A stretch of DNA of 64,000 nucleotides. Origin: an uncultured Lachnospiraceae bacterium. GTDB taxonomy: Bacteria; Bacillota; Clostridia; Lachnospirales; Lachnospiraceae. The notes under the pieces are model-generated. The model was not told the DNA's origin. It ran no database searches and saw only the letters and a list, made by a program, of their open reading frames with translations. The position numbers and the translations under genes are program-made. Shown here one piece after another: positions 1 to 64,000 of the stretch; within the stretch, counting starts at the first letter, position 1; the number at the start of each line of letters is the position of its first letter. The DNA lies in the NCBI GenBank assembly GCA_947626395.1, contig CANQRU010000002.1, positions 62,001 through 126,000 on the forward strand, read 5' to 3'.

Positions 1-60
1 GAAGAAGTGACGCGCGTTTCCGCGAACCGGCCGGCCGCGGCGGATCGCGGCAGGGCTTGA
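1..60 (+). CDS. possible 3' end of an upstream gene (partial)
   Basis: The first frame is open from base 1 to a TGA at 58-60 and would encode about 19 residues rich in Ala, Arg and Pro. It ends 83 bases before the lipoprotein start. The piece is too short to identify, and frame 3 is also open to about base 69, so this is only a candidate gene end. Confidence 0.22.
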   Translation, partial: EEVTRVSANRPAAADRGRA

Positions 61-101
61 ATGAATAGAAAGAAATAGTGGAAATGTCTGTCAAAATGGT
101 G

Positions 102-107
102 TATACT
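102..107 (+). promoter_or_regulatory. possible -10 box for the SH3 lipoprotein gene
   Basis: TATACT lies 37 bases before the lipoprotein ATG. The matching -35 position (79-84, TGGAAA) is poor, so the promoter is tentative. Confidence 0.3.
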
Positions 108-143
108 ATTATCTTAGAAAGTACAAGATATGGAGGATTGGCG

Positions 144-1112
144 ATGAAAAGGAGAATATACATATGGGCAGCCGCCGTTGTGATGGCGCTGGCGTTAACG
201 GCATGCGGAGATGGTTCCGGCGTGGTTATTAACGGAACGACAGGCGCGCAGGAAGAAAAGACCGGTGATACCGATTCTTCGGCGACAGAGACGCCGGCTT
301 CCCAGAATGAAGAGACGACGGCCCAGGCAGGGGGGACGAAGATTAATATCATTACGGGGGAGACGGTAGCTGAAGAGACCCAGTCCTCACCGGAAGAGAC
401 CCAGCCGGAGCCGACAGAAGCTCCCACGACTGCCGCTCCTACGACTGCAGCATCCACGACGGCAGCGCCTGCGACCACGGCTCCGACGACGACTGCAGCG
501 CCTGAGACGACGGCCGCCAGAGAATATGAGGTACGCGAACTAAGCAAGACCATGTATGCCAAATCCTCCGTTCGCGTAAGAGCCGGTTATTCCACATCTA
601 CAGAGATCCTGGGCGCGCTGTCGGAAGGAGAGAGCGTTCAGATCACAGGCGAGTCGGATAACGGATGGATGCGCGTTACATGGAAGGGACTGACAGGCTT
701 CGTATCCAAGAGCTATCTGTCGGATGATCCGCCCGCGACGACGGCGGCTGCGACAGAGAACAGACCGACCGCCACGCAGACCGGCGGAACGACTCCCGGA
801 ACGACGACGACGCCCGGCGGGACGACGCCGGCGCCCGGAGGGACGGAGACAACGCCCGGAGGGAATGAACAGGGACCGTCGGCAGGCGGGCAGACGCCGG
901 CTCCCGGTACAGATACGCAGCCGGGCGCGGGAGGCGCAAGCATTTCCGGTACGGTACTCCAGTTCGATCCGACCGGAGTGACGATCCAGGCGTCGAATGG
1001 CAGCAGCTATACGTTTTCCTGGGGTTCTGCGTCGATACCGGCAGATCTTCAGCCAGGCAACAGCGTGCAGATCACCTATGAGGGAAGTACGATAGTAACG
1101 ATCAGCAAGTAG
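144..1112 (+). CDS. SH3-domain lipoprotein with Thr/Pro-rich linkers
   Basis: Predicted surface lipoprotein of 322 residues. The start at 144 is chosen for a GGAGG at 132-136; an in-frame ATG at 78 has no such site. A basic N-terminus and hydrophobic stretch end in the lipobox LTAC with Cys21. Residues about 30-125 are low-complexity Thr/Ala/Pro/Glu with repeated TTAAP-like units, typical of an extended wall-spanning linker. A bacterial SH3 domain follows (about 128-195, with SSVRVRAGYS and GWMRV motifs), then a second Gly/Thr/Pro-rich linker and a small C-terminal beta domain of about 50 residues. Such SH3 domains bind peptidoglycan peptides, so a wall-associated role is inferred. The substrate is unknown and no enzymatic domain is visible. 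Confidence 0.85.
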   Translation: MKRRIYIWAAAVVMALALTACGDGSGVVINGTTGAQEEKTGDTDSSATETPASQNEETTAQAGGTKINIITGETVAEETQSSPEETQPEPTEAPTTAAPTTAASTTAAPATTAPTTTAAPETTAAREYEVRELSKTMYAKSSVRVRAGYSTSTEILGALSEGESVQITGESDNGWMRVTWKGLTGFVSKSYLSDDPPATTAAATENRPTATQTGGTTPGTTTTPGGTTPAPGGTETTPGGNEQGPSAGGQTPAPGTDTQPGAGGASISGTVLQFDPTGVTIQASNGSSYTFSWGSASIPADLQPGNSVQITYEGSTIVTISK

Positions 1113-1160
1113 AAACCCGGAAACGGGAAAGGCAGGAAAATGAAAATGGGGGTGTCAGAG

Positions 1161-1496
1161 ATGAAAATTATTTTTGCAATCGTAGGTTCGGACGACGGTA
1201 CCAGAGTGACGGATGCGCTGAACGAGCATGGCTTCGGAGTGACCCGGCTGGCTACGACGGGCGGCTTCTTAAAGAAAGGCAACGCCACGCTGATGATCGG
1301 TACGGAAGAGGAAAAGGTGGATGAGGCGATCCATCTGATTCAGGAGACATGCGGAAAGAGGCAGAAGATCACATGCAATGTGCCCACTCCCAATGTGGCT
1401 TCCATCTCGGCGGGCTATATGATGATGCCGATGACGGTCGAGCTCGGCGGAGCGACCATATTTGTGACGGATGTGGAGCGGTTCGAGAAGATATAG
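1161..1496 (+). CDS. darA: cyclic-di-AMP receptor DarA (PII-like)
   Basis: Small cytosolic signal-transduction protein of 111 residues, close to the usual length of about 109. The family (DarA/PstA/YaaQ) has a PII-like fold and binds cyclic di-AMP as a trimer; its downstream partner is not established. The family core LATTGGFLKKGN is seen at residues 30-41, followed by a MIGT strand and a conserved hydrophobic C-terminal part. The start at 1161 is preferred over 1140 because a G-rich ribosome site lies just upstream and the protein then begins with the expected MKIIFAIV strand. It follows the SH3 lipoprotein by 48 bases and is closed by a strong terminator. Confidence 0.9.
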   Translation: MKIIFAIVGSDDGTRVTDALNEHGFGVTRLATTGGFLKKGNATLMIGTEEEKVDEAIHLIQETCGKRQKITCNVPTPNVASISAGYMMMPMTVELGGATIFVTDVERFEKI

Positions 1497-1549
1497 AACT
1501 GCATCCCGGACGGGAAGGGTCGTAGAAGAACCATAGAAGAGGACTACAG

Positions 1550-1590
1550 AAAGCGCTGGTGACGGATGACGTCACCGGCGCTCTTTCTTT
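1550..1590 (+). terminator. rho-independent terminator after darA
   Basis: A 12-base stem (AGCGCTGGTGAC paired with GTCACCGGCGCT, one G-T wobble) is followed by a pyrimidine run CTTTCTTTCC. Confidence 0.75.
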
Positions 1591-1603
1591 CCATGCGGGC
1601 AAG

Positions 1604-1712
1604 GAGCCGGTGACGCCGTGCCTGTATTTCCATACGAACAGAACGCCGGTGACACCATGCCTGTATTTCCAAGTGAGCAGAACGCCAGTAACGTCTTGTT
1701 TGTATTTATGAC
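1604..1712. repeat. three imperfect tandem repeats, 33-39 nt each
   Basis: Copies at 1604-1640, 1641-1679 and 1680-1712 share the pattern GCCGGTGAC, then TGCCTGTATTTCC, then GAACAGAAC. The array fills the space between the darA terminator and the end of the convergent AraC gene. No coding sense is evident. Confidence 0.7.
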
Positions 1713-1722
1713 GGCATAGCGA

Positions 1723-2703
1723 TTATGTCCCCGCCGGACCGGTCTGCGAGCGGCGGTAGTCCTTCGGCGTCTGATGGTAATACTCCCGGAAGATCCGGTG
1801 GAAATAGCTGGTATTGTCATAACCTACCGCATTGCAGATATCAGCCACCGGCAGGCGTGTGCTCTGAAGGAGAAATGCGGCCTGGTTCAGCCGTTTGATC
1901 TGCAGCAGTTCTTTATAGGTGCGGCCGAGAAGTCTCTTGACGGCGCGGCTGAGCCAGGGCACGTCGTAGCCCAGGATGGCGGCCAGTTCGGTCAGTTCGC
2001 CCTCCCGGTAATTTTCGTCGATATAGCGCAGGACCTGCAGCGCCAGCTGCTGATCGAGAGACTGGGACGCGGAATGAAGGCGCTCCGTGCAGTGTGTCAG
2101 CTGCAGGAACAGAAGTCCCATGGTGATCTGGTTGATGCTGCGTTTGTCCTGCTGGTTGTTTAGCAGGGTCCAGACCATATTTTCCACCAGATTCTGAACC
2201 GGAAGGATATCGGCTACCTGAAAATGAAGATAGTTGCCGAAGAGATTCTCCTGCCGCAGACAGCTGATCAGAAAATCCCGGAGATTATTTTCCTCCTCCC
2301 CCAGCATCTGAAACGCGGTATCGAAAAACTCGGGCAGAATAATGAAATTGACCGCGATATCGTCCTTCCCGGCCGGAAGGATCTCCTGCACGGCGTTCTG
2401 GTTCAGGAAGAGAAGCTCGCCGGTCCGCAGAAGAACCTGGTTGCCGTCAATGATGTGCGTGGTCTGCCCCTGGCACATATAGATAACTTCGACATAATTA
2501 TGACGGTGTTTCGGAAAATGAACGAACCGCGTGTGGGGCCGGATCCGGATCAGTTTGCCGTGTTCCAGCATCTTGCCGCTGTCGATGACCATGGGGCCGT
2601 TCTTAGCGGAGTAGAGGGTGGCGTCGATCTCGCCGCGGCCGGCGAGGATCGCCTGCTCTTCTTCCGTGATGACGCTTAAGCGTTCGATAAGCTGTTGGTT
2701 CAT
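1723..2703 (-). CDS. AraC-family regulator, probably of rhamnose genes
   Basis: DNA-binding transcription factor of 326 residues. The N-terminal part (about 50-150) is a cupin-like sugar-sensing domain (HKHRHNYVE-type motif, FVHFPKHRH seen). The C-terminal 100 residues carry two AraC helix-turn-helix units, ending in the classic GYDNTSYFHRIFREYY and TPKDYRR. The gene is divergent from rhaB-rhaD and shares a 290-base spacer with it, so a role as the rhamnose-responsive activator is likely but inferred from context. An AGGAGC ribosome site precedes the start. A good promoter for this gene, with a palindrome inside it, is visible at 2874-2902, suggesting self-regulation. Confidence 0.88.
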   Translation of the reverse strand: MNQQLIERLSVITEEEQAILAGRGEIDATLYSAKNGPMVIDSGKMLEHGKLIRIRPHTRFVHFPKHRHNYVEVIYMCQGQTTHIIDGNQVLLRTGELLFLNQNAVQEILPAGKDDIAVNFIILPEFFDTAFQMLGEEENNLRDFLISCLRQENLFGNYLHFQVADILPVQNLVENMVWTLLNNQQDKRSINQITMGLLFLQLTHCTERLHSASQSLDQQLALQVLRYIDENYREGELTELAAILGYDVPWLSRAVKRLLGRTYKELLQIKRLNQAAFLLQSTRLPVADICNAVGYDNTSYFHRIFREYYHQTPKDYRRSQTGPAGT

Positions 2704-2873
2704 GGGAAGGGGCTCCTTTCGTGGAGGATACGTACTGTCATTGAGACAGGTTACCGGCAGGCATGGTGCGGCTGCAACGTCTGAATGCGGCGTGGTAAAA
2801 CGGCGGACACTTTGCTTCGTTCACAACTGCGGGTATAGAACAAAGCGGCCGTCCGGATCCAGTCGGCACAGTA

Positions 2874-2902
2874 AGTATAACACAATGGTTCCTATTGTGC
2901 AA
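2874..2902 (-). promoter_or_regulatory. sigma-A promoter of the AraC gene
   Basis: On the minus strand, TTGCAC (2902-2897) and TATACT (2879-2874) are separated by exactly 17 bases. Confidence 0.65.
2881..2899. promoter_or_regulatory. palindromic operator candidate between araC and rhaB
   Basis: The half-sites CACAAT and ATTGTG are separated by 7 bases. The palindrome lies within the spacer and -35 box of the AraC promoter and about 34 bases before the weak -35 of rhaB, a suitable place for a shared operator. The binding protein is not known. Confidence 0.45.
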
Positions 2903-2932
2903 ATCAAGACGTTTTTTTCGCTAACAAAGACC

Positions 2933-2961
2933 TTTCTTTCTGGGAAGAAGCGCGTTATAAT
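2933..2961 (+). promoter_or_regulatory. rhaBD promoter, weak -35
   Basis: A perfect TATAAT (2956-2961) is preceded at 17 bases by TTTCTT, a poor -35. A strong -10 with a poor -35 fits an activator-dependent promoter, in line with the neighbouring AraC gene. Confidence 0.5.
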
Positions 2962-2993
2962 AGATGCAGCATAAGGCAAAGGAGGGGTATACG

Positions 2994-4412
2994 ATGGCGC
3001 AGTACTATCTGGCGGTGGATATCGGGGCTTCCAGCGGCAGGCATATCCTGGGCAGCGTGCAGGACGGCCGCATGGTCCTGGAAGAGGTCTACCGCTTTCC
3101 CAACGGCATGAAGAAGAAGGACGGACATCTGTGCTGGGATGTGGAAGAATTGTTCGGCCATATCAAGGCCGGCATGAAGCGCTGCCGCGAGCTTGGACGG
3201 ATTCCGGTCAGCATGGGGATCGATACCTGGGGCGTGGATTTCGCTCTTCTGGATGAGAATGACCGGGTTGTAGGCAATACCGTCGGCTACCGGGACGGCC
3301 GGACGAAGGGAATGGACGACGAGGTCTACAAGATCATTTCCCAGGACAGGCTTTACGAGCGGACCGGTATCCAGAAGGCGATCTTCAATACAGTCTATCA
3401 GCTGATGGCGGTGAAGAAGCAGAATCCGGAGTATCTGGCGCAGGCGAAGTCGCTTCTGATGCTTCCGGACTATTTCCATTTCCTGCTGACCGGGGTGAAG
3501 AAGCAGGAGTACACGGAGGCGACGACGAGCCAGCTGGTGAATCCCTATACGAAGGAGTGGGATCTGGAGCTGATCGAAATGCTCGGCTACCCGACGGAAT
3601 GGTTCGGACCCCTGTCTGTACCGGGCACAGTGGTCGGGGATCTGACGCCGGAGGTCCAGGAGGAAGTGGGATTTAACTGTCAGGTGGTGCTTCCGCCTAC
3701 CCACGACACCGGTTCCGCGGTGGCGGCAGTGCCGTCCAACGAAGCGGACGTTCTCTACATCAGTTCCGGCACCTGGTCGCTGATGGGGACGGAGCGGATG
3801 GAAGCGGACTGCTCCCTGGAGAGCATGAAGCGGAATTTCACCAACGAGGGCGGCTATGATTACCGGTTCCGGTATCTGAAGAATATCATGGGCCTGTGGA
3901 TGATCCAGTCAGTGAAGAAAGAGCTGGCGGAAGCGGGCGAGGATTATTCCTTCGGGGAGTTGTGCGAGATGGCGTCCAAGGAGACGATCCCGTCCATCGT
4001 GGACTGCAACGACGACTGTTTCCTGGCGCCGGAGAATATGACGCGGGCAGTACAGGATTTCTGCAGGGCGTCCGATCAGCCGGTTCCGAAGACTGCGGGG
4101 CAGCTGGCGGCGGTCATTTACAACAGTCTGGCCAGTTGTTACGGAGAGACCGTCGAGGAACTGGAGCAGGTGACCGGAAAGCATTACCGCCAGGTGCATA
4201 TCGTTGGCGGCGGCGCCAACGCGGATTATTTAAACCGTCTCACCGCGAACTATACGAAGCGGCCCGTGTATGCGGGGCCGACGGAGGCGACGGCCATTGG
4301 CAATCTGACGGCTCAGATGATAAAGGCCGGGGAGTATGCCGGTCTGACGGAAGCGAGAGAGGCGATCTTTAAGTCGTTTGAAGTGAAGGAATATCCTGTT
4401 GACCATACATAA
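2994..4412 (+). CDS. rhaB: L-rhamnulokinase
   Basis: FGGY-family sugar kinase of 472 residues that phosphorylates L-rhamnulose to L-rhamnulose 1-phosphate with ATP. Visible marks are the N-terminal phosphate-binding segment AVDIGASSGRHILG, the family motif GIDTWGVDFALLD, SSGTWSLMG in the middle and the C-terminal ATP-site motif VGGGANADYLN. The start at 2994 follows AAAGGAGGGG; an in-frame ATG at 2964 lies upstream of that site. rhaD follows 26 bases later, so the two are one operon. A rhamnose isomerase (rhaA) is not in the module; a FucI-like isomerase lies far downstream at 53747. Confidence 0.93.
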   Translation: MAQYYLAVDIGASSGRHILGSVQDGRMVLEEVYRFPNGMKKKDGHLCWDVEELFGHIKAGMKRCRELGRIPVSMGIDTWGVDFALLDENDRVVGNTVGYRDGRTKGMDDEVYKIISQDRLYERTGIQKAIFNTVYQLMAVKKQNPEYLAQAKSLLMLPDYFHFLLTGVKKQEYTEATTSQLVNPYTKEWDLELIEMLGYPTEWFGPLSVPGTVVGDLTPEVQEEVGFNCQVVLPPTHDTGSAVAAVPSNEADVLYISSGTWSLMGTERMEADCSLESMKRNFTNEGGYDYRFRYLKNIMGLWMIQSVKKELAEAGEDYSFGELCEMASKETIPSIVDCNDDCFLAPENMTRAVQDFCRASDQPVPKTAGQLAAVIYNSLASCYGETVEELEQVTGKHYRQVHIVGGGANADYLNRLTANYTKRPVYAGPTEATAIGNLTAQMIKAGEYAGLTEAREAIFKSFEVKEYPVDHT

Positions 4413-4438
4413 TTCAGAGAAGAAAGAAGGAGAAAGCG

Positions 4439-5266
4439 ATGAAAGTATTGGATGCGGAATTTGTACAGGGATTTATCCGGGTGTGCGACGATGGGTTCCA
4501 TCAGAACTGGCACGAGCGCAACGGCGGCAATCTGAGCTACCGGATCAGGACGGAAGAGATCGAGTCGGTGATGGATGATCTGAACGAGGACAAGCCGTGG
4601 CAGCCCATCGGCACCACGGTGCCGGATCTGGCGGGAGAGTATTTCCTGGTGACCGGCAGCGGCAAGTATTTCCAGAATGTGAAGAGGGAGCCGGAGGCAA
4701 ATATCTGCATTATCGAGGTGGACGATAAGGGCGAGAATTACCGGATCCGCTGGGGCCTGGTAAAGGGCGGAAGACCTACCAGCGAGCTGCCGTCCCATCT
4801 GATGAATCTGGAAGTGAAGAAGAAGGTGACGAACGGCAGGTACCGTGTGGTTTATCATGCGCATCCGGCTAACACGGTGGCACTGACTTTTGTGCTGCCG
4901 CTGGAGGACGAGGTGTTTACCAGGGAGATCTGGGAAATGATGACCGAGTGCCCGGTGGTATTCCCGGACGGCATCGGCGTCGTCGGCTGGATGGTGCCGG
5001 GCGGACGCGACGTCGCGGTGGCGACCAGTGAACTGATGAAGAAATATGACGTGGCGATCTGGGCCCATCATGGTATGTTCTGCACGGGGGAGGATTTCGA
5101 TTCTACCTTTGGATTGATGCATACGGTGGAGAAGGCGGCGGATATTCTGGTGAAGGTGTTGTCTATGGGACAGGGCAAGAGGCAGACGATCACGCCGCAG
5201 AACTTCCGGGATCTGGCGGTGGATTTTAAGTTGACGCTGCCGGAGAAGTTTTTGTATGAGAAATAA
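4439..5266 (+). CDS. rhaD: L-rhamnulose-1-phosphate aldolase
   Basis: Class II zinc aldolase of 275 residues that splits L-rhamnulose 1-phosphate into dihydroxyacetone phosphate and L-lactaldehyde. The expected zinc ligands are present: His140 and His142 in YHAHPANT and His210 in AHHGMFC. The acidic residue in GRPTSELPSHL matches the catalytic Glu of the family. NWHERNGGNLSYR near residue 25 is typical of RhaD. A ribosome site (AAGGAGAAAG) sits just before the ATG. The gene is followed within 20 bases by the large structured element at 5285, which may end or protect the transcript. Confidence 0.93.
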   Translation: MKVLDAEFVQGFIRVCDDGFHQNWHERNGGNLSYRIRTEEIESVMDDLNEDKPWQPIGTTVPDLAGEYFLVTGSGKYFQNVKREPEANICIIEVDDKGENYRIRWGLVKGGRPTSELPSHLMNLEVKKKVTNGRYRVVYHAHPANTVALTFVLPLEDEVFTREIWEMMTECPVVFPDGIGVVGWMVPGGRDVAVATSELMKKYDVAIWAHHGMFCTGEDFDSTFGLMHTVEKAADILVKVLSMGQGKRQTITPQNFRDLAVDFKLTLPEKFLYEK

Positions 5267-5284
5267 CGTGGGCGCGAGAGGTAC

Positions 5285-5542
5285 GCGGGACAGGCGGGGG
5301 CCGGGGCACATCCCGGGCGCTCATGACTCCGAAGGGAAGTCTTTCTAAATTCAAAAACGCCAGTTTGAGAGCAACGGCAACCTGAGCGAGAATTTCTGAA
5401 GAAATTCTCGCTCAGGTTGCCGCTCCGCCCATGACTTGTGGTCATGGGCGGAGACCCTCAAACTGACGTTTTCTCATTAAGAAAGACTAACCCTTCTCCG
5501 TAAATCGCGCCCAGGATGTGCCCCGGCCCCCGCTTGTCCCGC
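5285..5542 (+). repeat. large structured intergenic element A1
   Basis: About 258 bases that can fold almost completely. The outer arms (5285-5320 and 5507-5542) pair over 36 bases with two differences. The stem continues inward with GAAGGG/CCCTTC, an AA/TAA internal loop, GTCTTTC/GAAAGAC, a TAA/TAA loop, and an AAAACG/CGTTTT region. The top holds two perfect hairpins, 5376-5421 (21-base stem) and 5423-5453 (stem CTCCGCCCATGAC, loop TTGTG). It follows rhaD directly. The second copy is at 5849-6013 in reverse, and distant relatives are at 27360 and 30098. Whether it works as RNA or as DNA is unknown. Confidence 0.85.
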
Positions 5543-5610
5543 TGTGGTGTCGCGTGAGCGAGGTGTCTTGAGATGACTATGCCTCTAACACGTTATAAAA
5601 AGTATGAGTT

Positions 5611-5656
5611 ATTCTCGACTGGAATGAAGGCGAATTCCCGGCTGGAATAGAGATGA
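5611..5656. repeat. two 23-nt imperfect direct repeats
   Basis: Copies at 5611-5633 and 5634-5656 share ATTC, CTGGAAT and a final GA; about 17 of 23 positions agree. Confidence 0.45.
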
Positions 5657-5701
5657 TCTGTTTGTGTAGCTCTGTCTCCTGTTGCTTCATCGATCTCCTG
5701 C

Positions 5702-5840
5702 AAAAACACTGCGAGAAGAAATCTCGCCGATCGCAGAGCGTTACTTTGTGCCGACGTTCGTCTTTCGAAAACATAGCGATAGGAAGCCTTGCCGATCGCA
5801 CTGCGAAACACAGCGAGCAGAAGCCCCGCCGTCTGCGCGA
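5702..5840. repeat. three GCGA-type imperfect repeats
   Basis: Copies at 5702-5740, 5767-5805 and 5806-5840 share AAACA-AGCGA, then AAGCC-CGCCG, then a closing GCG. They lie between the inverted elements A1 and A2. The rest of 5543-5848 shows no credible gene or RNA motif. Confidence 0.6.
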
Positions 5841-5848
5841 TTTGTGGA

Positions 5849-6013
5849 GGAGGGTTAGAGGTTCTTAGGCGCAAAGCGGCCGCCGCCGGGGCCGGAGCCC
5901 CTGACCACAAGTCAGGGGCGGAGCGCAAGCTGAGGGAGAACTCATCAAGAGTTCTCCCGAATTTGACGGTGCCCCGGAGGCGGCCGCTTTGCGTCTTAGA
6001 ACCTCTTCCCTCC
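5849..6013 (-). repeat. large structured intergenic element A2 (inverted copy)
   Basis: Read on the minus strand this is a relative of A1. The outer arms pair from GGAGGG/CCCTCC, then an AA/TAA loop, GAGGTTC/GAACCTC, a TAA/TAA loop, and a 15-base perfect helix of CGCAAAGCGGCCGCC type. The top has two hairpins, at 5934-5958 and 5897-5919, the latter with loop TTGTG (minus strand) as in A1. In that hairpin an A-T pair of A1 is replaced by C-G, a compensatory change. The remaining spacer to 6177 shows nothing recognisable. Confidence 0.82.
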
Positions 6014-6177
6014 GGAACCATGAGCGCAGGCGGCGGGGTTTCCGCTCGCGTACCTTCCGCGACCATGTGCCATCCCATCTATCCCACAAAACAATTCCGT
6101 CCGGCATACCGCGCATTTTACATATTTTCTGGGATTTCTGCAAATTTGTGTCTGTAACATGCCCGGGCAGCCTGCTT

Positions 6178-7002
6178 CTACTGCTCCTTCAGCGCCGCCT
6201 TCACATCCTTACGGAACTGCTTCCACGCGTCCTCATTATCCACGAAATACTTCGGACACCCCTTCCCGTTCACATCGTAGTGCCGGATCACGTCCTTCTC
6301 ATCCAGCTTGAGTTCTTCGCAGAGCCAGGCCGTCAGTTTCACCAGCGAATCATAGGATGCGTCGGTGAATTTACCCGTCTCGTCCGGGTGGCAGACCTCG
6401 ATGGTAACCGTGTCGAAATTCCGCGGCGCGTTGGCGTAGGAGATCTCGCTTACCGGAATGCACTGGATGATTTCGCCCTCCAGGCCGACGATGAAATGGC
6501 TGGAGGAAGACGCCCCGCCCTGCTCCGGATCCTGATCAGCCAGGCTGTCGAAGTACCGCTGGTTGGAATCCGCGGAAGTATTCGGATTGCCTACATAGTG
6601 GACTACGATATTCTTCACTTCACGCATGGATACGTCCGGGCGGGAGAAGATATTCTTGCGCAGAAGCTTCTGTTCGATCCAGTCCGGCGATTTGATCGCT
6701 TTCAGATCCACGGTGTAGGGCTTCTCATATCCCCATATGCGGTAACCGATCCCTACGCCGGCCCCCATTCCGATCAGGAACAGAAGGACCAGGCACAGAA
6801 CGGGAAGAATCTTATCCATGGAAGTACGCTTCCGGCTGCGTGCCCCTGTCCGTGAGAGGCCGGAATCGCCGCCTGTTTCCGGTTTGAAGCGCGGTCGTTC
6901 TGTCTGGGGCCGGGAGGAATTCCCGGCAGTGGTCTTAGCGCCGGTTTCGCTGGCTGCATCCGGCGGGATCCGGTTTATATCATTGCTGTATTCGTCCTGC
7001 AT
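6178..7002 (-). CDS. membrane-anchored N-acetylmuramoyl-L-alanine amidase
   Basis: Predicted peptidoglycan hydrolase of 274 residues that cuts the bond between muramic acid and the stem peptide. A charged cytosolic N-terminus of about 65 residues is followed by one membrane segment (ILPVLCLVLLFLIGMGAGVG), so the enzyme domain faces outward. The amidase_2/PGRP domain fills residues about 110-270, with IVVHYVGNP (first zinc His), SSSHFIVG, the TIEVCHPDE strand and VIRHYDVNGKGCP, which supplies the later His and Cys ligands. The N-terminal ATG follows GCAAAGGAG. It stands alone on the minus strand. Family known, target structure inferred. Confidence 0.88.
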   Translation of the reverse strand: MQDEYSNDINRIPPDAASETGAKTTAGNSSRPQTERPRFKPETGGDSGLSRTGARSRKRTSMDKILPVLCLVLLFLIGMGAGVGIGYRIWGYEKPYTVDLKAIKSPDWIEQKLLRKNIFSRPDVSMREVKNIVVHYVGNPNTSADSNQRYFDSLADQDPEQGGASSSSHFIVGLEGEIIQCIPVSEISYANAPRNFDTVTIEVCHPDETGKFTDASYDSLVKLTAWLCEELKLDEKDVIRHYDVNGKGCPKYFVDNEDAWKQFRKDVKAALKEQ

Positions 7003-7050
7003 ATCTGTGTCTCCTTTGCTGTTCGAAAGATGAAGCCTTTCATTTTTTAT

Positions 7051-7078
7051 ATCATACCATAGTTTCCCTAAAAAACAA
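7051..7078 (-). promoter_or_regulatory. probable promoter of the amidase gene
   Basis: Minus-strand TTGTTT (7078-7073) and TATGAT (7056-7051) with a 16-base spacer, about 50 bases before the start codon. Confidence 0.45.
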
Positions 7079-7143
7079 AATAGTTTTTAAAAGAGGGAAA
7101 TTAGGCAACGTGTTCACAATTTCATTAATTTGGTATATTTTCC

Positions 7144-7172
7144 TTGTAATTTTGACGAATCACGAGTATACT
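7144..7172 (+). promoter_or_regulatory. promoter of the six-gene sugar operon
   Basis: TTGTAA (7144-7149) and TATACT (7167-7172) are spaced by 17 bases, 60 bases before the first start codon. No operator palindrome was recognised. Confidence 0.6.
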
Positions 7173-7231
7173 GAAAGTGCAATGCAATTTGCGGGAATGG
7201 CGTTTAATTTTAAGAAAATGGAGGTGTTCAT

Positions 7232-8389
7232 ATGCCATTAGTACCAATGAAAGCGATCCTGGATGCGACGGAGAAGTATAATTACGCCCAGGGCGCCTTT
7301 AATGTCAATGCAGTGTGTCAGGCGAAGGCCGTCATCGAGGTGCATGAGATGTTCCGCTCGGCGGCGATCCTGCAGGGGGCGGATCTGGCCAATGCGTTCA
7401 TGGGAGGCCGGACCGATTTCGCGAACGGAACTCTGGAGGATAAGAAGAAGGGAGCTCTTAACATCGCCAACGCGGTGAAGAAGTATGCTGTGAACAGTCC
7501 GATCCCGGTGGCGCTGCATCTGGATCACGGCAAGACCTTCGATTCCTGCGCGGCTGCGATCGCGGGCGGATATACGTCCGTCATGATCGACGGCTCCTCG
7601 CTCCCGTTTGAGGAGAATATGGAACTGACCCGCGAGGTAGTCAAATACGCCCATGAGAGAGGCGTTACCGTAGAAGGCGAACTGGGCGTGCTGGCCGGAG
7701 TGGAGGATCATGTATTCGCGGCCACGTCCACATATACGAACCCGCTGGACGCGGTTACATTTTTCAAGAACACAGGCGTGGACGCCCTGGCCATCAGCTA
7801 CGGCACGAAGCACGGCGCCAACAAAGGCAAGGACACGGTCATCCGCAAGGAGATCGCGATCGCCACGAAGGAGTGCATGATGCATGAAGGCATCGAGGGA
7901 ACTCTGGTAAGCCACGGTTCCTCTACGGTGCCGCAGTATATCGTCAGCGAGATCAACGCCCTTGGCGGCGAGATTCACGACGCTTACGGCATTAAGAAGG
8001 AACAGCTGAAGGAAGTTTCCAAGCTGGGCATCCGCAAGATCAATGTGGATACGGACATCCGCCTGGCTGTAACCCGTAACCTGCGTGAACTGTTCCGGGA
8101 TAAACCGGCTAAGCGGGAGAGCGCGAGTATCGGCCCGATCTACGAGCTGCTCCTTAAGAATCCGTCCCAGTTTGATCCGCGCGTATTCTTCCCGCCGATC
8201 ATGGATACGGTCATGTACGGCAATGTGCCGGACGACGACGTGGCGCTGGTGGTGGACTGCATCGAGCGCGGCGTCCGCGAGGTAGTCGGCACATTGATCG
8301 TGGAATTCGACAGCGTGGGCAAGGCACCGCTGATCGAGACGGTATCGCTGGACGAGATGGCGGAGAGGTATCGTAAGAAAGGAATCTGA
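7232..8389 (+). CDS. class II ketose-bisphosphate aldolase (FbaA/GatY-like)
   Basis: Zinc-dependent aldolase, 385 residues, first gene of the operon. It should split a ketose 1,6-bisphosphate (fructose or tagatose type) into two triose phosphates. Seen are ALHLDHGK near residues 94-100 with a zinc His, a VTVEGELGVLAG segment, AISYGTKHG, LVSHGSS and the phosphate-binding RKINVDTDIRLA. The protein is about 75-100 residues longer than usual class II aldolases; the extra part (about 295 onward) is C-terminal and unrecognised. GGAGGTG precedes the ATG. Because the operon also has NagA and NagB-like genes, the natural substrate may be tagatose or fructose bisphosphate; sequence alone does not decide. 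Confidence 0.87.
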   Translation: MPLVPMKAILDATEKYNYAQGAFNVNAVCQAKAVIEVHEMFRSAAILQGADLANAFMGGRTDFANGTLEDKKKGALNIANAVKKYAVNSPIPVALHLDHGKTFDSCAAAIAGGYTSVMIDGSSLPFEENMELTREVVKYAHERGVTVEGELGVLAGVEDHVFAATSTYTNPLDAVTFFKNTGVDALAISYGTKHGANKGKDTVIRKEIAIATKECMMHEGIEGTLVSHGSSTVPQYIVSEINALGGEIHDAYGIKKEQLKEVSKLGIRKINVDTDIRLAVTRNLRELFRDKPAKRESASIGPIYELLLKNPSQFDPRVFFPPIMDTVMYGNVPDDDVALVVDCIERGVREVVGTLIVEFDSVGKAPLIETVSLDEMAERYRKKGI

Positions 8390-8451
8390 TCATAATAAAT
8401 GGTTTGGCCGATGGAAAAGGACGGCAGGAACAGAGAACAGGGGGAATCAAG

Positions 8452-9615
8452 ATGGGTTTCAATATTCTGGTAGCGCACGGCGGCGGTCCTACCGCTGTGA
8501 TCAATACGTCCCTGCAGGGCGTGGTGGAAGCTGCCCGGGCGTCGGGCAGGGTGGATAAGATCTATGCGGCCCGGTTCGGTGCGGAGGGACTTCTGAAGGG
8601 CGATCTGATCGATCTGACGGATGTGCCGGCGGAGGTGATCAGCCGCCTGTCCCATACGCCGGCGTCGGCGATCGGCTCCTGCCGCAGGAAACTGACGGAG
8701 GCGGATTACCCGGTGGTCATCGAGATGCTTCGCCGGTTCGATATCCAGGCATTTTTCTATAACGGCGGCAACGATTCCATGGATACCTGCCATAAGGTGA
8801 ATGAGCTGGCGCTGAAGGAGGGCCTGGATGTCCGGGTCATCGGGATCCCGAAGACCATGGACAACGATCTGGTGGTGACGGATCACTGTCCGGGATTCGG
8901 CAGCGCGGCCAGATACGCGGCGATCAACGCGGCGGAGCTGGCGCTGGACGCGTCGGGTCTTCCGATCCATGTGGTGGTTATGGAGCTGATGGGACGGAAC
9001 GCGGGCTGGGTGACGGCGGCAAGCGCCATGGCGTCCAGGCTGACAGACTGCGAGCAGCTGGTATATCTGCCGGAGGTGCCCATTGACGTGGATCAGATGC
9101 TGGCGGATATCGAGAAAGGCTATGCGAAGGGCCGGGGGCTTCTGGTAACGGTCAGCGAGGGCGTTCGGGATATTCACGGCAAGCCGCTTGCGGATACCGG
9201 TATCGTGGACGGCTTCGGCCATGTGATCCCCGGCGGCGTGGGGCAGCATATTTCCGATCTGATCGTGCAGAATACAGGCCTGAAATCCAGGGCGGAGAAG
9301 CCGGGACTTCTGGGACGTACCAGTATTCCCTATGTGTCGCTGTCAGACCGGAAAGAGGCTTATGAAGTAGGAAGCGAAGCCGTGAAGGCGGCGCTTCGCG
9401 GCGAGAGCGGATATATGGTGGCGATCGAGGCCGACAGAAGCGGCGGGAAATATACCAGCAGGACGTTCCTGACACCGCTTGCGGGCGTGGCCAACGCGGA
9501 GAAGAAATTCCCGATGGAGTGGATCATCGACGGCAGCCGGATCGCGGACGAGTTCTTCGACTACGCGAATCCGCTGATGGGCGGGGATTTCCCGGAATTC
9601 GCACTGCTGCGGTGA
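8452..9615 (+). CDS. PPi-type 6-phosphofructokinase
   Basis: Phosphofructokinase family enzyme of 387 residues that adds a second phosphate to a ketose 6-phosphate. Two positions suggest pyrophosphate rather than ATP as donor: GGNDS (residues 105-109), where ATP enzymes have GGDGS, and PKTMDND (133-139), where ATP enzymes have PGTIDND. The Asn in GGNDS is itself unusual, since PPi enzymes normally have GGDDS. The start at 8452 is chosen for AGGGGGA just upstream and for the immediate NILVAHGGGPTAVIN core. It lies 62 bases after the aldolase. Substrate choice (fructose 6-P, tagatose 6-P or another) is open. Confidence 0.85.
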   Translation: MGFNILVAHGGGPTAVINTSLQGVVEAARASGRVDKIYAARFGAEGLLKGDLIDLTDVPAEVISRLSHTPASAIGSCRRKLTEADYPVVIEMLRRFDIQAFFYNGGNDSMDTCHKVNELALKEGLDVRVIGIPKTMDNDLVVTDHCPGFGSAARYAAINAAELALDASGLPIHVVVMELMGRNAGWVTAASAMASRLTDCEQLVYLPEVPIDVDQMLADIEKGYAKGRGLLVTVSEGVRDIHGKPLADTGIVDGFGHVIPGGVGQHISDLIVQNTGLKSRAEKPGLLGRTSIPYVSLSDRKEAYEVGSEAVKAALRGESGYMVAIEADRSGGKYTSRTFLTPLAGVANAEKKFPMEWIIDGSRIADEFFDYANPLMGGDFPEFALLR

Positions 9616-9650
9616 TCTTAAATACTTGAAATGTGAGAGGATGATTCGTT

Positions 9651-10487
9651 ATGAAACATATTTATCTGAACCTGAAACGTTTTGATGTGCCGGTGGAGCT
9701 GGGCGGCGTGAACCGGCTGGCGCCGGTGGCGGACTGGGGAAGGACTGTCGTGGAGTCCACGCAGGAAGGCCTTAAGAAATACGATCCGGCGCAGGTGGAA
9801 TTCGTGCAGTTCCTGCCGGAAGCCCATCTGCTGGGGGCGGCCGCGGCGCTTAGTGAAGACAGTCCGGTGATACTGGGCAGCCAGAGCGTGTTCCGCGAGA
9901 ATACGGCGGTCGGCGGCAATTTCGGCGCGTTTACGACGAACCGGCCCGCTTCCATCGTGAAGGCCCTGGGCTGCAGGGCGACGCTGATCGGCCACTGCGA
10001 GGAGCGCAACGACAAGAAAGGGATCCTGGCGGAAGCAGGAGTTACCGATATGTCCGCGGTGAACCGTCTTCTGAATAAAGAGATCAAGTGCGCCATCGCC
10101 GCGGGGCTCAAGGTGGTCTACTGCATCGGCGAGACCAGCGACGAACAGCCCCAGTGGCAGCGGGTGCTGGGGGAGCAGCTGAAGGTTGGTCTTGACGGCG
10201 TGGATAAGTCTCAGGTCGTCATTGCCTATGAGCCGGTCTGGAGCATCGGCCCAGGCAAGACCCCGGCGGGGAAGGACTATATCACGATGATCGCCCGTTT
10301 CGTGAAGGAACAGACCGGCGGTATGGACGTGGTCTACGGCGGCGGTCTGAAATCCGATAACGCGGCGATGCTTGCGTCTATCGAGGAGATCGACGGCGGC
10401 CTGATCGCGCTGACCAGGTTTGCCGGCGAGATCGGCTTCTACCCGGATGAATATCTGGAGATCATCCGGCTGTATCTGGGAAAGTAA
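9651..10487 (+). CDS. tpiA: triose-phosphate isomerase, divergent
   Basis: Interconverts dihydroxyacetone phosphate and glyceraldehyde 3-phosphate, 278 residues (usual about 250). The catalytic set is intact: the N-terminal NLK, His115 in IGHCEERN (usually IGHSERR), and Glu194 in AYEPVWSIGPGK. The phosphate loop YGGGLKSDNA replaces the common GGSV type. It follows the phosphofructokinase by 35 bases. A dedicated, divergent TIM inside a sugar operon, downstream of an aldolase and PFK, suggests the operon carries its own lower-glycolysis steps. Confidence 0.88.
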   Translation: MKHIYLNLKRFDVPVELGGVNRLAPVADWGRTVVESTQEGLKKYDPAQVEFVQFLPEAHLLGAAAALSEDSPVILGSQSVFRENTAVGGNFGAFTTNRPASIVKALGCRATLIGHCEERNDKKGILAEAGVTDMSAVNRLLNKEIKCAIAAGLKVVYCIGETSDEQPQWQRVLGEQLKVGLDGVDKSQVVIAYEPVWSIGPGKTPAGKDYITMIARFVKEQTGGMDVVYGGGLKSDNAAMLASIEEIDGGLIALTRFAGEIGFYPDEYLEIIRLYLGK

Positions 10488-10500
10488 TATGAGGCTTTGT

Positions 10501-10603
10501 GCCGTGCCGTCCGGCGGGAGCCGGACGGCACGGCGGCGCATGAGGTCACGCCCGGATTATGCGGGCGAAGGTATGAATGCCGTGGCCGCCGGGCGGCACG
10601 GCA
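10501..10603 (+). other. three intercistronic hairpins between tpiA and the LarA-like gene
   Basis: A perfect 15-base stem with a 4-base loop (10501-10534), a small CGCCC stem (10549-10567), and a TGCCGTG/CACGGCA hairpin with inner GCCGCC pairing (10578-10603). None is followed by a T-run, so they look like mRNA processing or stability structures, or an attenuator, rather than a standard terminator. Confidence 0.6.
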
Positions 10604-10657
10604 ATGTATGAGATCGCTTCAGTATGCGAGAATGAAGATTAAGGAGAGATAAACAAG

Positions 10658-12151
10658 ATGAAACTGGATTTTGAGTATGGAAATGGTTTTATGAGCGCAG
10701 AGCTTCCGGATACCACCGACGTATTTATTCCCGGCGAGACGGTTCCGGATCCGCCCTGTCTGCCGCAGGACTGGGACAGCCTGTATGCGGCCACCCTTGA
10801 CAGCATCCGCCATCCCATCGGCATGCCGACCCTGACGGAACTGGCAAAGCCCGGCGATAAAGTGGTCATCGTGATCCCGGATATCGTCAAGGGCGGCAAC
10901 CAGCCTACCTCCCACCGCAAGGTGGCGATCCGCGCCTGCTTAGACGAGCTTTACAGCGTGGGCGTCGAGAAGAAGGACATCCTTCTTCTGTTCTCCAACG
11001 GCCTTCATCCCAGGGCTACGGTGCCGGAGATGCGGACGATCCTCGGCGAGCAGTTATTTAATGAATTCTATCCCAGCGGGCAGATCACCAGCCACGACAG
11101 CGAGGATTACGATCATCTGGTGGATCTGGGCTATACGGAGGAAGGCGACCATGTGATCATGAACAAATACGTCTTCGACGCGGACGTTCCGATCCTGATC
11201 GGCCATACCCAGGGCAATCCCTACGGCGGCTATTCCGGCGGCTACAAGCACTGTGCGACCGGCATCAGCCACTGGAGGAGCATCGCGACCCATCATGTGC
11301 CGGATGTGATGCACAAGCCGGATTTCGTACCGGTGTCCACCTCCAGCGTCATGCGCCACAAATTCGACCGCCACGGCATGTTCATGGAAGAGAAGATGGG
11401 AAAGAAGTTTTTCTGCTGCGACGCGGTCCTGGATACCAAATCCCGCCAGATCGAGATCAATTCCGGCTACGCCGCCGAGATGCAGCCCATCAGCTGGAAG
11501 ACGGCGGACAAGCGCACCTACGTTCACTGGGCGGAGAAGAAATACGACGTGGTGGTCTTCGGCATGCCGACCAATTTCCACTACGGCGCCGGCATGGGAA
11601 CGAACCCGATCCAGATGATGCAGGCATTGTCGGCCCAGGTCATCCGTCATAAGAGAGTGCTGGCGGATCACTGCGTGTTTATCGTGCCGAGCATCTGCGA
11701 CGGCTGGTTCCACGACGAGAGGTGGCCCTACCTGCGGGAGCTTTACGAGATGTTCCAGCATGATTCCATGAACATCCTGCCGGATATGAACCGCTACGGC
11801 GAGTATTTCGCGACCAATGAAGAATATATCCGCAAATACCGTTTCGCCAACGCGTTCCATCCGTTCCATGGATTCTCGATGATGAGCTGCGGCCACCTGG
11901 CGGAGGAGCACACCAGCGCCATCTATATCGTGGGCGCAAGGGAGCCGGGCATTGCCAGAAGCATGGGGCTTAAGACCAGGGCTACCGTGGAGGAAGCGCT
12001 GGCGGACGCGATGAAGAAGTATGTGGGCCCGAACCCGAATATCCTGGCGCTGCCCAAGACGTTCACGACGGCGGCGGTCCATCTGTGCATGAAGGATCCG
12101 GCGGAGAACAGCCATACCAGAGACGGACAGGACCATCCCTGCTGCGGATGA
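10658..12151 (+). CDS. LarA-family (DUF2088) nickel-pincer racemase/epimerase homologue
   Basis: Protein of 497 residues related to lactate racemase LarA. The family uses a nickel-pincer nucleotide on a Lys to racemise or epimerise 2-hydroxy acids. Recognised are VVIVIPDIVKGG near the N-terminus, FSNGLHPRAT, and the cofactor region GGYSGGYKHCATG (about 188-200) with the anchoring Lys in place. Later His-rich segments (HHVPDVMHKP, NAFHPFHGF) fit metal binding. The C-terminus ends in DHPCCG. Cofactor-maturation genes larB, larC and larE are not in this window. It sits between tpiA and the NagB-like gene, so a sugar-acid or sugar-phosphate substrate is conceivable. Substrate unknown. Confidence 0.8.
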   Translation: MKLDFEYGNGFMSAELPDTTDVFIPGETVPDPPCLPQDWDSLYAATLDSIRHPIGMPTLTELAKPGDKVVIVIPDIVKGGNQPTSHRKVAIRACLDELYSVGVEKKDILLLFSNGLHPRATVPEMRTILGEQLFNEFYPSGQITSHDSEDYDHLVDLGYTEEGDHVIMNKYVFDADVPILIGHTQGNPYGGYSGGYKHCATGISHWRSIATHHVPDVMHKPDFVPVSTSSVMRHKFDRHGMFMEEKMGKKFFCCDAVLDTKSRQIEINSGYAAEMQPISWKTADKRTYVHWAEKKYDVVVFGMPTNFHYGAGMGTNPIQMMQALSAQVIRHKRVLADHCVFIVPSICDGWFHDERWPYLRELYEMFQHDSMNILPDMNRYGEYFATNEEYIRKYRFANAFHPFHGFSMMSCGHLAEEHTSAIYIVGAREPGIARSMGLKTRATVEEALADAMKKYVGPNPNILALPKTFTTAAVHLCMKDPAENSHTRDGQDHPCCG

Positions 12152-12178
12152 GAACTTATGGAGGGAATGGAATCAATT

Positions 12179-13000
12179 ATGAAGCATGATTATTATTACT
12201 ACACAAAGGACCAGCTTCTGGCGGCCCCGAAGATCCCGATAGAAGTCATGGCGGATAACGCCGCCGTGTTCTCCGCGATCGCCAGGGAAATGGCGGACGA
12301 GATCATCCGCAAAAACACTCTGGGCGAGCGGACGGTATTTATCTGTCCGGTGGGGCCTGTGGGCCAGTATCCGTATTTTGTGGATATCGTGAACCGGGAG
12401 AGGATCAGCCTTAAGAACGTCTGGTTCATCAACATGGACGAGTATCTGACCGATGAGAAAGAGTGGATCGACGCGTCCGAGAAGCTGAGTTTCCGCGGCT
12501 TTATGAACCGGACGGTCTACGAAAAAATCGATCCGGAGCTGGTAATGCCTGGTGAGCAGCGCATTTTCCCGGATCCGAAGGATGTGGAAAATGTACCCCG
12601 GATGATCGAAAAGCTGGGCGGCGTGGATATCTGCTTCGGCGGCATCGGCATTAACGGTCATCTGGCGTTCAATGAAGCGCAGGATGAACTGACGCCGGAG
12701 GAGTTTAAGGCGCTGAAGACGCGGGTGCTGACGATCAGCAGGGAGACCCGGACCGCCAACGCCATCGGCGATCTGAACGGCGCTCTGGACGATATGCCCC
12801 ATTACTGCGTGACCATCGGCATGAACGAGATCTATCACGCGAAGAAGGTCCGTCTGGGATGTTTCCGTGACTGGCACAGGAGCGTGGTCCGGCACGCGGC
12901 GTACGGCGAGGCATCGGCGCATTTCCCGGTGACGCTTCTGCAGGATCATCCGGATGCGCTGATCCGGATCACGGAATTTGTGGCGGAGCTGCCGGAGTGA
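12179..13000 (+). CDS. glucosamine-6-phosphate deaminase-like protein (NagB family)
   Basis: Predicted sugar-phosphate isomerase/deaminase of 273 residues. NagB converts glucosamine 6-phosphate to fructose 6-phosphate and ammonia. The motifs NMDEY (residues 85-89, catalytic Asp) and GIGINGHLAFNE (155-166) are intact. However, the segment after residue 190 is unlike standard NagB, so specificity could differ (for example galactosamine 6-phosphate). Three in-frame ATGs exist (12158, 12167, 12179); 12179 is preferred because GGAGGG at 12160-12165 lies before it. It is followed by nagA after 59 bases, forming the classic deacetylase-deaminase pair. Confidence 0.84.
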   Translation: MKHDYYYYTKDQLLAAPKIPIEVMADNAAVFSAIAREMADEIIRKNTLGERTVFICPVGPVGQYPYFVDIVNRERISLKNVWFINMDEYLTDEKEWIDASEKLSFRGFMNRTVYEKIDPELVMPGEQRIFPDPKDVENVPRMIEKLGGVDICFGGIGINGHLAFNEAQDELTPEEFKALKTRVLTISRETRTANAIGDLNGALDDMPHYCVTIGMNEIYHAKKVRLGCFRDWHRSVVRHAAYGEASAHFPVTLLQDHPDALIRITEFVAELPE

Positions 13001-13059
13001 ACTGCTGAGAAGGCGGCGGCAAGGCGTATTGCAGGCATAGCAGCATATGAAGGAGAGAA

Positions 13060-14211
13060 ATGAATAAGGACGAGTTCTATATTGTAAACGGCGAGGCGTA
13101 TATCGAGGGACATTTTATAAAAACAGCCCTTCATATCGCTGACGGAAAGGTCTTTCTCTGCCGCGGGAACGCGCCTGCGGGCGCGGAGTGCGTGGATGCC
13201 GCGGGAAAGAAGATCGTTCCGGGATTTATCGATATCCATACCCATGGCGCGGTCGGCGTCGATGTCAACGGCGCGACGGCGGAGGATTTAAGAAAGATCG
13301 GCCGCTTTTTTGCCGGGAACGGCACCACCTCCTGGCTGATGTCGGTCCTGACCGATACGAAGGAGCAGACGGACTGGTGCATCGACCAGTTTAAGGAGAT
13401 GGATCAGTCCCATTGCGACGCGGCGCAGCTTCTGGGCATCCATCTGGAGGGACCGTTCCTGGCGAAAGAGTATAAGGGAGCCATGCCGGAACATCTGCTT
13501 AAGAAGCCGGACGCGGCGCTGGTGCTTGACTATCAGAACCGGGCGGAAGGTAATATCCGTTACATGACCATCTCGCCGGAGGTGGAGCGTGCGGTGGAAC
13601 TGATTCCGGAACTGACGGCCCAGGGGATCGTGACGGCCATCGGCCATTCCGGCGCGGATTACGCGACAGCCATGGCGGCCATTCAGGCCGGCGCCGCCTG
13701 CAGCACCCATACCTTTAACGCGATGCGGCTCCTGCACCAGCATGAGCCGGCCATTCTGGGAGCGGCGCTGGAAAGCGACATCTACTGCGAGATGATCTGC
13801 GACGGCTTCCATCTGCATCCGGGGATCGTAAGACTTCTCTGGAAAGTGAAGGGGCCCCGCAGGCTGATCGCCATTACGGACTCCATCATGGCGGCCGGAC
13901 TTCCCGACGGGTTCTATCATCTGGGCGTCAATGAGGTCGTCGTGAAGAACAGCGACGCGAAGCTGGTCAGCGACGGAACCCGCGCCGGCAGTACGCTGAA
14001 CCAGAACCGGGCGCTTAAGAATATCCTGAAATTTACCGGGCGGCCTTTGGAAGAGGTCCTACCGGTATTTACCGAGAATCCGGCCCGGCTGATCGGCGTG
14101 TGGGACAGAAAGGGATCCATCGCGGACGGGAAAGACGCGGATCTTGTGATGCTGGACGGGGAAATGAATGTGGCGGGAGTATACCTGCGCGGAAAGAGAT
14201 TCGAAGCCTGA
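13060..14211 (+). CDS. nagA: N-acetylglucosamine-6-phosphate deacetylase
   Basis: Amidohydrolase of 383 residues that removes acetate from N-acetyl-hexosamine 6-phosphate, the first cytosolic step of amino-sugar use. The metal-binding motifs are all seen: DIHTHGAVG near residue 52, HLEGPFLAKEYKGAMP with the metal Glu, GHSGADY, THTFNAM (usually HLFNAM), CDGFHLHP and the catalytic Asp in ITDSIMAAGLP. The ATG follows GAAGGAGAG. It is the last gene of the operon and is closed by a terminator. An N-acetylgalactosamine substrate (AgaA activity) cannot be excluded. Confidence 0.9.
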   Translation: MNKDEFYIVNGEAYIEGHFIKTALHIADGKVFLCRGNAPAGAECVDAAGKKIVPGFIDIHTHGAVGVDVNGATAEDLRKIGRFFAGNGTTSWLMSVLTDTKEQTDWCIDQFKEMDQSHCDAAQLLGIHLEGPFLAKEYKGAMPEHLLKKPDAALVLDYQNRAEGNIRYMTISPEVERAVELIPELTAQGIVTAIGHSGADYATAMAAIQAGAACSTHTFNAMRLLHQHEPAILGAALESDIYCEMICDGFHLHPGIVRLLWKVKGPRRLIAITDSIMAAGLPDGFYHLGVNEVVVKNSDAKLVSDGTRAGSTLNQNRALKNILKFTGRPLEEVLPVFTENPARLIGVWDRKGSIADGKDADLVMLDGEMNVAGVYLRGKRFEA

Positions 14212-14212
14212 G

Positions 14213-14256
14213 AAAATGCCTGTTTCTGCCGGATATTGGCGGGGACGGGCATTTTT
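14213..14256 (+). terminator. terminator of the sugar operon
   Basis: A long imperfect stem starting AAAATGCC and ending GGGCATTTTT, with TCTGCC/GGCGGGGA pairing inside, starts just after the nagA stop codon and ends in five T. Confidence 0.7.
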
Positions 14257-14276
14257 GCGCGATTCACGTTTCTGCA

Positions 14277-14305
14277 TTGACTTTAAAGAGGAGGAAAGCT
14301 ATAAT
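14277..14305 (+). promoter_or_regulatory. sigma-A promoter of gtrA-yfhO
   Basis: TTGACT (14277-14282) and TATAAT (14300-14305) with a 17-base spacer, an almost ideal promoter, 32 bases before the gtrA start. Confidence 0.75.
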
Positions 14306-14337
14306 TGGAGAATACTGGGTTTTTATGAGGTGATGGC

Positions 14338-14811
14338 ATGTTTGCGAAGATCTGGAAGAAATTCGTCAACCGGGAATCGGTAACCTATATCATATTCGGC
14401 GTACTGACGACAGCGGTTGACTGGGTTACCTACGCGGTGCTGTGGCGGCTGGGAACGGATTACCGGGTCTCCACGGCGCTCAGCTGGGCGGCTGCCGTTC
14501 TGTTCGCGTTTGTCACCAATAAGTTGTTTGTGTTTAGGAGCTTTGAATTCCGGCCGGCTCTTTTGTGGAGGGAGTTTTCCGGATTTGTGGCGGCCAGGGC
14601 GGCGACAGGGGTTTTTACGATGGTGGCCATGATCGTCATGGTGGACGGTTTAAGATGGAATGAATTTCTGGGGAAGCTGGTAGTATCGGCGATTTCCCTG
14701 GTGCTAAACTATATATTCAGCAAGTGGTTTATTTTCAAAAAGACGGAGAAGAACGCAAAAGCCGGAGAATCCGGCGGGGAGACTGATGGGGAGCGTGCCC
14801 GGAGGGCATGA
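14338..14811 (+). CDS. GtrA-family membrane protein
   Basis: Small integral membrane protein of 157 residues with four hydrophobic segments and the family signature (VTYIIFGVLTTAVDWVTYAV near the start, FVTNKLFVF, NYIFSKWFIF at the end). GtrA proteins are thought to move or present polyprenyl-linked sugars for glycan decoration. The C-terminal 25 residues are charged and cytosolic. A GAGGTGATG site precedes the ATG. The YfhO-type gene begins 9 bases after the stop codon, so the two are co-transcribed and probably act in one cell-surface glycosylation step (inferred). Confidence 0.87.
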   Translation: MFAKIWKKFVNRESVTYIIFGVLTTAVDWVTYAVLWRLGTDYRVSTALSWAAAVLFAFVTNKLFVFRSFEFRPALLWREFSGFVAARAATGVFTMVAMIVMVDGLRWNEFLGKLVVSAISLVLNYIFSKWFIFKKTEKNAKAGESGGETDGERARRA

Positions 14812-14820
14812 TAGAAGAAG

Positions 14821-17697
14821 ATGGAATCGGATGAGATCAGGAAAGCATCGGAGGAACTGGAGAAATTGCTGAAGGAATATGAAGAAGGAGCCCTAAAGGA
14901 ATACTACGATCTGGATAAGGTAACCGCTTCGGAGGAGGATTATGACTTCGAAGAGGAGCATGAAGCCGCGGATGCGTATCCCTCGGAAGAGGATGAGGGC
15001 GGGGAGCCGGAGGGCGCTCCTGACGAGGAAGATCCGGCCTTCGGGGAGGAAGAGACTCCGGATGAGGAAGAATCAGACGGAGATTACTTTGCGTCTGACG
15101 GCAAAGCGCCAAGGAACGCTCCTGCATCCCGCAGCAAGGAGGCGCGTAAGGAGCGCAGAAGGGCCGGACAGACCGGTGCGGGTCTTCTGAATCTGTCCGG
15201 CGGCATGGGACTGGCGGCGGCGTTTCTGATGCCGGTGCTGGTTATGGTGCTTATTTTTGTCCAGAGAGGGATCTTTCCTTTCGGGGACAAGTCCTTTCTG
15301 CGTACCGATATGTATCATCAGTACGCCCCGTTTTTCTCGGAGTTTCAGTACAAGCTGACGCACGGCGGCAGTCTGCTCTACAGCTGGGACGTTGGCCTCG
15401 GCGTGAATTTCTCGGCGCTTTTCGCCTACTATCTGGCCAGTCCCTTAAACTGGCTTCTGTTCCTGTGTCCGAAGCAGTATGTGATCGAGTTCATGACCTA
15501 TATGATCGTTTTAAAGATCGGGCTTTCCGGGCTGTCCTTTACGTATTACCTGCACCGCCACAGCGGCCGCGGCGATTTCGGCGCGGCGTTTTTCGGCATT
15601 TTCTATGCGCTGTCCGGTTATATGGCGGCCTACAGCTGGAATATCATGTGGCTGGACTGCATCCTGCTGTTCCCGCTGGTCATGCTGGGACTGGAGAACC
15701 TTGTAAAGAAACGCCGCGGCATACTTTACTGCGTGTGCCTGGGACTGTGCATCCTGTCCAATTACTACATCTCGATCATGATCTGTATCTTCATGGTGAT
15801 CTATTTCGCGGCGCTTCTGATCCTGGAGCACAGGAAAGGCAAGGGCTTCAGAGACTATGCTGTGAATATCGTCCAGTTTAGCGCATGCTCCCTGGCGGCC
15901 GGCGGTCTGGCGGCCGTGGTTCTGCTGCCGGAGATCTATGCGCTGCAGGCGACGGCTTCCAGTGATTTTAATTTCCCGAAGACATTTACATCCTATTTTT
16001 CCATCTTTGATATGTTCGCCCGCCATATCGGCAATGTCGAAGTGGAGATCGGACTGGATCACTGGCCCAATATCTACTGCGGCGTGGCTGTGCTGATGTT
16101 TTTCCTGCTGTATCTGGGCTGCAGGCAGATATCGGTGAAGCACAAGGCGGTGTATCTGAGCATGATGCTCTTCTTCTTCGCCAGCTTCTCCATGAATACG
16201 CTGAATTTTATATGGCACGGGTTTCATTATCCCAACAGTCTTCCCTGCCGCCAGTCCTTCATTTATATCTTCCTGATGCTGTATGTCTGTTATGAGGCCT
16301 ACAGTCATCTTCATGAGATGGAGGAAGGACAGATCGGCCGGGCCTTCTTCGGTTCCGTGGTCTTTGTGATCCTGGCGGAGAAGCTGGTGGAGCAGGAACA
16401 TTTCGAATTCTATGTATTCTATCTGGCGATCATTCTGCTGGCAGTCTACGCGGGACTGGTCTGGCTGTATAAGAAGGGGAAAATGGATCCGAGCCTTCTG
16501 CTTCTGCTGGCGCTGGCTGTGGTGACGGAGGAAGCGGCGACCAATACGATGTTTACCAGCGTGACCACCACCAGCCGTTCCGCCTATATCCGCGACAACG
16601 AGGATGTGCGGACGCTGGTGGGGCAGATCCCTGCGGATGAGGGCTTCTACCGGATCGAGAAGGTGACCAGGAAGACGAAGAATGACGGCGCGTGGATGAA
16701 TTTCCCGACGGTGTCCCTGTTCTCTTCCACGGCCAACGCGGATCTGACGGCGTTCGTGAAGACCATGGGCTGCGAGGGAAGCGTGAATGCCTACAGCATC
16801 ACAGGCAGCACGCCTCTGGTGGATTCCCTGCTCGACGTCCGCTACGGACTGTATTCGGAGGAGCAGGAAATGAACGGGGATATGCTGCAGCTGGTGGGAC
16901 AGTCCGGAGATACCTGGCTTTATAAGCGGTATTTTACGCTCCCGCTGGGTGTTATGTTCCCGGATTATTTCGACAGCGAATGGATCCGCGACCAGAATAA
17001 TCCTGCCCTGGTGCAGAATTCTTTCTGCAAAGGCGTCGGCGCCGATCCCGCGCTGGTGGATGTGGGCGGCGAGAATATGGGGGATAATTTCCGGTTTACG
17101 GCGGATCTGGACGGCGATTATTACGTCTATATTTCCAATAAAAAGGTAGAGAAGGCTGAGGTCAGTAAGGACGGCGAAAGTCTCAGTTTTGACAATGTGG
17201 ACCGCGGTTATCTGCTGGAGATCGGCTGGTGCCGGGCCGGACAGACGGTCACGGTCAACGGCGAAGAGGGCGGCGTGAATCTGGACGCTTACGCCTACCG
17301 CTTCTCAAACGACGCGCTGAAGCAGGTGTACAATACCCTGATCCGCTATCCGTTCGAGGTGACCGACTGGACGGATAACACGGTGAACGGCGTGGTCACT
17401 ACAGAGAAAGACGGAGTCCTGTTCACCAGTATTCCGTACGATAAGGGCTGGACGGTGCTCTTAGACGGCGCCGAGACAGAGACGGAGAAGATATTTGGCG
17501 CTTTCTTAAGCTTCCGCGTGCCGTCGGGGACGCATACGGTCAGCATGCGCTATGTGCCTCAGGGACTTACAGCCGGCGCGGCGGTGACCGGCGTGAGCGC
17601 GGCGGCCGTGCTTGCGGCGGCTCTGATCGGGTATGCAGCCGGAAAAAGGAAGAAACGTCTGCGCGGCGGAGAGGATGCGGACGAGGATGAGGAGTAG
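14821..17697 (+). CDS. YfhO-family membrane protein with acidic N-terminal extension
   Basis: Large membrane protein of 958 residues. Residues 1-120 are highly acidic (runs of Asp and Glu) and probably cytosolic, which is unusual for the family. From about 125 to 600 there are many hydrophobic segments, with RTDMYHQYAPF, YSWDVGLGVNF and SGYMAAYSWNIMW, typical of YfhO proteins and resembling lipid-linked-sugar glycosyltransferases. An extracytoplasmic beta-rich region of about 300 residues follows, with one last membrane helix and a basic-acidic tail. YfhO in Bacillus is linked to glycosylation of wall polymers; the substrate here is unknown. The ribosome site is weak (AGAAGAAG), suggesting coupling to gtrA. 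Confidence 0.85.
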   Translation: MESDEIRKASEELEKLLKEYEEGALKEYYDLDKVTASEEDYDFEEEHEAADAYPSEEDEGGEPEGAPDEEDPAFGEEETPDEEESDGDYFASDGKAPRNAPASRSKEARKERRRAGQTGAGLLNLSGGMGLAAAFLMPVLVMVLIFVQRGIFPFGDKSFLRTDMYHQYAPFFSEFQYKLTHGGSLLYSWDVGLGVNFSALFAYYLASPLNWLLFLCPKQYVIEFMTYMIVLKIGLSGLSFTYYLHRHSGRGDFGAAFFGIFYALSGYMAAYSWNIMWLDCILLFPLVMLGLENLVKKRRGILYCVCLGLCILSNYYISIMICIFMVIYFAALLILEHRKGKGFRDYAVNIVQFSACSLAAGGLAAVVLLPEIYALQATASSDFNFPKTFTSYFSIFDMFARHIGNVEVEIGLDHWPNIYCGVAVLMFFLLYLGCRQISVKHKAVYLSMMLFFFASFSMNTLNFIWHGFHYPNSLPCRQSFIYIFLMLYVCYEAYSHLHEMEEGQIGRAFFGSVVFVILAEKLVEQEHFEFYVFYLAIILLAVYAGLVWLYKKGKMDPSLLLLLALAVVTEEAATNTMFTSVTTTSRSAYIRDNEDVRTLVGQIPADEGFYRIEKVTRKTKNDGAWMNFPTVSLFSSTANADLTAFVKTMGCEGSVNAYSITGSTPLVDSLLDVRYGLYSEEQEMNGDMLQLVGQSGDTWLYKRYFTLPLGVMFPDYFDSEWIRDQNNPALVQNSFCKGVGADPALVDVGGENMGDNFRFTADLDGDYYVYISNKKVEKAEVSKDGESLSFDNVDRGYLLEIGWCRAGQTVTVNGEEGGVNLDAYAYRFSNDALKQVYNTLIRYPFEVTDWTDNTVNGVVTTEKDGVLFTSIPYDKGWTVLLDGAETETEKIFGAFLSFRVPSGTHTVSMRYVPQGLTAGAAVTGVSAAAVLAAALIGYAAGKRKKRLRGGEDADEDEE

Positions 17698-17720
17698 GAC
17701 CGCGGCGGAGAGGATGCGGA
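17662..17720. repeat. tandem duplication across the yfhO stop codon
   Basis: A 19-20 base segment, CGCGGCGGAGAGGATGCGGA, occurs at 17662-17681 (inside the last codons) and again at 17701-17720 (after the stop), offset 39 bases. Confidence 0.7.
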
Positions 17721-17796
17721 TGCGGAGCAGGCTCATTGAGAGGAGCCATCGCGGTGATATGACCAGGCAAAGGAAAGACGGAGAGGAGAATACACC

Positions 17797-19173
17797 ATGA
17801 AATTATGGGGCGGACGTTTTACGAAGGAAGAGGATCAGGCGGTGCATGAATTTAACGAGTCCCTGTCATTTGACCGGAGGCTTTACCGTCATGACATTAT
17901 GGGCAGCATCGCCCATGTGAAGATGCTGGCGAAGCAGGGGATCGTATCGGAGGAAGACCGGGACGCGATCATTGCCGGACTGGAGGGGATCCTTAAGGAT
18001 ATCGAGGAAGGAAAGCTGGAATTTACGAAGGAACACGAGGATATCCATTCCTTCGTGGAGGCGAATCTGACGGAGCGTATCGGCGAGGCCGGGAAGCGTC
18101 TCCACACGGGGCGCAGCCGCAACGACCAGGTGGCCCTGGATATGAAGCTTTACTGCCGGGATCAGGCAGATGAGATAAGCGGTCTGGTGAAGGAACTGGA
18201 GCAGGTCCTTCTTGGCGTCATGGAAGAGAATCTGGAGACCTATATGCCGGGATTTACCCACCTGCAGAAGGCACAGCCGGTGACCCTTGCCCACCATGCG
18301 GGAGCGTATTTTGAAATGTTTGAGCGCGACCGGGGAAGGCTTGCCGATCTCCGGAAGCGGATGAACCGGTGTCCCTTAGGCGCCGGCGCCCTGGCCGGGA
18401 CCACCTATCCGTTGGATCGGGAATATACGGCAGAGCTTCTGGAATTTGACGGCCCTACCTATAACAGTATGGATTCGGTGGCGGACCGGGATTACCTGAT
18501 CGAGCTTTTAAGCGCGCTTTCTGTCATCGCCATGCATCTGAGCCGTTTCTGCGAGGAGATCATCCTCTGGAACAGCAATGAGTACCGGTTCGTGGAGATC
18601 GACGACGCCTACAGTACCGGCAGCAGTATCATGCCCCAGAAGAAGAACCCGGATATCGCGGAGCTGGTCCGCGGCAAGACGGGGCGGGTCTACGGGGCGC
18701 TTATGTCCCTGCTGACCACGATGAAGGGCATTCCGCTGGCTTACAATAAAGACATGCAGGAAGACAAGGAGGTGGCCTTCGACGCCATCGACACGGTGAA
18801 GAACTGTCTTACGCTTTTCACCGGCATGATCTCGACCATGACCTTCCGGAAGGATGTGATGGCCGCCAGCGCGAAGAACGGCTTTGCCAACGCCACAGAC
18901 GCGGCGGATTATCTGGTAAATAAAGGCGTGCCCTTTAGGGACGCCCATGGCATCGTGGGACAGCTCGTGCTGTACTGCATCGATAAGGGAATTGCGTTAG
19001 ACGATATGAGCCTGGAGGAATATAAGGCCGTCTGCCCGGTATTTGAAGAGGATATCTACGACGCGATCTCTCTTAAGACCTGCGTGGAGAAACGGACCGT
19101 CGTCGGCGCGCCGGGACCGGAGGCCATGAAAAAGGTGATTGAAGCCTGCCGGGAACGGCTCGCCGGAGAGTAA
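17797..19173 (+). CDS. argH: argininosuccinate lyase
   Basis: Last enzyme of arginine synthesis, splitting argininosuccinate into arginine and fumarate; 458 residues, a normal length. The fumarase-superfamily signature SSIMPQKKNPD is at about residue 277, and the N-terminal KLWGGRF and HTGRSRNDQVA motifs are typical. A GGAGAGGAG site precedes the ATG. argG is not adjacent, and no promoter was recognised in the 99-base spacer, which is filled by the tandem duplication from yfhO. The stop codon lies inside an exact direct repeat (19169-19208). Confidence 0.95.
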   Translation: MKLWGGRFTKEEDQAVHEFNESLSFDRRLYRHDIMGSIAHVKMLAKQGIVSEEDRDAIIAGLEGILKDIEEGKLEFTKEHEDIHSFVEANLTERIGEAGKRLHTGRSRNDQVALDMKLYCRDQADEISGLVKELEQVLLGVMEENLETYMPGFTHLQKAQPVTLAHHAGAYFEMFERDRGRLADLRKRMNRCPLGAGALAGTTYPLDREYTAELLEFDGPTYNSMDSVADRDYLIELLSALSVIAMHLSRFCEEIILWNSNEYRFVEIDDAYSTGSSIMPQKKNPDIAELVRGKTGRVYGALMSLLTTMKGIPLAYNKDMQEDKEVAFDAIDTVKNCLTLFTGMISTMTFRKDVMAASAKNGFANATDAADYLVNKGVPFRDAHGIVGQLVLYCIDKGIALDDMSLEEYKAVCPVFEEDIYDAISLKTCVEKRTVVGAPGPEAMKKVIEACRERLAGE

Positions 19174-19208
19174 CAGCGGGCCCGCGAAAAAGTAACAGCG
19201 GGCCCGCG
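19169..19208. repeat. exact direct repeat including the argH stop codon
   Basis: AGTAACAGCGGGCCCGCG occurs at 19169-19186 and 19191-19208, offset 22. Each copy contains the palindrome GCGGGCCCGC, so the two can also pair with each other around a loop of 12 bases. The site lies between convergent argH and the AraC gene and may terminate both. Confidence 0.75.
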
Positions 19209-19209
19209 G

Positions 19210-20280
19210 CTACAGCGGCTGCAGGCTCTTTGGCGTTTTTTGGCCGCCGGCTTTGCCGGAACGGTTCATCTGCCGGTATCTGGCCGGCGTCATATGGAAG
19301 TTCTTTTTGAAAGCCCGGATGAAATTCTCCGGGTTTTCGTATCCCAGCGTTTCGCTGATCTGATTCACGCTCATATCCGAATTCAGAAGGTAATCCTCCG
19401 CTGCCTGGAAACGCATCCGCCGCACCAGTTCCGAGAAGGTGCAGCCCAGATGCTCTTTTAAGTATTTGGAGCAGTAGGGGACCGTATAGTGCAGGTGTCT
19501 GGCCAGGTCGGACAGAGTGATCGTGGAGAAATTCTGCCGTATCATGTTAAGAAGCTCCAGATCAAGAAGTTTCGCCTTCGGGGGGGTGCTCTGGACACGG
19601 ATCTGAGGATAGAGATTCATCCGGGCGAAAAAGGAAAGCAGCTGTGCGCCCAGAACCGGATTCGACGTCTGGTCGAACCCTACCATCAGCTGGAACATGA
19701 ACATGGCCATCAGCCGCAGGGAACGGTCGTCCCCGGTGTGGATGAGCAGATACTGCTCATGGTTGCCGTTATAGAGGCTGTCCAGCAGGAAATGACTGAC
19801 GGTCGTCTCCCCGTCCAGCAGCGGGGCGCAGCAGCCGGAAAAGATCGACGGATGGATGGAGAAATAGAAGACCAGGCTGTCCGGAAGAAACTCATAGTCA
19901 TGGCGCGCTTCCGGGGGCAGCAGGCAGAAATCGCCTTCTTTCAGGTATTCCAGCTGGTTGTTGATCACATTGGTGCAGGCTCCGGAGAGGATATAACAGG
20001 CTTCGTAGTAATCGTGGCTGTGAATGACGGAAGGAAGGCCGGGATGGCGCGTGACGATGATCTGGGCGTCCTCCGGGATATGAACTTCGGAAGTCCGGTT
20101 GATAAAACTGATGTAGTTCGTCCAGGTGAGCAGGGGAACGCTGCCGTTCTCCCCCTCCTTCATGTCCTCGAAGATCCAGTCGGACACGTTCGGAAAATGG
20201 GTCCGGTTCAGCTGTTCTATCATTATTTGCTCCAGAAATCGGTCTTTTCGTACGTATGTCGGATCCTGCTTGTAGTCCAT
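19210..20280 (-). CDS. AraC-family regulator of the oligosaccharide locus
   Basis: Transcription factor of 356 residues. The N-terminal cupin part carries HSHDYYEACYILSG and LLPPEARHDYEF, a typical sugar-sensing pocket. The C-terminal region has the two helix-turn-helix units (TLSDLARHLHYTVPYCSKYLKEH and ISETLGYENPENFIRAFKKNFHMTPARYR). It is divergent from the LplBC-type importer, sharing 281 bases, so it probably controls uptake and the glycosidases that follow; this is inferred from position. The start at 20280 has a moderate AAGGAC site. Confidence 0.87.
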   Translation of the reverse strand: MDYKQDPTYVRKDRFLEQIMIEQLNRTHFPNVSDWIFEDMKEGENGSVPLLTWTNYISFINRTSEVHIPEDAQIIVTRHPGLPSVIHSHDYYEACYILSGACTNVINNQLEYLKEGDFCLLPPEARHDYEFLPDSLVFYFSIHPSIFSGCCAPLLDGETTVSHFLLDSLYNGNHEQYLLIHTGDDRSLRLMAMFMFQLMVGFDQTSNPVLGAQLLSFFARMNLYPQIRVQSTPPKAKLLDLELLNMIRQNFSTITLSDLARHLHYTVPYCSKYLKEHLGCTFSELVRRMRFQAAEDYLLNSDMSVNQISETLGYENPENFIRAFKKNFHMTPARYRQMNRSGKAGGQKTPKSLQPL

Positions 20281-20330
20281 GGCAACCCTGTCCTTTTTTC
20301 ATATGGTAAATTTATGGTCAATTTTTATTA

Positions 20331-20359
20331 AGTATATCATGATTTGCGGTAATTGTTAA
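20331..20359 (-). promoter_or_regulatory. promoter of the second AraC gene
   Basis: Minus-strand TTAACA (20359-20354) and TATACT (20336-20331) with a 17-base spacer in an AT-rich stretch. Confidence 0.55.
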
Positions 20360-20479
20360 TAAAAATATTGTGTGAAAACGGGAAAGATGTTCCGAAAATT
20401 GTATATTTATCACATAAAAATTAAAAAATGATAGATGCATTGCTTAAACGGGGTCATATGCGCATGGGGTATCATTTGT

Positions 20480-20485
20480 TATACT
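20480..20485 (+). promoter_or_regulatory. possible -10 box of the importer operon
   Basis: TATACT lies 77 bases before the permease start. No good -35 box is present at the right distance, which would fit activation by the adjacent AraC protein. A repeated GGGGTxAT pair lies just upstream. Tentative. Confidence 0.35.
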
Positions 20486-20561
20486 TATTAACCAGAAGTA
20501 CCAAGTTGAGTAGGGTGCAAGCCTGAAAAAATATAAAAAATCACAAGGAGGTATGAGAGCA

Positions 20562-21500
20562 ATGGCAAAAAAAAGCCCAGCTACAGTGCAAAATAAGCGA
20601 AAACTCTCATGGGACCTGATCTGGAAGCAGCGGTATCTTTTTTTCATGTCTTTACCGTTCGTTGTCTGGATCATTATTTTTAAGTACATACCCTTGTGGG
20701 GATGGACGATGGCTTTCCAGGAGGTCAAGCCGGCGACCTTCGCGACGCCGATCTGGCAGAGACAGTTCACCGGTCTGAAGAACTTCACGGACGCGTTCAA
20801 CGACCGTATCTTCATGCAGACCATGATCAATACTCTGGGCATCAGCGTCCTGCAGATCGGCCTGGGTACGATCATCGCTATCCTGTTCGCCGTATTTCTG
20901 AACGAACTGGTATTTACCAAATTTAAGAAGATCACGCAGACCGTATCCTACCTGCCTCACTTCGTATCCTGGGTCATCATCGCCAGCCTTGCGAAGAATA
21001 TCTTTAACGACGGCGGCCTGTTCGACACGCTGACCCACACCAATCTTCACCTGATGAGCACCAACTCGCCTCTGATCTGGTTCGTCATCGTCCTGATCGA
21101 CTGCTGGAAGGAGATGGGCTGGAACGCCATCATTTACCTGTCCGCCATGGCGGGCATCGACACCGGCCTTTACGAGGCGGCCCAGATGGACGGCGCCAAC
21201 CGGTTCCAGAAGATGTGGCACATCACCCTGCCGGGCATCCGCCCGACCATCATCGTCCTGCTGATCATGAGTATTGGCGGCGCCCTGAACGTCGGCATGG
21301 AGCGGCAGATGCTTCTGAGCAACCCGCTGGTCCAGGATCACACCATGGTTCTTTCCTGGTTCTCCTACATAAGAGGTATCGGAAGCAGCAACTACGGTCT
21401 CGGTACTGCCATCGGCGTCTTCCAGTCGATTGTCAGCGTTACGCTTCTGCTGATCGCCAATAAGCTGGCCGGTCTGGTCGGCGAAGACAAGCTGATTTAG
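20562..21500 (+). CDS. ABC sugar importer permease (LplB-like)
   Basis: Membrane permease of 312 residues with six predicted segments. The permease signature EAAQMDGANRFQKMWHITLPG near residue 210 contacts the ATPase. The PFVVWIIIFKYIPLWGW start is characteristic of the LplB/YteP group, which imports complex oligosaccharides. The start at 20562 is chosen because AAGGAGGT at 20545-20552 directly abuts the earlier in-frame ATG at 20553 and so is too close to serve it. The partner permease follows after 12 bases. No ATPase gene is present, as is usual for this group, which borrows a shared MsmX/MsmK-type ATPase. Confidence 0.9.
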   Translation: MAKKSPATVQNKRKLSWDLIWKQRYLFFMSLPFVVWIIIFKYIPLWGWTMAFQEVKPATFATPIWQRQFTGLKNFTDAFNDRIFMQTMINTLGISVLQIGLGTIIAILFAVFLNELVFTKFKKITQTVSYLPHFVSWVIIASLAKNIFNDGGLFDTLTHTNLHLMSTNSPLIWFVIVLIDCWKEMGWNAIIYLSAMAGIDTGLYEAAQMDGANRFQKMWHITLPGIRPTIIVLLIMSIGGALNVGMERQMLLSNPLVQDHTMVLSWFSYIRGIGSSNYGLGTAIGVFQSIVSVTLLLIANKLAGLVGEDKLI

Positions 21501-21512
21501 GAGGTGGCATAG

Positions 21513-22379
21513 ATGAAGAATCTGCATAAAACATGGTTTGATTATCTGCTGATAGTGTTTTTCGTCTTCATCCTGATCATCACGCTGTATCCGTTCATCA
21601 ACGTGCTGGCGATCTCGTTCAACGACGCGACGGATACGATGAAGAACATTAATTTCGTCATTCCGCGGAAGTTCACGATCACCAACTATAAGTACGTGTT
21701 CGAAGAGGGCGGGATCGTGATGCCGCTGTTCATCTCCATTGCCAAGACGGTCATCGGTACGCTGCTGGGCGTCATCTGCACCGCGATGCTGGCCTATACC
21801 CTGAGCCGTCAGGATTTCGTCGCCCACAAGCTGTTCACGATGATCTTCGTCGTGACCATGTACGTCGGCGGCGGTATGATCCCCGAGTACCTGCTGATCA
21901 TGCGTACCCTGCACCTGGGCAATAACTTCCTGGTCTACATCCTGCCCGGTCTGGTCTGGGTCTATAACATGATCCTGGTCCGTTCCTTCATCGACGGCCT
22001 GCCCCTGGCCCTTCAGGAAGCGGCCCGTATCGACGGCGCCAACGACTTCCAGATCTGGTATCAGGTGGTGATGCCGCTCTGTACCCCGGTTCTGGCGACC
22101 ATCGCCCTGTACTACGCGGTAGGCCAGTGGAACTCCTTCATGGATACCTACCTGTACGCCAAGGATTTAAAGACCCTGCAGTTCAAGCTGTATGAGATCA
22201 TGTCCCAGGCGACGATGCAGCTGGATACCCACAATGTCAACAATACCAACCAGGCGGTCACCCCGATGGCGATCCGTATGGCGGTCACCGTCGTGGCTAC
22301 GGTTCCGATCATCATCGTGTATCCGTTCGTACAGAAGTATTTCGTCGGCGGCATGACGCTGGGCGCGGTGAAGAACTGA
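21513..22379 (+). CDS. ABC sugar importer permease (LplC-like)
   Basis: Second permease, 288 residues, six membrane segments. The EAA loop appears as LQEAARIDGANDFQIWYQVVMP near residue 170. The start is preceded by GGAGGTGG. It pairs with the LplB-like protein to form the importer channel. The C-terminal FVGGMTLGAVKN is the usual end for the family. The last codons are duplicated directly after the stop codon (22351-22420). Confidence 0.9.
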   Translation: MKNLHKTWFDYLLIVFFVFILIITLYPFINVLAISFNDATDTMKNINFVIPRKFTITNYKYVFEEGGIVMPLFISIAKTVIGTLLGVICTAMLAYTLSRQDFVAHKLFTMIFVVTMYVGGGMIPEYLLIMRTLHLGNNFLVYILPGLVWVYNMILVRSFIDGLPLALQEAARIDGANDFQIWYQVVMPLCTPVLATIALYYAVGQWNSFMDTYLYAKDLKTLQFKLYEIMSQATMQLDTHNVNNTNQAVTPMAIRMAVTVVATVPIIIVYPFVQKYFVGGMTLGAVKN

Positions 22380-22420
22380 CAGAAAGCATGGCGCTGGGCG
22401 CGGTGAAGAACCGGCAGAAA
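22351..22420. repeat. 35-nt tandem duplication over the permease stop codon
   Basis: Copies at 22351-22385 and 22386-22420 agree at 32 of 35 positions (core GGGCGCGGTGAAGAAC). The second copy is outside the gene; its stop codon equivalent has changed to CGG. Confidence 0.85.
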
Positions 22421-22495
22421 TCATCTCGATATATTGTCCTGCGGAAGCGGGATCGTATATACATATTTTTTAATCCAATCAAGGAGGAATGATTT

Positions 22496-24208
22496 ATGAA
22501 AATGCGTAAAGTTATGGCACTGTTCATGGTCGCTTCCATGACGGCTGGACTTCTGGCCGGCTGCGGCGGCGGTTCCGGCAGCGGCAGCGGTACGACCACG
22601 ACGGCAGCGGCCGGCGGCAGCGGCGAGACAGCGGCGGCCGGCGGCGAGGCGGCGGCTGATGATTTAACCCCCATTACCTTTGAGTATTACAACGCGGACG
22701 GAAGAAACGACGTCTGGGATAACCCGGTCGGCAACGCGATCACCGAGGCGACCGGCGTTACCTTAAAGATCAGCTACCCGGTATCTTCCACCGGCGATCC
22801 CGGCGAGGACATCGCCCTGATGATCGCCAATGACGATTATCCGGATCTGATTTATTCCAAGCAGTCCGTTACCGACCTGTATGAGGCCGGCGCCCTGATC
22901 GATATGAGCGATCTGATCGACCAGTACGGACCCAACATCAAGAAGATGTACGGCGACGAGTATGACAAGCTGAGATGGGGTTCCGGCGACGACGGTATCT
23001 ATCAGCTGTCCTATGCAGGCGTCCGCGCGCAGACCTTAAGCTCCGGCGGTACCTGCCAGATCCAGTTCGCTGTTCTGGCGGAGAACGACTACAAGTATCC
23101 GACCACCCTGGACGAGTATGAGAAGATGATCAAGGATTATCTGGCGGCTCATCCGACGACGCCCGACGGTCTTGACATGATCGGTATCAGCCAGGTGGCT
23201 TCCGACTGGCACTGGATGATCACCCTGGGCAACCCGGCCGGCTTCATCGCCGACGCGCAGCCGGACAACGGTCAGTGGCTGGTTGATGAGAACAACAACG
23301 TTACCTACAAGCATGCGAGCGACGACGAGAAGGAATACTTCCGCTGGCTGAGCCGTATGTACGACGAGGGCATCCTGGATCCGCAGTTCGCGACCCAGAC
23401 CGAGGAAGACTACATCGCGAAGCTGGGCACCGGCCGTGTTGTGGCTATCACCGACGCCAACTGGCACTACGGTCCTGCTGAGCAGGTGCTGATCGCCGAT
23501 GGTAAGGTTGATCAGACATACTGCGGTCTGCCGGTGACCTTAAGGGCTGACCAGAAGGCTCCGTCCCTGTTATATCAGGGCCTGCAGGTTGGCTACGGCC
23601 TGGGCATCTCCAAGAGCTGCCAGGATCCGGTCCGTGCCGTCAAGTTCCTTGACTACCTGTGCTCCGATGAGGGTGCGAGACTTTACAAGTGGGGCATCGA
23701 GGGCGTGAACTACCAGATCGACGACGAAGGCAACTGGTATCGTACTCCCGAGGAGATCGCCGCTTCCCAGTCGGATCCCGACTACTCCAAGAAGACCGGT
23801 ATCGGCAACTACACCGGATTCCCGATCTACGGCGACGGCGCTGTGGATGAGAACGGCAAGCCGTATACCCCGAATACCCGCGAGTCTGTAGCCGCTGAGT
23901 ACAATGCGGCGCAGAAGGCTGCCTGCGAGGCCTGGGGCGTAGAGCTTCTGGTCGACATCTTCCCGCAGGCTGACGAGTTTGAGACTCCCGAGTTCTCCCC
24001 GCTTTGGGCATACGCGACTCCGCAGGAGATCGTAGATCTGCAGAACAAGCTGGATGAGATCGCATGGCCGGGCATCGTTAAGTGCATCACCGAGCCGCTT
24101 GACAACTTCGACGCCAACTGGGAGACCATGGTTCAGACGCTGAAGGACAACGGTCTGGATGAGGCGAACGAGAAAGAGACCGCGTTCCTGGCTTCCAAGC
24201 TGCAGTAA
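22496..24208 (+). CDS. extracellular oligosaccharide-binding lipoprotein (LplA-like)
   Basis: Substrate-binding lipoprotein of 570 residues. A signal peptide ends with LLAGC, Cys23 being the lipid-modified residue. A Gly/Ser/Thr-rich linker of about 30 residues precedes the two-lobed binding domain. Its size (over 500 residues) and neighbours place it with LplA/YtcQ proteins, which bind plant or mucin oligosaccharides. CAAGGAGGAATG supplies a strong ribosome site, fitting the high expression expected of binding proteins. The ligand is inferred from the neighbours to be a xylose-decorated glucan oligosaccharide. Confidence 0.9.
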   Translation: MKMRKVMALFMVASMTAGLLAGCGGGSGSGSGTTTTAAAGGSGETAAAGGEAAADDLTPITFEYYNADGRNDVWDNPVGNAITEATGVTLKISYPVSSTGDPGEDIALMIANDDYPDLIYSKQSVTDLYEAGALIDMSDLIDQYGPNIKKMYGDEYDKLRWGSGDDGIYQLSYAGVRAQTLSSGGTCQIQFAVLAENDYKYPTTLDEYEKMIKDYLAAHPTTPDGLDMIGISQVASDWHWMITLGNPAGFIADAQPDNGQWLVDENNNVTYKHASDDEKEYFRWLSRMYDEGILDPQFATQTEEDYIAKLGTGRVVAITDANWHYGPAEQVLIADGKVDQTYCGLPVTLRADQKAPSLLYQGLQVGYGLGISKSCQDPVRAVKFLDYLCSDEGARLYKWGIEGVNYQIDDEGNWYRTPEEIAASQSDPDYSKKTGIGNYTGFPIYGDGAVDENGKPYTPNTRESVAAEYNAAQKAACEAWGVELLVDIFPQADEFETPEFSPLWAYATPQEIVDLQNKLDEIAWPGIVKCITEPLDNFDANWETMVQTLKDNGLDEANEKETAFLASKLQ

Positions 24209-24258
24209 TTTACGGCCTCTTGTTCGGACAGCATCTGTAATTACATAAGAGAAGACCT

Positions 24259-24296
24259 TGGGGCCTGATATCTTAATGGTGTCAGGCCCCTTTTAC
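24259..24296 (+). terminator. terminator after the binding-protein gene
   Basis: Stem GGGGCCTGA paired with TCAGGCCCC, followed by TTTTAC. Partial read-through to the GH3 gene 90 bases on is possible. Confidence 0.78.
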
Positions 24297-24387
24297 TAAC
24301 ATTTTATCAGGTTTTTCCGCGGCCCATGGCATGATTGTGCCTGATATGACACGGAAAGAATCCGCATGAGAGAGGAGAATTGTGGTG

Positions 24388-27300
24388 ATGAAGAAGAATA
24401 CACCGTTCTGGGACGCGTCGCTGCCGATCGAGAAGCGTCTGGACTGGCTTCTTGCCGAGATGACGATCGAGGAGAAATTAAGCTGCCTGGCGTCCAGTGT
24501 TCCGGATCTGGAGCGGATGGGGATTCCCGGCATGAACGTGGGCGGCGAAGCCGCCCATGGCGTGGAAGCGAGAAATGACCAGAACGAACTGAAGATCCCG
24601 GAGCAGACTACATCCTTCGTTCAGCCCATCGGCATGAGCGCGACCTGGGATCCGGAGATCATCAAGAAGGCCGGAGAGGTCACCGGAACCGAAGCAAGAG
24701 TGATCTACCACCGCCATCCGGACCGGGGCCTGAGCCGCTGGGCGCCGACCATCGATCTGGAGCGGGATCCCCGCTGGGGCCGGAACGAGGAGGGCTACGG
24801 TGAGGATCCGGTGCTGACCGGCGCCATGGCGTCCGCCTATATTCAGGGCATGCAGGGCGACGATCCCCATTATCTGCGTATTGCCAGCACGCTGAAGCAT
24901 TTCTACGCCAATAATGTGGAAGTGGGACGGGGCTGGAAGAATTCCTCCGTGGATCCCCGCAATGAATACGAGCTCTATCTGGAGCCGTTCCGCCGCGCGA
25001 TCCAGGACGGCGGCGCGGAGGCCATTATGACGGCTTACAATAAGATCAACGGCACTCCCGGCATCCTTAACCGCGAAGTGCAGGATATCTTAAAGGATCA
25101 GTACGGTTTAAAGCATGCGGTCAGCGACGGCGGCGCCATGAGCATGGTGGCGGAGGCCCATCATTATTACGGCACCCATGCGGAGACGGTGGCGAGCGCG
25201 ATCCGGGCCGGCGTGGACGCCATGTCCGAGAATAAGGACGGCGTGACTGCGGCGGCGAAGGAAGCCTGGGAGCTGGGGCTGATGACCGAAGCGGAAGTGG
25301 ACCGGGCCGTCCGCAATATGTTCCGCAGCAAGCTTCGTCTGGGCATTTACGACGAGCCGGTGCGCAATCCCTATGACAATGTGACTGAGGCGGATCTGTG
25401 CTCGAAGGAGAACGAAGAGATTTGCCGTCAGATGTCGCGGGAGACGGTCGTTCTTTTGAAGAATGAAAATGGCGCGCTTCCGCTGGACGCGTCGATGCCG
25501 GCGAAGGATCTGGCTATTATCGGGCCGCTTGCGGACGCCTGGTATCAGGACTGGTATGGCGGCGAGCCTCCGTATAAGAGGACGCTGAAGGACGGCGTGG
25601 CGGAGATCCTGGGAGAGGGAAGCGCCTGCGTGGACGGCTGGGACCGGGTGGTATTTAAGTACGGCGATAAGGCGGTGGCGGTCGCTGACGACGGGACGCT
25701 GACGCTTTCGGACGAGCCGGATGTGTTCGTGAAGGAGGCCTGGGACGGCGGATATTTCGCGCTGCGCAGCGTCCGCACCGGGAAACTCTGGAACCTGCGG
25801 ATGCCGATGGGACCCGGCGATGCGGCGGAAATGGGACGGATCGCGGCGGAGAAGGAGCAGGCGTTCGACTGGTTCGTGGTGGAGATTTTCCATCTGTTTG
25901 AGGAAGCGCAGGAAAGCGGCGTAACGGTAACGATCACCGACCGTTTTGGCGCGCCCCTGACCGTGGACGCGGCCGGCGCTGTCCGTTCCGTACGCGGGGC
26001 GGAGCCTGCGAAGTTTGTCATGGAAGTGGTTTCTTCCGGTATCGAGGAAGCGAAGAAAGCGGCGGCTGCGGCGAAGAAAGTGGTGCTGGCGCTGGGCTGC
26101 CATTCCCTGATCGACTGCAAGGAGACGCTGGACCGGGAGTCGATCGCGTTCCCGGCTCCGCAGCAGAGACTTTTTGACGCGGTGACCGAAGTGAAGCCTG
26201 ACGCGGTGGTGGCGTTATTTACCAACTTCCCCTATGCGATGAGCGGGATCCAGGAGAAGGCGCCGGCGATCCTGATGAGCGCTACCGGGGCCCAGGATAT
26301 GGGCTGCGCGATGGCGGAGACGCTGTTTGGACTGAACGCTCCGGCGGGGAGGCTGAACCAGACCTGGTACCTGGACGACAGCCAGCTGCCGGATATCGAT
26401 GATTACGATATCATTAAGGGCGGAAGGACTTACCGGTATTTTGAGGGCGAGGTGCTGTATCCTTTCGGTTACGGACTCACCTATACGGAGTTCGATTATT
26501 CGGATTTGAGCGTGAGACTTGTGAATTTCAAAGATCTGAAGGTTTCTTTGAAGCTGACGAATACGGGGAAATGTGTGAGCGACGAGGTGGCGCAGATCTA
26601 CGGTGAGGCTCCGGCTTCCAGGGTGAAGAAGCCGCTTCGGCAGCTGCTGGCGTTTGAACGTGTGAAGGCGGTGGAGCCTGGCGAGAGCCGTGTGGTGGAA
26701 TTCGTGGTGCCGGTGGAGGAACTGCGTTTCTACGATACGATCAGCGGGACGCTGATGGTGGAGGAAGGACTTTATCAGATCTTCGCGGGTTCTTCCAGCG
26801 TTGACCAGCGACTGACGGCGGAAGTAGAGGTTCCGGGGCTGCATCCGGGGAAGCGTGATCTGACGAAGAAGATCCGTGCCGACCATTATGATGATTATGA
26901 GAATATGCTGCTGACCGAGGGACAGTTCTCGTATAAGGCGGTGACGCAGGCGGATCCTTCGAAAGAAGGAGTGCTGCGGTATGGTGACTGCGTGCTGGGA
27001 GATGGCGCGAAGGCGTTTGTGCTGCATTTGAAGAGCGGCGAGGGGTGCAGCGTGAAGGTGCTGGTGGACGGAGAGTCTGTGGCAGCCTGGGAAGGGAATA
27101 CGAGGGAGTACCGGCAGGGAGGATTCCCGGCGATGGATGAGAAGGGGCGGAGAGAAGCCGCTCTGCAGGCGAAGACTTGGCCGACCGAGTATACCGATGT
27201 TGTCATGCCGATTATGGTTCCGATCGCTGAAAAAGATTGCCATACGGTGGAAATTCGGGTGGCGGGAGACATCCTTTTGTGTTATTATTATGTTCGATAG
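24388..27300 (+). CDS. glycoside hydrolase family 3 enzyme, long form
   Basis: Probable beta-glucosidase or beta-xylosidase of 970 residues, cytosolic (no signal peptide). The N-terminal barrel has RWAPTIDLERDPRWGRNEEGYGEDP and KHFYANN. The nucleophile is Asp247 in VSDGG, where most GH3 enzymes have SDW. The second GH3 domain starts near 355 (ETVVLLKNENGALPL) and is interrupted at about 415-525 by an inserted beta-rich module. The fibronectin-like domain is near 700-800, and about 130 extra residues follow with no recognised fold. The start at 24388 (ATG) follows AGAGGAG; GTG codons at 24382 and 24385 are alternatives. It is first of three glycosidase genes. Confidence 0.88.
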   Translation: MKKNTPFWDASLPIEKRLDWLLAEMTIEEKLSCLASSVPDLERMGIPGMNVGGEAAHGVEARNDQNELKIPEQTTSFVQPIGMSATWDPEIIKKAGEVTGTEARVIYHRHPDRGLSRWAPTIDLERDPRWGRNEEGYGEDPVLTGAMASAYIQGMQGDDPHYLRIASTLKHFYANNVEVGRGWKNSSVDPRNEYELYLEPFRRAIQDGGAEAIMTAYNKINGTPGILNREVQDILKDQYGLKHAVSDGGAMSMVAEAHHYYGTHAETVASAIRAGVDAMSENKDGVTAAAKEAWELGLMTEAEVDRAVRNMFRSKLRLGIYDEPVRNPYDNVTEADLCSKENEEICRQMSRETVVLLKNENGALPLDASMPAKDLAIIGPLADAWYQDWYGGEPPYKRTLKDGVAEILGEGSACVDGWDRVVFKYGDKAVAVADDGTLTLSDEPDVFVKEAWDGGYFALRSVRTGKLWNLRMPMGPGDAAEMGRIAAEKEQAFDWFVVEIFHLFEEAQESGVTVTITDRFGAPLTVDAAGAVRSVRGAEPAKFVMEVVSSGIEEAKKAAAAAKKVVLALGCHSLIDCKETLDRESIAFPAPQQRLFDAVTEVKPDAVVALFTNFPYAMSGIQEKAPAILMSATGAQDMGCAMAETLFGLNAPAGRLNQTWYLDDSQLPDIDDYDIIKGGRTYRYFEGEVLYPFGYGLTYTEFDYSDLSVRLVNFKDLKVSLKLTNTGKCVSDEVAQIYGEAPASRVKKPLRQLLAFERVKAVEPGESRVVEFVVPVEELRFYDTISGTLMVEEGLYQIFAGSSSVDQRLTAEVEVPGLHPGKRDLTKKIRADHYDDYENMLLTEGQFSYKAVTQADPSKEGVLRYGDCVLGDGAKAFVLHLKSGEGCSVKVLVDGESVAAWEGNTREYRQGGFPAMDEKGRREAALQAKTWPTEYTDVVMPIMVPIAEKDCHTVEIRVAGDILLCYYYVR

Positions 27301-27359
27301 CAGTATGCACGACAGCCGCTATATATGTTAGCGGTTTGATGCAGAGTCGCGTGAGGTCC

Positions 27360-27562
27360 GCGCGGAGACTCCGGCCCTTCTCAGGTTCGGGTTTTCTCGC
27401 GGGAAAATCCTAAGCTCACAACGATTTGCTAAAAGCGGCACGGAAAATGGGCAACTCGCTTCGCTCAGACAATCCCATTTTCCGTGCCAACGCAAACCGT
27501 TGTTCGCTAAGGATTTTCAGCCGCTCGCAAAACTCACCTGAGATGGGCCGGAGTCTCCGCGC
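27360..27562 (+). repeat. large structured intergenic element B1
   Basis: The outer arms 27360-27386 and 27536-27562 pair at 26 of 27 positions. Further in are GAAAATCC/GGATTTTC, a TAA/TAA internal loop, a TC/TC loop, ACAACG/CGTTGT, and a 15-base hairpin (27437-27451 with 27474-27488) with the 22-base loop containing CTCGCTTCGCTCA. It is a relative of element B2 at 30098. The AA/TAA loop of the other elements is missing here. Together with flanking bases it fills the 328-base gap before the GH31 gene. Confidence 0.82.
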
Positions 27563-27628
27563 TGGGATTTTCGGCAGCTGAGGATGAGGTGCGGAAACTG
27601 TGAATGTAGGAAAAGGAGATCGGTAAGT

Positions 27629-30052
27629 ATGAAATTCCACAATGGTTGCTGGCTAATGAAGGAGGGCGTGTCGTGGTTTGGGCCGCAGCACGTGTATGAG
27701 ACCCATATTGCGGAGAAGGAGGTGCGTCTGGTGGCGCCGACTTCGCGGATCCGGGGGAAGGGGGATACGCTGGGCGGGATTAATCTGACGCTGCGGATTA
27801 CCTCGCCGGCGCCGGAGGTTCTGCGGGTGCAGACGTATCATCATAAGGGCGTACAGAAGAAGGGGCCGGAGTTTGATCTGCAGAATAATGCGGAGAAGGC
27901 GCTTTGTGTGGCTGAACAGGGGAATCTCCTGACGGTCGGAAGCGGAAGCTTAGGGCTTGTTATTGACCGGGAGAACTGGTCTATGACGTTTGTGCGGGGT
28001 TGCAAGCCGGAAGGACAGATCGGGACGGCTGCGTGTGTACAGGCTGCGCAGACAGATGCCTGCGGCGCGGCGGTTCCGCAGATGGAGGTCATCACGAAGG
28101 CGGGGCAGCGGGACCTGGGTTATGTGAAGACTAATTGGACCGGCATGGCTTACGATAAGGGCGGGGACGCCTGGATGTGTCAGCAGCTGGGGCTTTCGGT
28201 GGATGAGAATATCTACGGTATGGGCGAGCGGTTCACGCCGTTCGTAAAGAACGGCCAGTCGGTATCCATCTGGAATGAGGACGGAGGCACGAGCACGGAG
28301 CAGGCGTATAAGAACATTCCGTTCTATCTGTCGAGTAAGGGCTACGGCGTCTTTGTCAACCATCCGGAGCGGGTGGAGTTCGAGGTGGCTACGGAGCAGG
28401 CCAGTAAGCTGGCGTTCGCAGTGGAAGGCGAGAGCCTGGATTATTATTTCTTCAATGGTCCGACGATGAAGGAAGTCCTTATGCGGTATACGGATCTGAC
28501 GGGGAAGCCGGCGCTGCCGCCGCAGTGGACCTTCGGGCTGTGGCTGTCTACGTCGTTCACGACTAATTATGACGAGCAGACGGTGATGAGCTTTATCGAC
28601 GGCATGCATGAGAGAGGGATCCCGCTGTCGGTGTTCCATTTCGACTGCTGCTGGATGAAGGAATTCCACTGGACGGATTTTCTGTGGGACAGCCGGGTGT
28701 TCCCAGACCCGAAGGGGATGATCGCCCGGATCAAGGAGAAGGGCGTGAAGATCTGCGTCTGGATCAATTCCTATGTGGGACAGGAATCGGTGCTGTTCGA
28801 CGAGGGTGCGGAGAAAGGGTATTTCTTAAAGCGGCCTAACGGCGATGTGTGGCAGTGGGATATGTGGCAGCCGGGGCTGGCGATCATTGATTTCACCAAT
28901 CCTGAGGCGTGCCGCTGGTATCAGGAAAAGCTTGAGGAGCTGCTGGATATGGGTGTGGACTGCTTTAAGACCGATTTCGGCGAGCGGATCCCGACGGACT
29001 GCGTCTACCATAACGGCGCGGATCCGGTGAAGATGCACAATTTCTATACGTATCTGTACAATAAGACCGTGTTCGACCTGCTGGAGCGGAAGAAAGGACG
29101 CGGCGAGGCGGTGTTGTTCGCGCGGTCGGCGACGGCGGGCGGGCAGAAGTTCCCGGTTCACTGGGGCGGCGACTGCTGGTCGGATTATGAGTCCATGGCG
29201 GAGAGCCTGCGGGGCGGCCTGTCGCTGACCAGCAGCGGATTTGGATTCTGGAGCCATGATATCGGCGGCTTCGAGAATACGTCGACGCCGGATGTGTATA
29301 AGAGGTGGGCGGCGTTTGGCCTTCTGTCTTCCCACAGCCGGCTGCATGGCAGCGGTTCTTACCGGGTGCCGTGGCTGTATGATGAGGAGGCCGTGGATGT
29401 GGTGCGCTTCTTTACGGATCTGAAGCACAGCCTGGTGCCGTATCTGTACAGCAGCGCGGTGAATACGTCGCGGACCGGCGTGCCGATGATGCGCAGCATG
29501 GCGATGGAATTTACGGATGATCCCAACTGCCGGTATCTGGATAAACAGTATATGCTGGGAGACAGTTTGCTGGTGGCGCCGATCTTTAATGATCAGGGGA
29601 TCGCGCAGTATTATCTGCCGGCGGGGAAATGGACTAATTATCTGACCGGAGAGACGGCGGAAGGCGGCGTGTGGAGGAAGGAGAAGCACGGGTATCTGTC
29701 GATTCCGCTGTGGGTGAAGGCGGGAAGCGTGATCCCGGTCGGGAAGAAGTATGAGCGGGCGGAATATGAGTTCGCGGGGAATCTGGAATTTAAGGTGTAC
29801 GGGCCGGTTGAGAATGTCGAATTTTGCGTTATACAGAAGGGGGCGGAAGCGGCGCGATTGAGGCTTGCGGTGGAAGATGGGCGGCTTGGCGGTGCCATTG
29901 CCGGGGCGAAAGGGTGTACGGTTCGGCTGGTGGACGGTATTGTTGATGGTGTGCTGACGGTTGACAGTGTTCCGAAGATTGATGGTGTGACAGCGGCGGC
30001 GGATGGCGGCGATATTGTGCTATATATTGAGAAGGATGAAGTAGTGTTCTGA
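27629..30052 (+). CDS. GH31 alpha-xylosidase (YicI-like)
   Basis: Exo-acting alpha-xylosidase of 807 residues that removes terminal alpha-1,6-xylose from xyloglucan-type oligosaccharides; cytosolic. The catalytic nucleophile is Asp449 in KTDFGE, and the acid/base Asp lies in GGDCWSDYESM (about 512-522), both in the YicI form. FGLWLSTSF and HFDCCWMKEF shape the sugar pocket. C-terminal beta domains complete the usual layout. The start at 27629 follows AAGGAGATCGG. Structured elements B1 and B2 flank it on both sides in the same orientation. An alpha-glucosidase activity is a less likely alternative. Confidence 0.9.
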   Translation: MKFHNGCWLMKEGVSWFGPQHVYETHIAEKEVRLVAPTSRIRGKGDTLGGINLTLRITSPAPEVLRVQTYHHKGVQKKGPEFDLQNNAEKALCVAEQGNLLTVGSGSLGLVIDRENWSMTFVRGCKPEGQIGTAACVQAAQTDACGAAVPQMEVITKAGQRDLGYVKTNWTGMAYDKGGDAWMCQQLGLSVDENIYGMGERFTPFVKNGQSVSIWNEDGGTSTEQAYKNIPFYLSSKGYGVFVNHPERVEFEVATEQASKLAFAVEGESLDYYFFNGPTMKEVLMRYTDLTGKPALPPQWTFGLWLSTSFTTNYDEQTVMSFIDGMHERGIPLSVFHFDCCWMKEFHWTDFLWDSRVFPDPKGMIARIKEKGVKICVWINSYVGQESVLFDEGAEKGYFLKRPNGDVWQWDMWQPGLAIIDFTNPEACRWYQEKLEELLDMGVDCFKTDFGERIPTDCVYHNGADPVKMHNFYTYLYNKTVFDLLERKKGRGEAVLFARSATAGGQKFPVHWGGDCWSDYESMAESLRGGLSLTSSGFGFWSHDIGGFENTSTPDVYKRWAAFGLLSSHSRLHGSGSYRVPWLYDEEAVDVVRFFTDLKHSLVPYLYSSAVNTSRTGVPMMRSMAMEFTDDPNCRYLDKQYMLGDSLLVAPIFNDQGIAQYYLPAGKWTNYLTGETAEGGVWRKEKHGYLSIPLWVKAGSVIPVGKKYERAEYEFAGNLEFKVYGPVENVEFCVIQKGAEAARLRLAVEDGRLGGAIAGAKGCTVRLVDGIVDGVLTVDSVPKIDGVTAAADGGDIVLYIEKDEVVF

Positions 30053-30097
30053 GATTAGGGGAACGGCAGGCTTGATGTGGGCGCGGACGGTCCGCGT

Positions 30098-30292
30098 CCG
30101 GCGGACTGTCTGCATGTTCCTCAGGATTCAGGACGGAAGTGCTTCTAAGTTCACAGCAATTTGTTAAAAGCATCACGAAAAATGGACAACTCGCTTCGCT
30201 CAAACAAGTCCATTTTTCGTGATAACACAAATTACTGTTCACTAAGAAGCACTAACCGTTCTGAAATTCGGAACCTGCGGACAGTCTGCCGG
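30098..30292 (+). repeat. large structured intergenic element B2
   Basis: Outer arms pair with about 30 matches over 38 positions. Inside are GGACGG/CCGTTC, an AA/TAA loop, GTGCTTC/GAAGCAC, TAA/TAA and TC/TC loops, then a 16-base perfect hairpin (30172-30187 with 30208-30223) with loop AACTCGCTTCGCTCAAACAA. The hairpin loop is nearly identical to that of B1, while the stem has changed on both strands (CACGGA/TCCGTG against CACGAA/TTCGTG). Confidence 0.84.
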
Positions 30293-30391
30293 GCGCTGGG
30301 GATTGGCTTGCGGAGGGTCTGCGGGATGCTGGGAGATCGGCTTGCAGACAGTCTGTGGGACAGCGAGGATCGGCTTGCAGGCGGGCCGGAC
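30270..30391. repeat. about 33-nt imperfect tandem repeats before the second GH3 gene
   Basis: Copies at about 30295-30327, 30328-30361 and 30362-30391, plus a partial one at 30270-30294, share GAT-GGCTTGC, then GTCTG-GGGA. They overlap the right arm of element B2. No gene is evident in 30053-30461. Confidence 0.6.
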
Positions 30392-30461
30392 ATAAAACAA
30401 AAGATGTGACAAAGGCCGGAGGGCTTGAAGAATAATTTAAGAACAACAGGAGGGTAACAGA

Positions 30462-33095
30462 ATGGCGAAGTTTCATGCATCGACGTCCTCGGCGGTAAGT
30501 GAGCGCGAGGTCAGGAACATGGAGAGGGCGCGGAAGATCGCGTCGCAGGGCATGGTGCTTCTGGAGAACGCGGGAGCGCTGCCGCTTAAGGCGGAGACGA
30601 AGAAAGTGGCGCTTTTCGGAAACGGTGGACGCAGGACTATCAAGGGCGGTACCGGATCGGGCGATGTGAACAGCCGGGAAGTGGTGAACGTGGAGCAGGG
30701 GCTGGAGGCCGCGGGGCTGACCGTTGTTACGAAGGGCTGGCTTGACCGGTATGACCGGGTGATCGAGGCGGCGCGGGCAGAGTATTTTGCCGACTTTGCG
30801 AAGAAGATCGCGGCGGAAGGCGCCGGCGCGATGATGGATCTGTTCAATAATCCGTTTAAAGAGCCGGAGATCATTCCGGTGACGGAGGAGGATATGGACA
30901 CGGCGGCGACGGATACGGCTGTTTTTATCGTGTCGCGCAATTCCGGCGAGGGCAAGGATCGGGCGCCGGTCAAAGGTGATTTTGAGCTGTTTGGGGTGGA
31001 GGAAGAGGCGATCAAGGCCCTGATCTCCTGCTATAAGAACGTGATCGTGGTGCTGAACGTGGGCGGCGTGTTGGATACCCGCTTCCTGCGCGGCACAAAG
31101 GGGATCGGCGCGGTCCTTCTGATGAGCCAGGCGGGCAATATCGGCGGTTACGCGCTGGCGGACGTGCTTCTGGGCAAGGTGACGCCAAGCGGACATCTGG
31201 CGACTACGTGGGCCGAGCAGTATTCGGATTATCCGGGCGCGATGAATTTCAGCCATGTGAACGGCGATGTGAACGATGAGTATTACAAGGAGGGGATTTA
31301 CGTCGGATACCGGTATTTCGATACGTTCGGCGTGGCGCCCGCCTATCCGTTCGGGTATGGAAAGTCGTATACGGATTTTGCCATAGAATGCAAATCGGTA
31401 ACCGTGGATGACAATCAGGTTACAGTTACCGCAGAGGTTACCAATACCGGCAGCGTCTATTCCGGTAAGGAAGTGGTGCAGGTGTACTATTCGGCTCCGC
31501 AGGGCGCGCTGGAGAAGCCCTATCAGGAGCTGGCGGCTTACGCGAAGACGAAGCTTCTGGCTCCCGGCGAGGCGCAGACGCTTGCAATTAGCTTTAAGGT
31601 GACGGAAATGGCCTCCTACAGCGAGGCAAAGGCGGCCTATGTGCTGGAGCCGGGCACTTACTATGTGCGTGTGGGCGAGCACTCCCGGGCGACGAAGGTG
31701 GCTGCGGCCCTTGTCCTTGAGAAGGAAGTGGTGACGGAGAAATTGGCCAACTATCTGAAGCCGGATGTGGAGATGGAAATGCTCTCCTCCGCGGGCGCGA
31801 AGCCTTACACCTATGAGAGTGAGGAAGCGGAGAAGGCGGCGGCCCCGAAGCTGGCGGTCGATGCGGAGAAGCTTCCCTGCTTCACGGCTGTTTACACCCC
31901 CGTCGGCGCGGGAGAGCAGCCGGAGCCGGATACCGACGGACATAAGATCACGATGGACGAGGTGAAGGCCGGAACTTACACTCTGGACGAACTGGTGAAC
32001 CAGCTGACCGTGGAAGAGATGGCTGAACTGTGCGTCGGCACGGCGAGAGGCGGCTTCGGAGGCGAGTCGGTGATCGGTTCCGCGTCGGCGGCATGTCCGG
32101 GCGCGGCCGGCGACACCACATCCCGGATGCTTCCCGACCGCGACATCCGCAACATGATCCTGGCGGACGGACCGGCGGGACTGCGTCTGTCCACGCATTT
32201 CGTCGTGGATCACGACGGCAACCAGATCCCGGGGATCGGGGATGCGCCGCTTCCTGGGATGGAGCTTCTGAACGCGGATGCGCCCAAGCCTGAGATCCCG
32301 GACGATGCGACCCATTATTACCAGTACTGCACGGCGATTCCGATCGCCACGCTGCTGGCCCAGACCTGGGATGTGGAAGCGATCGCGGCGGCCGGTGATA
32401 TCGTGGGCGAGGAGATGGAGGAGCTGGGCGTGACATTGTGGCTGGCCCCCGGCATGAACATCCACCGCAACCCGCTGTGCGGACGCAATTTCGAGTATTA
32501 TTCCGAGGATCCGCTGGTTGCCGGAATGTGCGCGGCGGCGGACACGCTGGGCGTGCAGAAGCATCCGGGCGTGGGCACGACGATCAAGCATTTCGCCTTC
32601 AATAACCAGGAGGACAACCGGATGCACACCAACGCCCATGTGAGCGAGCGGGCGGCCCGCGAGATCTATCTGAAGGGCTTCGAGATCGCCGTGAAGCGTT
32701 CCCAGCCCATGTCGATCATGACCTCCTATAACCTGGTCAACGGCCTCCACACCGCTAACAGCTACGAGCTTCTGACGGCGATCGCCCGCCAGGAGTGGGG
32801 CTTTAAGGGTTTCGTGATGACCGACTGGGGCACCACGGGATCGATCGAGATGGAGCCGGGCAAGACCTTCAAGTACGGCTGTTCCAACGCGGCCGGCTGC
32901 GTGAAGGCCGGCAACGACCTGACCATGCCGGGCAGCCAGAACGACGTGGACGAGATCGTGAAGTCCGTGGGCGCGGCGGAAGGAGAAGCAGAATACCCGC
33001 TGACTCTCGGCGAGCTGCGCGCGGCGGCGAAGCGGATCCTTTCCGTCGTCATGGTAAGCTCGGTGTATGAGGGAGCGAAGCCGTACATGGGCTGA
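30462..33095 (+). CDS. glycoside hydrolase family 3, domain-permuted
   Basis: Beta-glucosidase-type enzyme of 877 residues with the two GH3 domains in reverse order. The second-domain sequence comes first (GMVLLENAGALPL near residue 28, GYRYFDTFGVAPAYPFGYG near 285, fibronectin-like part to about 420). The catalytic barrel follows (LADGPAGLRLS near 565, NFEYYSEDP, KHFAFNNQEDNR) with nucleophile Asp788 in MTDWG. This circularly permuted layout is known from ruminal clostridia (Butyrivibrio and Ruminococcus beta-glucosidases). No signal peptide, so it acts in the cytosol on imported oligosaccharides. CAGGAGGG precedes the start. Confidence 0.9.
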   Translation: MAKFHASTSSAVSEREVRNMERARKIASQGMVLLENAGALPLKAETKKVALFGNGGRRTIKGGTGSGDVNSREVVNVEQGLEAAGLTVVTKGWLDRYDRVIEAARAEYFADFAKKIAAEGAGAMMDLFNNPFKEPEIIPVTEEDMDTAATDTAVFIVSRNSGEGKDRAPVKGDFELFGVEEEAIKALISCYKNVIVVLNVGGVLDTRFLRGTKGIGAVLLMSQAGNIGGYALADVLLGKVTPSGHLATTWAEQYSDYPGAMNFSHVNGDVNDEYYKEGIYVGYRYFDTFGVAPAYPFGYGKSYTDFAIECKSVTVDDNQVTVTAEVTNTGSVYSGKEVVQVYYSAPQGALEKPYQELAAYAKTKLLAPGEAQTLAISFKVTEMASYSEAKAAYVLEPGTYYVRVGEHSRATKVAAALVLEKEVVTEKLANYLKPDVEMEMLSSAGAKPYTYESEEAEKAAAPKLAVDAEKLPCFTAVYTPVGAGEQPEPDTDGHKITMDEVKAGTYTLDELVNQLTVEEMAELCVGTARGGFGGESVIGSASAACPGAAGDTTSRMLPDRDIRNMILADGPAGLRLSTHFVVDHDGNQIPGIGDAPLPGMELLNADAPKPEIPDDATHYYQYCTAIPIATLLAQTWDVEAIAAAGDIVGEEMEELGVTLWLAPGMNIHRNPLCGRNFEYYSEDPLVAGMCAAADTLGVQKHPGVGTTIKHFAFNNQEDNRMHTNAHVSERAAREIYLKGFEIAVKRSQPMSIMTSYNLVNGLHTANSYELLTAIARQEWGFKGFVMTDWGTTGSIEMEPGKTFKYGCSNAAGCVKAGNDLTMPGSQNDVDEIVKSVGAAEGEAEYPLTLGELRAAAKRILSVVMVSSVYEGAKPYMG

Positions 33096-33278
33096 CATGG
33101 CGGCTGGCTGGTTATGACATTGATAAGTGAGCAGGAAAGTAAAGCAGTTGCGCTGGAAGATATGTCGCGCTAAAGAATACCTGTATACGAGAAGAAAACG
33201 TGACGGTATCCGCAGCGGAAAATGTGTCTGCATCCGGGCGGGCGAACGGCTGCGCCAGCGGCAGAGAATGTAATAATT

Positions 33279-33311
33279 CCCCGTCTGTCGATATTTTGGC
33301 AGGCGGGGATA
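33279..33311 (+). terminator. probable terminator upstream of spo0A
   Basis: Stem CCCCGTCTG/CAGGCGGGG with a short loop, followed by the AT-rich ATATTTAT. It would end transcripts from the glycosidase genes. The upstream half of the spacer (33096-33278) holds nothing recognised. Confidence 0.5.
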
Positions 33312-33335
33312 TTTATCTGCCCTAAACTTGTCGAA
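33286..33335 (+). promoter_or_regulatory. 0A-box candidates for spo0A self-regulation
   Basis: TGTCGAA at 33329-33335 exactly matches the Spo0A binding core, and TGTCGAT at 33286-33292 is a one-base variant. The exact box ends 18 bases before the -35 of the spo0A promoter. Its match to the established consensus suggests autoregulation. Confidence 0.6.
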
Positions 33336-33353
33336 ACTTGCGATAGAATCCAT

Positions 33354-33382
33354 TTGCACCTGCATTTCTGCAAGTTTATAAT
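33354..33382 (+). promoter_or_regulatory. sigma-A promoter of spo0A
   Basis: TTGCAC (33354-33359) and a perfect TATAAT (33377-33382) with a 17-base spacer, 68 bases before the start codon. Confidence 0.72.
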
Positions 33383-33450
33383 CGAAATATCACCGTAACT
33401 GTCCCCGATAATTTTTTGCAGTTACAGACTAACCCAAAGGAGGACAAATC

Positions 33451-34263
33451 ATGACACCAACTCTAAGCGTAGCAATCGCTGAGGACAACCCGAAAACATT
33501 AGATCTCCTGAATCAGATGCTGTCCGGAGAAGATGGCATCCAGATCGTAGGAAAAGCAGAGACAGGCGATGAAGCCTATGAGATGATCGTCTCCACCAAG
33601 CCCGACGTCGTCCTCCTGGACGTGATCATGCCGGGCATGGACGGACTTACGGTTATGGAGAAGGTGAAGAACGAAGAGAAACTGGCCAAAAAGCCGTCAT
33701 TTATCATGGTTTCCGCGGCAGGAAGCGAGAATGTAACAGAGGACGCGTTCCGTCTGGGCGCCAATTATTTTATTATGAAGCCGTTTACCCGCGAGGTGGT
33801 CGTGGACAAGGTCCGCCGTCTGGCCGGCTACGCGGCGAAGCCCAGGGGACTTTCCCTGCCGCATTCGCGCAAGATCCGTCCTTATGAGAATCAGGTGGAA
33901 TACATGGAGCAGAATCTGGAAAATGACGTTACCCAGATCCTGCACGAGATCGGCGTACCCGCTCATATCAAGGGCTATCAGTATCTGCGGGACGCGATCA
34001 TTTCTTCCGTCTGCGACCAGGATATGCTGGCGTCGGTGACGAAGGTGCTTTACCCGAATATCGCCAAGAAACATCAGACAACGCCCAGCCGTGTCGAGCG
34101 TGCGATCCGCCATGCCATCGAGGTGGCCTGGAGCAGGGGCAAAATGGATACGATCAATGAGATATTCGGCTACACGGTCAGCAACGGCAAGGGCAAGCCG
34201 ACCAATTCTGAGTTTATCGCATTACTGTCCGATAAGATCCGTCTGGATTATAAACGGATGTAA
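33451..34263 (+). CDS. spo0A: stage 0 sporulation protein A, response regulator
   Basis: Master regulator of sporulation entry, 270 residues. The receiver domain (1-120) has the acid pair Glu11-Asp12, the phosphorylation site Asp57 in [11 protein letters not shown] and the signalling KPF. A linker follows. The C-terminal domain (about 155-270) binds 0A boxes and ends with the conserved [42 protein letters not shown] precedes the start. In many clostridia spo0A follows spoIVB; here it stands alone between a GH3 gene and glgA. Its presence strongly implies a spore-forming lineage. Confidence 0.97.
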
Positions 34264-34347
34264 TTCATGGCAGCAGGAGGTTCGCCCGACATACCTGCTG
34301 CTGTTGGAAAATCTGACAAACTTCACATAAAACTTCTAAGAATGTAC

Positions 34348-34376
34348 TTCCTAATTCGGAAAAAGTATTGTATACT
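34348..34376 (+). promoter_or_regulatory. possible promoter of glgA
   Basis: TATACT (34371-34376) with a weak TTCCTA -35 at 17 bases, about 126 bases before the start codon, leaving a long leader. Confidence 0.4.
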
Positions 34377-34399
34377 ATATCTGCAAGGGGTTTATATCG

Positions 34400-34466
34400 C
34401 GCTGCGCGGCATAGCCGCGGCTGTTTGCCGCGCAGTGTTTAAACCGGTCCGCGGGGTAAAGGACCG
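34400..34466 (+). other. leader hairpins of glgA
   Basis: A 12-base stem (34400-34411 with 34425-34436, 11 pairs matching) and a second CCGGTCC/GGACCGG stem (34443-34466) lie in the glgA leader. The first is followed by TTTAAA but not a clear T-run. A control role (attenuation or RNA stability) is possible. Confidence 0.45.
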
Positions 34467-34502
34467 GCGTCAGGTTTTTCCCAATCACAGGAGGGTTCAT
34501 TC

Positions 34503-35945
34503 ATGAAGAAGATCTTATTTGTCGCTTCTGAGGCAGTTCCATTTGTTAAGACCGGAGGACTGGCGGATGTGGCCGGCTCCCTTCCGAAGTGTTTCAATAA
34601 GGAGTATTATGATGTCCGCGTCATGCTCCCCAAGTATATGTGCATGAAGCAGGAATGGAAGGATAAGCTGAATTATATCGACCATTTCTACATGGACTAT
34701 CTCGGGCAGAGCCGTTATGTGGGCATTCTGCTGTATGAGTACGAGGGCATCAAGTTCTATTTTATCGACAATGAGTGGTATTTCAACGGAAGTACCCTGT
34801 ACGGCGACTGGCTGTACGATCTGGAGAAGTTCTCCTTCTTCTGCAACGCGGCGCTTTCGGCGCTTCCGGTGATCGGTTTCCGGCCTGACGTGATTCACTG
34901 CCACGACTGGCAGACGGGTCTCATCCCGGTGTACTTAAAGGACCGTTTCGCCGGCGGCGAGTTCTTCCGCGGCATCAAGAGCGTCATCACGATCCATAAC
35001 CTGAAGTTCCAGGGCGTCTGGGACGTGGATACGATCAAGAGGCTCACCGGCCTGTCCGATTACTATTTCACGCCGGATAAGCTGGAAGCGTATAAGAACG
35101 GCAATCTGTTAAAGGGCGGCATTGTCTACGCCGACGCGATCACTACGGTCAGCAATACTTACGCCGAGGAGATCAAGATGCCGTTCTACGGCGAGAATCT
35201 GGACGGCCTGATGCGCGCCCGGGCGAACAGCCTGCGGGGCATCGTCAACGGCATCGACTACGAGGAATTCAATCCGGAGACCGACGAGTATATCGTGGCC
35301 CACTATAACGCCCAGACCTTCCGCAAGGAGAAGATCAAGAACAAGAGGGCTCTGCAGAAGGAACTCGGACTGGAGGAAGATGAGAAGCTCATGATGATCG
35401 GTATCGTCTCCAGACTGACCGATCAGAAGGGTTTTGATCTGATCCAGTATGTGATGGACGATCTGTGCCATGACGCCGTTCAGCTGGTCGTCTTAGGCAC
35501 CGGCGAGGAGCGCTATGAGAATATGTTCCGCCATTTCGCCTGGAAGTATCCGGGCAAGGTGTCGGCGAATATTTACTATTCGAATCCTCTGTCCCACAAG
35601 ATCTACGCGGCCTGCGACGCGTTTTTGATGCCGTCGCTGTTCGAGCCCTGCGGCTTAAGCCAGCTGATGTCCCTGCGCTACGGGACGCTTCCCATCGTCC
35701 GGGAGACCGGCGGACTTAAGGATACGGTACAGCCGTACAATGAATACGAGGGCACCGGCACCGGATTCTCATTTGCCAACTATAACGCCCATGAGATGCT
35801 TGGCACGATCCGCTATGCGGAGCAGATCTATTACGACAGGAAGCGCGAGTGGAACAAGATGATCGACCGGGCCATGGCCCAGGATTTCTCCTGGAACGCA
35901 TCGGCGCTTAAGTATCAGGAACTGTACGACTGGCTGATCGGATAG
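34503..35945 (+). CDS. glgA: glycogen synthase (ADP-glucose type)
   Basis: GT5 glycosyltransferase of 480 residues that extends alpha-1,4-glucan from ADP-glucose. The nucleotide-sugar motif KTGGLAD is at residues 16-22, and the C-terminal active-site region EPCGLSQLMSLRYGTLPIVRETGGL is clear. An AGGAGGG site precedes the ATG. The glgC, glgD and glgB genes, often adjacent, are absent here. Location next to spo0A is compatible with storage-glycogen use around sporulation in clostridia, but that link is only inferred. Confidence 0.95.
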   Translation: MKKILFVASEAVPFVKTGGLADVAGSLPKCFNKEYYDVRVMLPKYMCMKQEWKDKLNYIDHFYMDYLGQSRYVGILLYEYEGIKFYFIDNEWYFNGSTLYGDWLYDLEKFSFFCNAALSALPVIGFRPDVIHCHDWQTGLIPVYLKDRFAGGEFFRGIKSVITIHNLKFQGVWDVDTIKRLTGLSDYYFTPDKLEAYKNGNLLKGGIVYADAITTVSNTYAEEIKMPFYGENLDGLMRARANSLRGIVNGIDYEEFNPETDEYIVAHYNAQTFRKEKIKNKRALQKELGLEEDEKLMMIGIVSRLTDQKGFDLIQYVMDDLCHDAVQLVVLGTGEERYENMFRHFAWKYPGKVSANIYYSNPLSHKIYAACDAFLMPSLFEPCGLSQLMSLRYGTLPIVRETGGLKDTVQPYNEYEGTGTGFSFANYNAHEMLGTIRYAEQIYYDRKREWNKMIDRAMAQDFSWNASALKYQELYDWLIG

Positions 35946-36010
35946 ACACGCAGGGAGAAGCGGGGGCGGCGTGCGCGTCCCCGGCGAGACATAAGAGAGA
36001 TGGTGGAATT

Positions 36011-36469
36011 ATGGGTGTATGGCAGGAACTCTTAAGCAATCAGATCCTGATCAGCGCGGTGGTGGGCTGGACGGTGGCCCAGGTTCTTAAAACATTGATC
36101 GATATGGGATTTAACAGGTCCTTCCGGCCGGAACGGCTGGTAGGCTCCGGCGGTATGCCCAGTTCCCATTCGGCGACCGTATGCGCCCTGACGGTGGCGT
36201 CAGGCATGAAGTACGGCCTGTCCTCGTTTGAATTCGCGGTCAGCTTCGTGCTGGCGAGCGTGGTCATGTACGACGCCATCGGCGTCCGGCAGGAGACCGG
36301 CAAGCAGGCCAAGCTCCTGAACCTGATCGTGCAGCAGGACTGGTTCAGGCTGGACAATCAGGAAGTAGAGAAAAGACTGAAGGAATTTGTGGGGCATACG
36401 CCGCTGCAGGTATTCGCCGGGGCGCTGCTGGGTATCCTGATGGCGGTGCTGGTGAATATGGCGTATTGA
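36011..36469 (+). CDS. divergent PAP2 family membrane protein (DUF212, YuiD-like)
   Basis: Integral membrane protein of 152 residues. The phosphatase-like motif GGMPSSHSA near residue 46 and a DAIGVRQETGKQA segment mark the divergent PAP2 family, related to lipid phosphatases. Its true substrate is not known. The ribosome site is weak (GATGGTGGA). It precedes the HAD gene by 27 bases and is likely co-transcribed with it. Confidence 0.85.
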   Translation: MGVWQELLSNQILISAVVGWTVAQVLKTLIDMGFNRSFRPERLVGSGGMPSSHSATVCALTVASGMKYGLSSFEFAVSFVLASVVMYDAIGVRQETGKQAKLLNLIVQQDWFRLDNQEVEKRLKEFVGHTPLQVFAGALLGILMAVLVNMAY

Positions 36470-36496
36470 CCGCAGAGGTATTCTTGGGAGATTTTG

Positions 36497-37285
36497 ATGA
36501 TCAGGCTAATCGCTTCAGACATAGACGGTACATTGGTAAGGGACGGTTCCCACGAGATAAATCCGCAGATCTATGATGTGATCGCGAAGCTGCATGCCTG
36601 CGGCGTGCAGATCGCGCTGGCCAGCGGACGCCAGTGGGTCAGCATTGAGAGGCTGTTCGCGCCGGTGAAGGAGAAGATCTTCTATATTTCCGACAACGGC
36701 GCCTATGTGGGCTGTCATGGACGGCAGCTGTTTCTGAATTATTTCGACCGGGATCTGGCCATGGAGATGGTGGAGGATATCCGTCGGCAGCCGGGGCTGG
36801 AATATATGGTCAGCGGCCCGGACGCGGTGTATCTCGATACGAAGGACAGGGATTTTCTGGATCTGCTCACTTACGGTTACCGGTTTGCCATGGAGAAGAT
36901 GGACGATGTGACGGAGATGACGGAGCCGGTCATCAAGATGGCGATTTACTGCGGGGCCGGCGGCATTGAGAAGAAGACGGAACAGCTGAGGGGGAGATAC
37001 GCGGACCGGCTTCATGTTATGGTATCCGGTGATAAGTGGGTGGATTTTGTGATGCCCGGAGTCAGTAAGGGCTGGGGGATCGAACGGCTTCAGAAGGATC
37101 TGGGGATCAGTCCAGAGGAGACGATGGCTTTCGGAGACCAGCAGAATGATGTGGATATGCTGAAGAAAGCCTACTACAGCTTCGCGGTGGGGAACGCGGT
37201 GCCGGAGGCGAAGGCCGCGGCGCGGTTCGCGGCTGCGGCGAATGTGGATGACGGTGTGCTGAAGATATTGAAACTGCTGGTATGA
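36497..37285 (+). CDS. Cof-type HAD hydrolase
   Basis: Cytosolic phosphatase of 262 residues in the Cof/YidA subgroup. The nucleophile motif SDIDGTLV is at the N-terminus, the cap domain lies in the middle and the metal motif GDQQNDVDML is near 215-225. Such enzymes act on sugar phosphates or nucleotides, and the substrate cannot be read from sequence. The ATG at 36497 follows GGGAG by 6 bases; a TTG codon 3 bases earlier is the alternative. The last codons are partly repeated after the gene (37261-37364). Confidence 0.85.
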   Translation: MIRLIASDIDGTLVRDGSHEINPQIYDVIAKLHACGVQIALASGRQWVSIERLFAPVKEKIFYISDNGAYVGCHGRQLFLNYFDRDLAMEMVEDIRRQPGLEYMVSGPDAVYLDTKDRDFLDLLTYGYRFAMEKMDDVTEMTEPVIKMAIYCGAGGIEKKTEQLRGRYADRLHVMVSGDKWVDFVMPGVSKGWGIERLQKDLGISPEETMAFGDQQNDVDMLKKAYYSFAVGNAVPEAKAAARFAAAANVDDGVLKILKLLV

Positions 37286-37364
37286 AATGCAGGAAAGAGT
37301 TCTGGAGCTGCGGGATATCGAGTACCTGAATATTGAAGCTGCTTGTGTAAGACGCAGGAAAGAG
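37261..37364. repeat. imperfect duplication of the HAD gene end
   Basis: Segments 37261-37299 and 37326-37364 (offset 65) share ATATTGAA-CTGCT-GT and GCAGGAAAGAG, about 29 of the last 35 positions. The first contains the stop codon and the second is fully intergenic, leading to the next gene's ribosome site. Confidence 0.65.
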
Positions 37365-37375
37365 GGAGCCGGTTC

Positions 37376-38404
37376 ATGAAAGATGAACGTGTGAGGCTGA
37401 GTAAACGGCGCTCGGAAGGGCGCCTTGATGATAGATGGAAACGCCGCCTGCAGAGAGGCGCGGCGATAGTTCTTATGGCGGTATCCATGACGGCGGCGTC
37501 CGGCTGCGGCGCCGGTTTTCCGTTTGCCGAGGAAGAGACGGCGTCCGGAGAATATACGAGACCGCAGGCCATGATCATCGTGGCCACGGAGAAGAATCGC
37601 TATGAGAAAGTATATACGGATCAGATATGGAGCGTCGCCCTGGAAGACGGCCGGACATTTGAGACTTATCTTCTGGATCAGGTGAAGGAGTTCCTTACGA
37701 ATCTGAAGACCATGAACCTTCTGGCGGACCGGCAGAAGATCGTGCTGACCAGCGCGGAGCAGAGCCGGCTTAAGGCGCTTGCCGGGAGATATTATGAGGG
37801 GCTTACGGAGGAAGACCGGGAGTATATCGGCGCTGATGAAGAGGATGTATTGACCCTGTACACGGATTATTATACGGCGAATAAAGTGGTAGGCATCCTG
37901 ACGGACGGGATCGATCTGGAGGTCAGCGACAGCGAGGCCAAGGTGATTACTGTCCAGATGATCCAGATCTCCAGCAAGGAGGCGGCGGAAGCCGTGTACC
38001 GCAGGGTCAGCCAGGATGGCAGCGATTTCCTGTCTGTCGCCCGGGAGACAAGCGAGGGGGAAAAGACGGAACTCCAGCTTGGCCGGGGCGAACTGCCGGA
38101 GGCCGTGGAGAACGCGGCGTTTGCTCTGGCACCCGGAGAGATGAGTCCGCTGGTGGAGGGCGGGGGCTGGTACTATATTATCCGCTGCGTCAGTGATTAC
38201 GACGCGGAAGCCACCGAATTAAGAAAGACCCGAATCTACGAGGAACGCAAGAATCAGGTCTTTCGTCAGATCTACGAACAGTTTGAACCGGAGGATCCGG
38301 CGGCCGTCCCGGAAGATTTCTGGCCGGAGATCCATTTTGACGGGGACGACGGTTCGACTACAACGGATTTCTTCTCGTTATATCAGGAAGAATTCGGAAG
38401 CTAA
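37376..38404 (+). CDS. PrsA/SurA-like peptidyl-prolyl isomerase lipoprotein
   Basis: Predicted extracytoplasmic foldase of 342 residues. The signal peptide has an unusually long basic n-region and ends at SGC, Cys44 being the lipidated residue. A parvulin (PpiC-type) domain occupies about 190-285, with VQMIQISSKEAAEAVYRR, LGRGELPEAVENAAFAL and GGWYYIIRC. The N-terminal chaperone-like helices have a conserved YEKVYTDQIW start. It probably helps secreted proteins fold outside the membrane. The start at 37376 follows AGAGGGAG. Its last 27 bases overlap the end of the convergent M18 peptidase gene. Confidence 0.85.
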   Translation: MKDERVRLSKRRSEGRLDDRWKRRLQRGAAIVLMAVSMTAASGCGAGFPFAEEETASGEYTRPQAMIIVATEKNRYEKVYTDQIWSVALEDGRTFETYLLDQVKEFLTNLKTMNLLADRQKIVLTSAEQSRLKALAGRYYEGLTEEDREYIGADEEDVLTLYTDYYTANKVVGILTDGIDLEVSDSEAKVITVQMIQISSKEAAEAVYRRVSQDGSDFLSVARETSEGEKTELQLGRGELPEAVENAAFALAPGEMSPLVEGGGWYYIIRCVSDYDAEATELRKTRIYEERKNQVFRQIYEQFEPEDPAAVPEDFWPEIHFDGDDGSTTTDFFSLYQEEFGS

Positions 38405-39673
38405 CCGGTTAATGGCGGTCTGATCGGCGCAGGCCATCAGCTCCCTCGCGGAGTGCATGGCCAGGATCGGAACGCCGATATCTACGGTCTTCATAGACAG
38501 TTCCGCGGACGAGATGGCTCCCAGAGTGGAGCCTCCTCTCATATCTGAGCGGTTGGAGAACTTCCGGTAAGGGATCTTCGCGCCGCGGCAGATACTCTCA
38601 ATGACGCCGATGCAGGAAGAATCGGTGGCGTAGGACTGACGGGAACTCATTTTCAGCACGACGCCGTCTCCCATGCAGATCTTATTCTTGATATCGCATT
38701 TCTCCGGATGGTTGGGATGTATGGCGTGGGCCACATCCATCGACAGCAGGAACCCGTCCATCACCGCGTTCAGATAGGTCTCCCGGTCATATCTTAAAGC
38801 CAGGAATATCTTCTCCAGAATACGCTCCGTCACGGAGGAGAGGGCACCCTGCTTGGTGCGGCTGCCGATCTCTTCGTTGTCGTAGAGCAGGATCATATTG
38901 ATGCCGTTTCCGCGCGTGCCGGCGGTGATGCCGTGCAGGCAGGCCAGAACGCTCGTCAGGTTGTCAAGCCTCGGGGCGCTTAGGAATTCGCCGTTTAAGC
39001 CCGTGACCGCGCAGGGATCCGTATTGTAGATGCTGATCTCGTAATCCAGGATCTCTTCCGGCGCGCAGCCGGCTTCCTCAGCCAGACGGTTCAGGAAGAA
39101 ATGATCCCTGTCCAGGGCGTCTGTCACCGCGGCCATGAGAGGCAGCATATCGATCTGGGGATTCAGCTTCATGCCGTCGTTGGCTTCCGGATTCATATGG
39201 ATCGCCAGATTGGGGATCGTCAGAAGCGGATCTTTGAAATCGACAAAGCGGGTCTCCGGCTCGAACGGCTTACCGCCTGCGACGCTTAACCGGCCCGCCA
39301 TGGACAGCGGGCGGTCCAGCCAGGTGTTAAGGATCGGCGAACCGTAGACTTCCACATTCAGTTTGGCGTAGCGCTCCGTTGAAGCTTCGGGGGAGGGCTT
39401 TACGCGCAGGCACGGCCAGTCCGTGTGGGCCGCTTCCAGACGCAGGGAAGGACGGTCGCTCAGGTTCCCGCCGATCGTGAAAGCTGCCAGCGTCGAGTCG
39501 AAAAGAGGCAGATAATAGCCCTGGCCCGGCTGCAGATTCCAGCGGTCCGTCAGCGCCAGACGCTCGAAGCCGGCGTCAGAAAGGACGCGCTCAGCCTCAA
39601 GTACGCAGTGGAACGGGGACACGCCTGCGTTTAACAGAGTGATTAGTTGTTTGGTATCTTCAGAAATGTTCAT
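38378..39673 (-). CDS. M18-family metalloaminopeptidase
   Basis: Cytosolic zinc aminopeptidase of 431 residues, removing acidic or neutral N-terminal residues. The metal set appears in order: His in EAAHTDWPCLRV, bridging Asp in RLDNLTSV, catalytic Glu pair in DNEEIGSRT, Asp in SMDVAHAIHPN, and the final His in AMHSARELM. The start at 39673 is chosen because AAAGGAG lies just before it; an in-frame ATG 21 bases upstream precedes that site. It converges on and overlaps the PrsA-like gene by 27 bases with no room for a terminator. Confidence 0.92.
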   Translation of the reverse strand: MNISEDTKQLITLLNAGVSPFHCVLEAERVLSDAGFERLALTDRWNLQPGQGYYLPLFDSTLAAFTIGGNLSDRPSLRLEAAHTDWPCLRVKPSPEASTERYAKLNVEVYGSPILNTWLDRPLSMAGRLSVAGGKPFEPETRFVDFKDPLLTIPNLAIHMNPEANDGMKLNPQIDMLPLMAAVTDALDRDHFFLNRLAEEAGCAPEEILDYEISIYNTDPCAVTGLNGEFLSAPRLDNLTSVLACLHGITAGTRGNGINMILLYDNEEIGSRTKQGALSSVTERILEKIFLALRYDRETYLNAVMDGFLLSMDVAHAIHPNHPEKCDIKNKICMGDGVVLKMSSRQSYATDSSCIGVIESICRGAKIPYRKFSNRSDMRGGSTLGAISSAELSMKTVDIGVPILAMHSARELMACADQTAINRLASEFFLI

Positions 39674-39726
39674 GGTATGCTCCTTTATGTTCATCGGGAT
39701 CGCTGCTGTTGATAAAAGCAGATTCT

Positions 39727-39735
39727 ATTCTACCA
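39727..39735 (-). promoter_or_regulatory. extended -10 promoter of the M18 gene
   Basis: Minus-strand TGGTAGAAT contains an extended -10 (TGN plus TAGAAT), 54 bases before the start. The -35 is weak. Confidence 0.42.
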
Positions 39736-39775
39736 TATTTTCATAAAAAGAGAAAGTATGCTGCGCAAGTTTTGG

Positions 39776-39804
39776 TTGAAATAGGGCGGATATTAGGATA
39801 GAAT
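39776..39804 (+). promoter_or_regulatory. promoter of the DUF5721-like gene
   Basis: TTGAAA (39776-39781) and TAGAAT (39799-39804), 17-base spacer. The expected RNA start near 39811 lies after the ATG at 39806, supporting the start at 39824. Confidence 0.62.
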
Positions 39805-39823
39805 AATGGCAGGGGGAAAACAG

Positions 39824-40321
39824 ATGGTCGCGCTTAAGATCGAAGATAAGAAAAAATTCACATCGGAGCTGTTCATCGGCGAGCTGTTCGACCGCTTTTT
39901 CCTGCGGGAGGCGGTGATCGTTACCTTCAATTCGTTTACGGTCGACGGCAGGATCCGCCAGGGGTATTTCACGGAGGAGGAGCTGGAGCAGGAGCGGATC
40001 GAGGAGTATTCCCTGTGGTCCGCGGTGAAGCCGTTCTGCTGCTCCCTGATCAAAGGAAAGAAGCTTCCGGAAAGCTTCCGGATCGTGCTGCAGTATCCGG
40101 CCGGGGCCGTGGAGCGGTTCCTCGCGGACAACGGTCTCGCGGTGCGGGCGGAGCAGGTGAAGGGACTGTATCTGAATATACGCTATGACGAGGGACAGAT
40201 CCTGTGCGTGACCGGAACGGCAGTGGATTATTTCACGCTGGACAAGAGCCTGGAGAGGGCCTGGGATGCGGCGGTGGAGAACTATTTTAAGGCAAAACAG
40301 ATCCCGTTTGCGATGGAATGA
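39824..40321 (+). CDS. DUF5721-like protein of unknown function
   Basis: Cytosolic protein of 165 residues. The N-terminus (VALKIEDKKKFTSELFIGELFDRFFL, in pieces) resembles a small clostridial family that I recall as DUF5721; no function is known to me. No membrane segment, signal peptide or catalytic motif is seen. The start at 39824 is set by AGGGGG and by the promoter position. A short spacer links it to tdk, and the ORF end overlaps the tdk leader, so it is in the same transcript. Confidence 0.75.
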   Translation: MVALKIEDKKKFTSELFIGELFDRFFLREAVIVTFNSFTVDGRIRQGYFTEEELEQERIEEYSLWSAVKPFCCSLIKGKKLPESFRIVLQYPAGAVERFLADNGLAVRAEQVKGLYLNIRYDEGQILCVTGTAVDYFTLDKSLERAWDAAVENYFKAKQIPFAME

Positions 40322-40353
40322 GAGATATCCGCAGGCGGCAGAGAGGAGAACAT

Positions 40354-40941
40354 ATGGCGAAATTATATTTCCGCTACGGAGCCATGGGCAGTTCGAAGAC
40401 GGCGAACGCCCTGATGGTCGAGTACAATTATTTTGAGAGGGGCAAGAAAGCGCTTCTGGTGAAGCCGAAGCTGGACAGCCGGGACGGCGATTATACGATC
40501 CGTTCGCGGATCGGTCTTCAGAAGGAGGGCATTCTTCTGGAACAGCTGACGGCCATGAGCGACGAGGCGCTTAGGAAATATGACTGCGTGATCGTGGACG
40601 AGGCCCAGTTCGCCACCAAAGCCCAGGTGGAATTCATGGTCCATATCGTGGACGACCTGGAGGTGCCGGTGATCTGCTACGGGCTGCGGACCGATTTCCG
40701 CCGGGAATTCTTCGAAGGGAGCCTGTGGCTGATGGCCTGGGCGGATAAGATCGAGGAGATCAAGACCGTCTGCTGGTGCGGCAAGGCGGCTACCTGCAAC
40801 GCCAGGATCGGCGAGGACGGCCATATGGTCCGGGAAGGCGAGCAGGTGATGATGGGCGGCAACGACCGTTATATCTCCCTGTGCCGGAAGCACCATATGC
40901 TGGGGGATCTGGGACCGGGGCGCGGCGGCTCGCCGGAATAA
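40354..40941 (+). CDS. tdk: thymidine kinase
   Basis: Type II thymidine kinase of 195 residues for thymidine salvage. The P-loop is GAMGSSKT (9-16), the metal motif is VDEAQF near 80-85, and a C-terminal zinc ribbon is suggested by CWCGKAATCNAR and LCRKHH. The lasso region RYISL precedes the end. GAGAGGAG lies before the ATG. The gene follows the DUF5721-like gene by 32 bases. Confidence 0.93.
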   Translation: MAKLYFRYGAMGSSKTANALMVEYNYFERGKKALLVKPKLDSRDGDYTIRSRIGLQKEGILLEQLTAMSDEALRKYDCVIVDEAQFATKAQVEFMVHIVDDLEVPVICYGLRTDFRREFFEGSLWLMAWADKIEEIKTVCWCGKAATCNARIGEDGHMVREGEQVMMGGNDRYISLCRKHHMLGDLGPGRGGSPE

Positions 40942-40953
40942 TGATGAATTTTC

Positions 40954-40982
40954 TTGAAGATTTATATTACGTTGTGTAGAAT
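40954..40982 (+). promoter_or_regulatory. promoter of nrdR
   Basis: TTGAAG (40954-40959) and TAGAAT (40977-40982) with a 17-base spacer, 43 bases before the start. Confidence 0.6.
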
Positions 40983-41024
40983 AGGAACAGACGTGAATAT
41001 ATAACACATTGGAGGAAACAGCAT

Positions 41025-41477
41025 ATGAAATGCCCATACTGCAATGAAGACAACACGAAGGTGATCGATTCCCGTCCGGCAGAGGAGAATTCCGCGATCC
41101 GCCGCAGGCGTCAGTGCGAGAACTGCGGGAAGCGGTTTACGACCTATGAGAAGCTGGAGACCATGCCGCTTATGGTGGTCAAGAAGGACGGAACCCGCGA
41201 GGTCTACGACCGGTCGAAGATCGAGGCCGGTATCCTGCGGTCCTGCCACAAGCGTCCGGTGTCGCCCCAGCAGATCGACGCGCTGATCGATGAGGTGGAG
41301 GCCAATGTGTTCAATCTGGAAGAGAAGGAAGTGGCCACTTCGGTCATCGGCGAGCTCGTCATGACGGGGCTTAAGGAGCTGGACGAGGTCGCTTATGTCC
41401 GGTTCGCGTCCGTCTACCGGGAATTTAAGGATGTGAATACGTTTATCGACGAGATCGGGAAACTTCTGAAGAAATGA
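41025..41477 (+). CDS. nrdR: transcriptional repressor NrdR
   Basis: Repressor of ribonucleotide reductase genes, 150 residues. The zinc ribbon uses Cys3, Cys6, Cys31 and Cys34 (CPYC and CENC). The following ATP-cone domain (about 46-136) begins VVKKDGTREVYDRSKI and senses ATP/dATP. The start is supported by GGAGG. The stop codon overlaps the earliest in-frame start of the YqeG region, and the genes that follow are close, so it leads a housekeeping operon. Confidence 0.96.
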   Translation: MKCPYCNEDNTKVIDSRPAEENSAIRRRRQCENCGKRFTTYEKLETMPLMVVKKDGTREVYDRSKIEAGILRSCHKRPVSPQQIDALIDEVEANVFNLEEKEVATSVIGELVMTGLKELDEVAYVRFASVYREFKDVNTFIDEIGKLLKK

Positions 41478-41560
41478 TGTGTTTCCGCGCGGAGATACGG
41501 CCGGCCGGTTCACGGCGGCAGAGAAGGCCGCGCATGGCACGGGCAGACCGCGGAGGCAGT

Positions 41561-42070
41561 ATGTTTAGACCGTTTTATCCGGACAAATGGGTGGATTCCG
41601 CCTATGAGATTCCGTATGAGGATTTATATGAACAAGGCGTCCGGGGAATCATCTTCGATATCGATAATACCCTGGTTCCGCATGGGGCCCCTGCCGATCA
41701 GAGGGCCCTTGCGCTTTTTGACCGGTTCCACCGGATGGGCATGAAGACATGCCTGCTGTCCAACAATAAGGAGCCGCGGGTGAAGCCGTTCGCGGAGCAG
41801 GTGGATTCGCTTTATATCCATAAGGCCGGGAAGCCGGGAGTGAAGGGGTATGAACGGGCCATGGCGCTGATGGGAACGAACCGGGAGACGACGGTATTCG
41901 TGGGCGATCAGATCTTCACGGACGTATACGGGGCCAACCGGGCCGGGATCAGGACGTATCTGACGAAGCCCATCGATCCTCACGAGGAGATCCAGATCGT
42001 ACTGAAACGGTATCTGGAGGCGGTGGTGCTGTTCTTCTATAAGAAATACCGGAACTTGGAGGAGAGCTGA
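41561..42070 (+). CDS. yqeG: YqeG-family HAD-IIIA phosphatase
   Basis: Predicted phosphatase of 169 residues. The HAD nucleophile and proton donor are Asp33 and Asp35 in FDIDNTLV, and the C-terminal VFVGDQIFTDVYGA binds the metal. The start at 41561 gives the expected MFRPFYPDKWV opening and follows GGAGG; earlier in-frame ATGs would add an unrelated Arg-rich tail. In many Firmicutes yqeG neighbours aroE, as here: aroE starts directly after its stop codon. Substrate not certain (a phosphatidylglycerophosphate phosphatase role is known for related proteins). Confidence 0.9.
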   Translation: MFRPFYPDKWVDSAYEIPYEDLYEQGVRGIIFDIDNTLVPHGAPADQRALALFDRFHRMGMKTCLLSNNKEPRVKPFAEQVDSLYIHKAGKPGVKGYERAMALMGTNRETTVFVGDQIFTDVYGANRAGIRTYLTKPIDPHEEIQIVLKRYLEAVVLFFYKKYRNLEES

Positions 42071-43117
42071 ATGGTTACAGGCAATGCGAAAGTCTGCGGC
42101 GTGATCGGGAACCCGGTGGGGCATTCCCTGTCGCCGCTTATGCATAATGAGATCGCGCAGGCTTTAGGACTTGATTATATCTATGTGCCCTGCCCGGTGG
42201 CGGAGGGCGCGGCCGGCGACGCGGTCCGCGGCGCGTATGCGCTGGGATTTGAGGGGCTGAATGTAACGGTTCCCTATAAGCAGCAGGTGATCCCGTTTCT
42301 GGCTAAGACCGACGAATCGGTGCGGTGCATCGGCGCGTGCAATACGCTGGTACGGCTGCCGGAGAAGGGAACAGGTGCTGTATCGGATGAGAAAGGTTTC
42401 AAAGGTTACAAGGGTTACAACACGGATGCCGAGGGACTGTTCCGTACGATGCGGGAGCAGGGAATGGAGATCCGGGGCAGGGACTGCCTGCTGATCGGCG
42501 CGGGAGGCGCGGCACGGGCCGCCGCTTATCTGATGGTTCGCGAGGGGGCGTCCTCGGTTACGATCCTGAACCGGAGCCGGGACAAGGCGGAGGCGCTGGC
42601 GGAGGATATACGGAGAATGGCGGAGCAGCTGGCATGGCGCGGTGATTCTCTGGAACGAGGCATACGGATGCAGGACAATGCGGCTCTGGGGCGCGGAATA
42701 CAGCGACAGGAAGGTGCTGCCCCGGAGCAGGGAACGCGGCCGCAGGGCGATGCGCTTCCGGGAGAAGAAATCGCCGTGTCTGTACTTCCGCTTGACCGGT
42801 GGCGCCGTCTTCCGGGTGATTCCTATCTGGCGGTGCAGACTACCAGCGTGGGGATGTATCCGCATACGGATGCCGCACCCGTTGAGGACGCGGAATTCTA
42901 TAAGAAGATCGCACAGGCGGTGGATATCATTTACACACCGTCGGAGACGCGTTTCATGAAATATGTGAAACAGGCCGGAGGGCGCGTCTGCGGCGGTCTG
43001 GATATGCTGATCTATCAGGGCGTGGCGGCGCTGGAGCTGTGGAATCCCGGCGTGAAGGTGCCGCGGGAAGTCGTGGACAGAGTCCGCAGGGTCATGGAGG
43101 AACGGCTGCATGGGTGA
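42071..43117 (+). CDS. aroE: shikimate dehydrogenase with internal repeat insertion
   Basis: Reduces 3-dehydroshikimate to shikimate with NADPH, 348 residues, well above the usual 270-290. The shikimate site GNPVGHSLSPLMHN and the catalytic Lys in NVTVPYKQQV are intact, as are the nucleotide-binding GAGGAARAAAY and the NRS that follows. Extra length comes from two insertions: KGFKGYKGY (three 9-base repeats at 42395-42421) just before NTDAEG, and three 12-residue repeats at residues 195-230. Both keep frame, and the core motifs suggest the enzyme works. The start follows GGAGGAG and abuts yqeG; the end overlaps aroK by 8 bases. Confidence 0.92.
   Translation: MVTGNAKVCGVIGNPVGHSLSPLMHNEIAQALGLDYIYVPCPVAEGAAGDAVRGAYALGFEGLNVTVPYKQQVIPFLAKTDESVRCIGACNTLVRLPEKGTGAVSDEKGFKGYKGYNTDAEGLFRTMREQGMEIRGRDCLLIGAGGAARAAAYLMVREGASSVTILNRSRDKAEALAEDIRRMAEQLAWRGDSLERGIRMQDNAALGRGIQRQEGAAPEQGTRPQGDALPGEEIAVSVLPLDRWRRLPGDSYLAVQTTSVGMYPHTDAAPVEDAEFYKKIAQAVDIIYTPSETRFMKYVKQAGGRVCGGLDMLIYQGVAALELWNPGVKVPREVVDRVRRVMEERLHG
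42395..42421 (+). repeat. 9-nt x 3 repeat inside aroE
   Basis: GGTTTCAAA, GGTTACAAG and GGTTACAAC in a row encode GFK, GYK, GYN. Confidence 0.75.
42653..42760 (+). repeat. 36-nt x 3 in-frame repeat inside aroE
   Basis: Three units of exactly 36 bases (42653-42688, 42689-42724, 42725-42760) encode ERGIRMQDNAAL, GRGIQRQEGAAP and EQGTRPQGDALP. The similarity is clearest in protein, and the bases have drifted. Confidence 0.75.
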
Positions 43118-43625
43118 ACATATTGTCCTCATCGGATTTATGGGAGCCGGGAAATCCACCGTAGGCAGATGGCTTTCCCGGAAGCTGTCCAGACAGCTTC
43201 TGGATACGGACGCGATGATCGAGGCCAGGGCCGGTATGACGATCAGCGAGATCTTCGCGGCTCGCGGCGAAGAGGCGTTCCGCGCTGCGGAGACAGAGGT
43301 GCTGGCGGGACTTGCGCAGAGGCGGCAGCCGGTGATCGTTTCCACAGGCGGCGGGATGCCGATGCGCGCGGAGAACCGCGAGGCGCTGCGGAAGCTGGGC
43401 AGCGTGGTCTATCTGCGGGTGAAGCCGGAAACCGTCTGCGAGCGCCTGGCCGGCGATACGACCAGACCGCTTCTGGCGGGAGACGACAGGCAGCGGAAGG
43501 TGGAGACGCTTCTGGCGCAGCGGGGGCCCATTTATGAAGAAGCGGCGCATCTGACGGTAGATGCGGACGCGCGGGGACCGGAAGCGATCGCAGAGGAAAT
43601 TTTACATGAATTACATATCGTTTAG
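43110..43625 (+). CDS. aroK: shikimate kinase
   Basis: Phosphorylates shikimate with ATP, 171 residues. The P-loop is GFMGAGKST (8-16), followed by the DTDAMIEA substrate/metal motif near 31-38, the GEEAFR segment, STGGGMP and the LID arginine region RPLL. It overlaps the end of aroE by 8 bases, indicating coupled translation. Confidence 0.94.
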   Translation: MGEHIVLIGFMGAGKSTVGRWLSRKLSRQLLDTDAMIEARAGMTISEIFAARGEEAFRAAETEVLAGLAQRRQPVIVSTGGGMPMRAENREALRKLGSVVYLRVKPETVCERLAGDTTRPLLAGDDRQRKVETLLAQRGPIYEEAAHLTVDADARGPEAIAEEILHELHIV

Positions 43626-43717
43626 CAGCCGGCGGGATAGCGCAGAGCGTAAAGACCGGCGGGGGATGAGACGCGGAATATCAGGATCCGCGGACAGAAA
43701 AGGAGGCGGCAGTATCT

Positions 43718-44149
43718 ATGAAACTTTTGGTAATTAACGGTCCGAACCTGAATTTCCTGGGCATCCGTGAGAAGGGGATCTACGGGACGGAGGATTACGA
43801 GTATCTGGTGACCATGCTTAAGAACAAGGCGCAGGCGGAAGGTCATGAGCTGGAGGTGTTCCAGAGCAACTGCGAGGGAGGGATCATCGACAAGATCCAG
43901 GAAGCCTATCACACGAAAGTGGAGGGCATTATCATCAATCCGGGGGCTTTCACCCATTACAGCTACGCGGTCCGGGATGCCCTGGCGTCGGTGGAGATCC
44001 CGAAGATCGAGGTCCATATTTCCAATGTCCACAAGCGGGAGGAATTCCGCCACACCTCTGTGACCGCGCCGGCGTGTACCGGGCAGATCGTGGGACTCGG
44101 ACTGAAGGGCTATGTGCTGGCTATGGATTATCTGACCGGGAAAGCGTAG
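43718..44149 (+). CDS. aroQ: 3-dehydroquinate dehydratase, type II
   Basis: Dehydrates 3-dehydroquinate in the shikimate pathway, 143 residues, forming dodecamers in the family. The N-terminal GPNLNFLGIREKGIYG, the catalytic Tyr loop, the NPGAFTHYSYA segment and the VEVH-like IEVHISN with catalytic His are all present. GGAGGCGG precedes the start. It is 92 bases after aroK; no other gene is seen in that gap. The pathway order (aroE, aroK, aroQ) suggests one transcript. Confidence 0.95.
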   Translation: MKLLVINGPNLNFLGIREKGIYGTEDYEYLVTMLKNKAQAEGHELEVFQSNCEGGIIDKIQEAYHTKVEGIIINPGAFTHYSYAVRDALASVEIPKIEVHISNVHKREEFRHTSVTAPACTGQIVGLGLKGYVLAMDYLTGKA

Positions 44150-44210
44150 CCGTCCGGCGGGATTTTCCGCGCGCAGTGCGCATTTATTTCCCGTAATTTG
44201 CAAAAAGTGG

Positions 44211-44239
44211 TTGAAAGTACGGCTTATTTAGTATAGAAT
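44211..44239 (+). promoter_or_regulatory. promoter of efp
   Basis: TTGAAA (44211-44216) and TAGAAT (44234-44239), 17-base spacer, 56 bases before the start codon. Confidence 0.62.
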
Positions 44240-44294
44240 GAAATGGATCAAACACCGCAAAGTATAGTCAGTATTTGAAGGAGGAGCTACATTT

Positions 44295-44852
44295 ATGATA
44301 TCAGCAGGTGATTTTAGGAACGGCGTGACACTGGAGATCGACGGGAACGTATACCAGATTCTGGAGTTCCAGCATGTAAAGCCCGGCAAGGGCGCGGCGT
44401 TCGTCCGCACGAAGATCAAGAACGTGATCAGCGGCGGCGTGGTTGAGAAGACGTTCCGTCCGACCGAGAAGTTCCCGGCGGCCAGGATTGACCGCGTGGA
44501 CATGCAGTACCTGTATCAGGACGGAGATTTATACAATTTCATGGATACGAATACCTACGAGCAGATCGCTCTGAGCAGCGAGCTGATCGGCGACGCGCTT
44601 AAGTTCGTCAAGGAGAACGAGATGTGCAAGGTCTGCTCTTACAACGGCAAGGTGTTCTCCGTTGAGCCGCCTCTGTTCGTGGAACTGGAGATCACGGATA
44701 CCGAGCCCGGATTCAAGGGCGACACCGCTACCGGCGCTTCCAAGCCCGCAGTCGTGGAGACCGGCGCGACTGTATTTGTCCCGCTGTTCGTCAGCACCGG
44801 CGACCGGATCAAGATCGACACCCGTACCGGCGAGTATCTGTCCAGAGCGTAA
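44295..44852 (+). CDS. efp: elongation factor P
   Basis: Translation factor of 185 residues that relieves ribosome stalling at proline runs. Three beta-barrel domains are expected. The N-terminal domain has [16 protein letters not shown] and the tip loop [13 protein letters not shown], which carries the residue modified or exposed at the peptidyl site. The C-terminal signature [13 protein letters not shown] ends the protein. GAAGGAGGAG gives a strong ribosome site. A hairpin spans the stop codon, and a terminator follows. Confidence 0.97.
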
Positions 44853-44865
44853 GGCGGACAGATAC
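44834..44865 (+). other. hairpin spanning the efp stop codon
   Basis: GTATCTGTCC (44834-44843) and GGACAGATAC (44856-44865) pair perfectly with the TAA stop codon in the 12-base loop. Confidence 0.6.
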
Positions 44866-44906
44866 GGATCCGGATATCATACGGCAACTGCTTTTACACA
44901 GAATCT

Positions 44907-44940
44907 GCCCCTTCGGCTGAACCGGCCGGAGGGGTTTTTG
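44907..44940 (+). terminator. terminator of efp
   Basis: Stem CCCCTTCGGC with GCCGGAGGGG, followed by TTTTTG. Confidence 0.8.
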
Positions 44941-45014
44941 CTGTCTGTGCAAAAATGCGTCGGAGGCACACGTTTTGCGCTGCCTCCGAAACGCGTCATA
45001 CGTTTCGGAAACAG

Positions 45015-45043
45015 TTGCTTTTTCTTTCATTTTCCTGTATAAT
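45015..45043 (+). promoter_or_regulatory. promoter of argS
   Basis: TTGCTT (45015-45020) and a perfect TATAAT (45038-45043) with a 17-base spacer. The leader is only about 45 bases, too short for a T-box. Confidence 0.68.
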
Positions 45044-45094
45044 TAATAGCCAATCACGAAGATAGAAGCTTATATAGAAGGAGAGTTTATAGCT

Positions 45095-47032
45095 GTGAAG
45101 AAGATACTTGACCTGATCGCGGAACAGATGCGGACGGCGTTTGAAGGCTGCGGATACGCTGCGGATTACGGGAAGGTGACGCTTTCCAACCGGCCGGATC
45201 TGTGCGAATACCAGTGCAACGGCGCCATGGCGGCGGCGAAGGCGTACCATAAGAAGCCCATCGATATCGCGAATGATGTGGTGGCAGTTCTGAAAAACTG
45301 CGCGCAGCGCGGCGAAGCTGCCGGGGCTGCGGAAGACGGCTGCGGAAATGGCGCGGCGGCCGGAACGAGCGTGCCGGCGGACGGCGCGGCGATGCCTCCG
45401 ATGTTCGAATCCGTCGAGGCGGTGATGCCGGGATTTATCAATCTGAAGCTGAGCGGCGAATATCTGGCCGCTTATCTGGACGGCATGCGCGCTGAAGACA
45501 AGCTGGGCGTGGAGGAGTGCGGCGGCGGTAAGACGATCATCGTGGATTACGGCGGGGCCAATGTGGCCAAGCCGCTGCATGTGGGACATCTGCGCACGGC
45601 TATCATCGGCGAGTGCATCAAGCGGATGGGCAATTACCTGGGATACCATATGATCGGCGACGTGCATCTGGGCGACTGGGGTCTGCAGATGGGGCTGATC
45701 ATCGAGGAGCTGCGGGACCGGAAGCCGGATCTGCCGTATTTTGATGAGACATTTACGGGAGAATATCCGCAGGAGGCTCCCTTTACGATCAGCGAACTGG
45801 AGCAGATCTATCCGGCGGCCAGCGCCAGGTCCAAGGAGGATGAGACGTTTAAGGCCAGAGCGCAGGAGGCTACCTTTAAGCTGCAGAGCGGCTACGCGCC
45901 TTTCAGGGCGATCTGGCGCCATATCATGAATGTGTCGCTGGCGGATCTTAAGAAGAATTACGGCAATCTGAACGTGACCTTCGATCTGTGGAAAGGCGAG
46001 AGCGACGCACAGCCTTACATTCCGGGGCTGATCAAGGACCTTACGAAGCGTGGGCTGGCCTATGAAAGCGAGGGCGCGCTGGTAGTGGATATCGCCCGAC
46101 CGGACGACCCGAAAGAGCTTCCGCCCTGCATTATCCGCAAGTCGGACGGCGCGGCGCTTTACGCGACTTCCGATCTGGGTACGATTATCGAGAGAGAACG
46201 CGACTTTGCGCCGGAGGAATATATTTATATTACGGATAAGCGCCAGGAGCTGCATTTCATCCAGGTCTTCCGCGTGGCGAAGAAAGCCGGTTATGTGAAG
46301 CCGGAGACGAAGATGACGCATATGATGTGCGGCACCATGAACGGCAAGGACGGAAAGCCGTTCAAGACCCGCGCCGGCGGCGTCATGCGGCTGGAGAACC
46401 TGATCCGCGAGATCGACGAGGCGGTCTACGACCGGATCATGGAGAACCGGACCATGGAGAAAGAAGAGGCGGAGGACGCGTCGCGGATCATCGGCCTGGC
46501 GGCTCTGAAATACGGCGATCTGTCCAACCAGGTGTCGAAGGACTATGTATTCGACGTCGACCGGTTCATATCCTTTGAGGGCAATACGGGGCCGTATATT
46601 CTGTATACGATCGTGCGGATCAAGTCGATCCTGGCCAAATATGAGGAAGGGCTGGCGGCGGTTCCGGCTGCCGGAAATGCGTCCGCGGCCGGGAAACCGG
46701 CGCAGGATCAGACGGACGCAGCCAATGCGGATACTCCGCTGTCCGGCCATATGCGTCCCGCGCAGACGGCCGAGGAGAAATCCCTGATGCTCAAGCTTTC
46801 CGCGTACAACGACGTGGTGGCGGCCGCGTTCGAGGAGAAAGCCCCCCATAAGCTGTGCCAGTTCATTTACGAACTGTCCGACGCCTTCGGAAGCTTCTAC
46901 AATACGACGATGATACTGAAGGAAGAGGACGCAGAGAAGAAAGCCGGCTATATCCGTCTGATCCGCCTGGTAAAAGATGTGCTGGAAAGCAGCATCAATT
47001 TGCTGGGCTTTGAAGCGCCGGAACGGATGTGA
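45095..47032 (+). CDS. argS: arginyl-tRNA synthetase
   Basis: Class I synthetase of 645 residues (usual 550-580) that charges tRNA-Arg. The start is GTG with AAGGAG upstream. The ATP-site motif PLHVGHLRTA is present near residue 165, preceded by DYGGANVAKPLH. The C-terminal anticodon-binding domain ends with LLGFEAPERM, the classic terminus. Two low-complexity Ala/Gly insertions explain the length: about residues 70-105 in the N-terminal domain and about 525-565 between the catalytic and C-terminal parts. Both seem to sit on the surface. Confidence 0.95.
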   Translation: MKKILDLIAEQMRTAFEGCGYAADYGKVTLSNRPDLCEYQCNGAMAAAKAYHKKPIDIANDVVAVLKNCAQRGEAAGAAEDGCGNGAAAGTSVPADGAAMPPMFESVEAVMPGFINLKLSGEYLAAYLDGMRAEDKLGVEECGGGKTIIVDYGGANVAKPLHVGHLRTAIIGECIKRMGNYLGYHMIGDVHLGDWGLQMGLIIEELRDRKPDLPYFDETFTGEYPQEAPFTISELEQIYPAASARSKEDETFKARAQEATFKLQSGYAPFRAIWRHIMNVSLADLKKNYGNLNVTFDLWKGESDAQPYIPGLIKDLTKRGLAYESEGALVVDIARPDDPKELPPCIIRKSDGAALYATSDLGTIIERERDFAPEEYIYITDKRQELHFIQVFRVAKKAGYVKPETKMTHMMCGTMNGKDGKPFKTRAGGVMRLENLIREIDEAVYDRIMENRTMEKEEAEDASRIIGLAALKYGDLSNQVSKDYVFDVDRFISFEGNTGPYILYTIVRIKSILAKYEEGLAAVPAAGNASAAGKPAQDQTDAANADTPLSGHMRPAQTAEEKSLMLKLSAYNDVVAAAFEEKAPHKLCQFIYELSDAFGSFYNTTMILKEEDAEKKAGYIRLIRLVKDVLESSINLLGFEAPERM

Positions 47033-47039
47033 AGCAACA

Positions 47040-47200
47040 GCTCACCCGCCGGTAAAGGGACCTGCAGGTTTATGCTCGCATAAAAACCTGCAGGCCCCTT
47101 TACCGGCGGAGGGAGCGCAAGAACATGAGCAAAACGGAGCTGCGAAGCAGCGGAGAGCCCCGCAGGGGCGGGTTTTGCGAATGCTCTTGCGCGGGTGAGC
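47040..47200 (+). repeat. large palindromic element C after argS
   Basis: Outer arms GCTCACCCGC (47040-47049) and GCGGGTGAGC (47191-47200) enclose a long hairpin (47046-47109; CCGCCGGTAAAGGG and CCTGCAGGTTT pair with their partners) and a second branch (47115-47135 with 47172-47192) topped by two GC-rich hairpins. Unlike the A/B elements it has no TAA/TAA loop, so it is a separate family. Confidence 0.78.
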
Positions 47201-47219
47201 GTAAACCGGCAGGCACCCC

Positions 47220-47262
47220 ACGCAAAGAGCCCCTCCCAGGGGCGAATTTGCGTCACTTTTTC
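47220..47262 (+). terminator. terminator between argS and the SNF2 gene
   Basis: ACGCAAA/TTTGCGT stem with an inner GCCCCT/AGGGGC hairpin, then CACTTTTTC. It lies only about 30 bases before the next gene, which would then need its own promoter; none was recognised. Confidence 0.62.
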
Positions 47263-47291
47263 TTCACGCACATCCAATGGAGGCCATATCC

Positions 47292-50200
47292 ATGCGTATC
47301 GAGAGCATGCAGACCCGGAGCTTCTGGAAAGGTGAAACCGGCGTGGAAGGCGTCGTAGAGGATCTGGGTTTCAAATATCGTGTGCGTCTGGAAGTCAAGG
47401 GCAGCGAGATCTACAGCTGCTCTTGTTCTTGTGGAATAAGATCCACTTACGCCCGCCCCTGCGTCCATGAAAAGGCGCTTCTCAAATATTATCTGGAACA
47501 CATCGACGATAATCCCCGACGTCCTGTAACCACTTCCCCCCAGGTCCGCAGCATGATCCGCGAGTATACCAACCGGGAGGTAGCCGGCATCGCCCGGAAC
47601 GAGCGGGAGAAACAGGTGGAGCTGATCCCCCGACTTCTGCTGCGCCGCCAGGAGATCCGTGTGGAATTCCGGATCGGCGTCGGCCGCGGGTATGTGGTTA
47701 AGGATCTGTCGTCCCTGGCGGAAGCGGTCGAGAAAGGCTCCTACGTGGAATACGGCAAGAGTCTGGCGTTCTATCACAGCCGGGAGGCATTCTCCGAGGA
47801 CAGCCGGGGCCTTCTGGATATGGTTCTGGAACTGGCCGATTCCTACAGGGAGCATTATTTTGAGTTTAAGAAAAATATGTACGCGCCGGTACCTCCGATC
47901 CGGGAACTGAATCTGAGTCGGGTGCGAAGGGATCGTTTCTTCGATCTTCTGATGAACAGAGAGGTGGAAGCGGAGGACAGTCAGGGCAGCAAACGCCAGC
48001 TCCTGGTTTGCCGGGAGAATCCGGATTTTGTCGTGGAAGTCCGCAGAGCCGGAGCCGGCGGAATCCGCGTATCCATTGATAAGGATATCATGACATTCAG
48101 CGGCGAGAAGCATCTCTATGTGCTGAAGCGCGGCAGGCTGTACCAGTGCAGCGAGGCGTTCAGCCGGGAGATGGAGGTATTTTTCAGTCAGATGACCCAG
48201 GGCTACGGCGCTCCGTACGAGGTGACGGTCAGTGAGAAGGATGTGCCGCTGTTCTACGAGCGTGTTCTTCGCAAAATGGAGAATCTGGGCGTCCTTCATT
48301 CCGAGGGCGTGGAGCTGGAGAACTACCGTCCGGCGGCGCTTACGGCCCGGTTCGAACTGGAAAGCCCGGAGCCGGATAAGGTGGTGCTGCGGCCGCGGCT
48401 CAGCTACGGTTCCTGCACATTTCATCCGCTGGAAGACGAAAAGGTGCCGCCGACCGTGGTCCGCGACGTGCCGGGGGAATTCCGTATCAGCCAGACGCTT
48501 ACGAAATATTTCCCGTACCGGGACCAGTTGACCAATGACCTGGTGATCAAAGACGACGAGGCGGCGGTCTTTAAGCTGCTGTCAGAAGGCATCGGCGAAC
48601 TTAAGGAACTGGGCGAGGTGTATCTGGCGGATAGCATGGCAAGTCTTAAGGTGCTCCCGCCGCGGGAGGTATCGGTAGGGATCCAGGCTGCAGGCGGTTG
48701 GCTGACGCTGACGGTGGATGCCGGCGACTTAAACGGCGCGGAGCTGGGCCAGATCCTGGCGGCGTATCGCGAGAAGAAGCCGTATTACCGCCTGAAAACC
48801 GGCGAATATCTGCAGCTTGCGGATAACGGCCTGCTGACGGTGGCACGTATGGCGGATTATGTGGGCGTGTCCGGCAAATATACGGCGTCCGGGGACGTTC
48901 AGGGCGGCAGCGCGGCCGGCATAATTGACCGGGACGGAGGTACCGGAAAAACGATCTTCCGGGTGCCGGGATACCGTGCGCTTTATCTGGACAGCCTGTA
49001 TCGCGAGCGTCATGATATCCGGCTGGAGAGAGATTCCCGTTTTAAGGCCATCGTGCGTGGGATGAAGTCGGTGGAGGACAGCGATTTCGAGGTGCCGGAG
49101 GACTTCGCGAAAGTATTGCGCGGCTATCAGAAGATCGGCTTCCGGTGGCTGCGAACTCTGGACTTCTTCGGGTTCGGCGGTATCCTGGCGGACGATATGG
49201 GCCTGGGAAAGACCGTGCAGGTCATCAGCGTGATCTATGACGAGGTGCGGAAGATAAAAAGCGGTGGAGCGGGAAACAACGATGCCATGTCTTTGATCGT
49301 GTGCCCCGCGTCTCTGATCTATAACTGGGAATGCGAATTTATGAAATTCGCTCCGTCCCTGCGGGTCCTTCTGATTACCGGAAATGCGGCGGAGCGGGAG
49401 GAGAAGCTTCGGACCGCGGCGGATTATGACGTGGTGGTCACATCCTACGATCTGCTGAAGCGAGATCTGCTTCTCTATGAGGGACTCCGTTTCCGTTTCC
49501 AGGTTATCGACGAGGCCCAGTATATCAAGAATCCGTCCACCCAGAGCGCCAGGGCCGTGAAAGCGGTTCAGGCGCAGACCCGCTATGCGCTGACGGGCAC
49601 GCCGGTCGAGAACCGGCTGAGCGAACTGTGGAGCATCTTTGATTTCCTGATGCCGGGATTCCTCTATTCCTACCAGCGGTTTAAAGAGCGGTTCGAGTCG
49701 CCCATCGTGAGGGAGGGGGACGAGGACGCGGCAGGGATGCTGCGGCGGATGACGGGACCATTTATCCTGAGGCGCCTTAAGAGGGATGTCCTCAAGGAAC
49801 TGCCGGAGAAGCTGGAAACGGTGGTCTATTCGCAGATGGAAGGGGAGCAGAAGGAGCTTTACACTGCGCGGGCGCTGCAGTTAAAGGAAACGCTGGCGCC
49901 GCATTCACCTGGAAATAAGATCCAGATCCTGGCGGCGCTTACAAGGCTCAGGCAGATCTGCTGTGATCCGCGGCTGATCTATGAAAATTACAGCGGCGGC
50001 TCGGCCAAGCTGGAGACCTGCATGGAGCTTCTGAGTTCCGGCGTGGAGGCCGGATACCATATCCTTCTGTTCTCCCAGTTTACCTCCATGCTGGATCTGA
50101 TCCGTGAGCGGCTTGACGCAGCGGGGATCACCAGCCTTCTTCTGGTGGGAGAGACCTCAAAGGAAGAACGCCTGCAGCGCGTGAACGCGTTTCAGCGGGG

Positions 50201-50510
50201 AGAAGCGCCCGTTTTCCTGATCTCGCTGAAGGCCGGCGGCACGGGGCTTAATCTGACGAAGGCGGATGTGGTGATCCATTATGATCCCTGGTGGAACGTG
50301 GCGGCGCAGAACCAGGCGACGGACCGGGCCCACCGCATCGGACAGGAGAAAACGGTCACGGTGATCCAGCTGATCACCCGCGGGACGATCGAGGAGAACA
50401 TACGGAAGCTCCAGCAGGCGAAGGCGGCGCTGGCCGATCAGATCGTGACGGATGAAAATGTATCGCTGGGGAGCCTGAGTTTCGAGGAGATCGCGAAATT
50501 ATTAGAGTAG
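47292..50510 (+). CDS. SNF2-family helicase with SWIM zinc finger
   Basis: Large DNA-dependent ATPase of 1072 residues. The N-terminal SWIM finger uses Cys45, Cys47, Cys57 and His59 (CSCGIRSTYARPCVH). A long middle part of about 500 residues, with no recognised motif, matches the bacterial SNF2 extension. The motor core has the Walker A DDMGLGKT near 634-641, DEAQ near 740, TGTPVENRLSELWSI and the late helicase motifs LLFSQFTSMLDLI and QATDRAHRIGQ. These proteins remodel DNA-protein complexes, possibly in repair or transcription restart; the exact role is unknown. The start at 47292 follows GGAGG by 7 bases. Confidence 0.9.
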   Translation: MRIESMQTRSFWKGETGVEGVVEDLGFKYRVRLEVKGSEIYSCSCSCGIRSTYARPCVHEKALLKYYLEHIDDNPRRPVTTSPQVRSMIREYTNREVAGIARNEREKQVELIPRLLLRRQEIRVEFRIGVGRGYVVKDLSSLAEAVEKGSYVEYGKSLAFYHSREAFSEDSRGLLDMVLELADSYREHYFEFKKNMYAPVPPIRELNLSRVRRDRFFDLLMNREVEAEDSQGSKRQLLVCRENPDFVVEVRRAGAGGIRVSIDKDIMTFSGEKHLYVLKRGRLYQCSEAFSREMEVFFSQMTQGYGAPYEVTVSEKDVPLFYERVLRKMENLGVLHSEGVELENYRPAALTARFELESPEPDKVVLRPRLSYGSCTFHPLEDEKVPPTVVRDVPGEFRISQTLTKYFPYRDQLTNDLVIKDDEAAVFKLLSEGIGELKELGEVYLADSMASLKVLPPREVSVGIQAAGGWLTLTVDAGDLNGAELGQILAAYREKKPYYRLKTGEYLQLADNGLLTVARMADYVGVSGKYTASGDVQGGSAAGIIDRDGGTGKTIFRVPGYRALYLDSLYRERHDIRLERDSRFKAIVRGMKSVEDSDFEVPEDFAKVLRGYQKIGFRWLRTLDFFGFGGILADDMGLGKTVQVISVIYDEVRKIKSGGAGNNDAMSLIVCPASLIYNWECEFMKFAPSLRVLLITGNAAEREEKLRTAADYDVVVTSYDLLKRDLLLYEGLRFRFQVIDEAQYIKNPSTQSARAVKAVQAQTRYALTGTPVENRLSELWSIFDFLMPGFLYSYQRFKERFESPIVREGDEDAAGMLRRMTGPFILRRLKRDVLKELPEKLETVVYSQMEGEQKELYTARALQLKETLAPHSPGNKIQILAALTRLRQICCDPRLIYENYSGGSAKLETCMELLSSGVEAGYHILLFSQFTSMLDLIRERLDAAGITSLLLVGETSKEERLQRVNAFQRGEAPVFLISLKAGGTGLNLTKADVVIHYDPWWNVAAQNQATDRAHRIGQEKTVTVIQLITRGTIEENIRKLQQAKAALADQIVTDENVSLGSLSFEEIAKLLE

Positions 50511-50563
50511 AGGGGCGGGCTGCTGCATTTTCTCAAAAAATCCCCCCGCATACACAAAATCAT

Positions 50564-50592
50564 TTGCCAGTCCGGCCTTTCTGCGGTAGAAT
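50564..50592 (+). promoter_or_regulatory. promoter of the FMN-barrel gene
   Basis: TTGCCA (50564-50569) and TAGAAT (50587-50592) with a 17-base spacer. Confidence 0.62.
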
Positions 50593-50602
50593 AGACAGTA
50601 AC

Positions 50603-50639
50603 GGAACCTTGTCCCGAGGCGATCTGCCGGGACGGTTCC
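50603..50639 (+). other. leader hairpin before the FMN-barrel gene
   Basis: GGAACC and GTCCC pair with GGGAC and GGTTCC around a 13-base loop, just downstream of the predicted RNA start and before the ribosome site. Likely a 5'-end stabiliser. Confidence 0.5.
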
Positions 50640-50668
50640 GGGAATCTTTGAGCAAGGAGGATTTATTC

Positions 50669-51061
50669 ATGAACGAAGTCTATGAATTCCTGAAGAAATG
50701 CGGAGTTTACTACCTGGCGACCGCCGAGGGGGACCAGCCTCGCGTCCGGCCCTTCGGTACCGTCGATCTCTTTGAAGGAAAACTCTACATCCAGACCGGG
50801 AAGGTGAAGCCGGTGGCCCATCAGCTGAAGGCCAATCCGAAGGTGGAGATTTCCGGTATGGCGGATGGCAAATGGATCCGCGTGGCAGGGGAAGCGGTTC
50901 TGGACGAGAGGATCGAGGCCCAGAAGCATATGCTGGATTCCTATCCGTCCCTGCAGGCCATGTATCAGCCCGGCGACGGCAATACGGAGGTCTATTATCT
51001 GAAGAACGTGACGGCTCAGATCTGCTCGTTTACGGAGCCGGCGAAGGAGTTCCGTTTCTAA
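50669..51061 (+). CDS. pyridoxamine 5'-phosphate oxidase-like FMN-binding protein
   Basis: Small flavin-binding split-barrel protein of 130 residues. Motifs include YYLATAEGDQPRVRPFGTV and the KPVAHQLKANPKVEISG strand, typical of the short clostridial PPOX-like proteins. Substrate is unknown; related ones act on flavins, quinones or nitro compounds, or bind heme. The start at 50669 follows AAGGAGG. Earlier in-frame codons precede the promoter and so cannot be used. Confidence 0.87.
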   Translation: MNEVYEFLKKCGVYYLATAEGDQPRVRPFGTVDLFEGKLYIQTGKVKPVAHQLKANPKVEISGMADGKWIRVAGEAVLDERIEAQKHMLDSYPSLQAMYQPGDGNTEVYYLKNVTAQICSFTEPAKEFRF

Positions 51062-51127
51062 GACGGACCGGTTTTAAGAAAATTTATTTACACTTCGCAT
51101 TTTTTCCTTTATTATCCGCGGAAATAA

Positions 51128-51136
51128 TGATATACT
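51128..51136 (+). promoter_or_regulatory. extended -10 promoter of the xylB module
   Basis: TGATATACT, an extended -10, lies 98 bases before the xylB start. The -35 is poor, so regulation by an unlinked activator is possible. Confidence 0.48.
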
Positions 51137-51233
51137 CACCATATAGGACAGAAGACCGCGGCAGGGGAAATGTGCGTCTGTCCTGGTTAGGTGGCGCATC
51201 GCGAAAGCCATAGCGGCCGCAAGGAGGGTCAAC

Positions 51234-52757
51234 ATGTATTACCTGATAGGGATCGATGTGGGAACATCGGCGACGAAGACGGTTCTATTTGACGAAAAGG
51301 GCACGATCATGGCGTCTGCCTCTGCCGGTTATCCGCTGTACCAGCCCCATAACGGCTGGGCGGAACAGAAGCCGGAGGACTGGCGGGACGCGGTGCTTAA
51401 GACGCTTAAGCAGGTGACGGTGCAGTCCGGCGTGGCGGCCGCGGATATTAAGGGGATCGGCATTTCCGGGCAGATGCACGGCCTGGTGATGCTCGACGAG
51501 GCCGGAGAGGTGATCCGCCCTTCCATCATCTGGTGCGACCAGAGGACCGGGGCTGAGGTGGAGGATATGCTGAAGCTGATGCCTAGGGAGGAGTGGATCG
51601 AGATCACGGCCAATCCGCCTCTGACCGGCTGGACGGCGGCGAAGATCCTCTGGGTCCGGAAGAACGAGCCGGAGAATTACGCCCGGTGCCGTCATATCCT
51701 TCTGCCGAAGGATTATATCCGTTACATACTGACCGGCGTGTTCGCTACCGAGGTGTCGGACGCCAGCGGCATGCAGCTTCTGGATGTGCCGGAGCGGTGC
51801 TGGTCGGACGTGGTCCTTGAGAAGCTGCAGATCCCGGTGGAGTGGCTGGGGAAGGTCTATGAGTCCTGTGAAGTGACCGGAAAGCTGCTGCCGGAGATCG
51901 CGAAGGCTACGGGGCTTACGACGGATACCGTGGTGGTCGGCGGAGCCGGGGACAACGCGGCCGCGGCCGTGGGTACCGGCGTCGTGAAGGACGGGACCGC
52001 ATTTACCACGATCGGTACGTCGGGCGTGGTGTTCGCCCATTCCAGCCAGGTGACCATTGATCCCAAGGGGCGTGTGCATACCTGCTGCTGCGCGGTGCCG
52101 GGAGCGTGGCATGTGATGGGCGTGACCCAGGGCGCGGGACTGTCGCTCAAATGGTTCAAGGACCAGTTCTGTCAGGATTATGTGGCGGCCGCCGATGAGA
52201 TGCGGGTGGACGTCTATGATCTGATCGATCACGATATTAAGAGCATTCCGGCGGGCAGCGACCGGCTGATCTATCTGCCGTATCTGATGGGAGAGAGGAC
52301 TCCCCATCTGGATCCGGACTGCCGGGGCGTGTTCTTCGGACTTTCCGCGATGCACACCAAGGCCCATCTTCTGCGGGCGGTGATGGAGGGCGTGTCCTAT
52401 TCTCTGGCGGACTGCAACGATATCCTTCGGGAGATGGGCGTGTCCGTGGGCGAGATGATGGCCTGCGGAGGCGGCGGAAAGAGCGCGATCTGGCGCCAGA
52501 TGCTGGCCGATCTGTACGGCTGTCCGGTGAAGACGGTCCATCAGTCCGAGGGACCGGCCCTGGGCGCGGCGATCCTGGCCGGCGTGGGCTGCGGTATCTA
52601 CGAGAGTGTGGAGGCGGCCTGTGGGAAGCTGGTGTCCGCCGATAAGTGCAGCGAGCCGAACCCGGAGCATGAGAAGCTGTATGCGGAGTACCATAAGCTG
52701 TACAAGAAACTGTATATCGATCTGAAGAACAGTTATAAGGAGCTGGCGGCGTTATAA
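51234..52757 (+). CDS. xylB: xylulokinase (FGGY family)
   Basis: Phosphorylates D-xylulose, 507 residues. The N-terminal GIDVGTSATKTVLFDEKG and the GISGQMHGLVMLD signature with catalytic Asp are typical of XylB; the second FGGY region is VMEGVSYSLAD and the ATP site has GGGGKSAIWRQM. Xylose could be released by the alpha-xylosidase at 27629. No xylA is in view, and the nearby isomerase is of the FucI type, so the true ketose could be xylulose or a related pentulose. GGAGGG precedes the start. Confidence 0.9.
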   Translation: MYYLIGIDVGTSATKTVLFDEKGTIMASASAGYPLYQPHNGWAEQKPEDWRDAVLKTLKQVTVQSGVAAADIKGIGISGQMHGLVMLDEAGEVIRPSIIWCDQRTGAEVEDMLKLMPREEWIEITANPPLTGWTAAKILWVRKNEPENYARCRHILLPKDYIRYILTGVFATEVSDASGMQLLDVPERCWSDVVLEKLQIPVEWLGKVYESCEVTGKLLPEIAKATGLTTDTVVVGGAGDNAAAAVGTGVVKDGTAFTTIGTSGVVFAHSSQVTIDPKGRVHTCCCAVPGAWHVMGVTQGAGLSLKWFKDQFCQDYVAAADEMRVDVYDLIDHDIKSIPAGSDRLIYLPYLMGERTPHLDPDCRGVFFGLSAMHTKAHLLRAVMEGVSYSLADCNDILREMGVSVGEMMACGGGGKSAIWRQMLADLYGCPVKTVHQSEGPALGAAILAGVGCGIYESVEAACGKLVSADKCSEPNPEHEKLYAEYHKLYKKLYIDLKNSYKELAAL

Positions 52758-52773
52758 GCGGCTGTGATCCGGC

Positions 52774-52858
52774 ATCAGACTCATGTCGTCGTCAGATTCA
52801 TGTCAGTGTCAGATTTATGCTGGCATCAGATTCATGCCAGTGTCAGATTCACGGCGTT
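52774..52858. repeat. 17-nt x 5 tandem repeats
   Basis: Five units of exactly 17 bases (from 52774, 52791, 52808, 52825, 52842) with consensus GTCAGATTCATGYCAGT. Confidence 0.8.
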
Positions 52859-52896
52859 GCCGGAATTCAGGAATGGCGAAGTAAGTCAGGCATATG

Positions 52897-52950
52897 GCAG
52901 CTAATACGTGTGCCGGAGTTAATACGTGAGCCGCAGCTAATACATGTGCT
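52897..52950. repeat. 18-nt x 3 tandem repeats
   Basis: Three units of exactly 18 bases (52897-52914, 52915-52932, 52933-52950) with core AGYTAATACRTG-GC. They lie just upstream of the DUF4867-like gene. Confidence 0.78.
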
Positions 52951-52998
52951 GAGGGTAAGAAAAATAACCCGCGAGGGTATAAGAAGGAGGGGTTTCCC

Positions 52999-53619
52999 AT
53001 GGAGATCAGGAAAGTTACAGATCCGTCGTTTGCCGAGTACGGAAAGGTAGTGACCGGCTACGATGTGAGCGAGCTTTTGAAAGCGATGGAGGAGAAGACG
53101 CCGCTGCCGGACGATGTGGTCTACGTGCCGTCCGTAAAGGATCTGGAGGATCTTTCGGTGTCGAAGCTGATGCAGAAGAACCTGTACGGTCAGATTCCGG
53201 TTCAGGTGGGTTACTGCAACGGACATAATAAGAAGCTGAACGCCCTGGAGTATCACAGGAGTTCCGAGATCAATGTAGCCGTTACGGATCTGGTCCTGCT
53301 GATCGGAAGGCAGCAGGATATCGAGGCCGACTATACTTATGATACGTCGAAGGTCGTGGCCTATCTGGTTCCGGCCGGTACGGTCATTGAAGTGTACGCG
53401 ACGACGCTGCACTATGCTCCCTGCCATACGGACGAGGGCGGATTCCGCTGCGTGGTCATCCTGCCCGCCGGCACGAATACGGATCTGGATCCGCTTGACG
53501 AGGTGTTCGCCGAGGATAAGCTGCTGTTTGCGAAGAACAAATGGCTGATCGGCCATGCGGAAGGCGGCCTGGACGCGGGGGCGTTCATCGGGCTGAAGGG
53601 TGAGAATATCACCCTGTAG
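52999..53619 (+). CDS. DUF4867-like cupin protein
   Basis: Cytosolic protein of 206 residues. The start FAEYGKVVTG and the VVAYLVPAGTVIEVYATTLHYAPC segment suggest a cupin barrel like that of ureidoglycolate lyase; HRSSEINVAV and the His of LHYAPC could bind a metal. I recognise it as the DUF4867 family only by memory. Placement between a ketose kinase and a FucI-like isomerase suggests a sugar isomerase, mutarotase or lyase role; this is inference. AGAAGGAGGGG gives a strong ribosome site. Confidence 0.75.
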   Translation: MEIRKVTDPSFAEYGKVVTGYDVSELLKAMEEKTPLPDDVVYVPSVKDLEDLSVSKLMQKNLYGQIPVQVGYCNGHNKKLNALEYHRSSEINVAVTDLVLLIGRQQDIEADYTYDTSKVVAYLVPAGTVIEVYATTLHYAPCHTDEGGFRCVVILPAGTNTDLDPLDEVFAEDKLLFAKNKWLIGHAEGGLDAGAFIGLKGENITL

Positions 53620-53746
53620 GGAACCGGCTGCCGCCGGCGGTTCTGCTTAAGCCCTGCGGGTCAGCAGCGGTACCGTAAATCTCGTGCGTTATGCAGCGAA
53701 AGCTGCCCTATTTATAAACATATTTTAGAAAATGGAGGATATTCAC

Positions 53747-55225
53747 ATGAGCAATGTACCTGTAGTAAAACTGGGAATCGTGGCCGTCAGCCGCGACTGT
53801 TTCCCGGAGTCTTTGTCTGTTAACCGCCGCAAGGCATTGGTGGAAGCTTATACGAAGAAGTATGATGCCGCCAATATTTACGAGTGCCCGATCTGCATCG
53901 TTGAGAGCGAGATCCATATGGTTCAGGCTCTTGAGGATATAAAGGCCGCGGGCTGCAACGCTCTGTGCGTTTACCTTGGCAACTTCGGTCCGGAGATCTC
54001 CGAGACTCTTCTGGCAAAGCATTTCGACGGACCGGTCATGTATGTGGCGGCCGCTGAGGAAGCCGGCGACAGCCTGATCCAGGGCCGCGGCGACGCATAC
54101 TGCGGTATGCTGAACGCCAGCTATAATCTGAAGCTGCGCAATGTCAAGGCTTATATTCCGGAGTATCCGGTAGGCACGGCCGAGGAGTGCGCCGATATGA
54201 TCGAGGAGTTCCTGCCCATCGCCCGCGCGCTGGTCGGACTGGCGAACCTGAAGATCATCAGCTTCGGTCCGAGACCGTTAAACTTCCTGGCCTGCAACGC
54301 GCCGATCAAGCAGCTGTATAACATGGGCGTGGAGATCGAGGAGAACTCCGAGCTGGATCTGTTCGAGGCGTTCAATAAGCACGCCGGCGATCCCAGGATC
54401 CCGGAGGTCGTGGCCGACATGGAGGCCGAGCTTGGCAAGGGCAACATGAAGCCGGAGATCCTGCCGAAGCTGGCGCAGTATGAGCTGACCCTGCTTGACT
54501 GGATCGAGGATCACAAGGGCTACCGCAAATACGTGGCGATCGCGGGCAAGTGCTGGCCGGCGTTCCAGACCCAGTTCGGTTTCGTCCCCTGCTATGTGAA
54601 CAGCCGTCTGACCGGACGCGGCATCCCGGTGTCCTGTGAGGTGGATATCTACGGCGCTCTGAGCGAGTTCATCGGAACCTGCGTAAGCGGCGACATCGTG
54701 ACCCTGCTTGATATCAACAACTCTGTTCCGGCGGATATGTACGAGGCCGACATCAAGGGCAAATACAACTACACCCACAAGGATACCTTCATGGGCTTCC
54801 ACTGCGGCAATACCTGCTCCAAGAAGCTGACCAGCTGCTCCATGAAGTATCAGTTGATCATGGCCAGATCCCTGCCGGAGGAAGTGACCCAGGGTACGCT
54901 GGAAGGCGACCTGGTACCGGGCGACATCACGTTCTACCGCCTGCAGTCCACCGCCGACAACCATCTGCGCGCTTATGTAGCTCACGGCGAGATCCTGCCG
55001 GTGGCGACCAGGTCCTTCGGCGGCGTCGGCGTGTTCGCGATTCCGGAGATGGGACGTTTCTACCGCCATGTGCTGATCGAGGGAGGTTTCCCGCATCACG
55101 GCGCGGTGGCGTTCGGCCACTACGGCAAGGCTCTGTTCGAGGTATTCAAGTATCTCGGCGCGGAGAGCATCGGATACAACCAGCCGAAGAGCGTGCCGTA
55201 TCCGACGGAGAATCCGTTCGCGTAA
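53747..55225 (+). CDS. L-fucose/L-arabinose isomerase family protein
   Basis: Aldose-ketose isomerase-like enzyme of 492 residues. Family marks are VSRDCFPESLS near the N-terminus, the VYLGNFGPE strand, GKCWPAFQTQFGFVPCYVNSRL (metal Glu replaced by nearby polar residues, so ligands are uncertain), CEVDIYGALSEFIG, FHCGNT and GGFPHHGAVAFGH. These proteins interconvert L-fucose, D-arabinose, L-rhamnose-like sugars or other aldoses with ketoses. It could serve the xylB kinase or supply the missing rhamnose isomerase step. The start at 53747 follows TGGAGGA. Confidence 0.85.
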   Translation: MSNVPVVKLGIVAVSRDCFPESLSVNRRKALVEAYTKKYDAANIYECPICIVESEIHMVQALEDIKAAGCNALCVYLGNFGPEISETLLAKHFDGPVMYVAAAEEAGDSLIQGRGDAYCGMLNASYNLKLRNVKAYIPEYPVGTAEECADMIEEFLPIARALVGLANLKIISFGPRPLNFLACNAPIKQLYNMGVEIEENSELDLFEAFNKHAGDPRIPEVVADMEAELGKGNMKPEILPKLAQYELTLLDWIEDHKGYRKYVAIAGKCWPAFQTQFGFVPCYVNSRLTGRGIPVSCEVDIYGALSEFIGTCVSGDIVTLLDINNSVPADMYEADIKGKYNYTHKDTFMGFHCGNTCSKKLTSCSMKYQLIMARSLPEEVTQGTLEGDLVPGDITFYRLQSTADNHLRAYVAHGEILPVATRSFGGVGVFAIPEMGRFYRHVLIEGGFPHHGAVAFGHYGKALFEVFKYLGAESIGYNQPKSVPYPTENPFA

Positions 55226-55294
55226 TCGGCCAGCGAGGCAGATGCGGGAGAGCGCTTACGGCGTTACTTCCCGCGTGATGATCTGAGTTAGATT

Positions 55295-55335
55295 CGGGGC
55301 GGCTGCCGCGGTTTGGGACCGCGTCGGCCGCCCCG
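55295..55335 (+). other. GC-rich hairpin between isomerase and rhamnosidase genes
   Basis: CGGGGCGGC and GCGGT pair with ACCGC and GCCGCCCCG around TTGGG. A T-run is lacking (GTTCGCAGTTTTG follows), so it is a weak terminator or an intercistronic structure. Confidence 0.5.
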
Positions 55336-55409
55336 TTCGCAGTTTTGTGCAGAAAGGGTGCCGGCGTACGCTTTCTGTATATGAATCTTATCGGAAGGAG
55401 GCAGAACCA

Positions 55410-58070
55410 TTGAAAATATATGATCTGAAAGTGAATTATCAGTCGGATCCGCTGGGGATCGATCTGACCCATGCCGTATTCTCCTGGAAGGTGAAGGAGG
55501 CCAGAGGCAAAGCCCAGGAATGGGCGAGGCTGGTCGTGGCGGAGGATGTGGGATTTCAGAAGATCGTCTACGACAGCGGCAGGGCGGATCTGGATTCCTG
55601 CGCGTTCGTGCCGGATGCAGTCTGGAAACCGGCTGTGAAATATTACTGGACCGTGGAGGTGACCGACGACGCCGGAAGCTCCGGGATCAGCGATATCGCG
55701 TCCTTCGAGGGAGGACATCCGGAAGGCAGATGGAACGGCAAATGGATCAGGCCGCCGTTTGCCCGCGAGTTCGCGCCGGTGATGTTTCAGACCTTCGATC
55801 TGGAGCAGGAGGAGCTGGACGAACTCGATACGGCCCGCCTCTATATCTGCGGTCTGGGGCTTTACGAAGTCTATTTGAACGGCGAGAAGGTGGGCGATCA
55901 GTATCTGACGCCTTACTATACGGATTACCGGGGCTGGATCCAGTACCAGACCTACGACGCGGCAAACTATCTGAAGGTTGGCGAGAACCGGATCGAAGTC
56001 TGGATGGGAGACGGCTGGTACAAGGGAAATTTCTGCTATATGTACGGCGGGCGTCTTCGGGAGTATTACGGCGACGAGTTCAAGCTGCTGGCGGATCTGT
56101 ATATCACGGACTGCGACGGACTGACCCGTGTGATCGGGACCAATGAGAACTGGCTGGCGCTCAAATGTCCTGTAGTGACGTCCGGCATCTACTATGGAGA
56201 AGACTACGACGCCAGGATGGAGCAGGCTCTTGAAAATGCGCCGGGTCGGATCCCGACCGCGCTGGAAGCCGACGCCCCGGCGGGCGAGCTGTGCCCCATG
56301 GTAGGCGCGCCGGTAAGGAGACGCGAAGTTCTTCCTGTGAAGGAAATCATTACCTCCGAGACCGGTGAGACGATCCTGGATTTCGGCCAGGAGATCACCG
56401 GCTGGGTGGCGTTTGACGCGGATCTTCCGGCCGGGACCCATGTGACGCTGCAGTACAGCGAGATCATGCAGAACGGCAGGTTCTACCGCGACAACCTGCG
56501 CACGGCCCGGGCGGAGTATCATTTTACGTCGGCGGGGAAGAAGCAGCTGGCGCGGCCTCATTTCACCTTCTACGGGTTCCGCTATGTGAAGGTGACCGGC
56601 ATGAAGGTGGATGAGACGAATAAGGACTGCTTCCGGGCGTGGGCCCTGTATTCGGATCTGACAGAGACCGGGCGGCTTAAGACCTCCAACGAGAAGGTGA
56701 ACCGGCTGATCCTAAACACCAGATGGAGCGAGAAGGACAATTTCCTGGATATTCCCACGGACTGCCCCCAGAGAGACGAGCGGCTTGGCTGGACCGGGGA
56801 CGCCCAGATCTTCGCGTCGGCGGCTTCCTACCATATGCTGACGCCGGTATTTTACCGCAAGTACCTGAAGGATATGGCTTACGAGCAGAAAAAGATCGGC
56901 GGCTCGGTTCCCTTCGTGGTGCCGGATGTGCTTAGTATCGCCCGCGAGAAAGCCGGCGAGCCGGAATTTGATCCGGCGTCTCCGGCCTGGGGCGAAGCCG
57001 GTTCCTGTGCCTGGGGCGACGCGGCCACGGTGATCCCCTGGACCATGTATTCCCATTACGGCAATGCGGCGTGGCTGGACGAGCAGTATGACAATATGAA
57101 GCAGTGGACAGATTTCATCATCCGTATGGATGAGGAGCACTGCGGCGGGAAGCGGCTGTGGAACTGCGGCTTCCATTTCGGTGACTGGCTGTCCCTGGAC
57201 GCGAAGGGCGACAATCCCCAGGGCGGAACTGACCCGTATTTTGTCGCGACCATGTACTATATGCACTCGGCGGAACTGACGGCCATGGCGGCGGAGAAAC
57301 TGGGCAAGGCTGAGGACGCGGCGTATTACAGCAGGATCGCGGCGGAAGTCAGGGCTTCGGCCAGGAAGACTTACCTGGGAGAAGACGGAAAGCTTACGAT
57401 CCGCACCCAGACCGCGTATGTGCTGGCAATCTGGTTCAAGCTCTACGATGAGGCGGAGATTCCGGCCGCGGCGGACGAGCTGTGCGCGCTTCTGAAGGAA
57501 TGGAACCTGCATCTGGCCACGGGATTTGTGGGCACGGCTTATCTGTGCCAGACGCTCTCGGCCACAGGGCACGCGGATCTGGCGTACACGCTTCTGCTGA
57601 ACGAGGATTATCCAAGCTGGCTTTATGAGGTGAATCTGGGCGCGACCACGATCTGGGAGCGGTGGAATTCCCTGCTTCCGGATGGGAGCATCAGCAGCAC
57701 GGGCATGAACAGCCTGAATCATTACGCCTACGGTTCCATCGTGAAATGGATTTACGGCCGGGTCTGCGGCCTGCAGATCAAGGCGGACGGAAGCGGACCG
57801 CGCAAGATCTTCTACGCGCCGCAGCCGGATAAGCGGCTTGCATTCGCGGAGGCGTCCTATGATACGGTGGCCGGAGAGTACAGGGCGGACTGGAAATGGG
57901 ACGGCGATAAGGCGGTGTGCCACCTGAGCGTGCCGTTCGGCTGCCAGGCGGAGCTGGGCCTGGATACGAAATGGACGGACGTGACGGTCGACGGAAAGAC
58001 CGTGGCGGCCGCGGCACCGGATGGAGTGCTGACGGCGGGAGAGTATGTGATCGAAGGGATCTACGGGTGA
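55410..58070 (+). CDS. GH78 alpha-L-rhamnosidase
   Basis: Cytosolic glycosidase of 886 residues that releases L-rhamnose from plant glycans or flavonoids. The start is TTG, preceded by GGAAGGAGG; an ATG at 55347 lies too far before this site. Two N-terminal beta domains include the sugar-binding-like ARLYICGLGLYEVYLNGEKVG. The alpha-barrel has the acidic cluster DCPQRDERLGWTGD (about 450-463), the WGDAATVIPW segment and the later TTIWERW motif (near 747) expected to hold the base. It feeds the rhaB-rhaD module at 2994-5266, though it is coded far from it. Confidence 0.9.
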   Translation: MKIYDLKVNYQSDPLGIDLTHAVFSWKVKEARGKAQEWARLVVAEDVGFQKIVYDSGRADLDSCAFVPDAVWKPAVKYYWTVEVTDDAGSSGISDIASFEGGHPEGRWNGKWIRPPFAREFAPVMFQTFDLEQEELDELDTARLYICGLGLYEVYLNGEKVGDQYLTPYYTDYRGWIQYQTYDAANYLKVGENRIEVWMGDGWYKGNFCYMYGGRLREYYGDEFKLLADLYITDCDGLTRVIGTNENWLALKCPVVTSGIYYGEDYDARMEQALENAPGRIPTALEADAPAGELCPMVGAPVRRREVLPVKEIITSETGETILDFGQEITGWVAFDADLPAGTHVTLQYSEIMQNGRFYRDNLRTARAEYHFTSAGKKQLARPHFTFYGFRYVKVTGMKVDETNKDCFRAWALYSDLTETGRLKTSNEKVNRLILNTRWSEKDNFLDIPTDCPQRDERLGWTGDAQIFASAASYHMLTPVFYRKYLKDMAYEQKKIGGSVPFVVPDVLSIAREKAGEPEFDPASPAWGEAGSCAWGDAATVIPWTMYSHYGNAAWLDEQYDNMKQWTDFIIRMDEEHCGGKRLWNCGFHFGDWLSLDAKGDNPQGGTDPYFVATMYYMHSAELTAMAAEKLGKAEDAAYYSRIAAEVRASARKTYLGEDGKLTIRTQTAYVLAIWFKLYDEAEIPAAADELCALLKEWNLHLATGFVGTAYLCQTLSATGHADLAYTLLLNEDYPSWLYEVNLGATTIWERWNSLLPDGSISSTGMNSLNHYAYGSIVKWIYGRVCGLQIKADGSGPRKIFYAPQPDKRLAFAEASYDTVAGEYRADWKWDGDKAVCHLSVPFGCQAELGLDTKWTDVTVDGKTVAAAAPDGVLTAGEYVIEGIYG

Positions 58071-58160
58071 GCGAGGCGTGACAGCTTATCATAGACACGC
58101 TGGCGTCAGATCATAAGGACTATGACAGCGAGACCGCAGAATGGGTGCATAGAGAAATAC

Positions 58161-58190
58161 GTGGCCATCTGTGTCAGAGCAGATGGCCAC
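58161..58190. terminator. two-way terminator-like hairpin
   Basis: GTGGCCATCTG and CAGATGGCCAC pair perfectly (11 bases, loop 8) between the convergent rhamnosidase and ATPase genes. No long T-run on either side. Confidence 0.5.
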
Positions 58191-58210
58191 ATGTGCAGAG
58201 TGATCGGATT

Positions 58211-59431
58211 CTACTTTCCTAGCAACCAGTCAGACAGGTTTTTGATCTGGATGCCGTTGTAATTTCCTACAGTAAGCCGATCGCCGGTCAAGATGATTTT
58301 TTCATAATTATCACGGATAGATGAGAGGGACTTAAGTTCGCGGTTGAAGGTTTCTTTTGCTGTCATATCTGCTGTAACCTGAAAATAGGTATAGGTTCCC
58401 TGCTTTTCTGCAACGAAGTCCACTTCCGTATTGCCAACCTTTCCGATCATGACGCGGTAGTTTCGGCGCAGAAGCTCAAAATAAACAATATTCTCCAGTG
58501 AAAAACCTAAATCGTACTGACTGCGCGGCAGGATATGGTTCCGTAAGCCAAGATCTACAATATACAGCTTTCGATTCGATTTCAGAAGCTGTTTTCCCAC
58601 GACGTCAAAACGCTCTGCAGGATAGAAAATAAAGGATTCCGTGAGGGCCTCCACATAATCGCCCACCGTGTTAGGGGAGACATTCCTACCGTTTGAGGTC
58701 AGATAGTCGGTGATGCTGCGGATGGAAACCGGATTCCCGGCTACACTGGCCAGATATTTGGCTATGGTTTTCAGCAGGAGAATATCTGTGATTTTTCTTT
58801 GGTCCGGATCCGATTTCTTCCTGGCCTGCCGATCTTCAATGTCCTTTACGATAACGGTATTGTAGATACCTTCTAAGTAGATCTCTACCTTTTCCGGAGT
58901 TCGGTTCATAACGGCAATATACGGGAGTCCACCGTCACGCATATATTCCGAAAGACCGCGATCCGCATCCATACCGGTGATCTCCAGAAATTCTTTGAAA
59001 GACAGGGGCAGCATCCTAATTTCCACATAGCGTCCGGTCAAAAGTGTGGCAAGATCTCCGGAAAGCATGCAGGCGTTGGAGCCGGTGATGTAGATGTCTA
59101 CATCCGGCTTGACATACAGACTGTCTACGACCTTCTCAAAGGATGGAACCTTTTGAATTTCATCCAGGAAGATATAGGTCTTTTTCCCTTCGCACAGATG
59201 CTCCTTGAGATAGGCATACAGTTTTCGGTAGTCATGAAGTTCTTCATATTCCAGTTCTTCAAAATTGACAGACACAATCTGTTCTTCTGAGATACCGTTT
59301 GCCTTAAGCCATATTTGATACTGAAGCAGTAAGGTGGATTTTCCGCAGCGTCTGATACCGGTGACAACTTTGATGACCTGTTCATCTTTCCATTGAATCA
59401 GACGATCCAGGTATTCTTTTCTCTCAACCAA
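58211..59431 (-). CDS. DUF4143-type AAA ATPase (AAA_14)
   Basis: ATPase of 406 residues. P-loop GIRRCGKST (25-33), Walker B TYIFLDEIQ, sensor ITGSNACML, then a winged-helix-like middle and the C-terminal DUF4143 part (VGNTEVDFVAEK, like a nuclease-fold motif). Such proteins are common in anaerobe genomes, often in many copies, and function is unknown; a defence or mobile-element link has been proposed. The start is TTG at 59431, since GGAGGTG lies over the earlier ATG (59446) and thus points to the TTG 8 bases on. Its base composition is visibly AT-richer than its neighbours, suggesting recent transfer. Confidence 0.85.
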   Translation of the reverse strand: MVERKEYLDRLIQWKDEQVIKVVTGIRRCGKSTLLLQYQIWLKANGISEEQIVSVNFEELEYEELHDYRKLYAYLKEHLCEGKKTYIFLDEIQKVPSFEKVVDSLYVKPDVDIYITGSNACMLSGDLATLLTGRYVEIRMLPLSFKEFLEITGMDADRGLSEYMRDGGLPYIAVMNRTPEKVEIYLEGIYNTVIVKDIEDRQARKKSDPDQRKITDILLLKTIAKYLASVAGNPVSIRSITDYLTSNGRNVSPNTVGDYVEALTESFIFYPAERFDVVGKQLLKSNRKLYIVDLGLRNHILPRSQYDLGFSLENIVYFELLRRNYRVMIGKVGNTEVDFVAEKQGTYTYFQVTADMTAKETFNRELKSLSSIRDNYEKIILTGDRLTVGNYNGIQIKNLSDWLLGK

Positions 59432-59460
59432 AATGTTCACCTCCATCAAATAGTATTCTG

Positions 59461-59489
59461 ATTTTAGCACATAATATGCAAAAAGTCAA
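59461..59489 (-). promoter_or_regulatory. promoter of the AAA ATPase gene
   Basis: Minus-strand TTGACT (59489-59484) and TAAAAT (59466-59461) with a 17-base spacer. Confidence 0.65.
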
Positions 59490-59490
59490 T

Positions 59491-59552
59491 TTATGTTCCG
59501 AAATCGGAATATTGGTCTGTTTAAAGTGGGTTATGTTCCGAAATGTGAACAT
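59491..59552. promoter_or_regulatory. paired dyad sites upstream of the ATPase promoter
   Basis: TTATGTTCCGAAAT occurs at 59491 and 59531, exactly 40 bases apart. Each is the start of an inverted repeat: TTCCGAAATCGGAA in the first and ATGTTC with GAACAT in the second. The first abuts the -35 box. They are likely operators of an unknown regulator. Confidence 0.6.
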
Positions 59553-59671
59553 CTGCACATTCACGAATGGCGCGGGATGATGGATCTATTAAATGTGTGA
59601 AGGATTAAAGCGATGCTTCAATCCTTCAGGCGGTTGTTTTTGACCGATTATTTTTGACGATGGTGCAATTA

Positions 59672-59881
59672 TTATTTTGCAATCGTTTTCGGAGCAGGGA
59701 TAGGAATTCCGTCTTCAATGGCATAATCGATCCATTCTTTGATCATGATACGGGCGTTTTCTACGGCTTCGGTTACGGTATGTCCGTCGGCCATACATCC
59801 GGGAAGATCCGGAACGGATACGATATAGGCGTTGTCTTCATCACTCCAGGTTACGATCATCTGGTATTTATAGTCAGTCAT
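59672..59881 (-). CDS. HicB-like antitoxin, no HicA partner seen
   Basis: Small protein of 69 residues with the HicB partial RNase-H-like fold: YQMIVTWSDEDNAYIVSVPDLPGCMADGHTVTEAVENA in the usual order. It lacks the C-terminal DNA-binding part of long HicB forms. In toxin-antitoxin pairs a HicA toxin of about 60 residues lies next to it; no such frame is visible within 240 bases on either side. It is therefore an orphan or a stand-alone HicB-like protein. A CCGGAGGT site precedes the start. Confidence 0.82.
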   Translation of the reverse strand: MTDYKYQMIVTWSDEDNAYIVSVPDLPGCMADGHTVTEAVENARIMIKEWIDYAIEDGIPIPAPKTIAK

Positions 59882-59905
59882 AGAATACCTCCGGAAAGTG
59901 TTCCT

Positions 59906-59934
59906 ATCATATCACATTTCTGTGAAAATGGAAA
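59906..59934 (-). promoter_or_regulatory. possible hicB promoter
   Basis: Minus-strand TATGAT (59911-59906) with a weak TTTCCA at 17 bases. Confidence 0.35.
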
Positions 59935-59957
59935 GTCATAAAATTTCTATAAACTCC

Positions 59958-59986
59958 TTGCATTTCCAGAAACCGGATAGTATACT
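59958..59986 (+). promoter_or_regulatory. promoter of the MarR-ABC operon
   Basis: TTGCAT (59958-59963) and TATACT (59981-59986) with a 17-base spacer. Confidence 0.68.
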
Positions 59987-59994
59987 AACAAACG

Positions 59995-60004
59995 GTTAAT
60001 TAAC
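59995..60004. promoter_or_regulatory. MarR operator candidate
   Basis: GTTAATTAAC, a perfect 10-base palindrome, sits over the expected RNA start, directly after the -10 box. Further AT-rich half-sites follow (CTAATTA). The position fits self-repression by the MarR protein. Confidence 0.55.
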
Positions 60005-60131
60005 TAATTATCAGCCATCTAATTACGCCGGAACTGTAACGCCGGCTGTGTGAAAATGACTTCCGGGCGGAAGCATTTTTGCGCACAGCCGCCGTGCCAT
60101 CTGCCCGGCGGCGGAATACGGAGGTGAGATC

Positions 60132-60611
60132 TTGAGTAATTGCAGGAAGCCGCGGCACGACACGCCGGAAGGCAGGCTTCTGAACCAGTACATGCGGATC
60201 GCCCGCAAGCACCGGTGCGTTCTGGAGAAACGGCTGAATTCCACGGGCGTGTACCGGAGCCAGCACCGGGTGCTGATGTGCATCCACGATCATCCGAACA
60301 TTTCCCAGAAGGAACTGGCGCGGATGAACGACGTCACATCGGCGACCATCGCCGTGACGTTAAAAAAGCTGGAGAAGGGCGGCTATATCAGCCGCACGGT
60401 GGACGAGCGGGACAACCGGTTCAACCAGATCACGGTTACGGAGAAGGGGCAGCAGGTCGTAAAGGACAGCCGGAGGATCTTCTCGGAAGTGGAGAATGCC
60501 ATGTTTTCGGGCTTTTCGGAAGAGGAGTTTACGGCCATGGGCGGCTATTTTGACCGGATCATGGAGAATCTGGTGCGGCTGGAGCTGGGAGAAGGTTCCG
60601 GCGGGGCGTGA
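60132..60611 (+). CDS. MarR-family repressor
   Basis: Winged-helix regulator of 159 residues. The DNA-binding part spans about 45-110, with ISQKELARMNDVTSATIAVTLKKLEKGGYISR and the wing DERDNRFNQITVTEKG. The start is TTG with GGAGGTGA upstream. It heads an operon with two ABC exporter genes, a common arrangement in which the repressor responds to the exported toxic compound. The ligand is unknown. Confidence 0.9.
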   Translation: MSNCRKPRHDTPEGRLLNQYMRIARKHRCVLEKRLNSTGVYRSQHRVLMCIHDHPNISQKELARMNDVTSATIAVTLKKLEKGGYISRTVDERDNRFNQITVTEKGQQVVKDSRRIFSEVENAMFSGFSEEEFTAMGGYFDRIMENLVRLELGEGSGGA

Positions 60612-60695
60612 GTCATGAGAATGACGGTTATAAGGAAGAAGCATTTCCGCGCGAATGCGCGCAGCAACAAATACAGAAAGTGAGGACATTTCACA

Positions 60696-62441
60696 TTGAA
60701 ACGCTACAAGAAGTATATCATGCCGTACCTGGCGGCGTTCATCCTGTCGCCGGTTCTGATGCTCTCGGAGGTGGTGGGCGAGATCGCTCTGCCCAAGCTC
60801 ATGTCCCTGATCATCAATAACGGTGTCGCCAACCACGACGTGGCCTACATCATCGAGATCGGATTCGTGATGATCCTGATGGCCTGCGTCATGATCATCG
60901 GCGGCGTGGGCGGCGCCTATTTCTCAACCAAGGCGTCTACCTGCTTTACCGCCGACCTGCGCCGGGACTTGTTCGCCAAGGTGCAGGAATTTTCCTTCCA
61001 CAATATTGACCAGTTCAGCACCGGTTCCCTGGTGACCAGGCTGACCAACGACCTGACCCAGATCCAGATGGTGGTTATGATGTGCCTGCGGATGGCTTTC
61101 CGTTCGCCCGGCATGTTCGTGGGCGCGCTGATCATGGCGCTCTCGATGAACGCCAGCCTGGCGGTGATCGTGCTGATCGTGATCCCGCTGCTGGCGGGGG
61201 CCATTGCATTTCTGATGATCAAGGCGTATCCGCTGTTCGGCGTCATGCAGCAGAAGATCGACCGCCTCAACTCCGGGATCCAGGAGGCGCTGACCAATGT
61301 GCGCGTGATCAAGTCCTTCGTGCGTGAGGATTTTGAAAATAAGCGCTTCTACGACATGAACCTGGATCTGAAGCAGCACAGCTTAAAGGCCATGAACATC
61401 GTCATCACGACGATGCCGGTCATGATGCTGGCCATGAACATCACGACGATCCTGGTCGTGTGGTTCGGCGGCAACCAGATCATCGCGGGCCATATGGCCG
61501 TCGGCGACCTGACCGCGTTTACTACTTATATTGTACAGATCCTGTCGTCCCTGATGATGCTTTCGATGATCTTCTTAAACGGCGCCCGCGCCATGGCGTC
61601 TGTGAAGCGTGTCAATGAGGTTCTGGACGCAAAGATCGACCTGACCGACGACGCCGCTTCCAGGAAGGATCTGCAGGTCGCGAAAGGCCGCGTGGAATTT
61701 AAGGACGTCAGTTTCAGCTATAGCTCCGACGCCAGTGAAAAGGTTCTGGAGCACATCAGCTTCACGGCGGAGCCGGGCCAGATCATCGGCATCATCGGCA
61801 CCACCGGCAGCGGCAAGACCACATTGGTACAAATGATCCCCAGGCTTTACGACGCCACCGAGGGCCAGGTGCTGGTGGATGGCGTGGACGTGCGGGAGTA
61901 TTCCCTGAGAAATCTGCGCAACGGCGTGGCTATGGTGCTGCAGAAGAATGAGCTGTTCTCCGGCACCGTGGAGGAGAACCTGCGCTGGGGCGATGAGAAC
62001 GCTTCTATGGAAGAGATTCGGCAGATGGCGGAGAGCGCCCAGGCGGACGAATTCGTCATGGGCTTCGCGAATGGCTATCAGACGGAGATTGAGCAGGGCG
62101 GTACCAACGTATCCGGCGGTCAGAAGCAGCGTCTCTGCATCGCCAGGGCGCTTCTGAAGCGGCCGAAGATATTGATCCTGGACGACAGCACCAGCGCCGT
62201 GGATACGGCTACCGAGGCGAAGATCCGGGAGGCGTTCCGCACGTCGCTGAAAGACACGACGAAGATCATCATCGCGCAGCGCATCGGTTCCGTGGAGGGC
62301 GCTGACAAGATCCTGGTCATGGACGACGGACAGATCATCGGCATGGGTACCCACGACGAGCTGATCAAGACCTGCGAGGCTTACCAGGAGATCTATTACT
62401 CCCAGAGAGATCAGGAGAAGGAAAGGCAGGTGAGCGCGTGA
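60696..62441 (+). CDS. ABC exporter half-transporter, degenerate ATP site
   Basis: Fused membrane and ATPase protein of 581 residues. Six membrane helices fill about 1-310. The ATPase has the Walker A GTTGSGKTT (near 368), the signature NVSGGQKQR (near 470) and Walker B ILDDSTS (near 495). The catalytic Glu after Walker B is Asp here, and the H-loop His is Gln (IIAQRIG). These changes mark the inactive-site partner of heterodimeric exporters such as BmrC/TM287. The start is TTG with GTGAGG upstream. It overlaps the next ABC gene by one base (TGATG). Confidence 0.93.
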   Translation: MKRYKKYIMPYLAAFILSPVLMLSEVVGEIALPKLMSLIINNGVANHDVAYIIEIGFVMILMACVMIIGGVGGAYFSTKASTCFTADLRRDLFAKVQEFSFHNIDQFSTGSLVTRLTNDLTQIQMVVMMCLRMAFRSPGMFVGALIMALSMNASLAVIVLIVIPLLAGAIAFLMIKAYPLFGVMQQKIDRLNSGIQEALTNVRVIKSFVREDFENKRFYDMNLDLKQHSLKAMNIVITTMPVMMLAMNITTILVVWFGGNQIIAGHMAVGDLTAFTTYIVQILSSLMMLSMIFLNGARAMASVKRVNEVLDAKIDLTDDAASRKDLQVAKGRVEFKDVSFSYSSDASEKVLEHISFTAEPGQIIGIIGTTGSGKTTLVQMIPRLYDATEGQVLVDGVDVREYSLRNLRNGVAMVLQKNELFSGTVEENLRWGDENASMEEIRQMAESAQADEFVMGFANGYQTEIEQGGTNVSGGQKQRLCIARALLKRPKILILDDSTSAVDTATEAKIREAFRTSLKDTTKIIIAQRIGSVEGADKILVMDDGQIIGMGTHDELIKTCEAYQEIYYSQRDQEKERQVSA

Positions 62442-64000
62442 TGAGCAGCAAGAACATGGTAAATGAGAATGCGGCGGCAGCCGCCGGAACGCAGGCAGCG
62501 CCTGCTGTCGACAAGGCTGCCCGCGTCGCAAGCCTGAAGAGACGGTACAGCAAATATGCTTCCTCGGTAGGCGGTATGCGTGGTCCCGGTCCCGGCGGCC
62601 CCGGACGGCGCGGCAGGAACGCGGCCCAGCAGCCGATCGCGAAGGGAGCCATGAAGGACAGCGGCAAGACGATCCGCCGGATCTTCGGCTATCTGGACGA
62701 GGATAAACCCAAGATGCTGATCGCCTTTGTCTGCGTACTGGTCAGCACCATTACCAATCTGGCGGGCTCGTATATGCTCCGCCCGATCATCAATACCTAC
62801 ATCGCGCCGCTTGACGGCAGCCGCGGCGACGCGGCCGGACTGCTCAGGTCTCTGCTTGTGATGGCGGCCATCTATCTGGCGGGGGTCGCGGCGAACTACC
62901 TGCAAGCCAAGACCATGTTAAACATCGCCCAGAACGCCCTGCAGCGGATCCGTGACGACCTGTTTACGAAAATGCAGGAGCTGCCGGTGCGTTTCTACGA
63001 CAATAACAATAACGGCGACCTGATGAGCCGTTTCACTAACGACGTGGATGTGCTGGGCCAGATGCTTTCCAATACGCTGGTACAGCTGTTCTCCGGCGCG
63101 CTGAGCATCATCGGGACCCTGGCGCTCATGATCTACACCAACATCTGGCTGACGCTGGTGACGCTTCTGATGATGCCGCTGATGCTTAAGGCCGGCGGCG
63201 CGGTGGCCATGCGGAGCCGGAAATATTTCAAATCGCTTCAGGAGTCCCTGGGCGCGGTCAACGGCTACGTGGAGGAGACGGTCAGCGGCCAGAAGGTAGT
63301 GAAGGTCTTCTGCCATGAGGATGTGGCGAAGGAAGAGTTCAATATCTTAAACGACGACCTGCGGGAAAATCAGATCAAGGCCCAGTTTTTCGGCGGCCTG
63401 ATGGGCCCGGTCATGAACTGCTTAAGCCAGGTGAATTACTCCCTGACAGCAGCCATCGGCGGCGTGCTCTGTGTGCTGCGGGGCTTTGATATTGGCGGAC
63501 TGACGGTGTTCCTGAATTACTCCCGGCAGTTCTCCCGCCCGGTCAATGAGATCTCCCAGCAGGTGAGCCAGGTGTTCTCGGCTCTGGCCGGCGCGGAGCG
63601 GGTCTTCGCGGTGATGGACGAGAAGCCGGAGCCCGCGGACGATGCGGACGCAGTGACGCTTGCGCCGATGCAGGGGCATGTGATCCTGGATCATGTATAT
63701 TTCGGCTACAACCCGGATAAGACGATCCTTAAGGACATCAGCCTCTACGCGAAACCGGGGCAGAAGATCGCGTTTGTCGGTTCCACCGGCGCCGGCAAGA
63801 CCACGATCACCAACCTGATCAACCGGTTCTACGATATCCAGTCGGGAACCATCACGATCGACGGTGTGGATATCAAGCATCTGAAAATGGATAACCTGCG
63901 GGAAAATATCGCCATGGTTCTGCAGGATACCCACCTGTTCACGGGAACTGTGCGGGAGAATATCCGCTACGGACGGCTGGATGCCACTGACGAGGAAGTG
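62441..64000 (+). CDS. ABC exporter half-transporter, second subunit (cut by window end)
   Basis: The first 520 codons are present and remain open to the end. An N-terminal cytosolic extension of about 75 residues is rich in Ala, Gly and Pro (GPGPGGPGRRGR). The membrane part follows (about 80-370), then the ATPase with Walker A GSTGAGKTT near 446 and the Q-loop MVLQDTHLFTG. The signature and Walker B lie beyond the window, so whether it holds the active catalytic Glu cannot be seen; by analogy it should. One-base overlap with the upstream gene indicates coupled translation. Confidence 0.9.
   Translation, partial: MSSKNMVNENAAAAAGTQAAPAVDKAARVASLKRRYSKYASSVGGMRGPGPGGPGRRGRNAAQQPIAKGAMKDSGKTIRRIFGYLDEDKPKMLIAFVCVLVSTITNLAGSYMLRPIINTYIAPLDGSRGDAAGLLRSLLVMAAIYLAGVAANYLQAKTMLNIAQNALQRIRDDLFTKMQELPVRFYDNNNNGDLMSRFTNDVDVLGQMLSNTLVQLFSGALSIIGTLALMIYTNIWLTLVTLLMMPLMLKAGGAVAMRSRKYFKSLQESLGAVNGYVEETVSGQKVVKVFCHEDVAKEEFNILNDDLRENQIKAQFFGGLMGPVMNCLSQVNYSLTAAIGGVLCVLRGFDIGGLTVFLNYSRQFSRPVNEISQQVSQVFSALAGAERVFAVMDEKPEPADDADAVTLAPMQGHVILDHVYFGYNPDKTILKDISLYAKPGQKIAFVGSTGAGKTTITNLINRFYDIQSGTITIDGVDIKHLKMDNLRENIAMVLQDTHLFTGTVRENIRYGRLDATDEEV

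Follow-up and report, generated by a model that had tools for sequence, protein, structure and literature searches.

Giant imperfect palindromes of Lachnospiraceae form a dispersed family that often follows stop codons and may act as terminators

Results

Four long palindromes in the window

The window is a 64,000-nucleotide stretch of contig CANQRU010000002.1 from an uncultured Lachnospiraceae bacterium. Four long imperfect palindromes lie beside its genes (all element ends were read by eye):

5270..5554, plus strand: class A element, from its left end GGGCGCGAGAGGTACGCG (5270) to the last base of its right end CGCTGTGGTGTCGCG (5554)
5337..5338, plus strand: AA strand of the AA/TAA loop in class A, opposite 5488-5490
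5346..5348, plus strand: left-hand TAA of the motif around the conserved A.A mismatch in class A, opposite 5478-5480
5478..5480, plus strand: right TAA of the same motif, opposite 5346-5348
5488..5490, plus strand: TAA strand of the AA/TAA loop, opposite 5337-5338
5555..5800, no strand: spacer of the inward-facing class A/class B pair, with degenerate partial right-end copies inside (by eye)
5801..6064, minus strand: class B element, pair partner of class A
27347..27575, plus strand: class D element, 3' of a GH3 gene (24382-27300)
30079..30310, plus strand: class C element, 3' of a GH31 gene (27584-30052)

The class A element starts 3 bases past the stop codon of a class II aldolase gene (4439-5266), and the class B element turns its left end towards a convergent amidase gene (6178-7002). 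An earlier note on this DNA had proposed that the four share one fold plan, and all of them fold as claimed. The predicted energies, for the elements starting at 5285, 5849, 27360 and 30098, are -196.1 kcal/mol (z -21.5), -120.0 kcal/mol (z -12.2), -125.3 kcal/mol (z -14.6) and -103.5 kcal/mol (z -14.2), respectively, and in each case 0 of 200 shuffles folded as well. The helices that had been listed (GTCTTTC/GAAAGAC, GAGGTTC/GAACCTC, GTGCTTC/GAAGCAC and GAAAATCC/GGATTTTC) are present in the sequence and in register. The positions of the elements also hold, but their extents had been drawn too short: copies have common ends further out (approximately TCGCGGnAGGTACGCG and CGCTGnGTTnTCGC), so the elements are longer than described. 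The first two elements (5270-5554 and 5801-6064) form an inward-facing pair, which had been missed.

Each element was said to carry a loop of TAA opposite TAA. The site is conserved, but it is not a 3x3 loop; it consists of one A.A mismatch with a U-A pair before it and an A-U pair after it. Classes A and B contain an extra interruption, CTCATGnnTCCG opposite TCCnnAAATCGC, that was absent from the earlier list.

One dispersed family with conserved interruptions

The four elements are members of a single family of imperfect palindromes with the character of a dispersed repeat. We built a search model from 18 of 22 aligned copies (4 were dropped), and found the further copies that the earlier note had called for, both in the same genus and in 12 other genera. 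The source genome holds 29 copies, and carriers have up to about 30 each. Among the matches listed, at least 10 of 25 same-genus genomes (the source genome included) have the element, the 12 further genera all belong to Lachnospiraceae and are patchily occupied, and no match fell outside this family in the genomes sampled. Our genus set comprises 148 copies; the other 38 of 186 matches were dropped, each being, to judge from its position, the shadow of a listed copy on the other strand. Hairpins of the family are mostly about 240-360 bp long and reach 548 bp; the median over 147 of the genus copies (one was omitted for its short flank) is 237 bp. The end consensus is TACGC...GCTG, and the ends in genome G293 resemble those of the window's genus.

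The earlier note had not recognized the family. No Rfam family matched the window at gathering thresholds, and a permissive search of 5200-6100 and 27300-30400 gave at best miRNA models (best E 1.4e-05) that scored far under their thresholds (34.6 of 65 and 42.3 of 211), which we took for matches to a long hairpin. The class A element had no blastn match in plasmids and phages, and one gapped pattern had none in viral contigs. A literature search over titles and the beginnings of abstracts returned no description of such a palindrome family.

The claim that interruptions are conserved while helices change was borne out. In the alignment of 22 copies (MAFFT, with an RNAalifold structure), 49 of 61 pairs vary on both sides, and the A.A mismatch is present in 137 of 148 copies from the window's genus and in 16/16 inspected copies from other genera; pairs a few positions away vary freely. 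Those 16 come from 18 aligned rows, two of which were second copies of loci already counted. Across them, conservation is higher in internal-loop columns than in the stems (0.63 vs 0.52; permutation p 0.0004), and the AA/TAA loop, which the earlier note had likened to the UAA/GAN motif, persists in just some of them.

Arm matching at the DNA level

Covariation in this family is massive. In the 22-copy alignment 95.6% of cells pair, compared to 67.7% after column shuffles and 39.5-44.3% when slid by 1-3 columns, although the structure was drawn from the same alignment and these figures are biased towards it. Within G293 (20 of 25 matches counted), the left arm agrees over its outer 60 nt with the copy's own right arm at a median of 0.93 (range 0.50-0.98) but with other copies' left arms at 0.55 (maximum 0.80); cores agree at 0.81.

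From conserved loops with changing helices the earlier note had proposed a functional RNA or an RNA-folding mobile element. In the first case, transcripts would carry the elements as hairpins in 3' UTRs, where binding or processing would go through their internal loops. The covariation and the greater conservation of internal loops speak for this idea. However, wobble pairs are not preferred when arm mismatches are counted by letter identity: G.U numbers 90 vs 158 for A.C in the 147 genus copies, 28 vs 45 in 29 copies from other genera, and 28 vs 35 over 1915 columns in the 20 G293 copies, whose outer arms differ between copies. In 54 distinct tRNAs the same count is 69 vs 0, although this control favors G.U, since ARAGORN picks the arms. 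Since the arms differ between copies yet match within each copy, with no G.U excess by letter identity, correction at the DNA level is indicated, and the data point to arms kept matching in DNA, for example by template switching. Covariation of this kind can arise from double changes that template switching makes in the DNA, as PMC8794818 describes; that work deals with RNA genes, unlike the dispersed repeat seen here. With arms seemingly matched in DNA, strong covariation is by itself not evidence of RNA, which weakens the step from covariation to a functional RNA.

Some counts point the other way. In a structure-fitted alignment, 26 clean columns hold 53 G.U and 32 A.C among 3846 lettered cells, and comparisons of similar copies over all identity bins give 615 differences between Watson-Crick and G.U against 412 between Watson-Crick and A.C. 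Copies that share an orthologous site are dependent data points. This small G.U excess may reflect some RNA-level selection on the elements. Copies at least 98% identical differ by 17 single and 2 double changes, which argues that arm correction is not immediate.

Orientation and the terminator slot

A left gene lies within 1.5 kb in 145 copies and is co-oriented in 96; 73 copies have at most 100 bp between this gene and the model core, and the left end of the element often follows directly after the stop codon. Single copies between tandem genes run along transcription in 24 cases and against it in 11. Both the 3' location and this bias would fit a transcribed RNA as well as a terminator. Pairs between tandem genes speak against both, as one member runs antisense to transcription. 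Weighing this with the wobble counts and the lack of an Rfam family above threshold, we regard a functional RNA as unlikely.

Neighbors within 3 kb face inward (plus then minus) in 45 of 47 cases in the window's genus, and none face outward; the exceptions are two plus-plus neighbors 1.3 and 2.5 kb apart. These are palindromic units in alternating orientation, a BIME-like arrangement. In a different genus, the two members of a close pair (G254:C30) both lie on the minus strand.

The aldolase-amidase junction of the class A/class B pair differs among genomes. In G009 it contains a terminator-like hairpin running into TTTTT, which aligns with the right arm of the G002 class A element (0 of 5000 letter shuffles aligned as well) and, judged from this alignment, looks like a shrunken copy of the element. 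The same junction in G021, G013 and G012 has other hairpins with T runs (by eye). The elements themselves have a long stem and a T-rich but imperfect tract; the G009 hairpin fits an intrinsic terminator. The tract 3' of the stem is weak (T at 0.62-0.70 at four positions) and is missing in the window's class A copy. A scan that detects only loops of 3-8 found terminator-like sites about as often as in shuffles (2 vs 1.5, 1 vs 0.5 and 0 vs 0.5).

Signs of mobility

The dispersed copies, the likeness of their ends between G293 and the genus of the window, the facing pairs and the patchy spread over genera are also what a non-autonomous REPIN- or MITE-like element would leave, its folded single strand recognized by a transposase acting in trans. 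The genes between one pair are A+T-richer, consistent with this. Extrahelical bases set strand choice in attC and IS200/IS605 ends; by analogy, the mismatches could supply strand choice here.

Orthologous sites also vary in occupancy: no element lies at the site of class D (27347..27575) in G004 or of class C (30079..30310) in G021. However, among 23 locus groups that span at least two genomes, most compared sites are common to several species, with losses (several sites in G002, G009, G013 and G018 among the matches listed were left out). The clean absence in G004 resembles a deletion between GCG repeats, with the right end retained, and the sites compared showed no target site duplication and no clean pre-insertion site.

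We found no trans-acting enzyme that would account for the spread. The Y1 transposase (PF01797) was rejected as a partner, as it does not track the elements in same-genus genomes: it was not found in 6 of 10 carriers (G002, G004, G009, G013, G018 and G021; 80-93% complete), and six genomes that have it (G005, G007, G010, G011, G015 and G019) lack the element among the matches listed. Nor did we see an autonomous copy within a 2.4 kb pair interior (G000:C8), which holds an EamA gene, a gene without a Pfam match and a tRNA_bind gene. Six ORFs between copies 5 kb apart in G087 (kinase, PHP, ABC transporter, GntR, polysaccharide deacetylase) include no recombinase. A mobile element is compatible with the explanation that we favor below, but we hold it to be somewhat improbable.

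Relation to known systems

A REP unit is short, at about 20-40 nt, and bears a tetranucleotide of the GTAG type; ERIC is an imperfect palindrome. In integron attC sites, with their boxes RYYYAAC and GTTRRRY, the palindromic arms vary and certain unpaired bases are conserved. The present elements share this mix of free arms and fixed unpaired bases, but their end consensus differs from the attC boxes and the loci compared contain no cassette arrays, so we rejected attC. Like REP, BIME and REPIN sequences, they are intergenic palindromic repeats in many copies; unlike REP and REPIN, they are several times longer, lack a conserved arm sequence, carry conserved mismatches and are not tracked by a Y1 transposase. 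We rejected REP/REPIN with RAYT on the hairpin length, the end consensus and the six carriers without PF01797. BIMEs hold REPs in alternating orientations (PMC2817692). ERIC (RU-1), according to PMC2759123, is a MITE-like intergenic repeat of 127 bp at multiple places in enterobacteria. Our elements are likewise intergenic imperfect palindromes, and are set apart by description, with free arms and a longer hairpin.

Discussion

On balance, we think that these elements are a new family of giant REP/BIME/ERIC-like imperfect palindromes of the Lachnospiraceae that occupy the terminator slot and are perhaps terminators. As the DNA replicates, template switching or repair of the hairpin would keep the arms matching, and the interruptions, chiefly the A.A mismatch, would persist because they are required by a protein or by the fold itself. 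Transcribed from its left end, an element would serve as an intrinsic terminator of unusual size, and two facing elements would halt transcription from both sides. Copies may formerly have been spread by a candidate trans-acting enzyme. By analogy with BIMEs, the elements might instead be chromosome-organizing sites bound by a putative protein. The inverted pairs between genes and the sites common to several species would suit such a role, which we nevertheless consider very unlikely.

A bolder reading, to which we give rather little credence, treats the elements as giant palindromes of folded DNA. A putative enzyme would read the in-register A.A mismatch and the other conserved interruptions and copy the element to places after stop codons; replication would rewrite the arms until only the interruptions were recognizable throughout the family, and the host would use the copies as two-sided terminators.

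This family seems to be a natural example of overwhelming covariation that DNA-level correction of the arms explains better than RNA function does. It is therefore cautionary for covariation-based RNA discovery, and can serve it as a test set. The A.A mismatch is what arm correction leaves unerased, and a putative recognizer is thus searchable. Finally, one locus, the aldolase-amidase junction, ties a dispersed palindrome to an ordinary terminator.

A family of imperfect palindromes with covarying stems

The earlier note described four elements in the window that share a plan of helices and internal loops. All four, inspected by sequence and folded, pair as stated. They are giant imperfect palindromes, which we call, for convenience, class A (at 5285), B (5849, minus strand), C (30098) and D (27360). 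BLAST with three of them as queries (5285, 30098 and 5849) returned many relatives within the same genome. Aligned in one orientation, 22 copies have common ends, common interruptions and covarying stems. Both sides have changed in 49 of 61 pairs, and the covariation score is 0.706, compared to 0.192 for shuffles and ~0.1 when partners are slid, with the structure derived from the same alignment that was scored. From 18 of these copies we made a covariance model for the core, which identified 29 copies in the window's genome once opposite-strand palindrome shadows and two fragments were set aside, and a fifth class surfaced in this search. The original observation is real and extends beyond what had been claimed for it.

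Searching related genomes with such a model, as had been proposed, yielded further copies. Among 41 genomes around the window's, 10 of the 25 from its genus match at E 0.001, its own included, and none of 16 genomes from other families of the same order did so at that threshold. Within the same family, matches at 1e-6 came from 15 of 397 genomes, representing 13 of 334 genera, in a scan with stricter filters that scored just five candidates per genome; when 11 selected genomes were scored in full, 10 had 1-25 matches each and the other, G019, had none. Under the same strict filters, an insensitive class-wide draw of 391 genomes, some of them from the same family, returned the window's own genome as its sole match. 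A gapped exact pattern found 34 stretches in named genomes, all in bins titled "uncultured Lachnospiraceae bacterium isolate Lapin-...", in which we take "Lapin" to mean rabbit. Copies from other genera keep the same interruptions with different arms, such as GCTCATGGTTCCG opposite ACAAATCGC in G293, a genome of another genus. Letter-by-letter inspection covered 30 loci, including only some of the weak matches. The literature searches turned up no description of this palindrome family.

The interruptions are conserved

Conservation is higher in internal-loop columns than in stem columns (0.63 vs 0.52, permutation p 0.0004) across 16 copies drawn from 12 other genera, in an alignment fitted to the model by which the copies were found. 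The strongest conserved feature is a single A.A mismatch flanked by two U-A pairs, previously read as TAA opposite TAA. It is present in 137 of 148 genus copies and in all 16 elsewhere; the 11 genus exceptions include one T-A, one G.T pair and five copies in which the left base is lost. Both flanking pairs are nearly fixed, and pairs a few positions off vary freely. Because the mismatch is left unrepaired inside a palindrome that is kept paired elsewhere, it is probably needed, perhaps in the folded strand or perhaps, in linear DNA, as a pair of direct CTAAG sites.

Copies stand in a terminator's place and face inward in pairs

Among the 145 copies with a left neighbour gene within 1.5 kb, as called by an in-house codon score, that gene is co-oriented in 96, with a median of 71 bp to the model core. 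Of the single copies between tandem genes, 24 lie along transcription and 11 against it; among the 30 loci inspected letter by letter, the figures are 9 and 2, one of the latter in G008, a genome of the same genus. Consecutive GH3, GH31 and GH3 genes in the window (24382-33095) have elements in both gaps.

The aldolase-amidase junction, where the window has an inward-facing A-B pair, is conserved in readable relatives. G002 has one class A copy there, the G004 contig begins within one, and in G009 a short hairpin leads into TTTTT. The 3' half of this hairpin aligns with the class A right arm of G002 (equalled by 0 of 5000 letter shuffles) and of the window's genome, G000 (1 of 5000), and 102 and 31 of 5000 shuffles were as good against the respective left arms. 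From these alignments, we read the hairpin as a putative shrunken copy of the element. For the junctions in G021, G013, G001, G012 and G018, the number of shuffles that did as well as the best match was 351, 87, 630, 445 and 997 of 2000, so that no relation to the element is demonstrated there. By eye, G021, G013 and G012 carry hairpins with T runs, G001 has a hairpin without a clear run, and the G018 junction is just ~30 bp. This comparison among relatives places the element in a terminator's position; direct signs of termination are weak.

Neighbouring copies within 3 kb of each other (47 cases from 148 fetched copies in 9 genomes) are oriented plus then minus in 45 cases, plus-plus in two (1.3 and 2.5 kb) and minus then plus in none. 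Spacers between model cores measure 57-537 bp in 44 pairs and ~2.4 kb in one, and those compared at unrelated sites showed no conservation between them. At window 5700-5830, the spacer of the A-B pair contains, by eye, partial and degenerate repeats of the right end of B. The longest spacer lies at G000:C8, in an interval with these features:

L080 (fetched locus, G000:C8), 3582-5468: three genes in an A+T-richer stretch, inside the inward-facing pair with ~2.4 kb spacer between rsmG and parA
L189 (fetched locus, G009), 2510-2989: acetyltransferase-like ORF upstream of parA, adjoining a class A copy

Three genes lie in the C8 spacer (EamA, tRNA_bind and one that matches no Pfam family), where G+C is 39.6% compared to 47% on both sides; the EamA protein is just 137 aa. 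By eye, G012 has a decayed pair in the same interval, G018 has a single degenerate copy, G002 and G021 have pairs involving another class, and G013 lacks any copy. G009 has the class A copy and acetyltransferase-like gene, and the interval is just 74-96 bp in G008, G023 and G041.

Loss and possible fragility

With elements masked, 23 groups of loci cover at least two genomes, and 12 of 101 loci have no partner. The D element is cleanly absent from G004, where right-end sequence is retained, a pattern resembling a deletion between short repeats; G021 lacks the C element. No target duplication was seen at the sites examined, and no enzyme responsible for spread was found. Several elements are flanked, by eye, by tandem copies of their end sequences, which would fit fragile palindromes. 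Tandem degenerate right-end copies follow the class C element (window 30296-30400), and the equivalent place in G012 has about five copies of a ~37-bp unit (both by eye). Palindromes of the size found in G293 are unusually long for stable bacterial DNA: at two loci there, L284 and L290, the arms span 163 and 174 aligned bases, and hairpins reach 548 bp. Of the 93 genus contigs carrying a fetched copy, 21 have one less than 1.5 kb from the contig end, as if the palindromes broke the assembly.

Pairing appears to be maintained mainly at the DNA level

The earlier note favored a functional RNA or an RNA-folding mobile element. A single RNA strand that had to pair would be expected to tolerate G.U and avoid A.C. 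Aligning arms by letter identity, which favors neither, gave 90 G.U, 158 A.C and 350 other mismatches in 147 genus copies, the last figure including the conserved interruptions, and 28, 45 and 47 in 29 copies from other genera. All model columns, some misaligned between classes, gave 88 G.U and 157 A.C, and 20 G293 copies (1915 columns) gave 28 G.U, 35 A.C and 24 transversions (G.U vs A.C p 0.45). The 26 clean model columns, in an alignment that accepts G.U, had 53 G.U, 32 A.C and 77 transversion mismatches. The functional-RNA reading is weakened by the letter-identity counts, which show no G.U preference, and retains the G.U excess of the clean columns.

Differences between copies of at least 80% identity, summed over bins of copy pairs that are not independent of one another, were WC-GU in 615 cases, WC-AC in 412 and WC-other mismatch in 760. 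These counts resemble a raw mutation spectrum more closely than they do the 69 G.U to 0 A.C seen in 54 tRNAs, a control biased towards G.U. In G293, the left and right arms of one copy agree at a median of 0.93, whereas the median for left arms compared between copies is 0.55 (cores, 0.81); this high agreement within copies and low agreement between them indicates that both arms change together. Template switching during replication has been described as a mechanism for such paired-arm changes (PMC8794818). We conclude from these comparisons that pairing is probably maintained mainly at the DNA level, and that a weak RNA component is possible.
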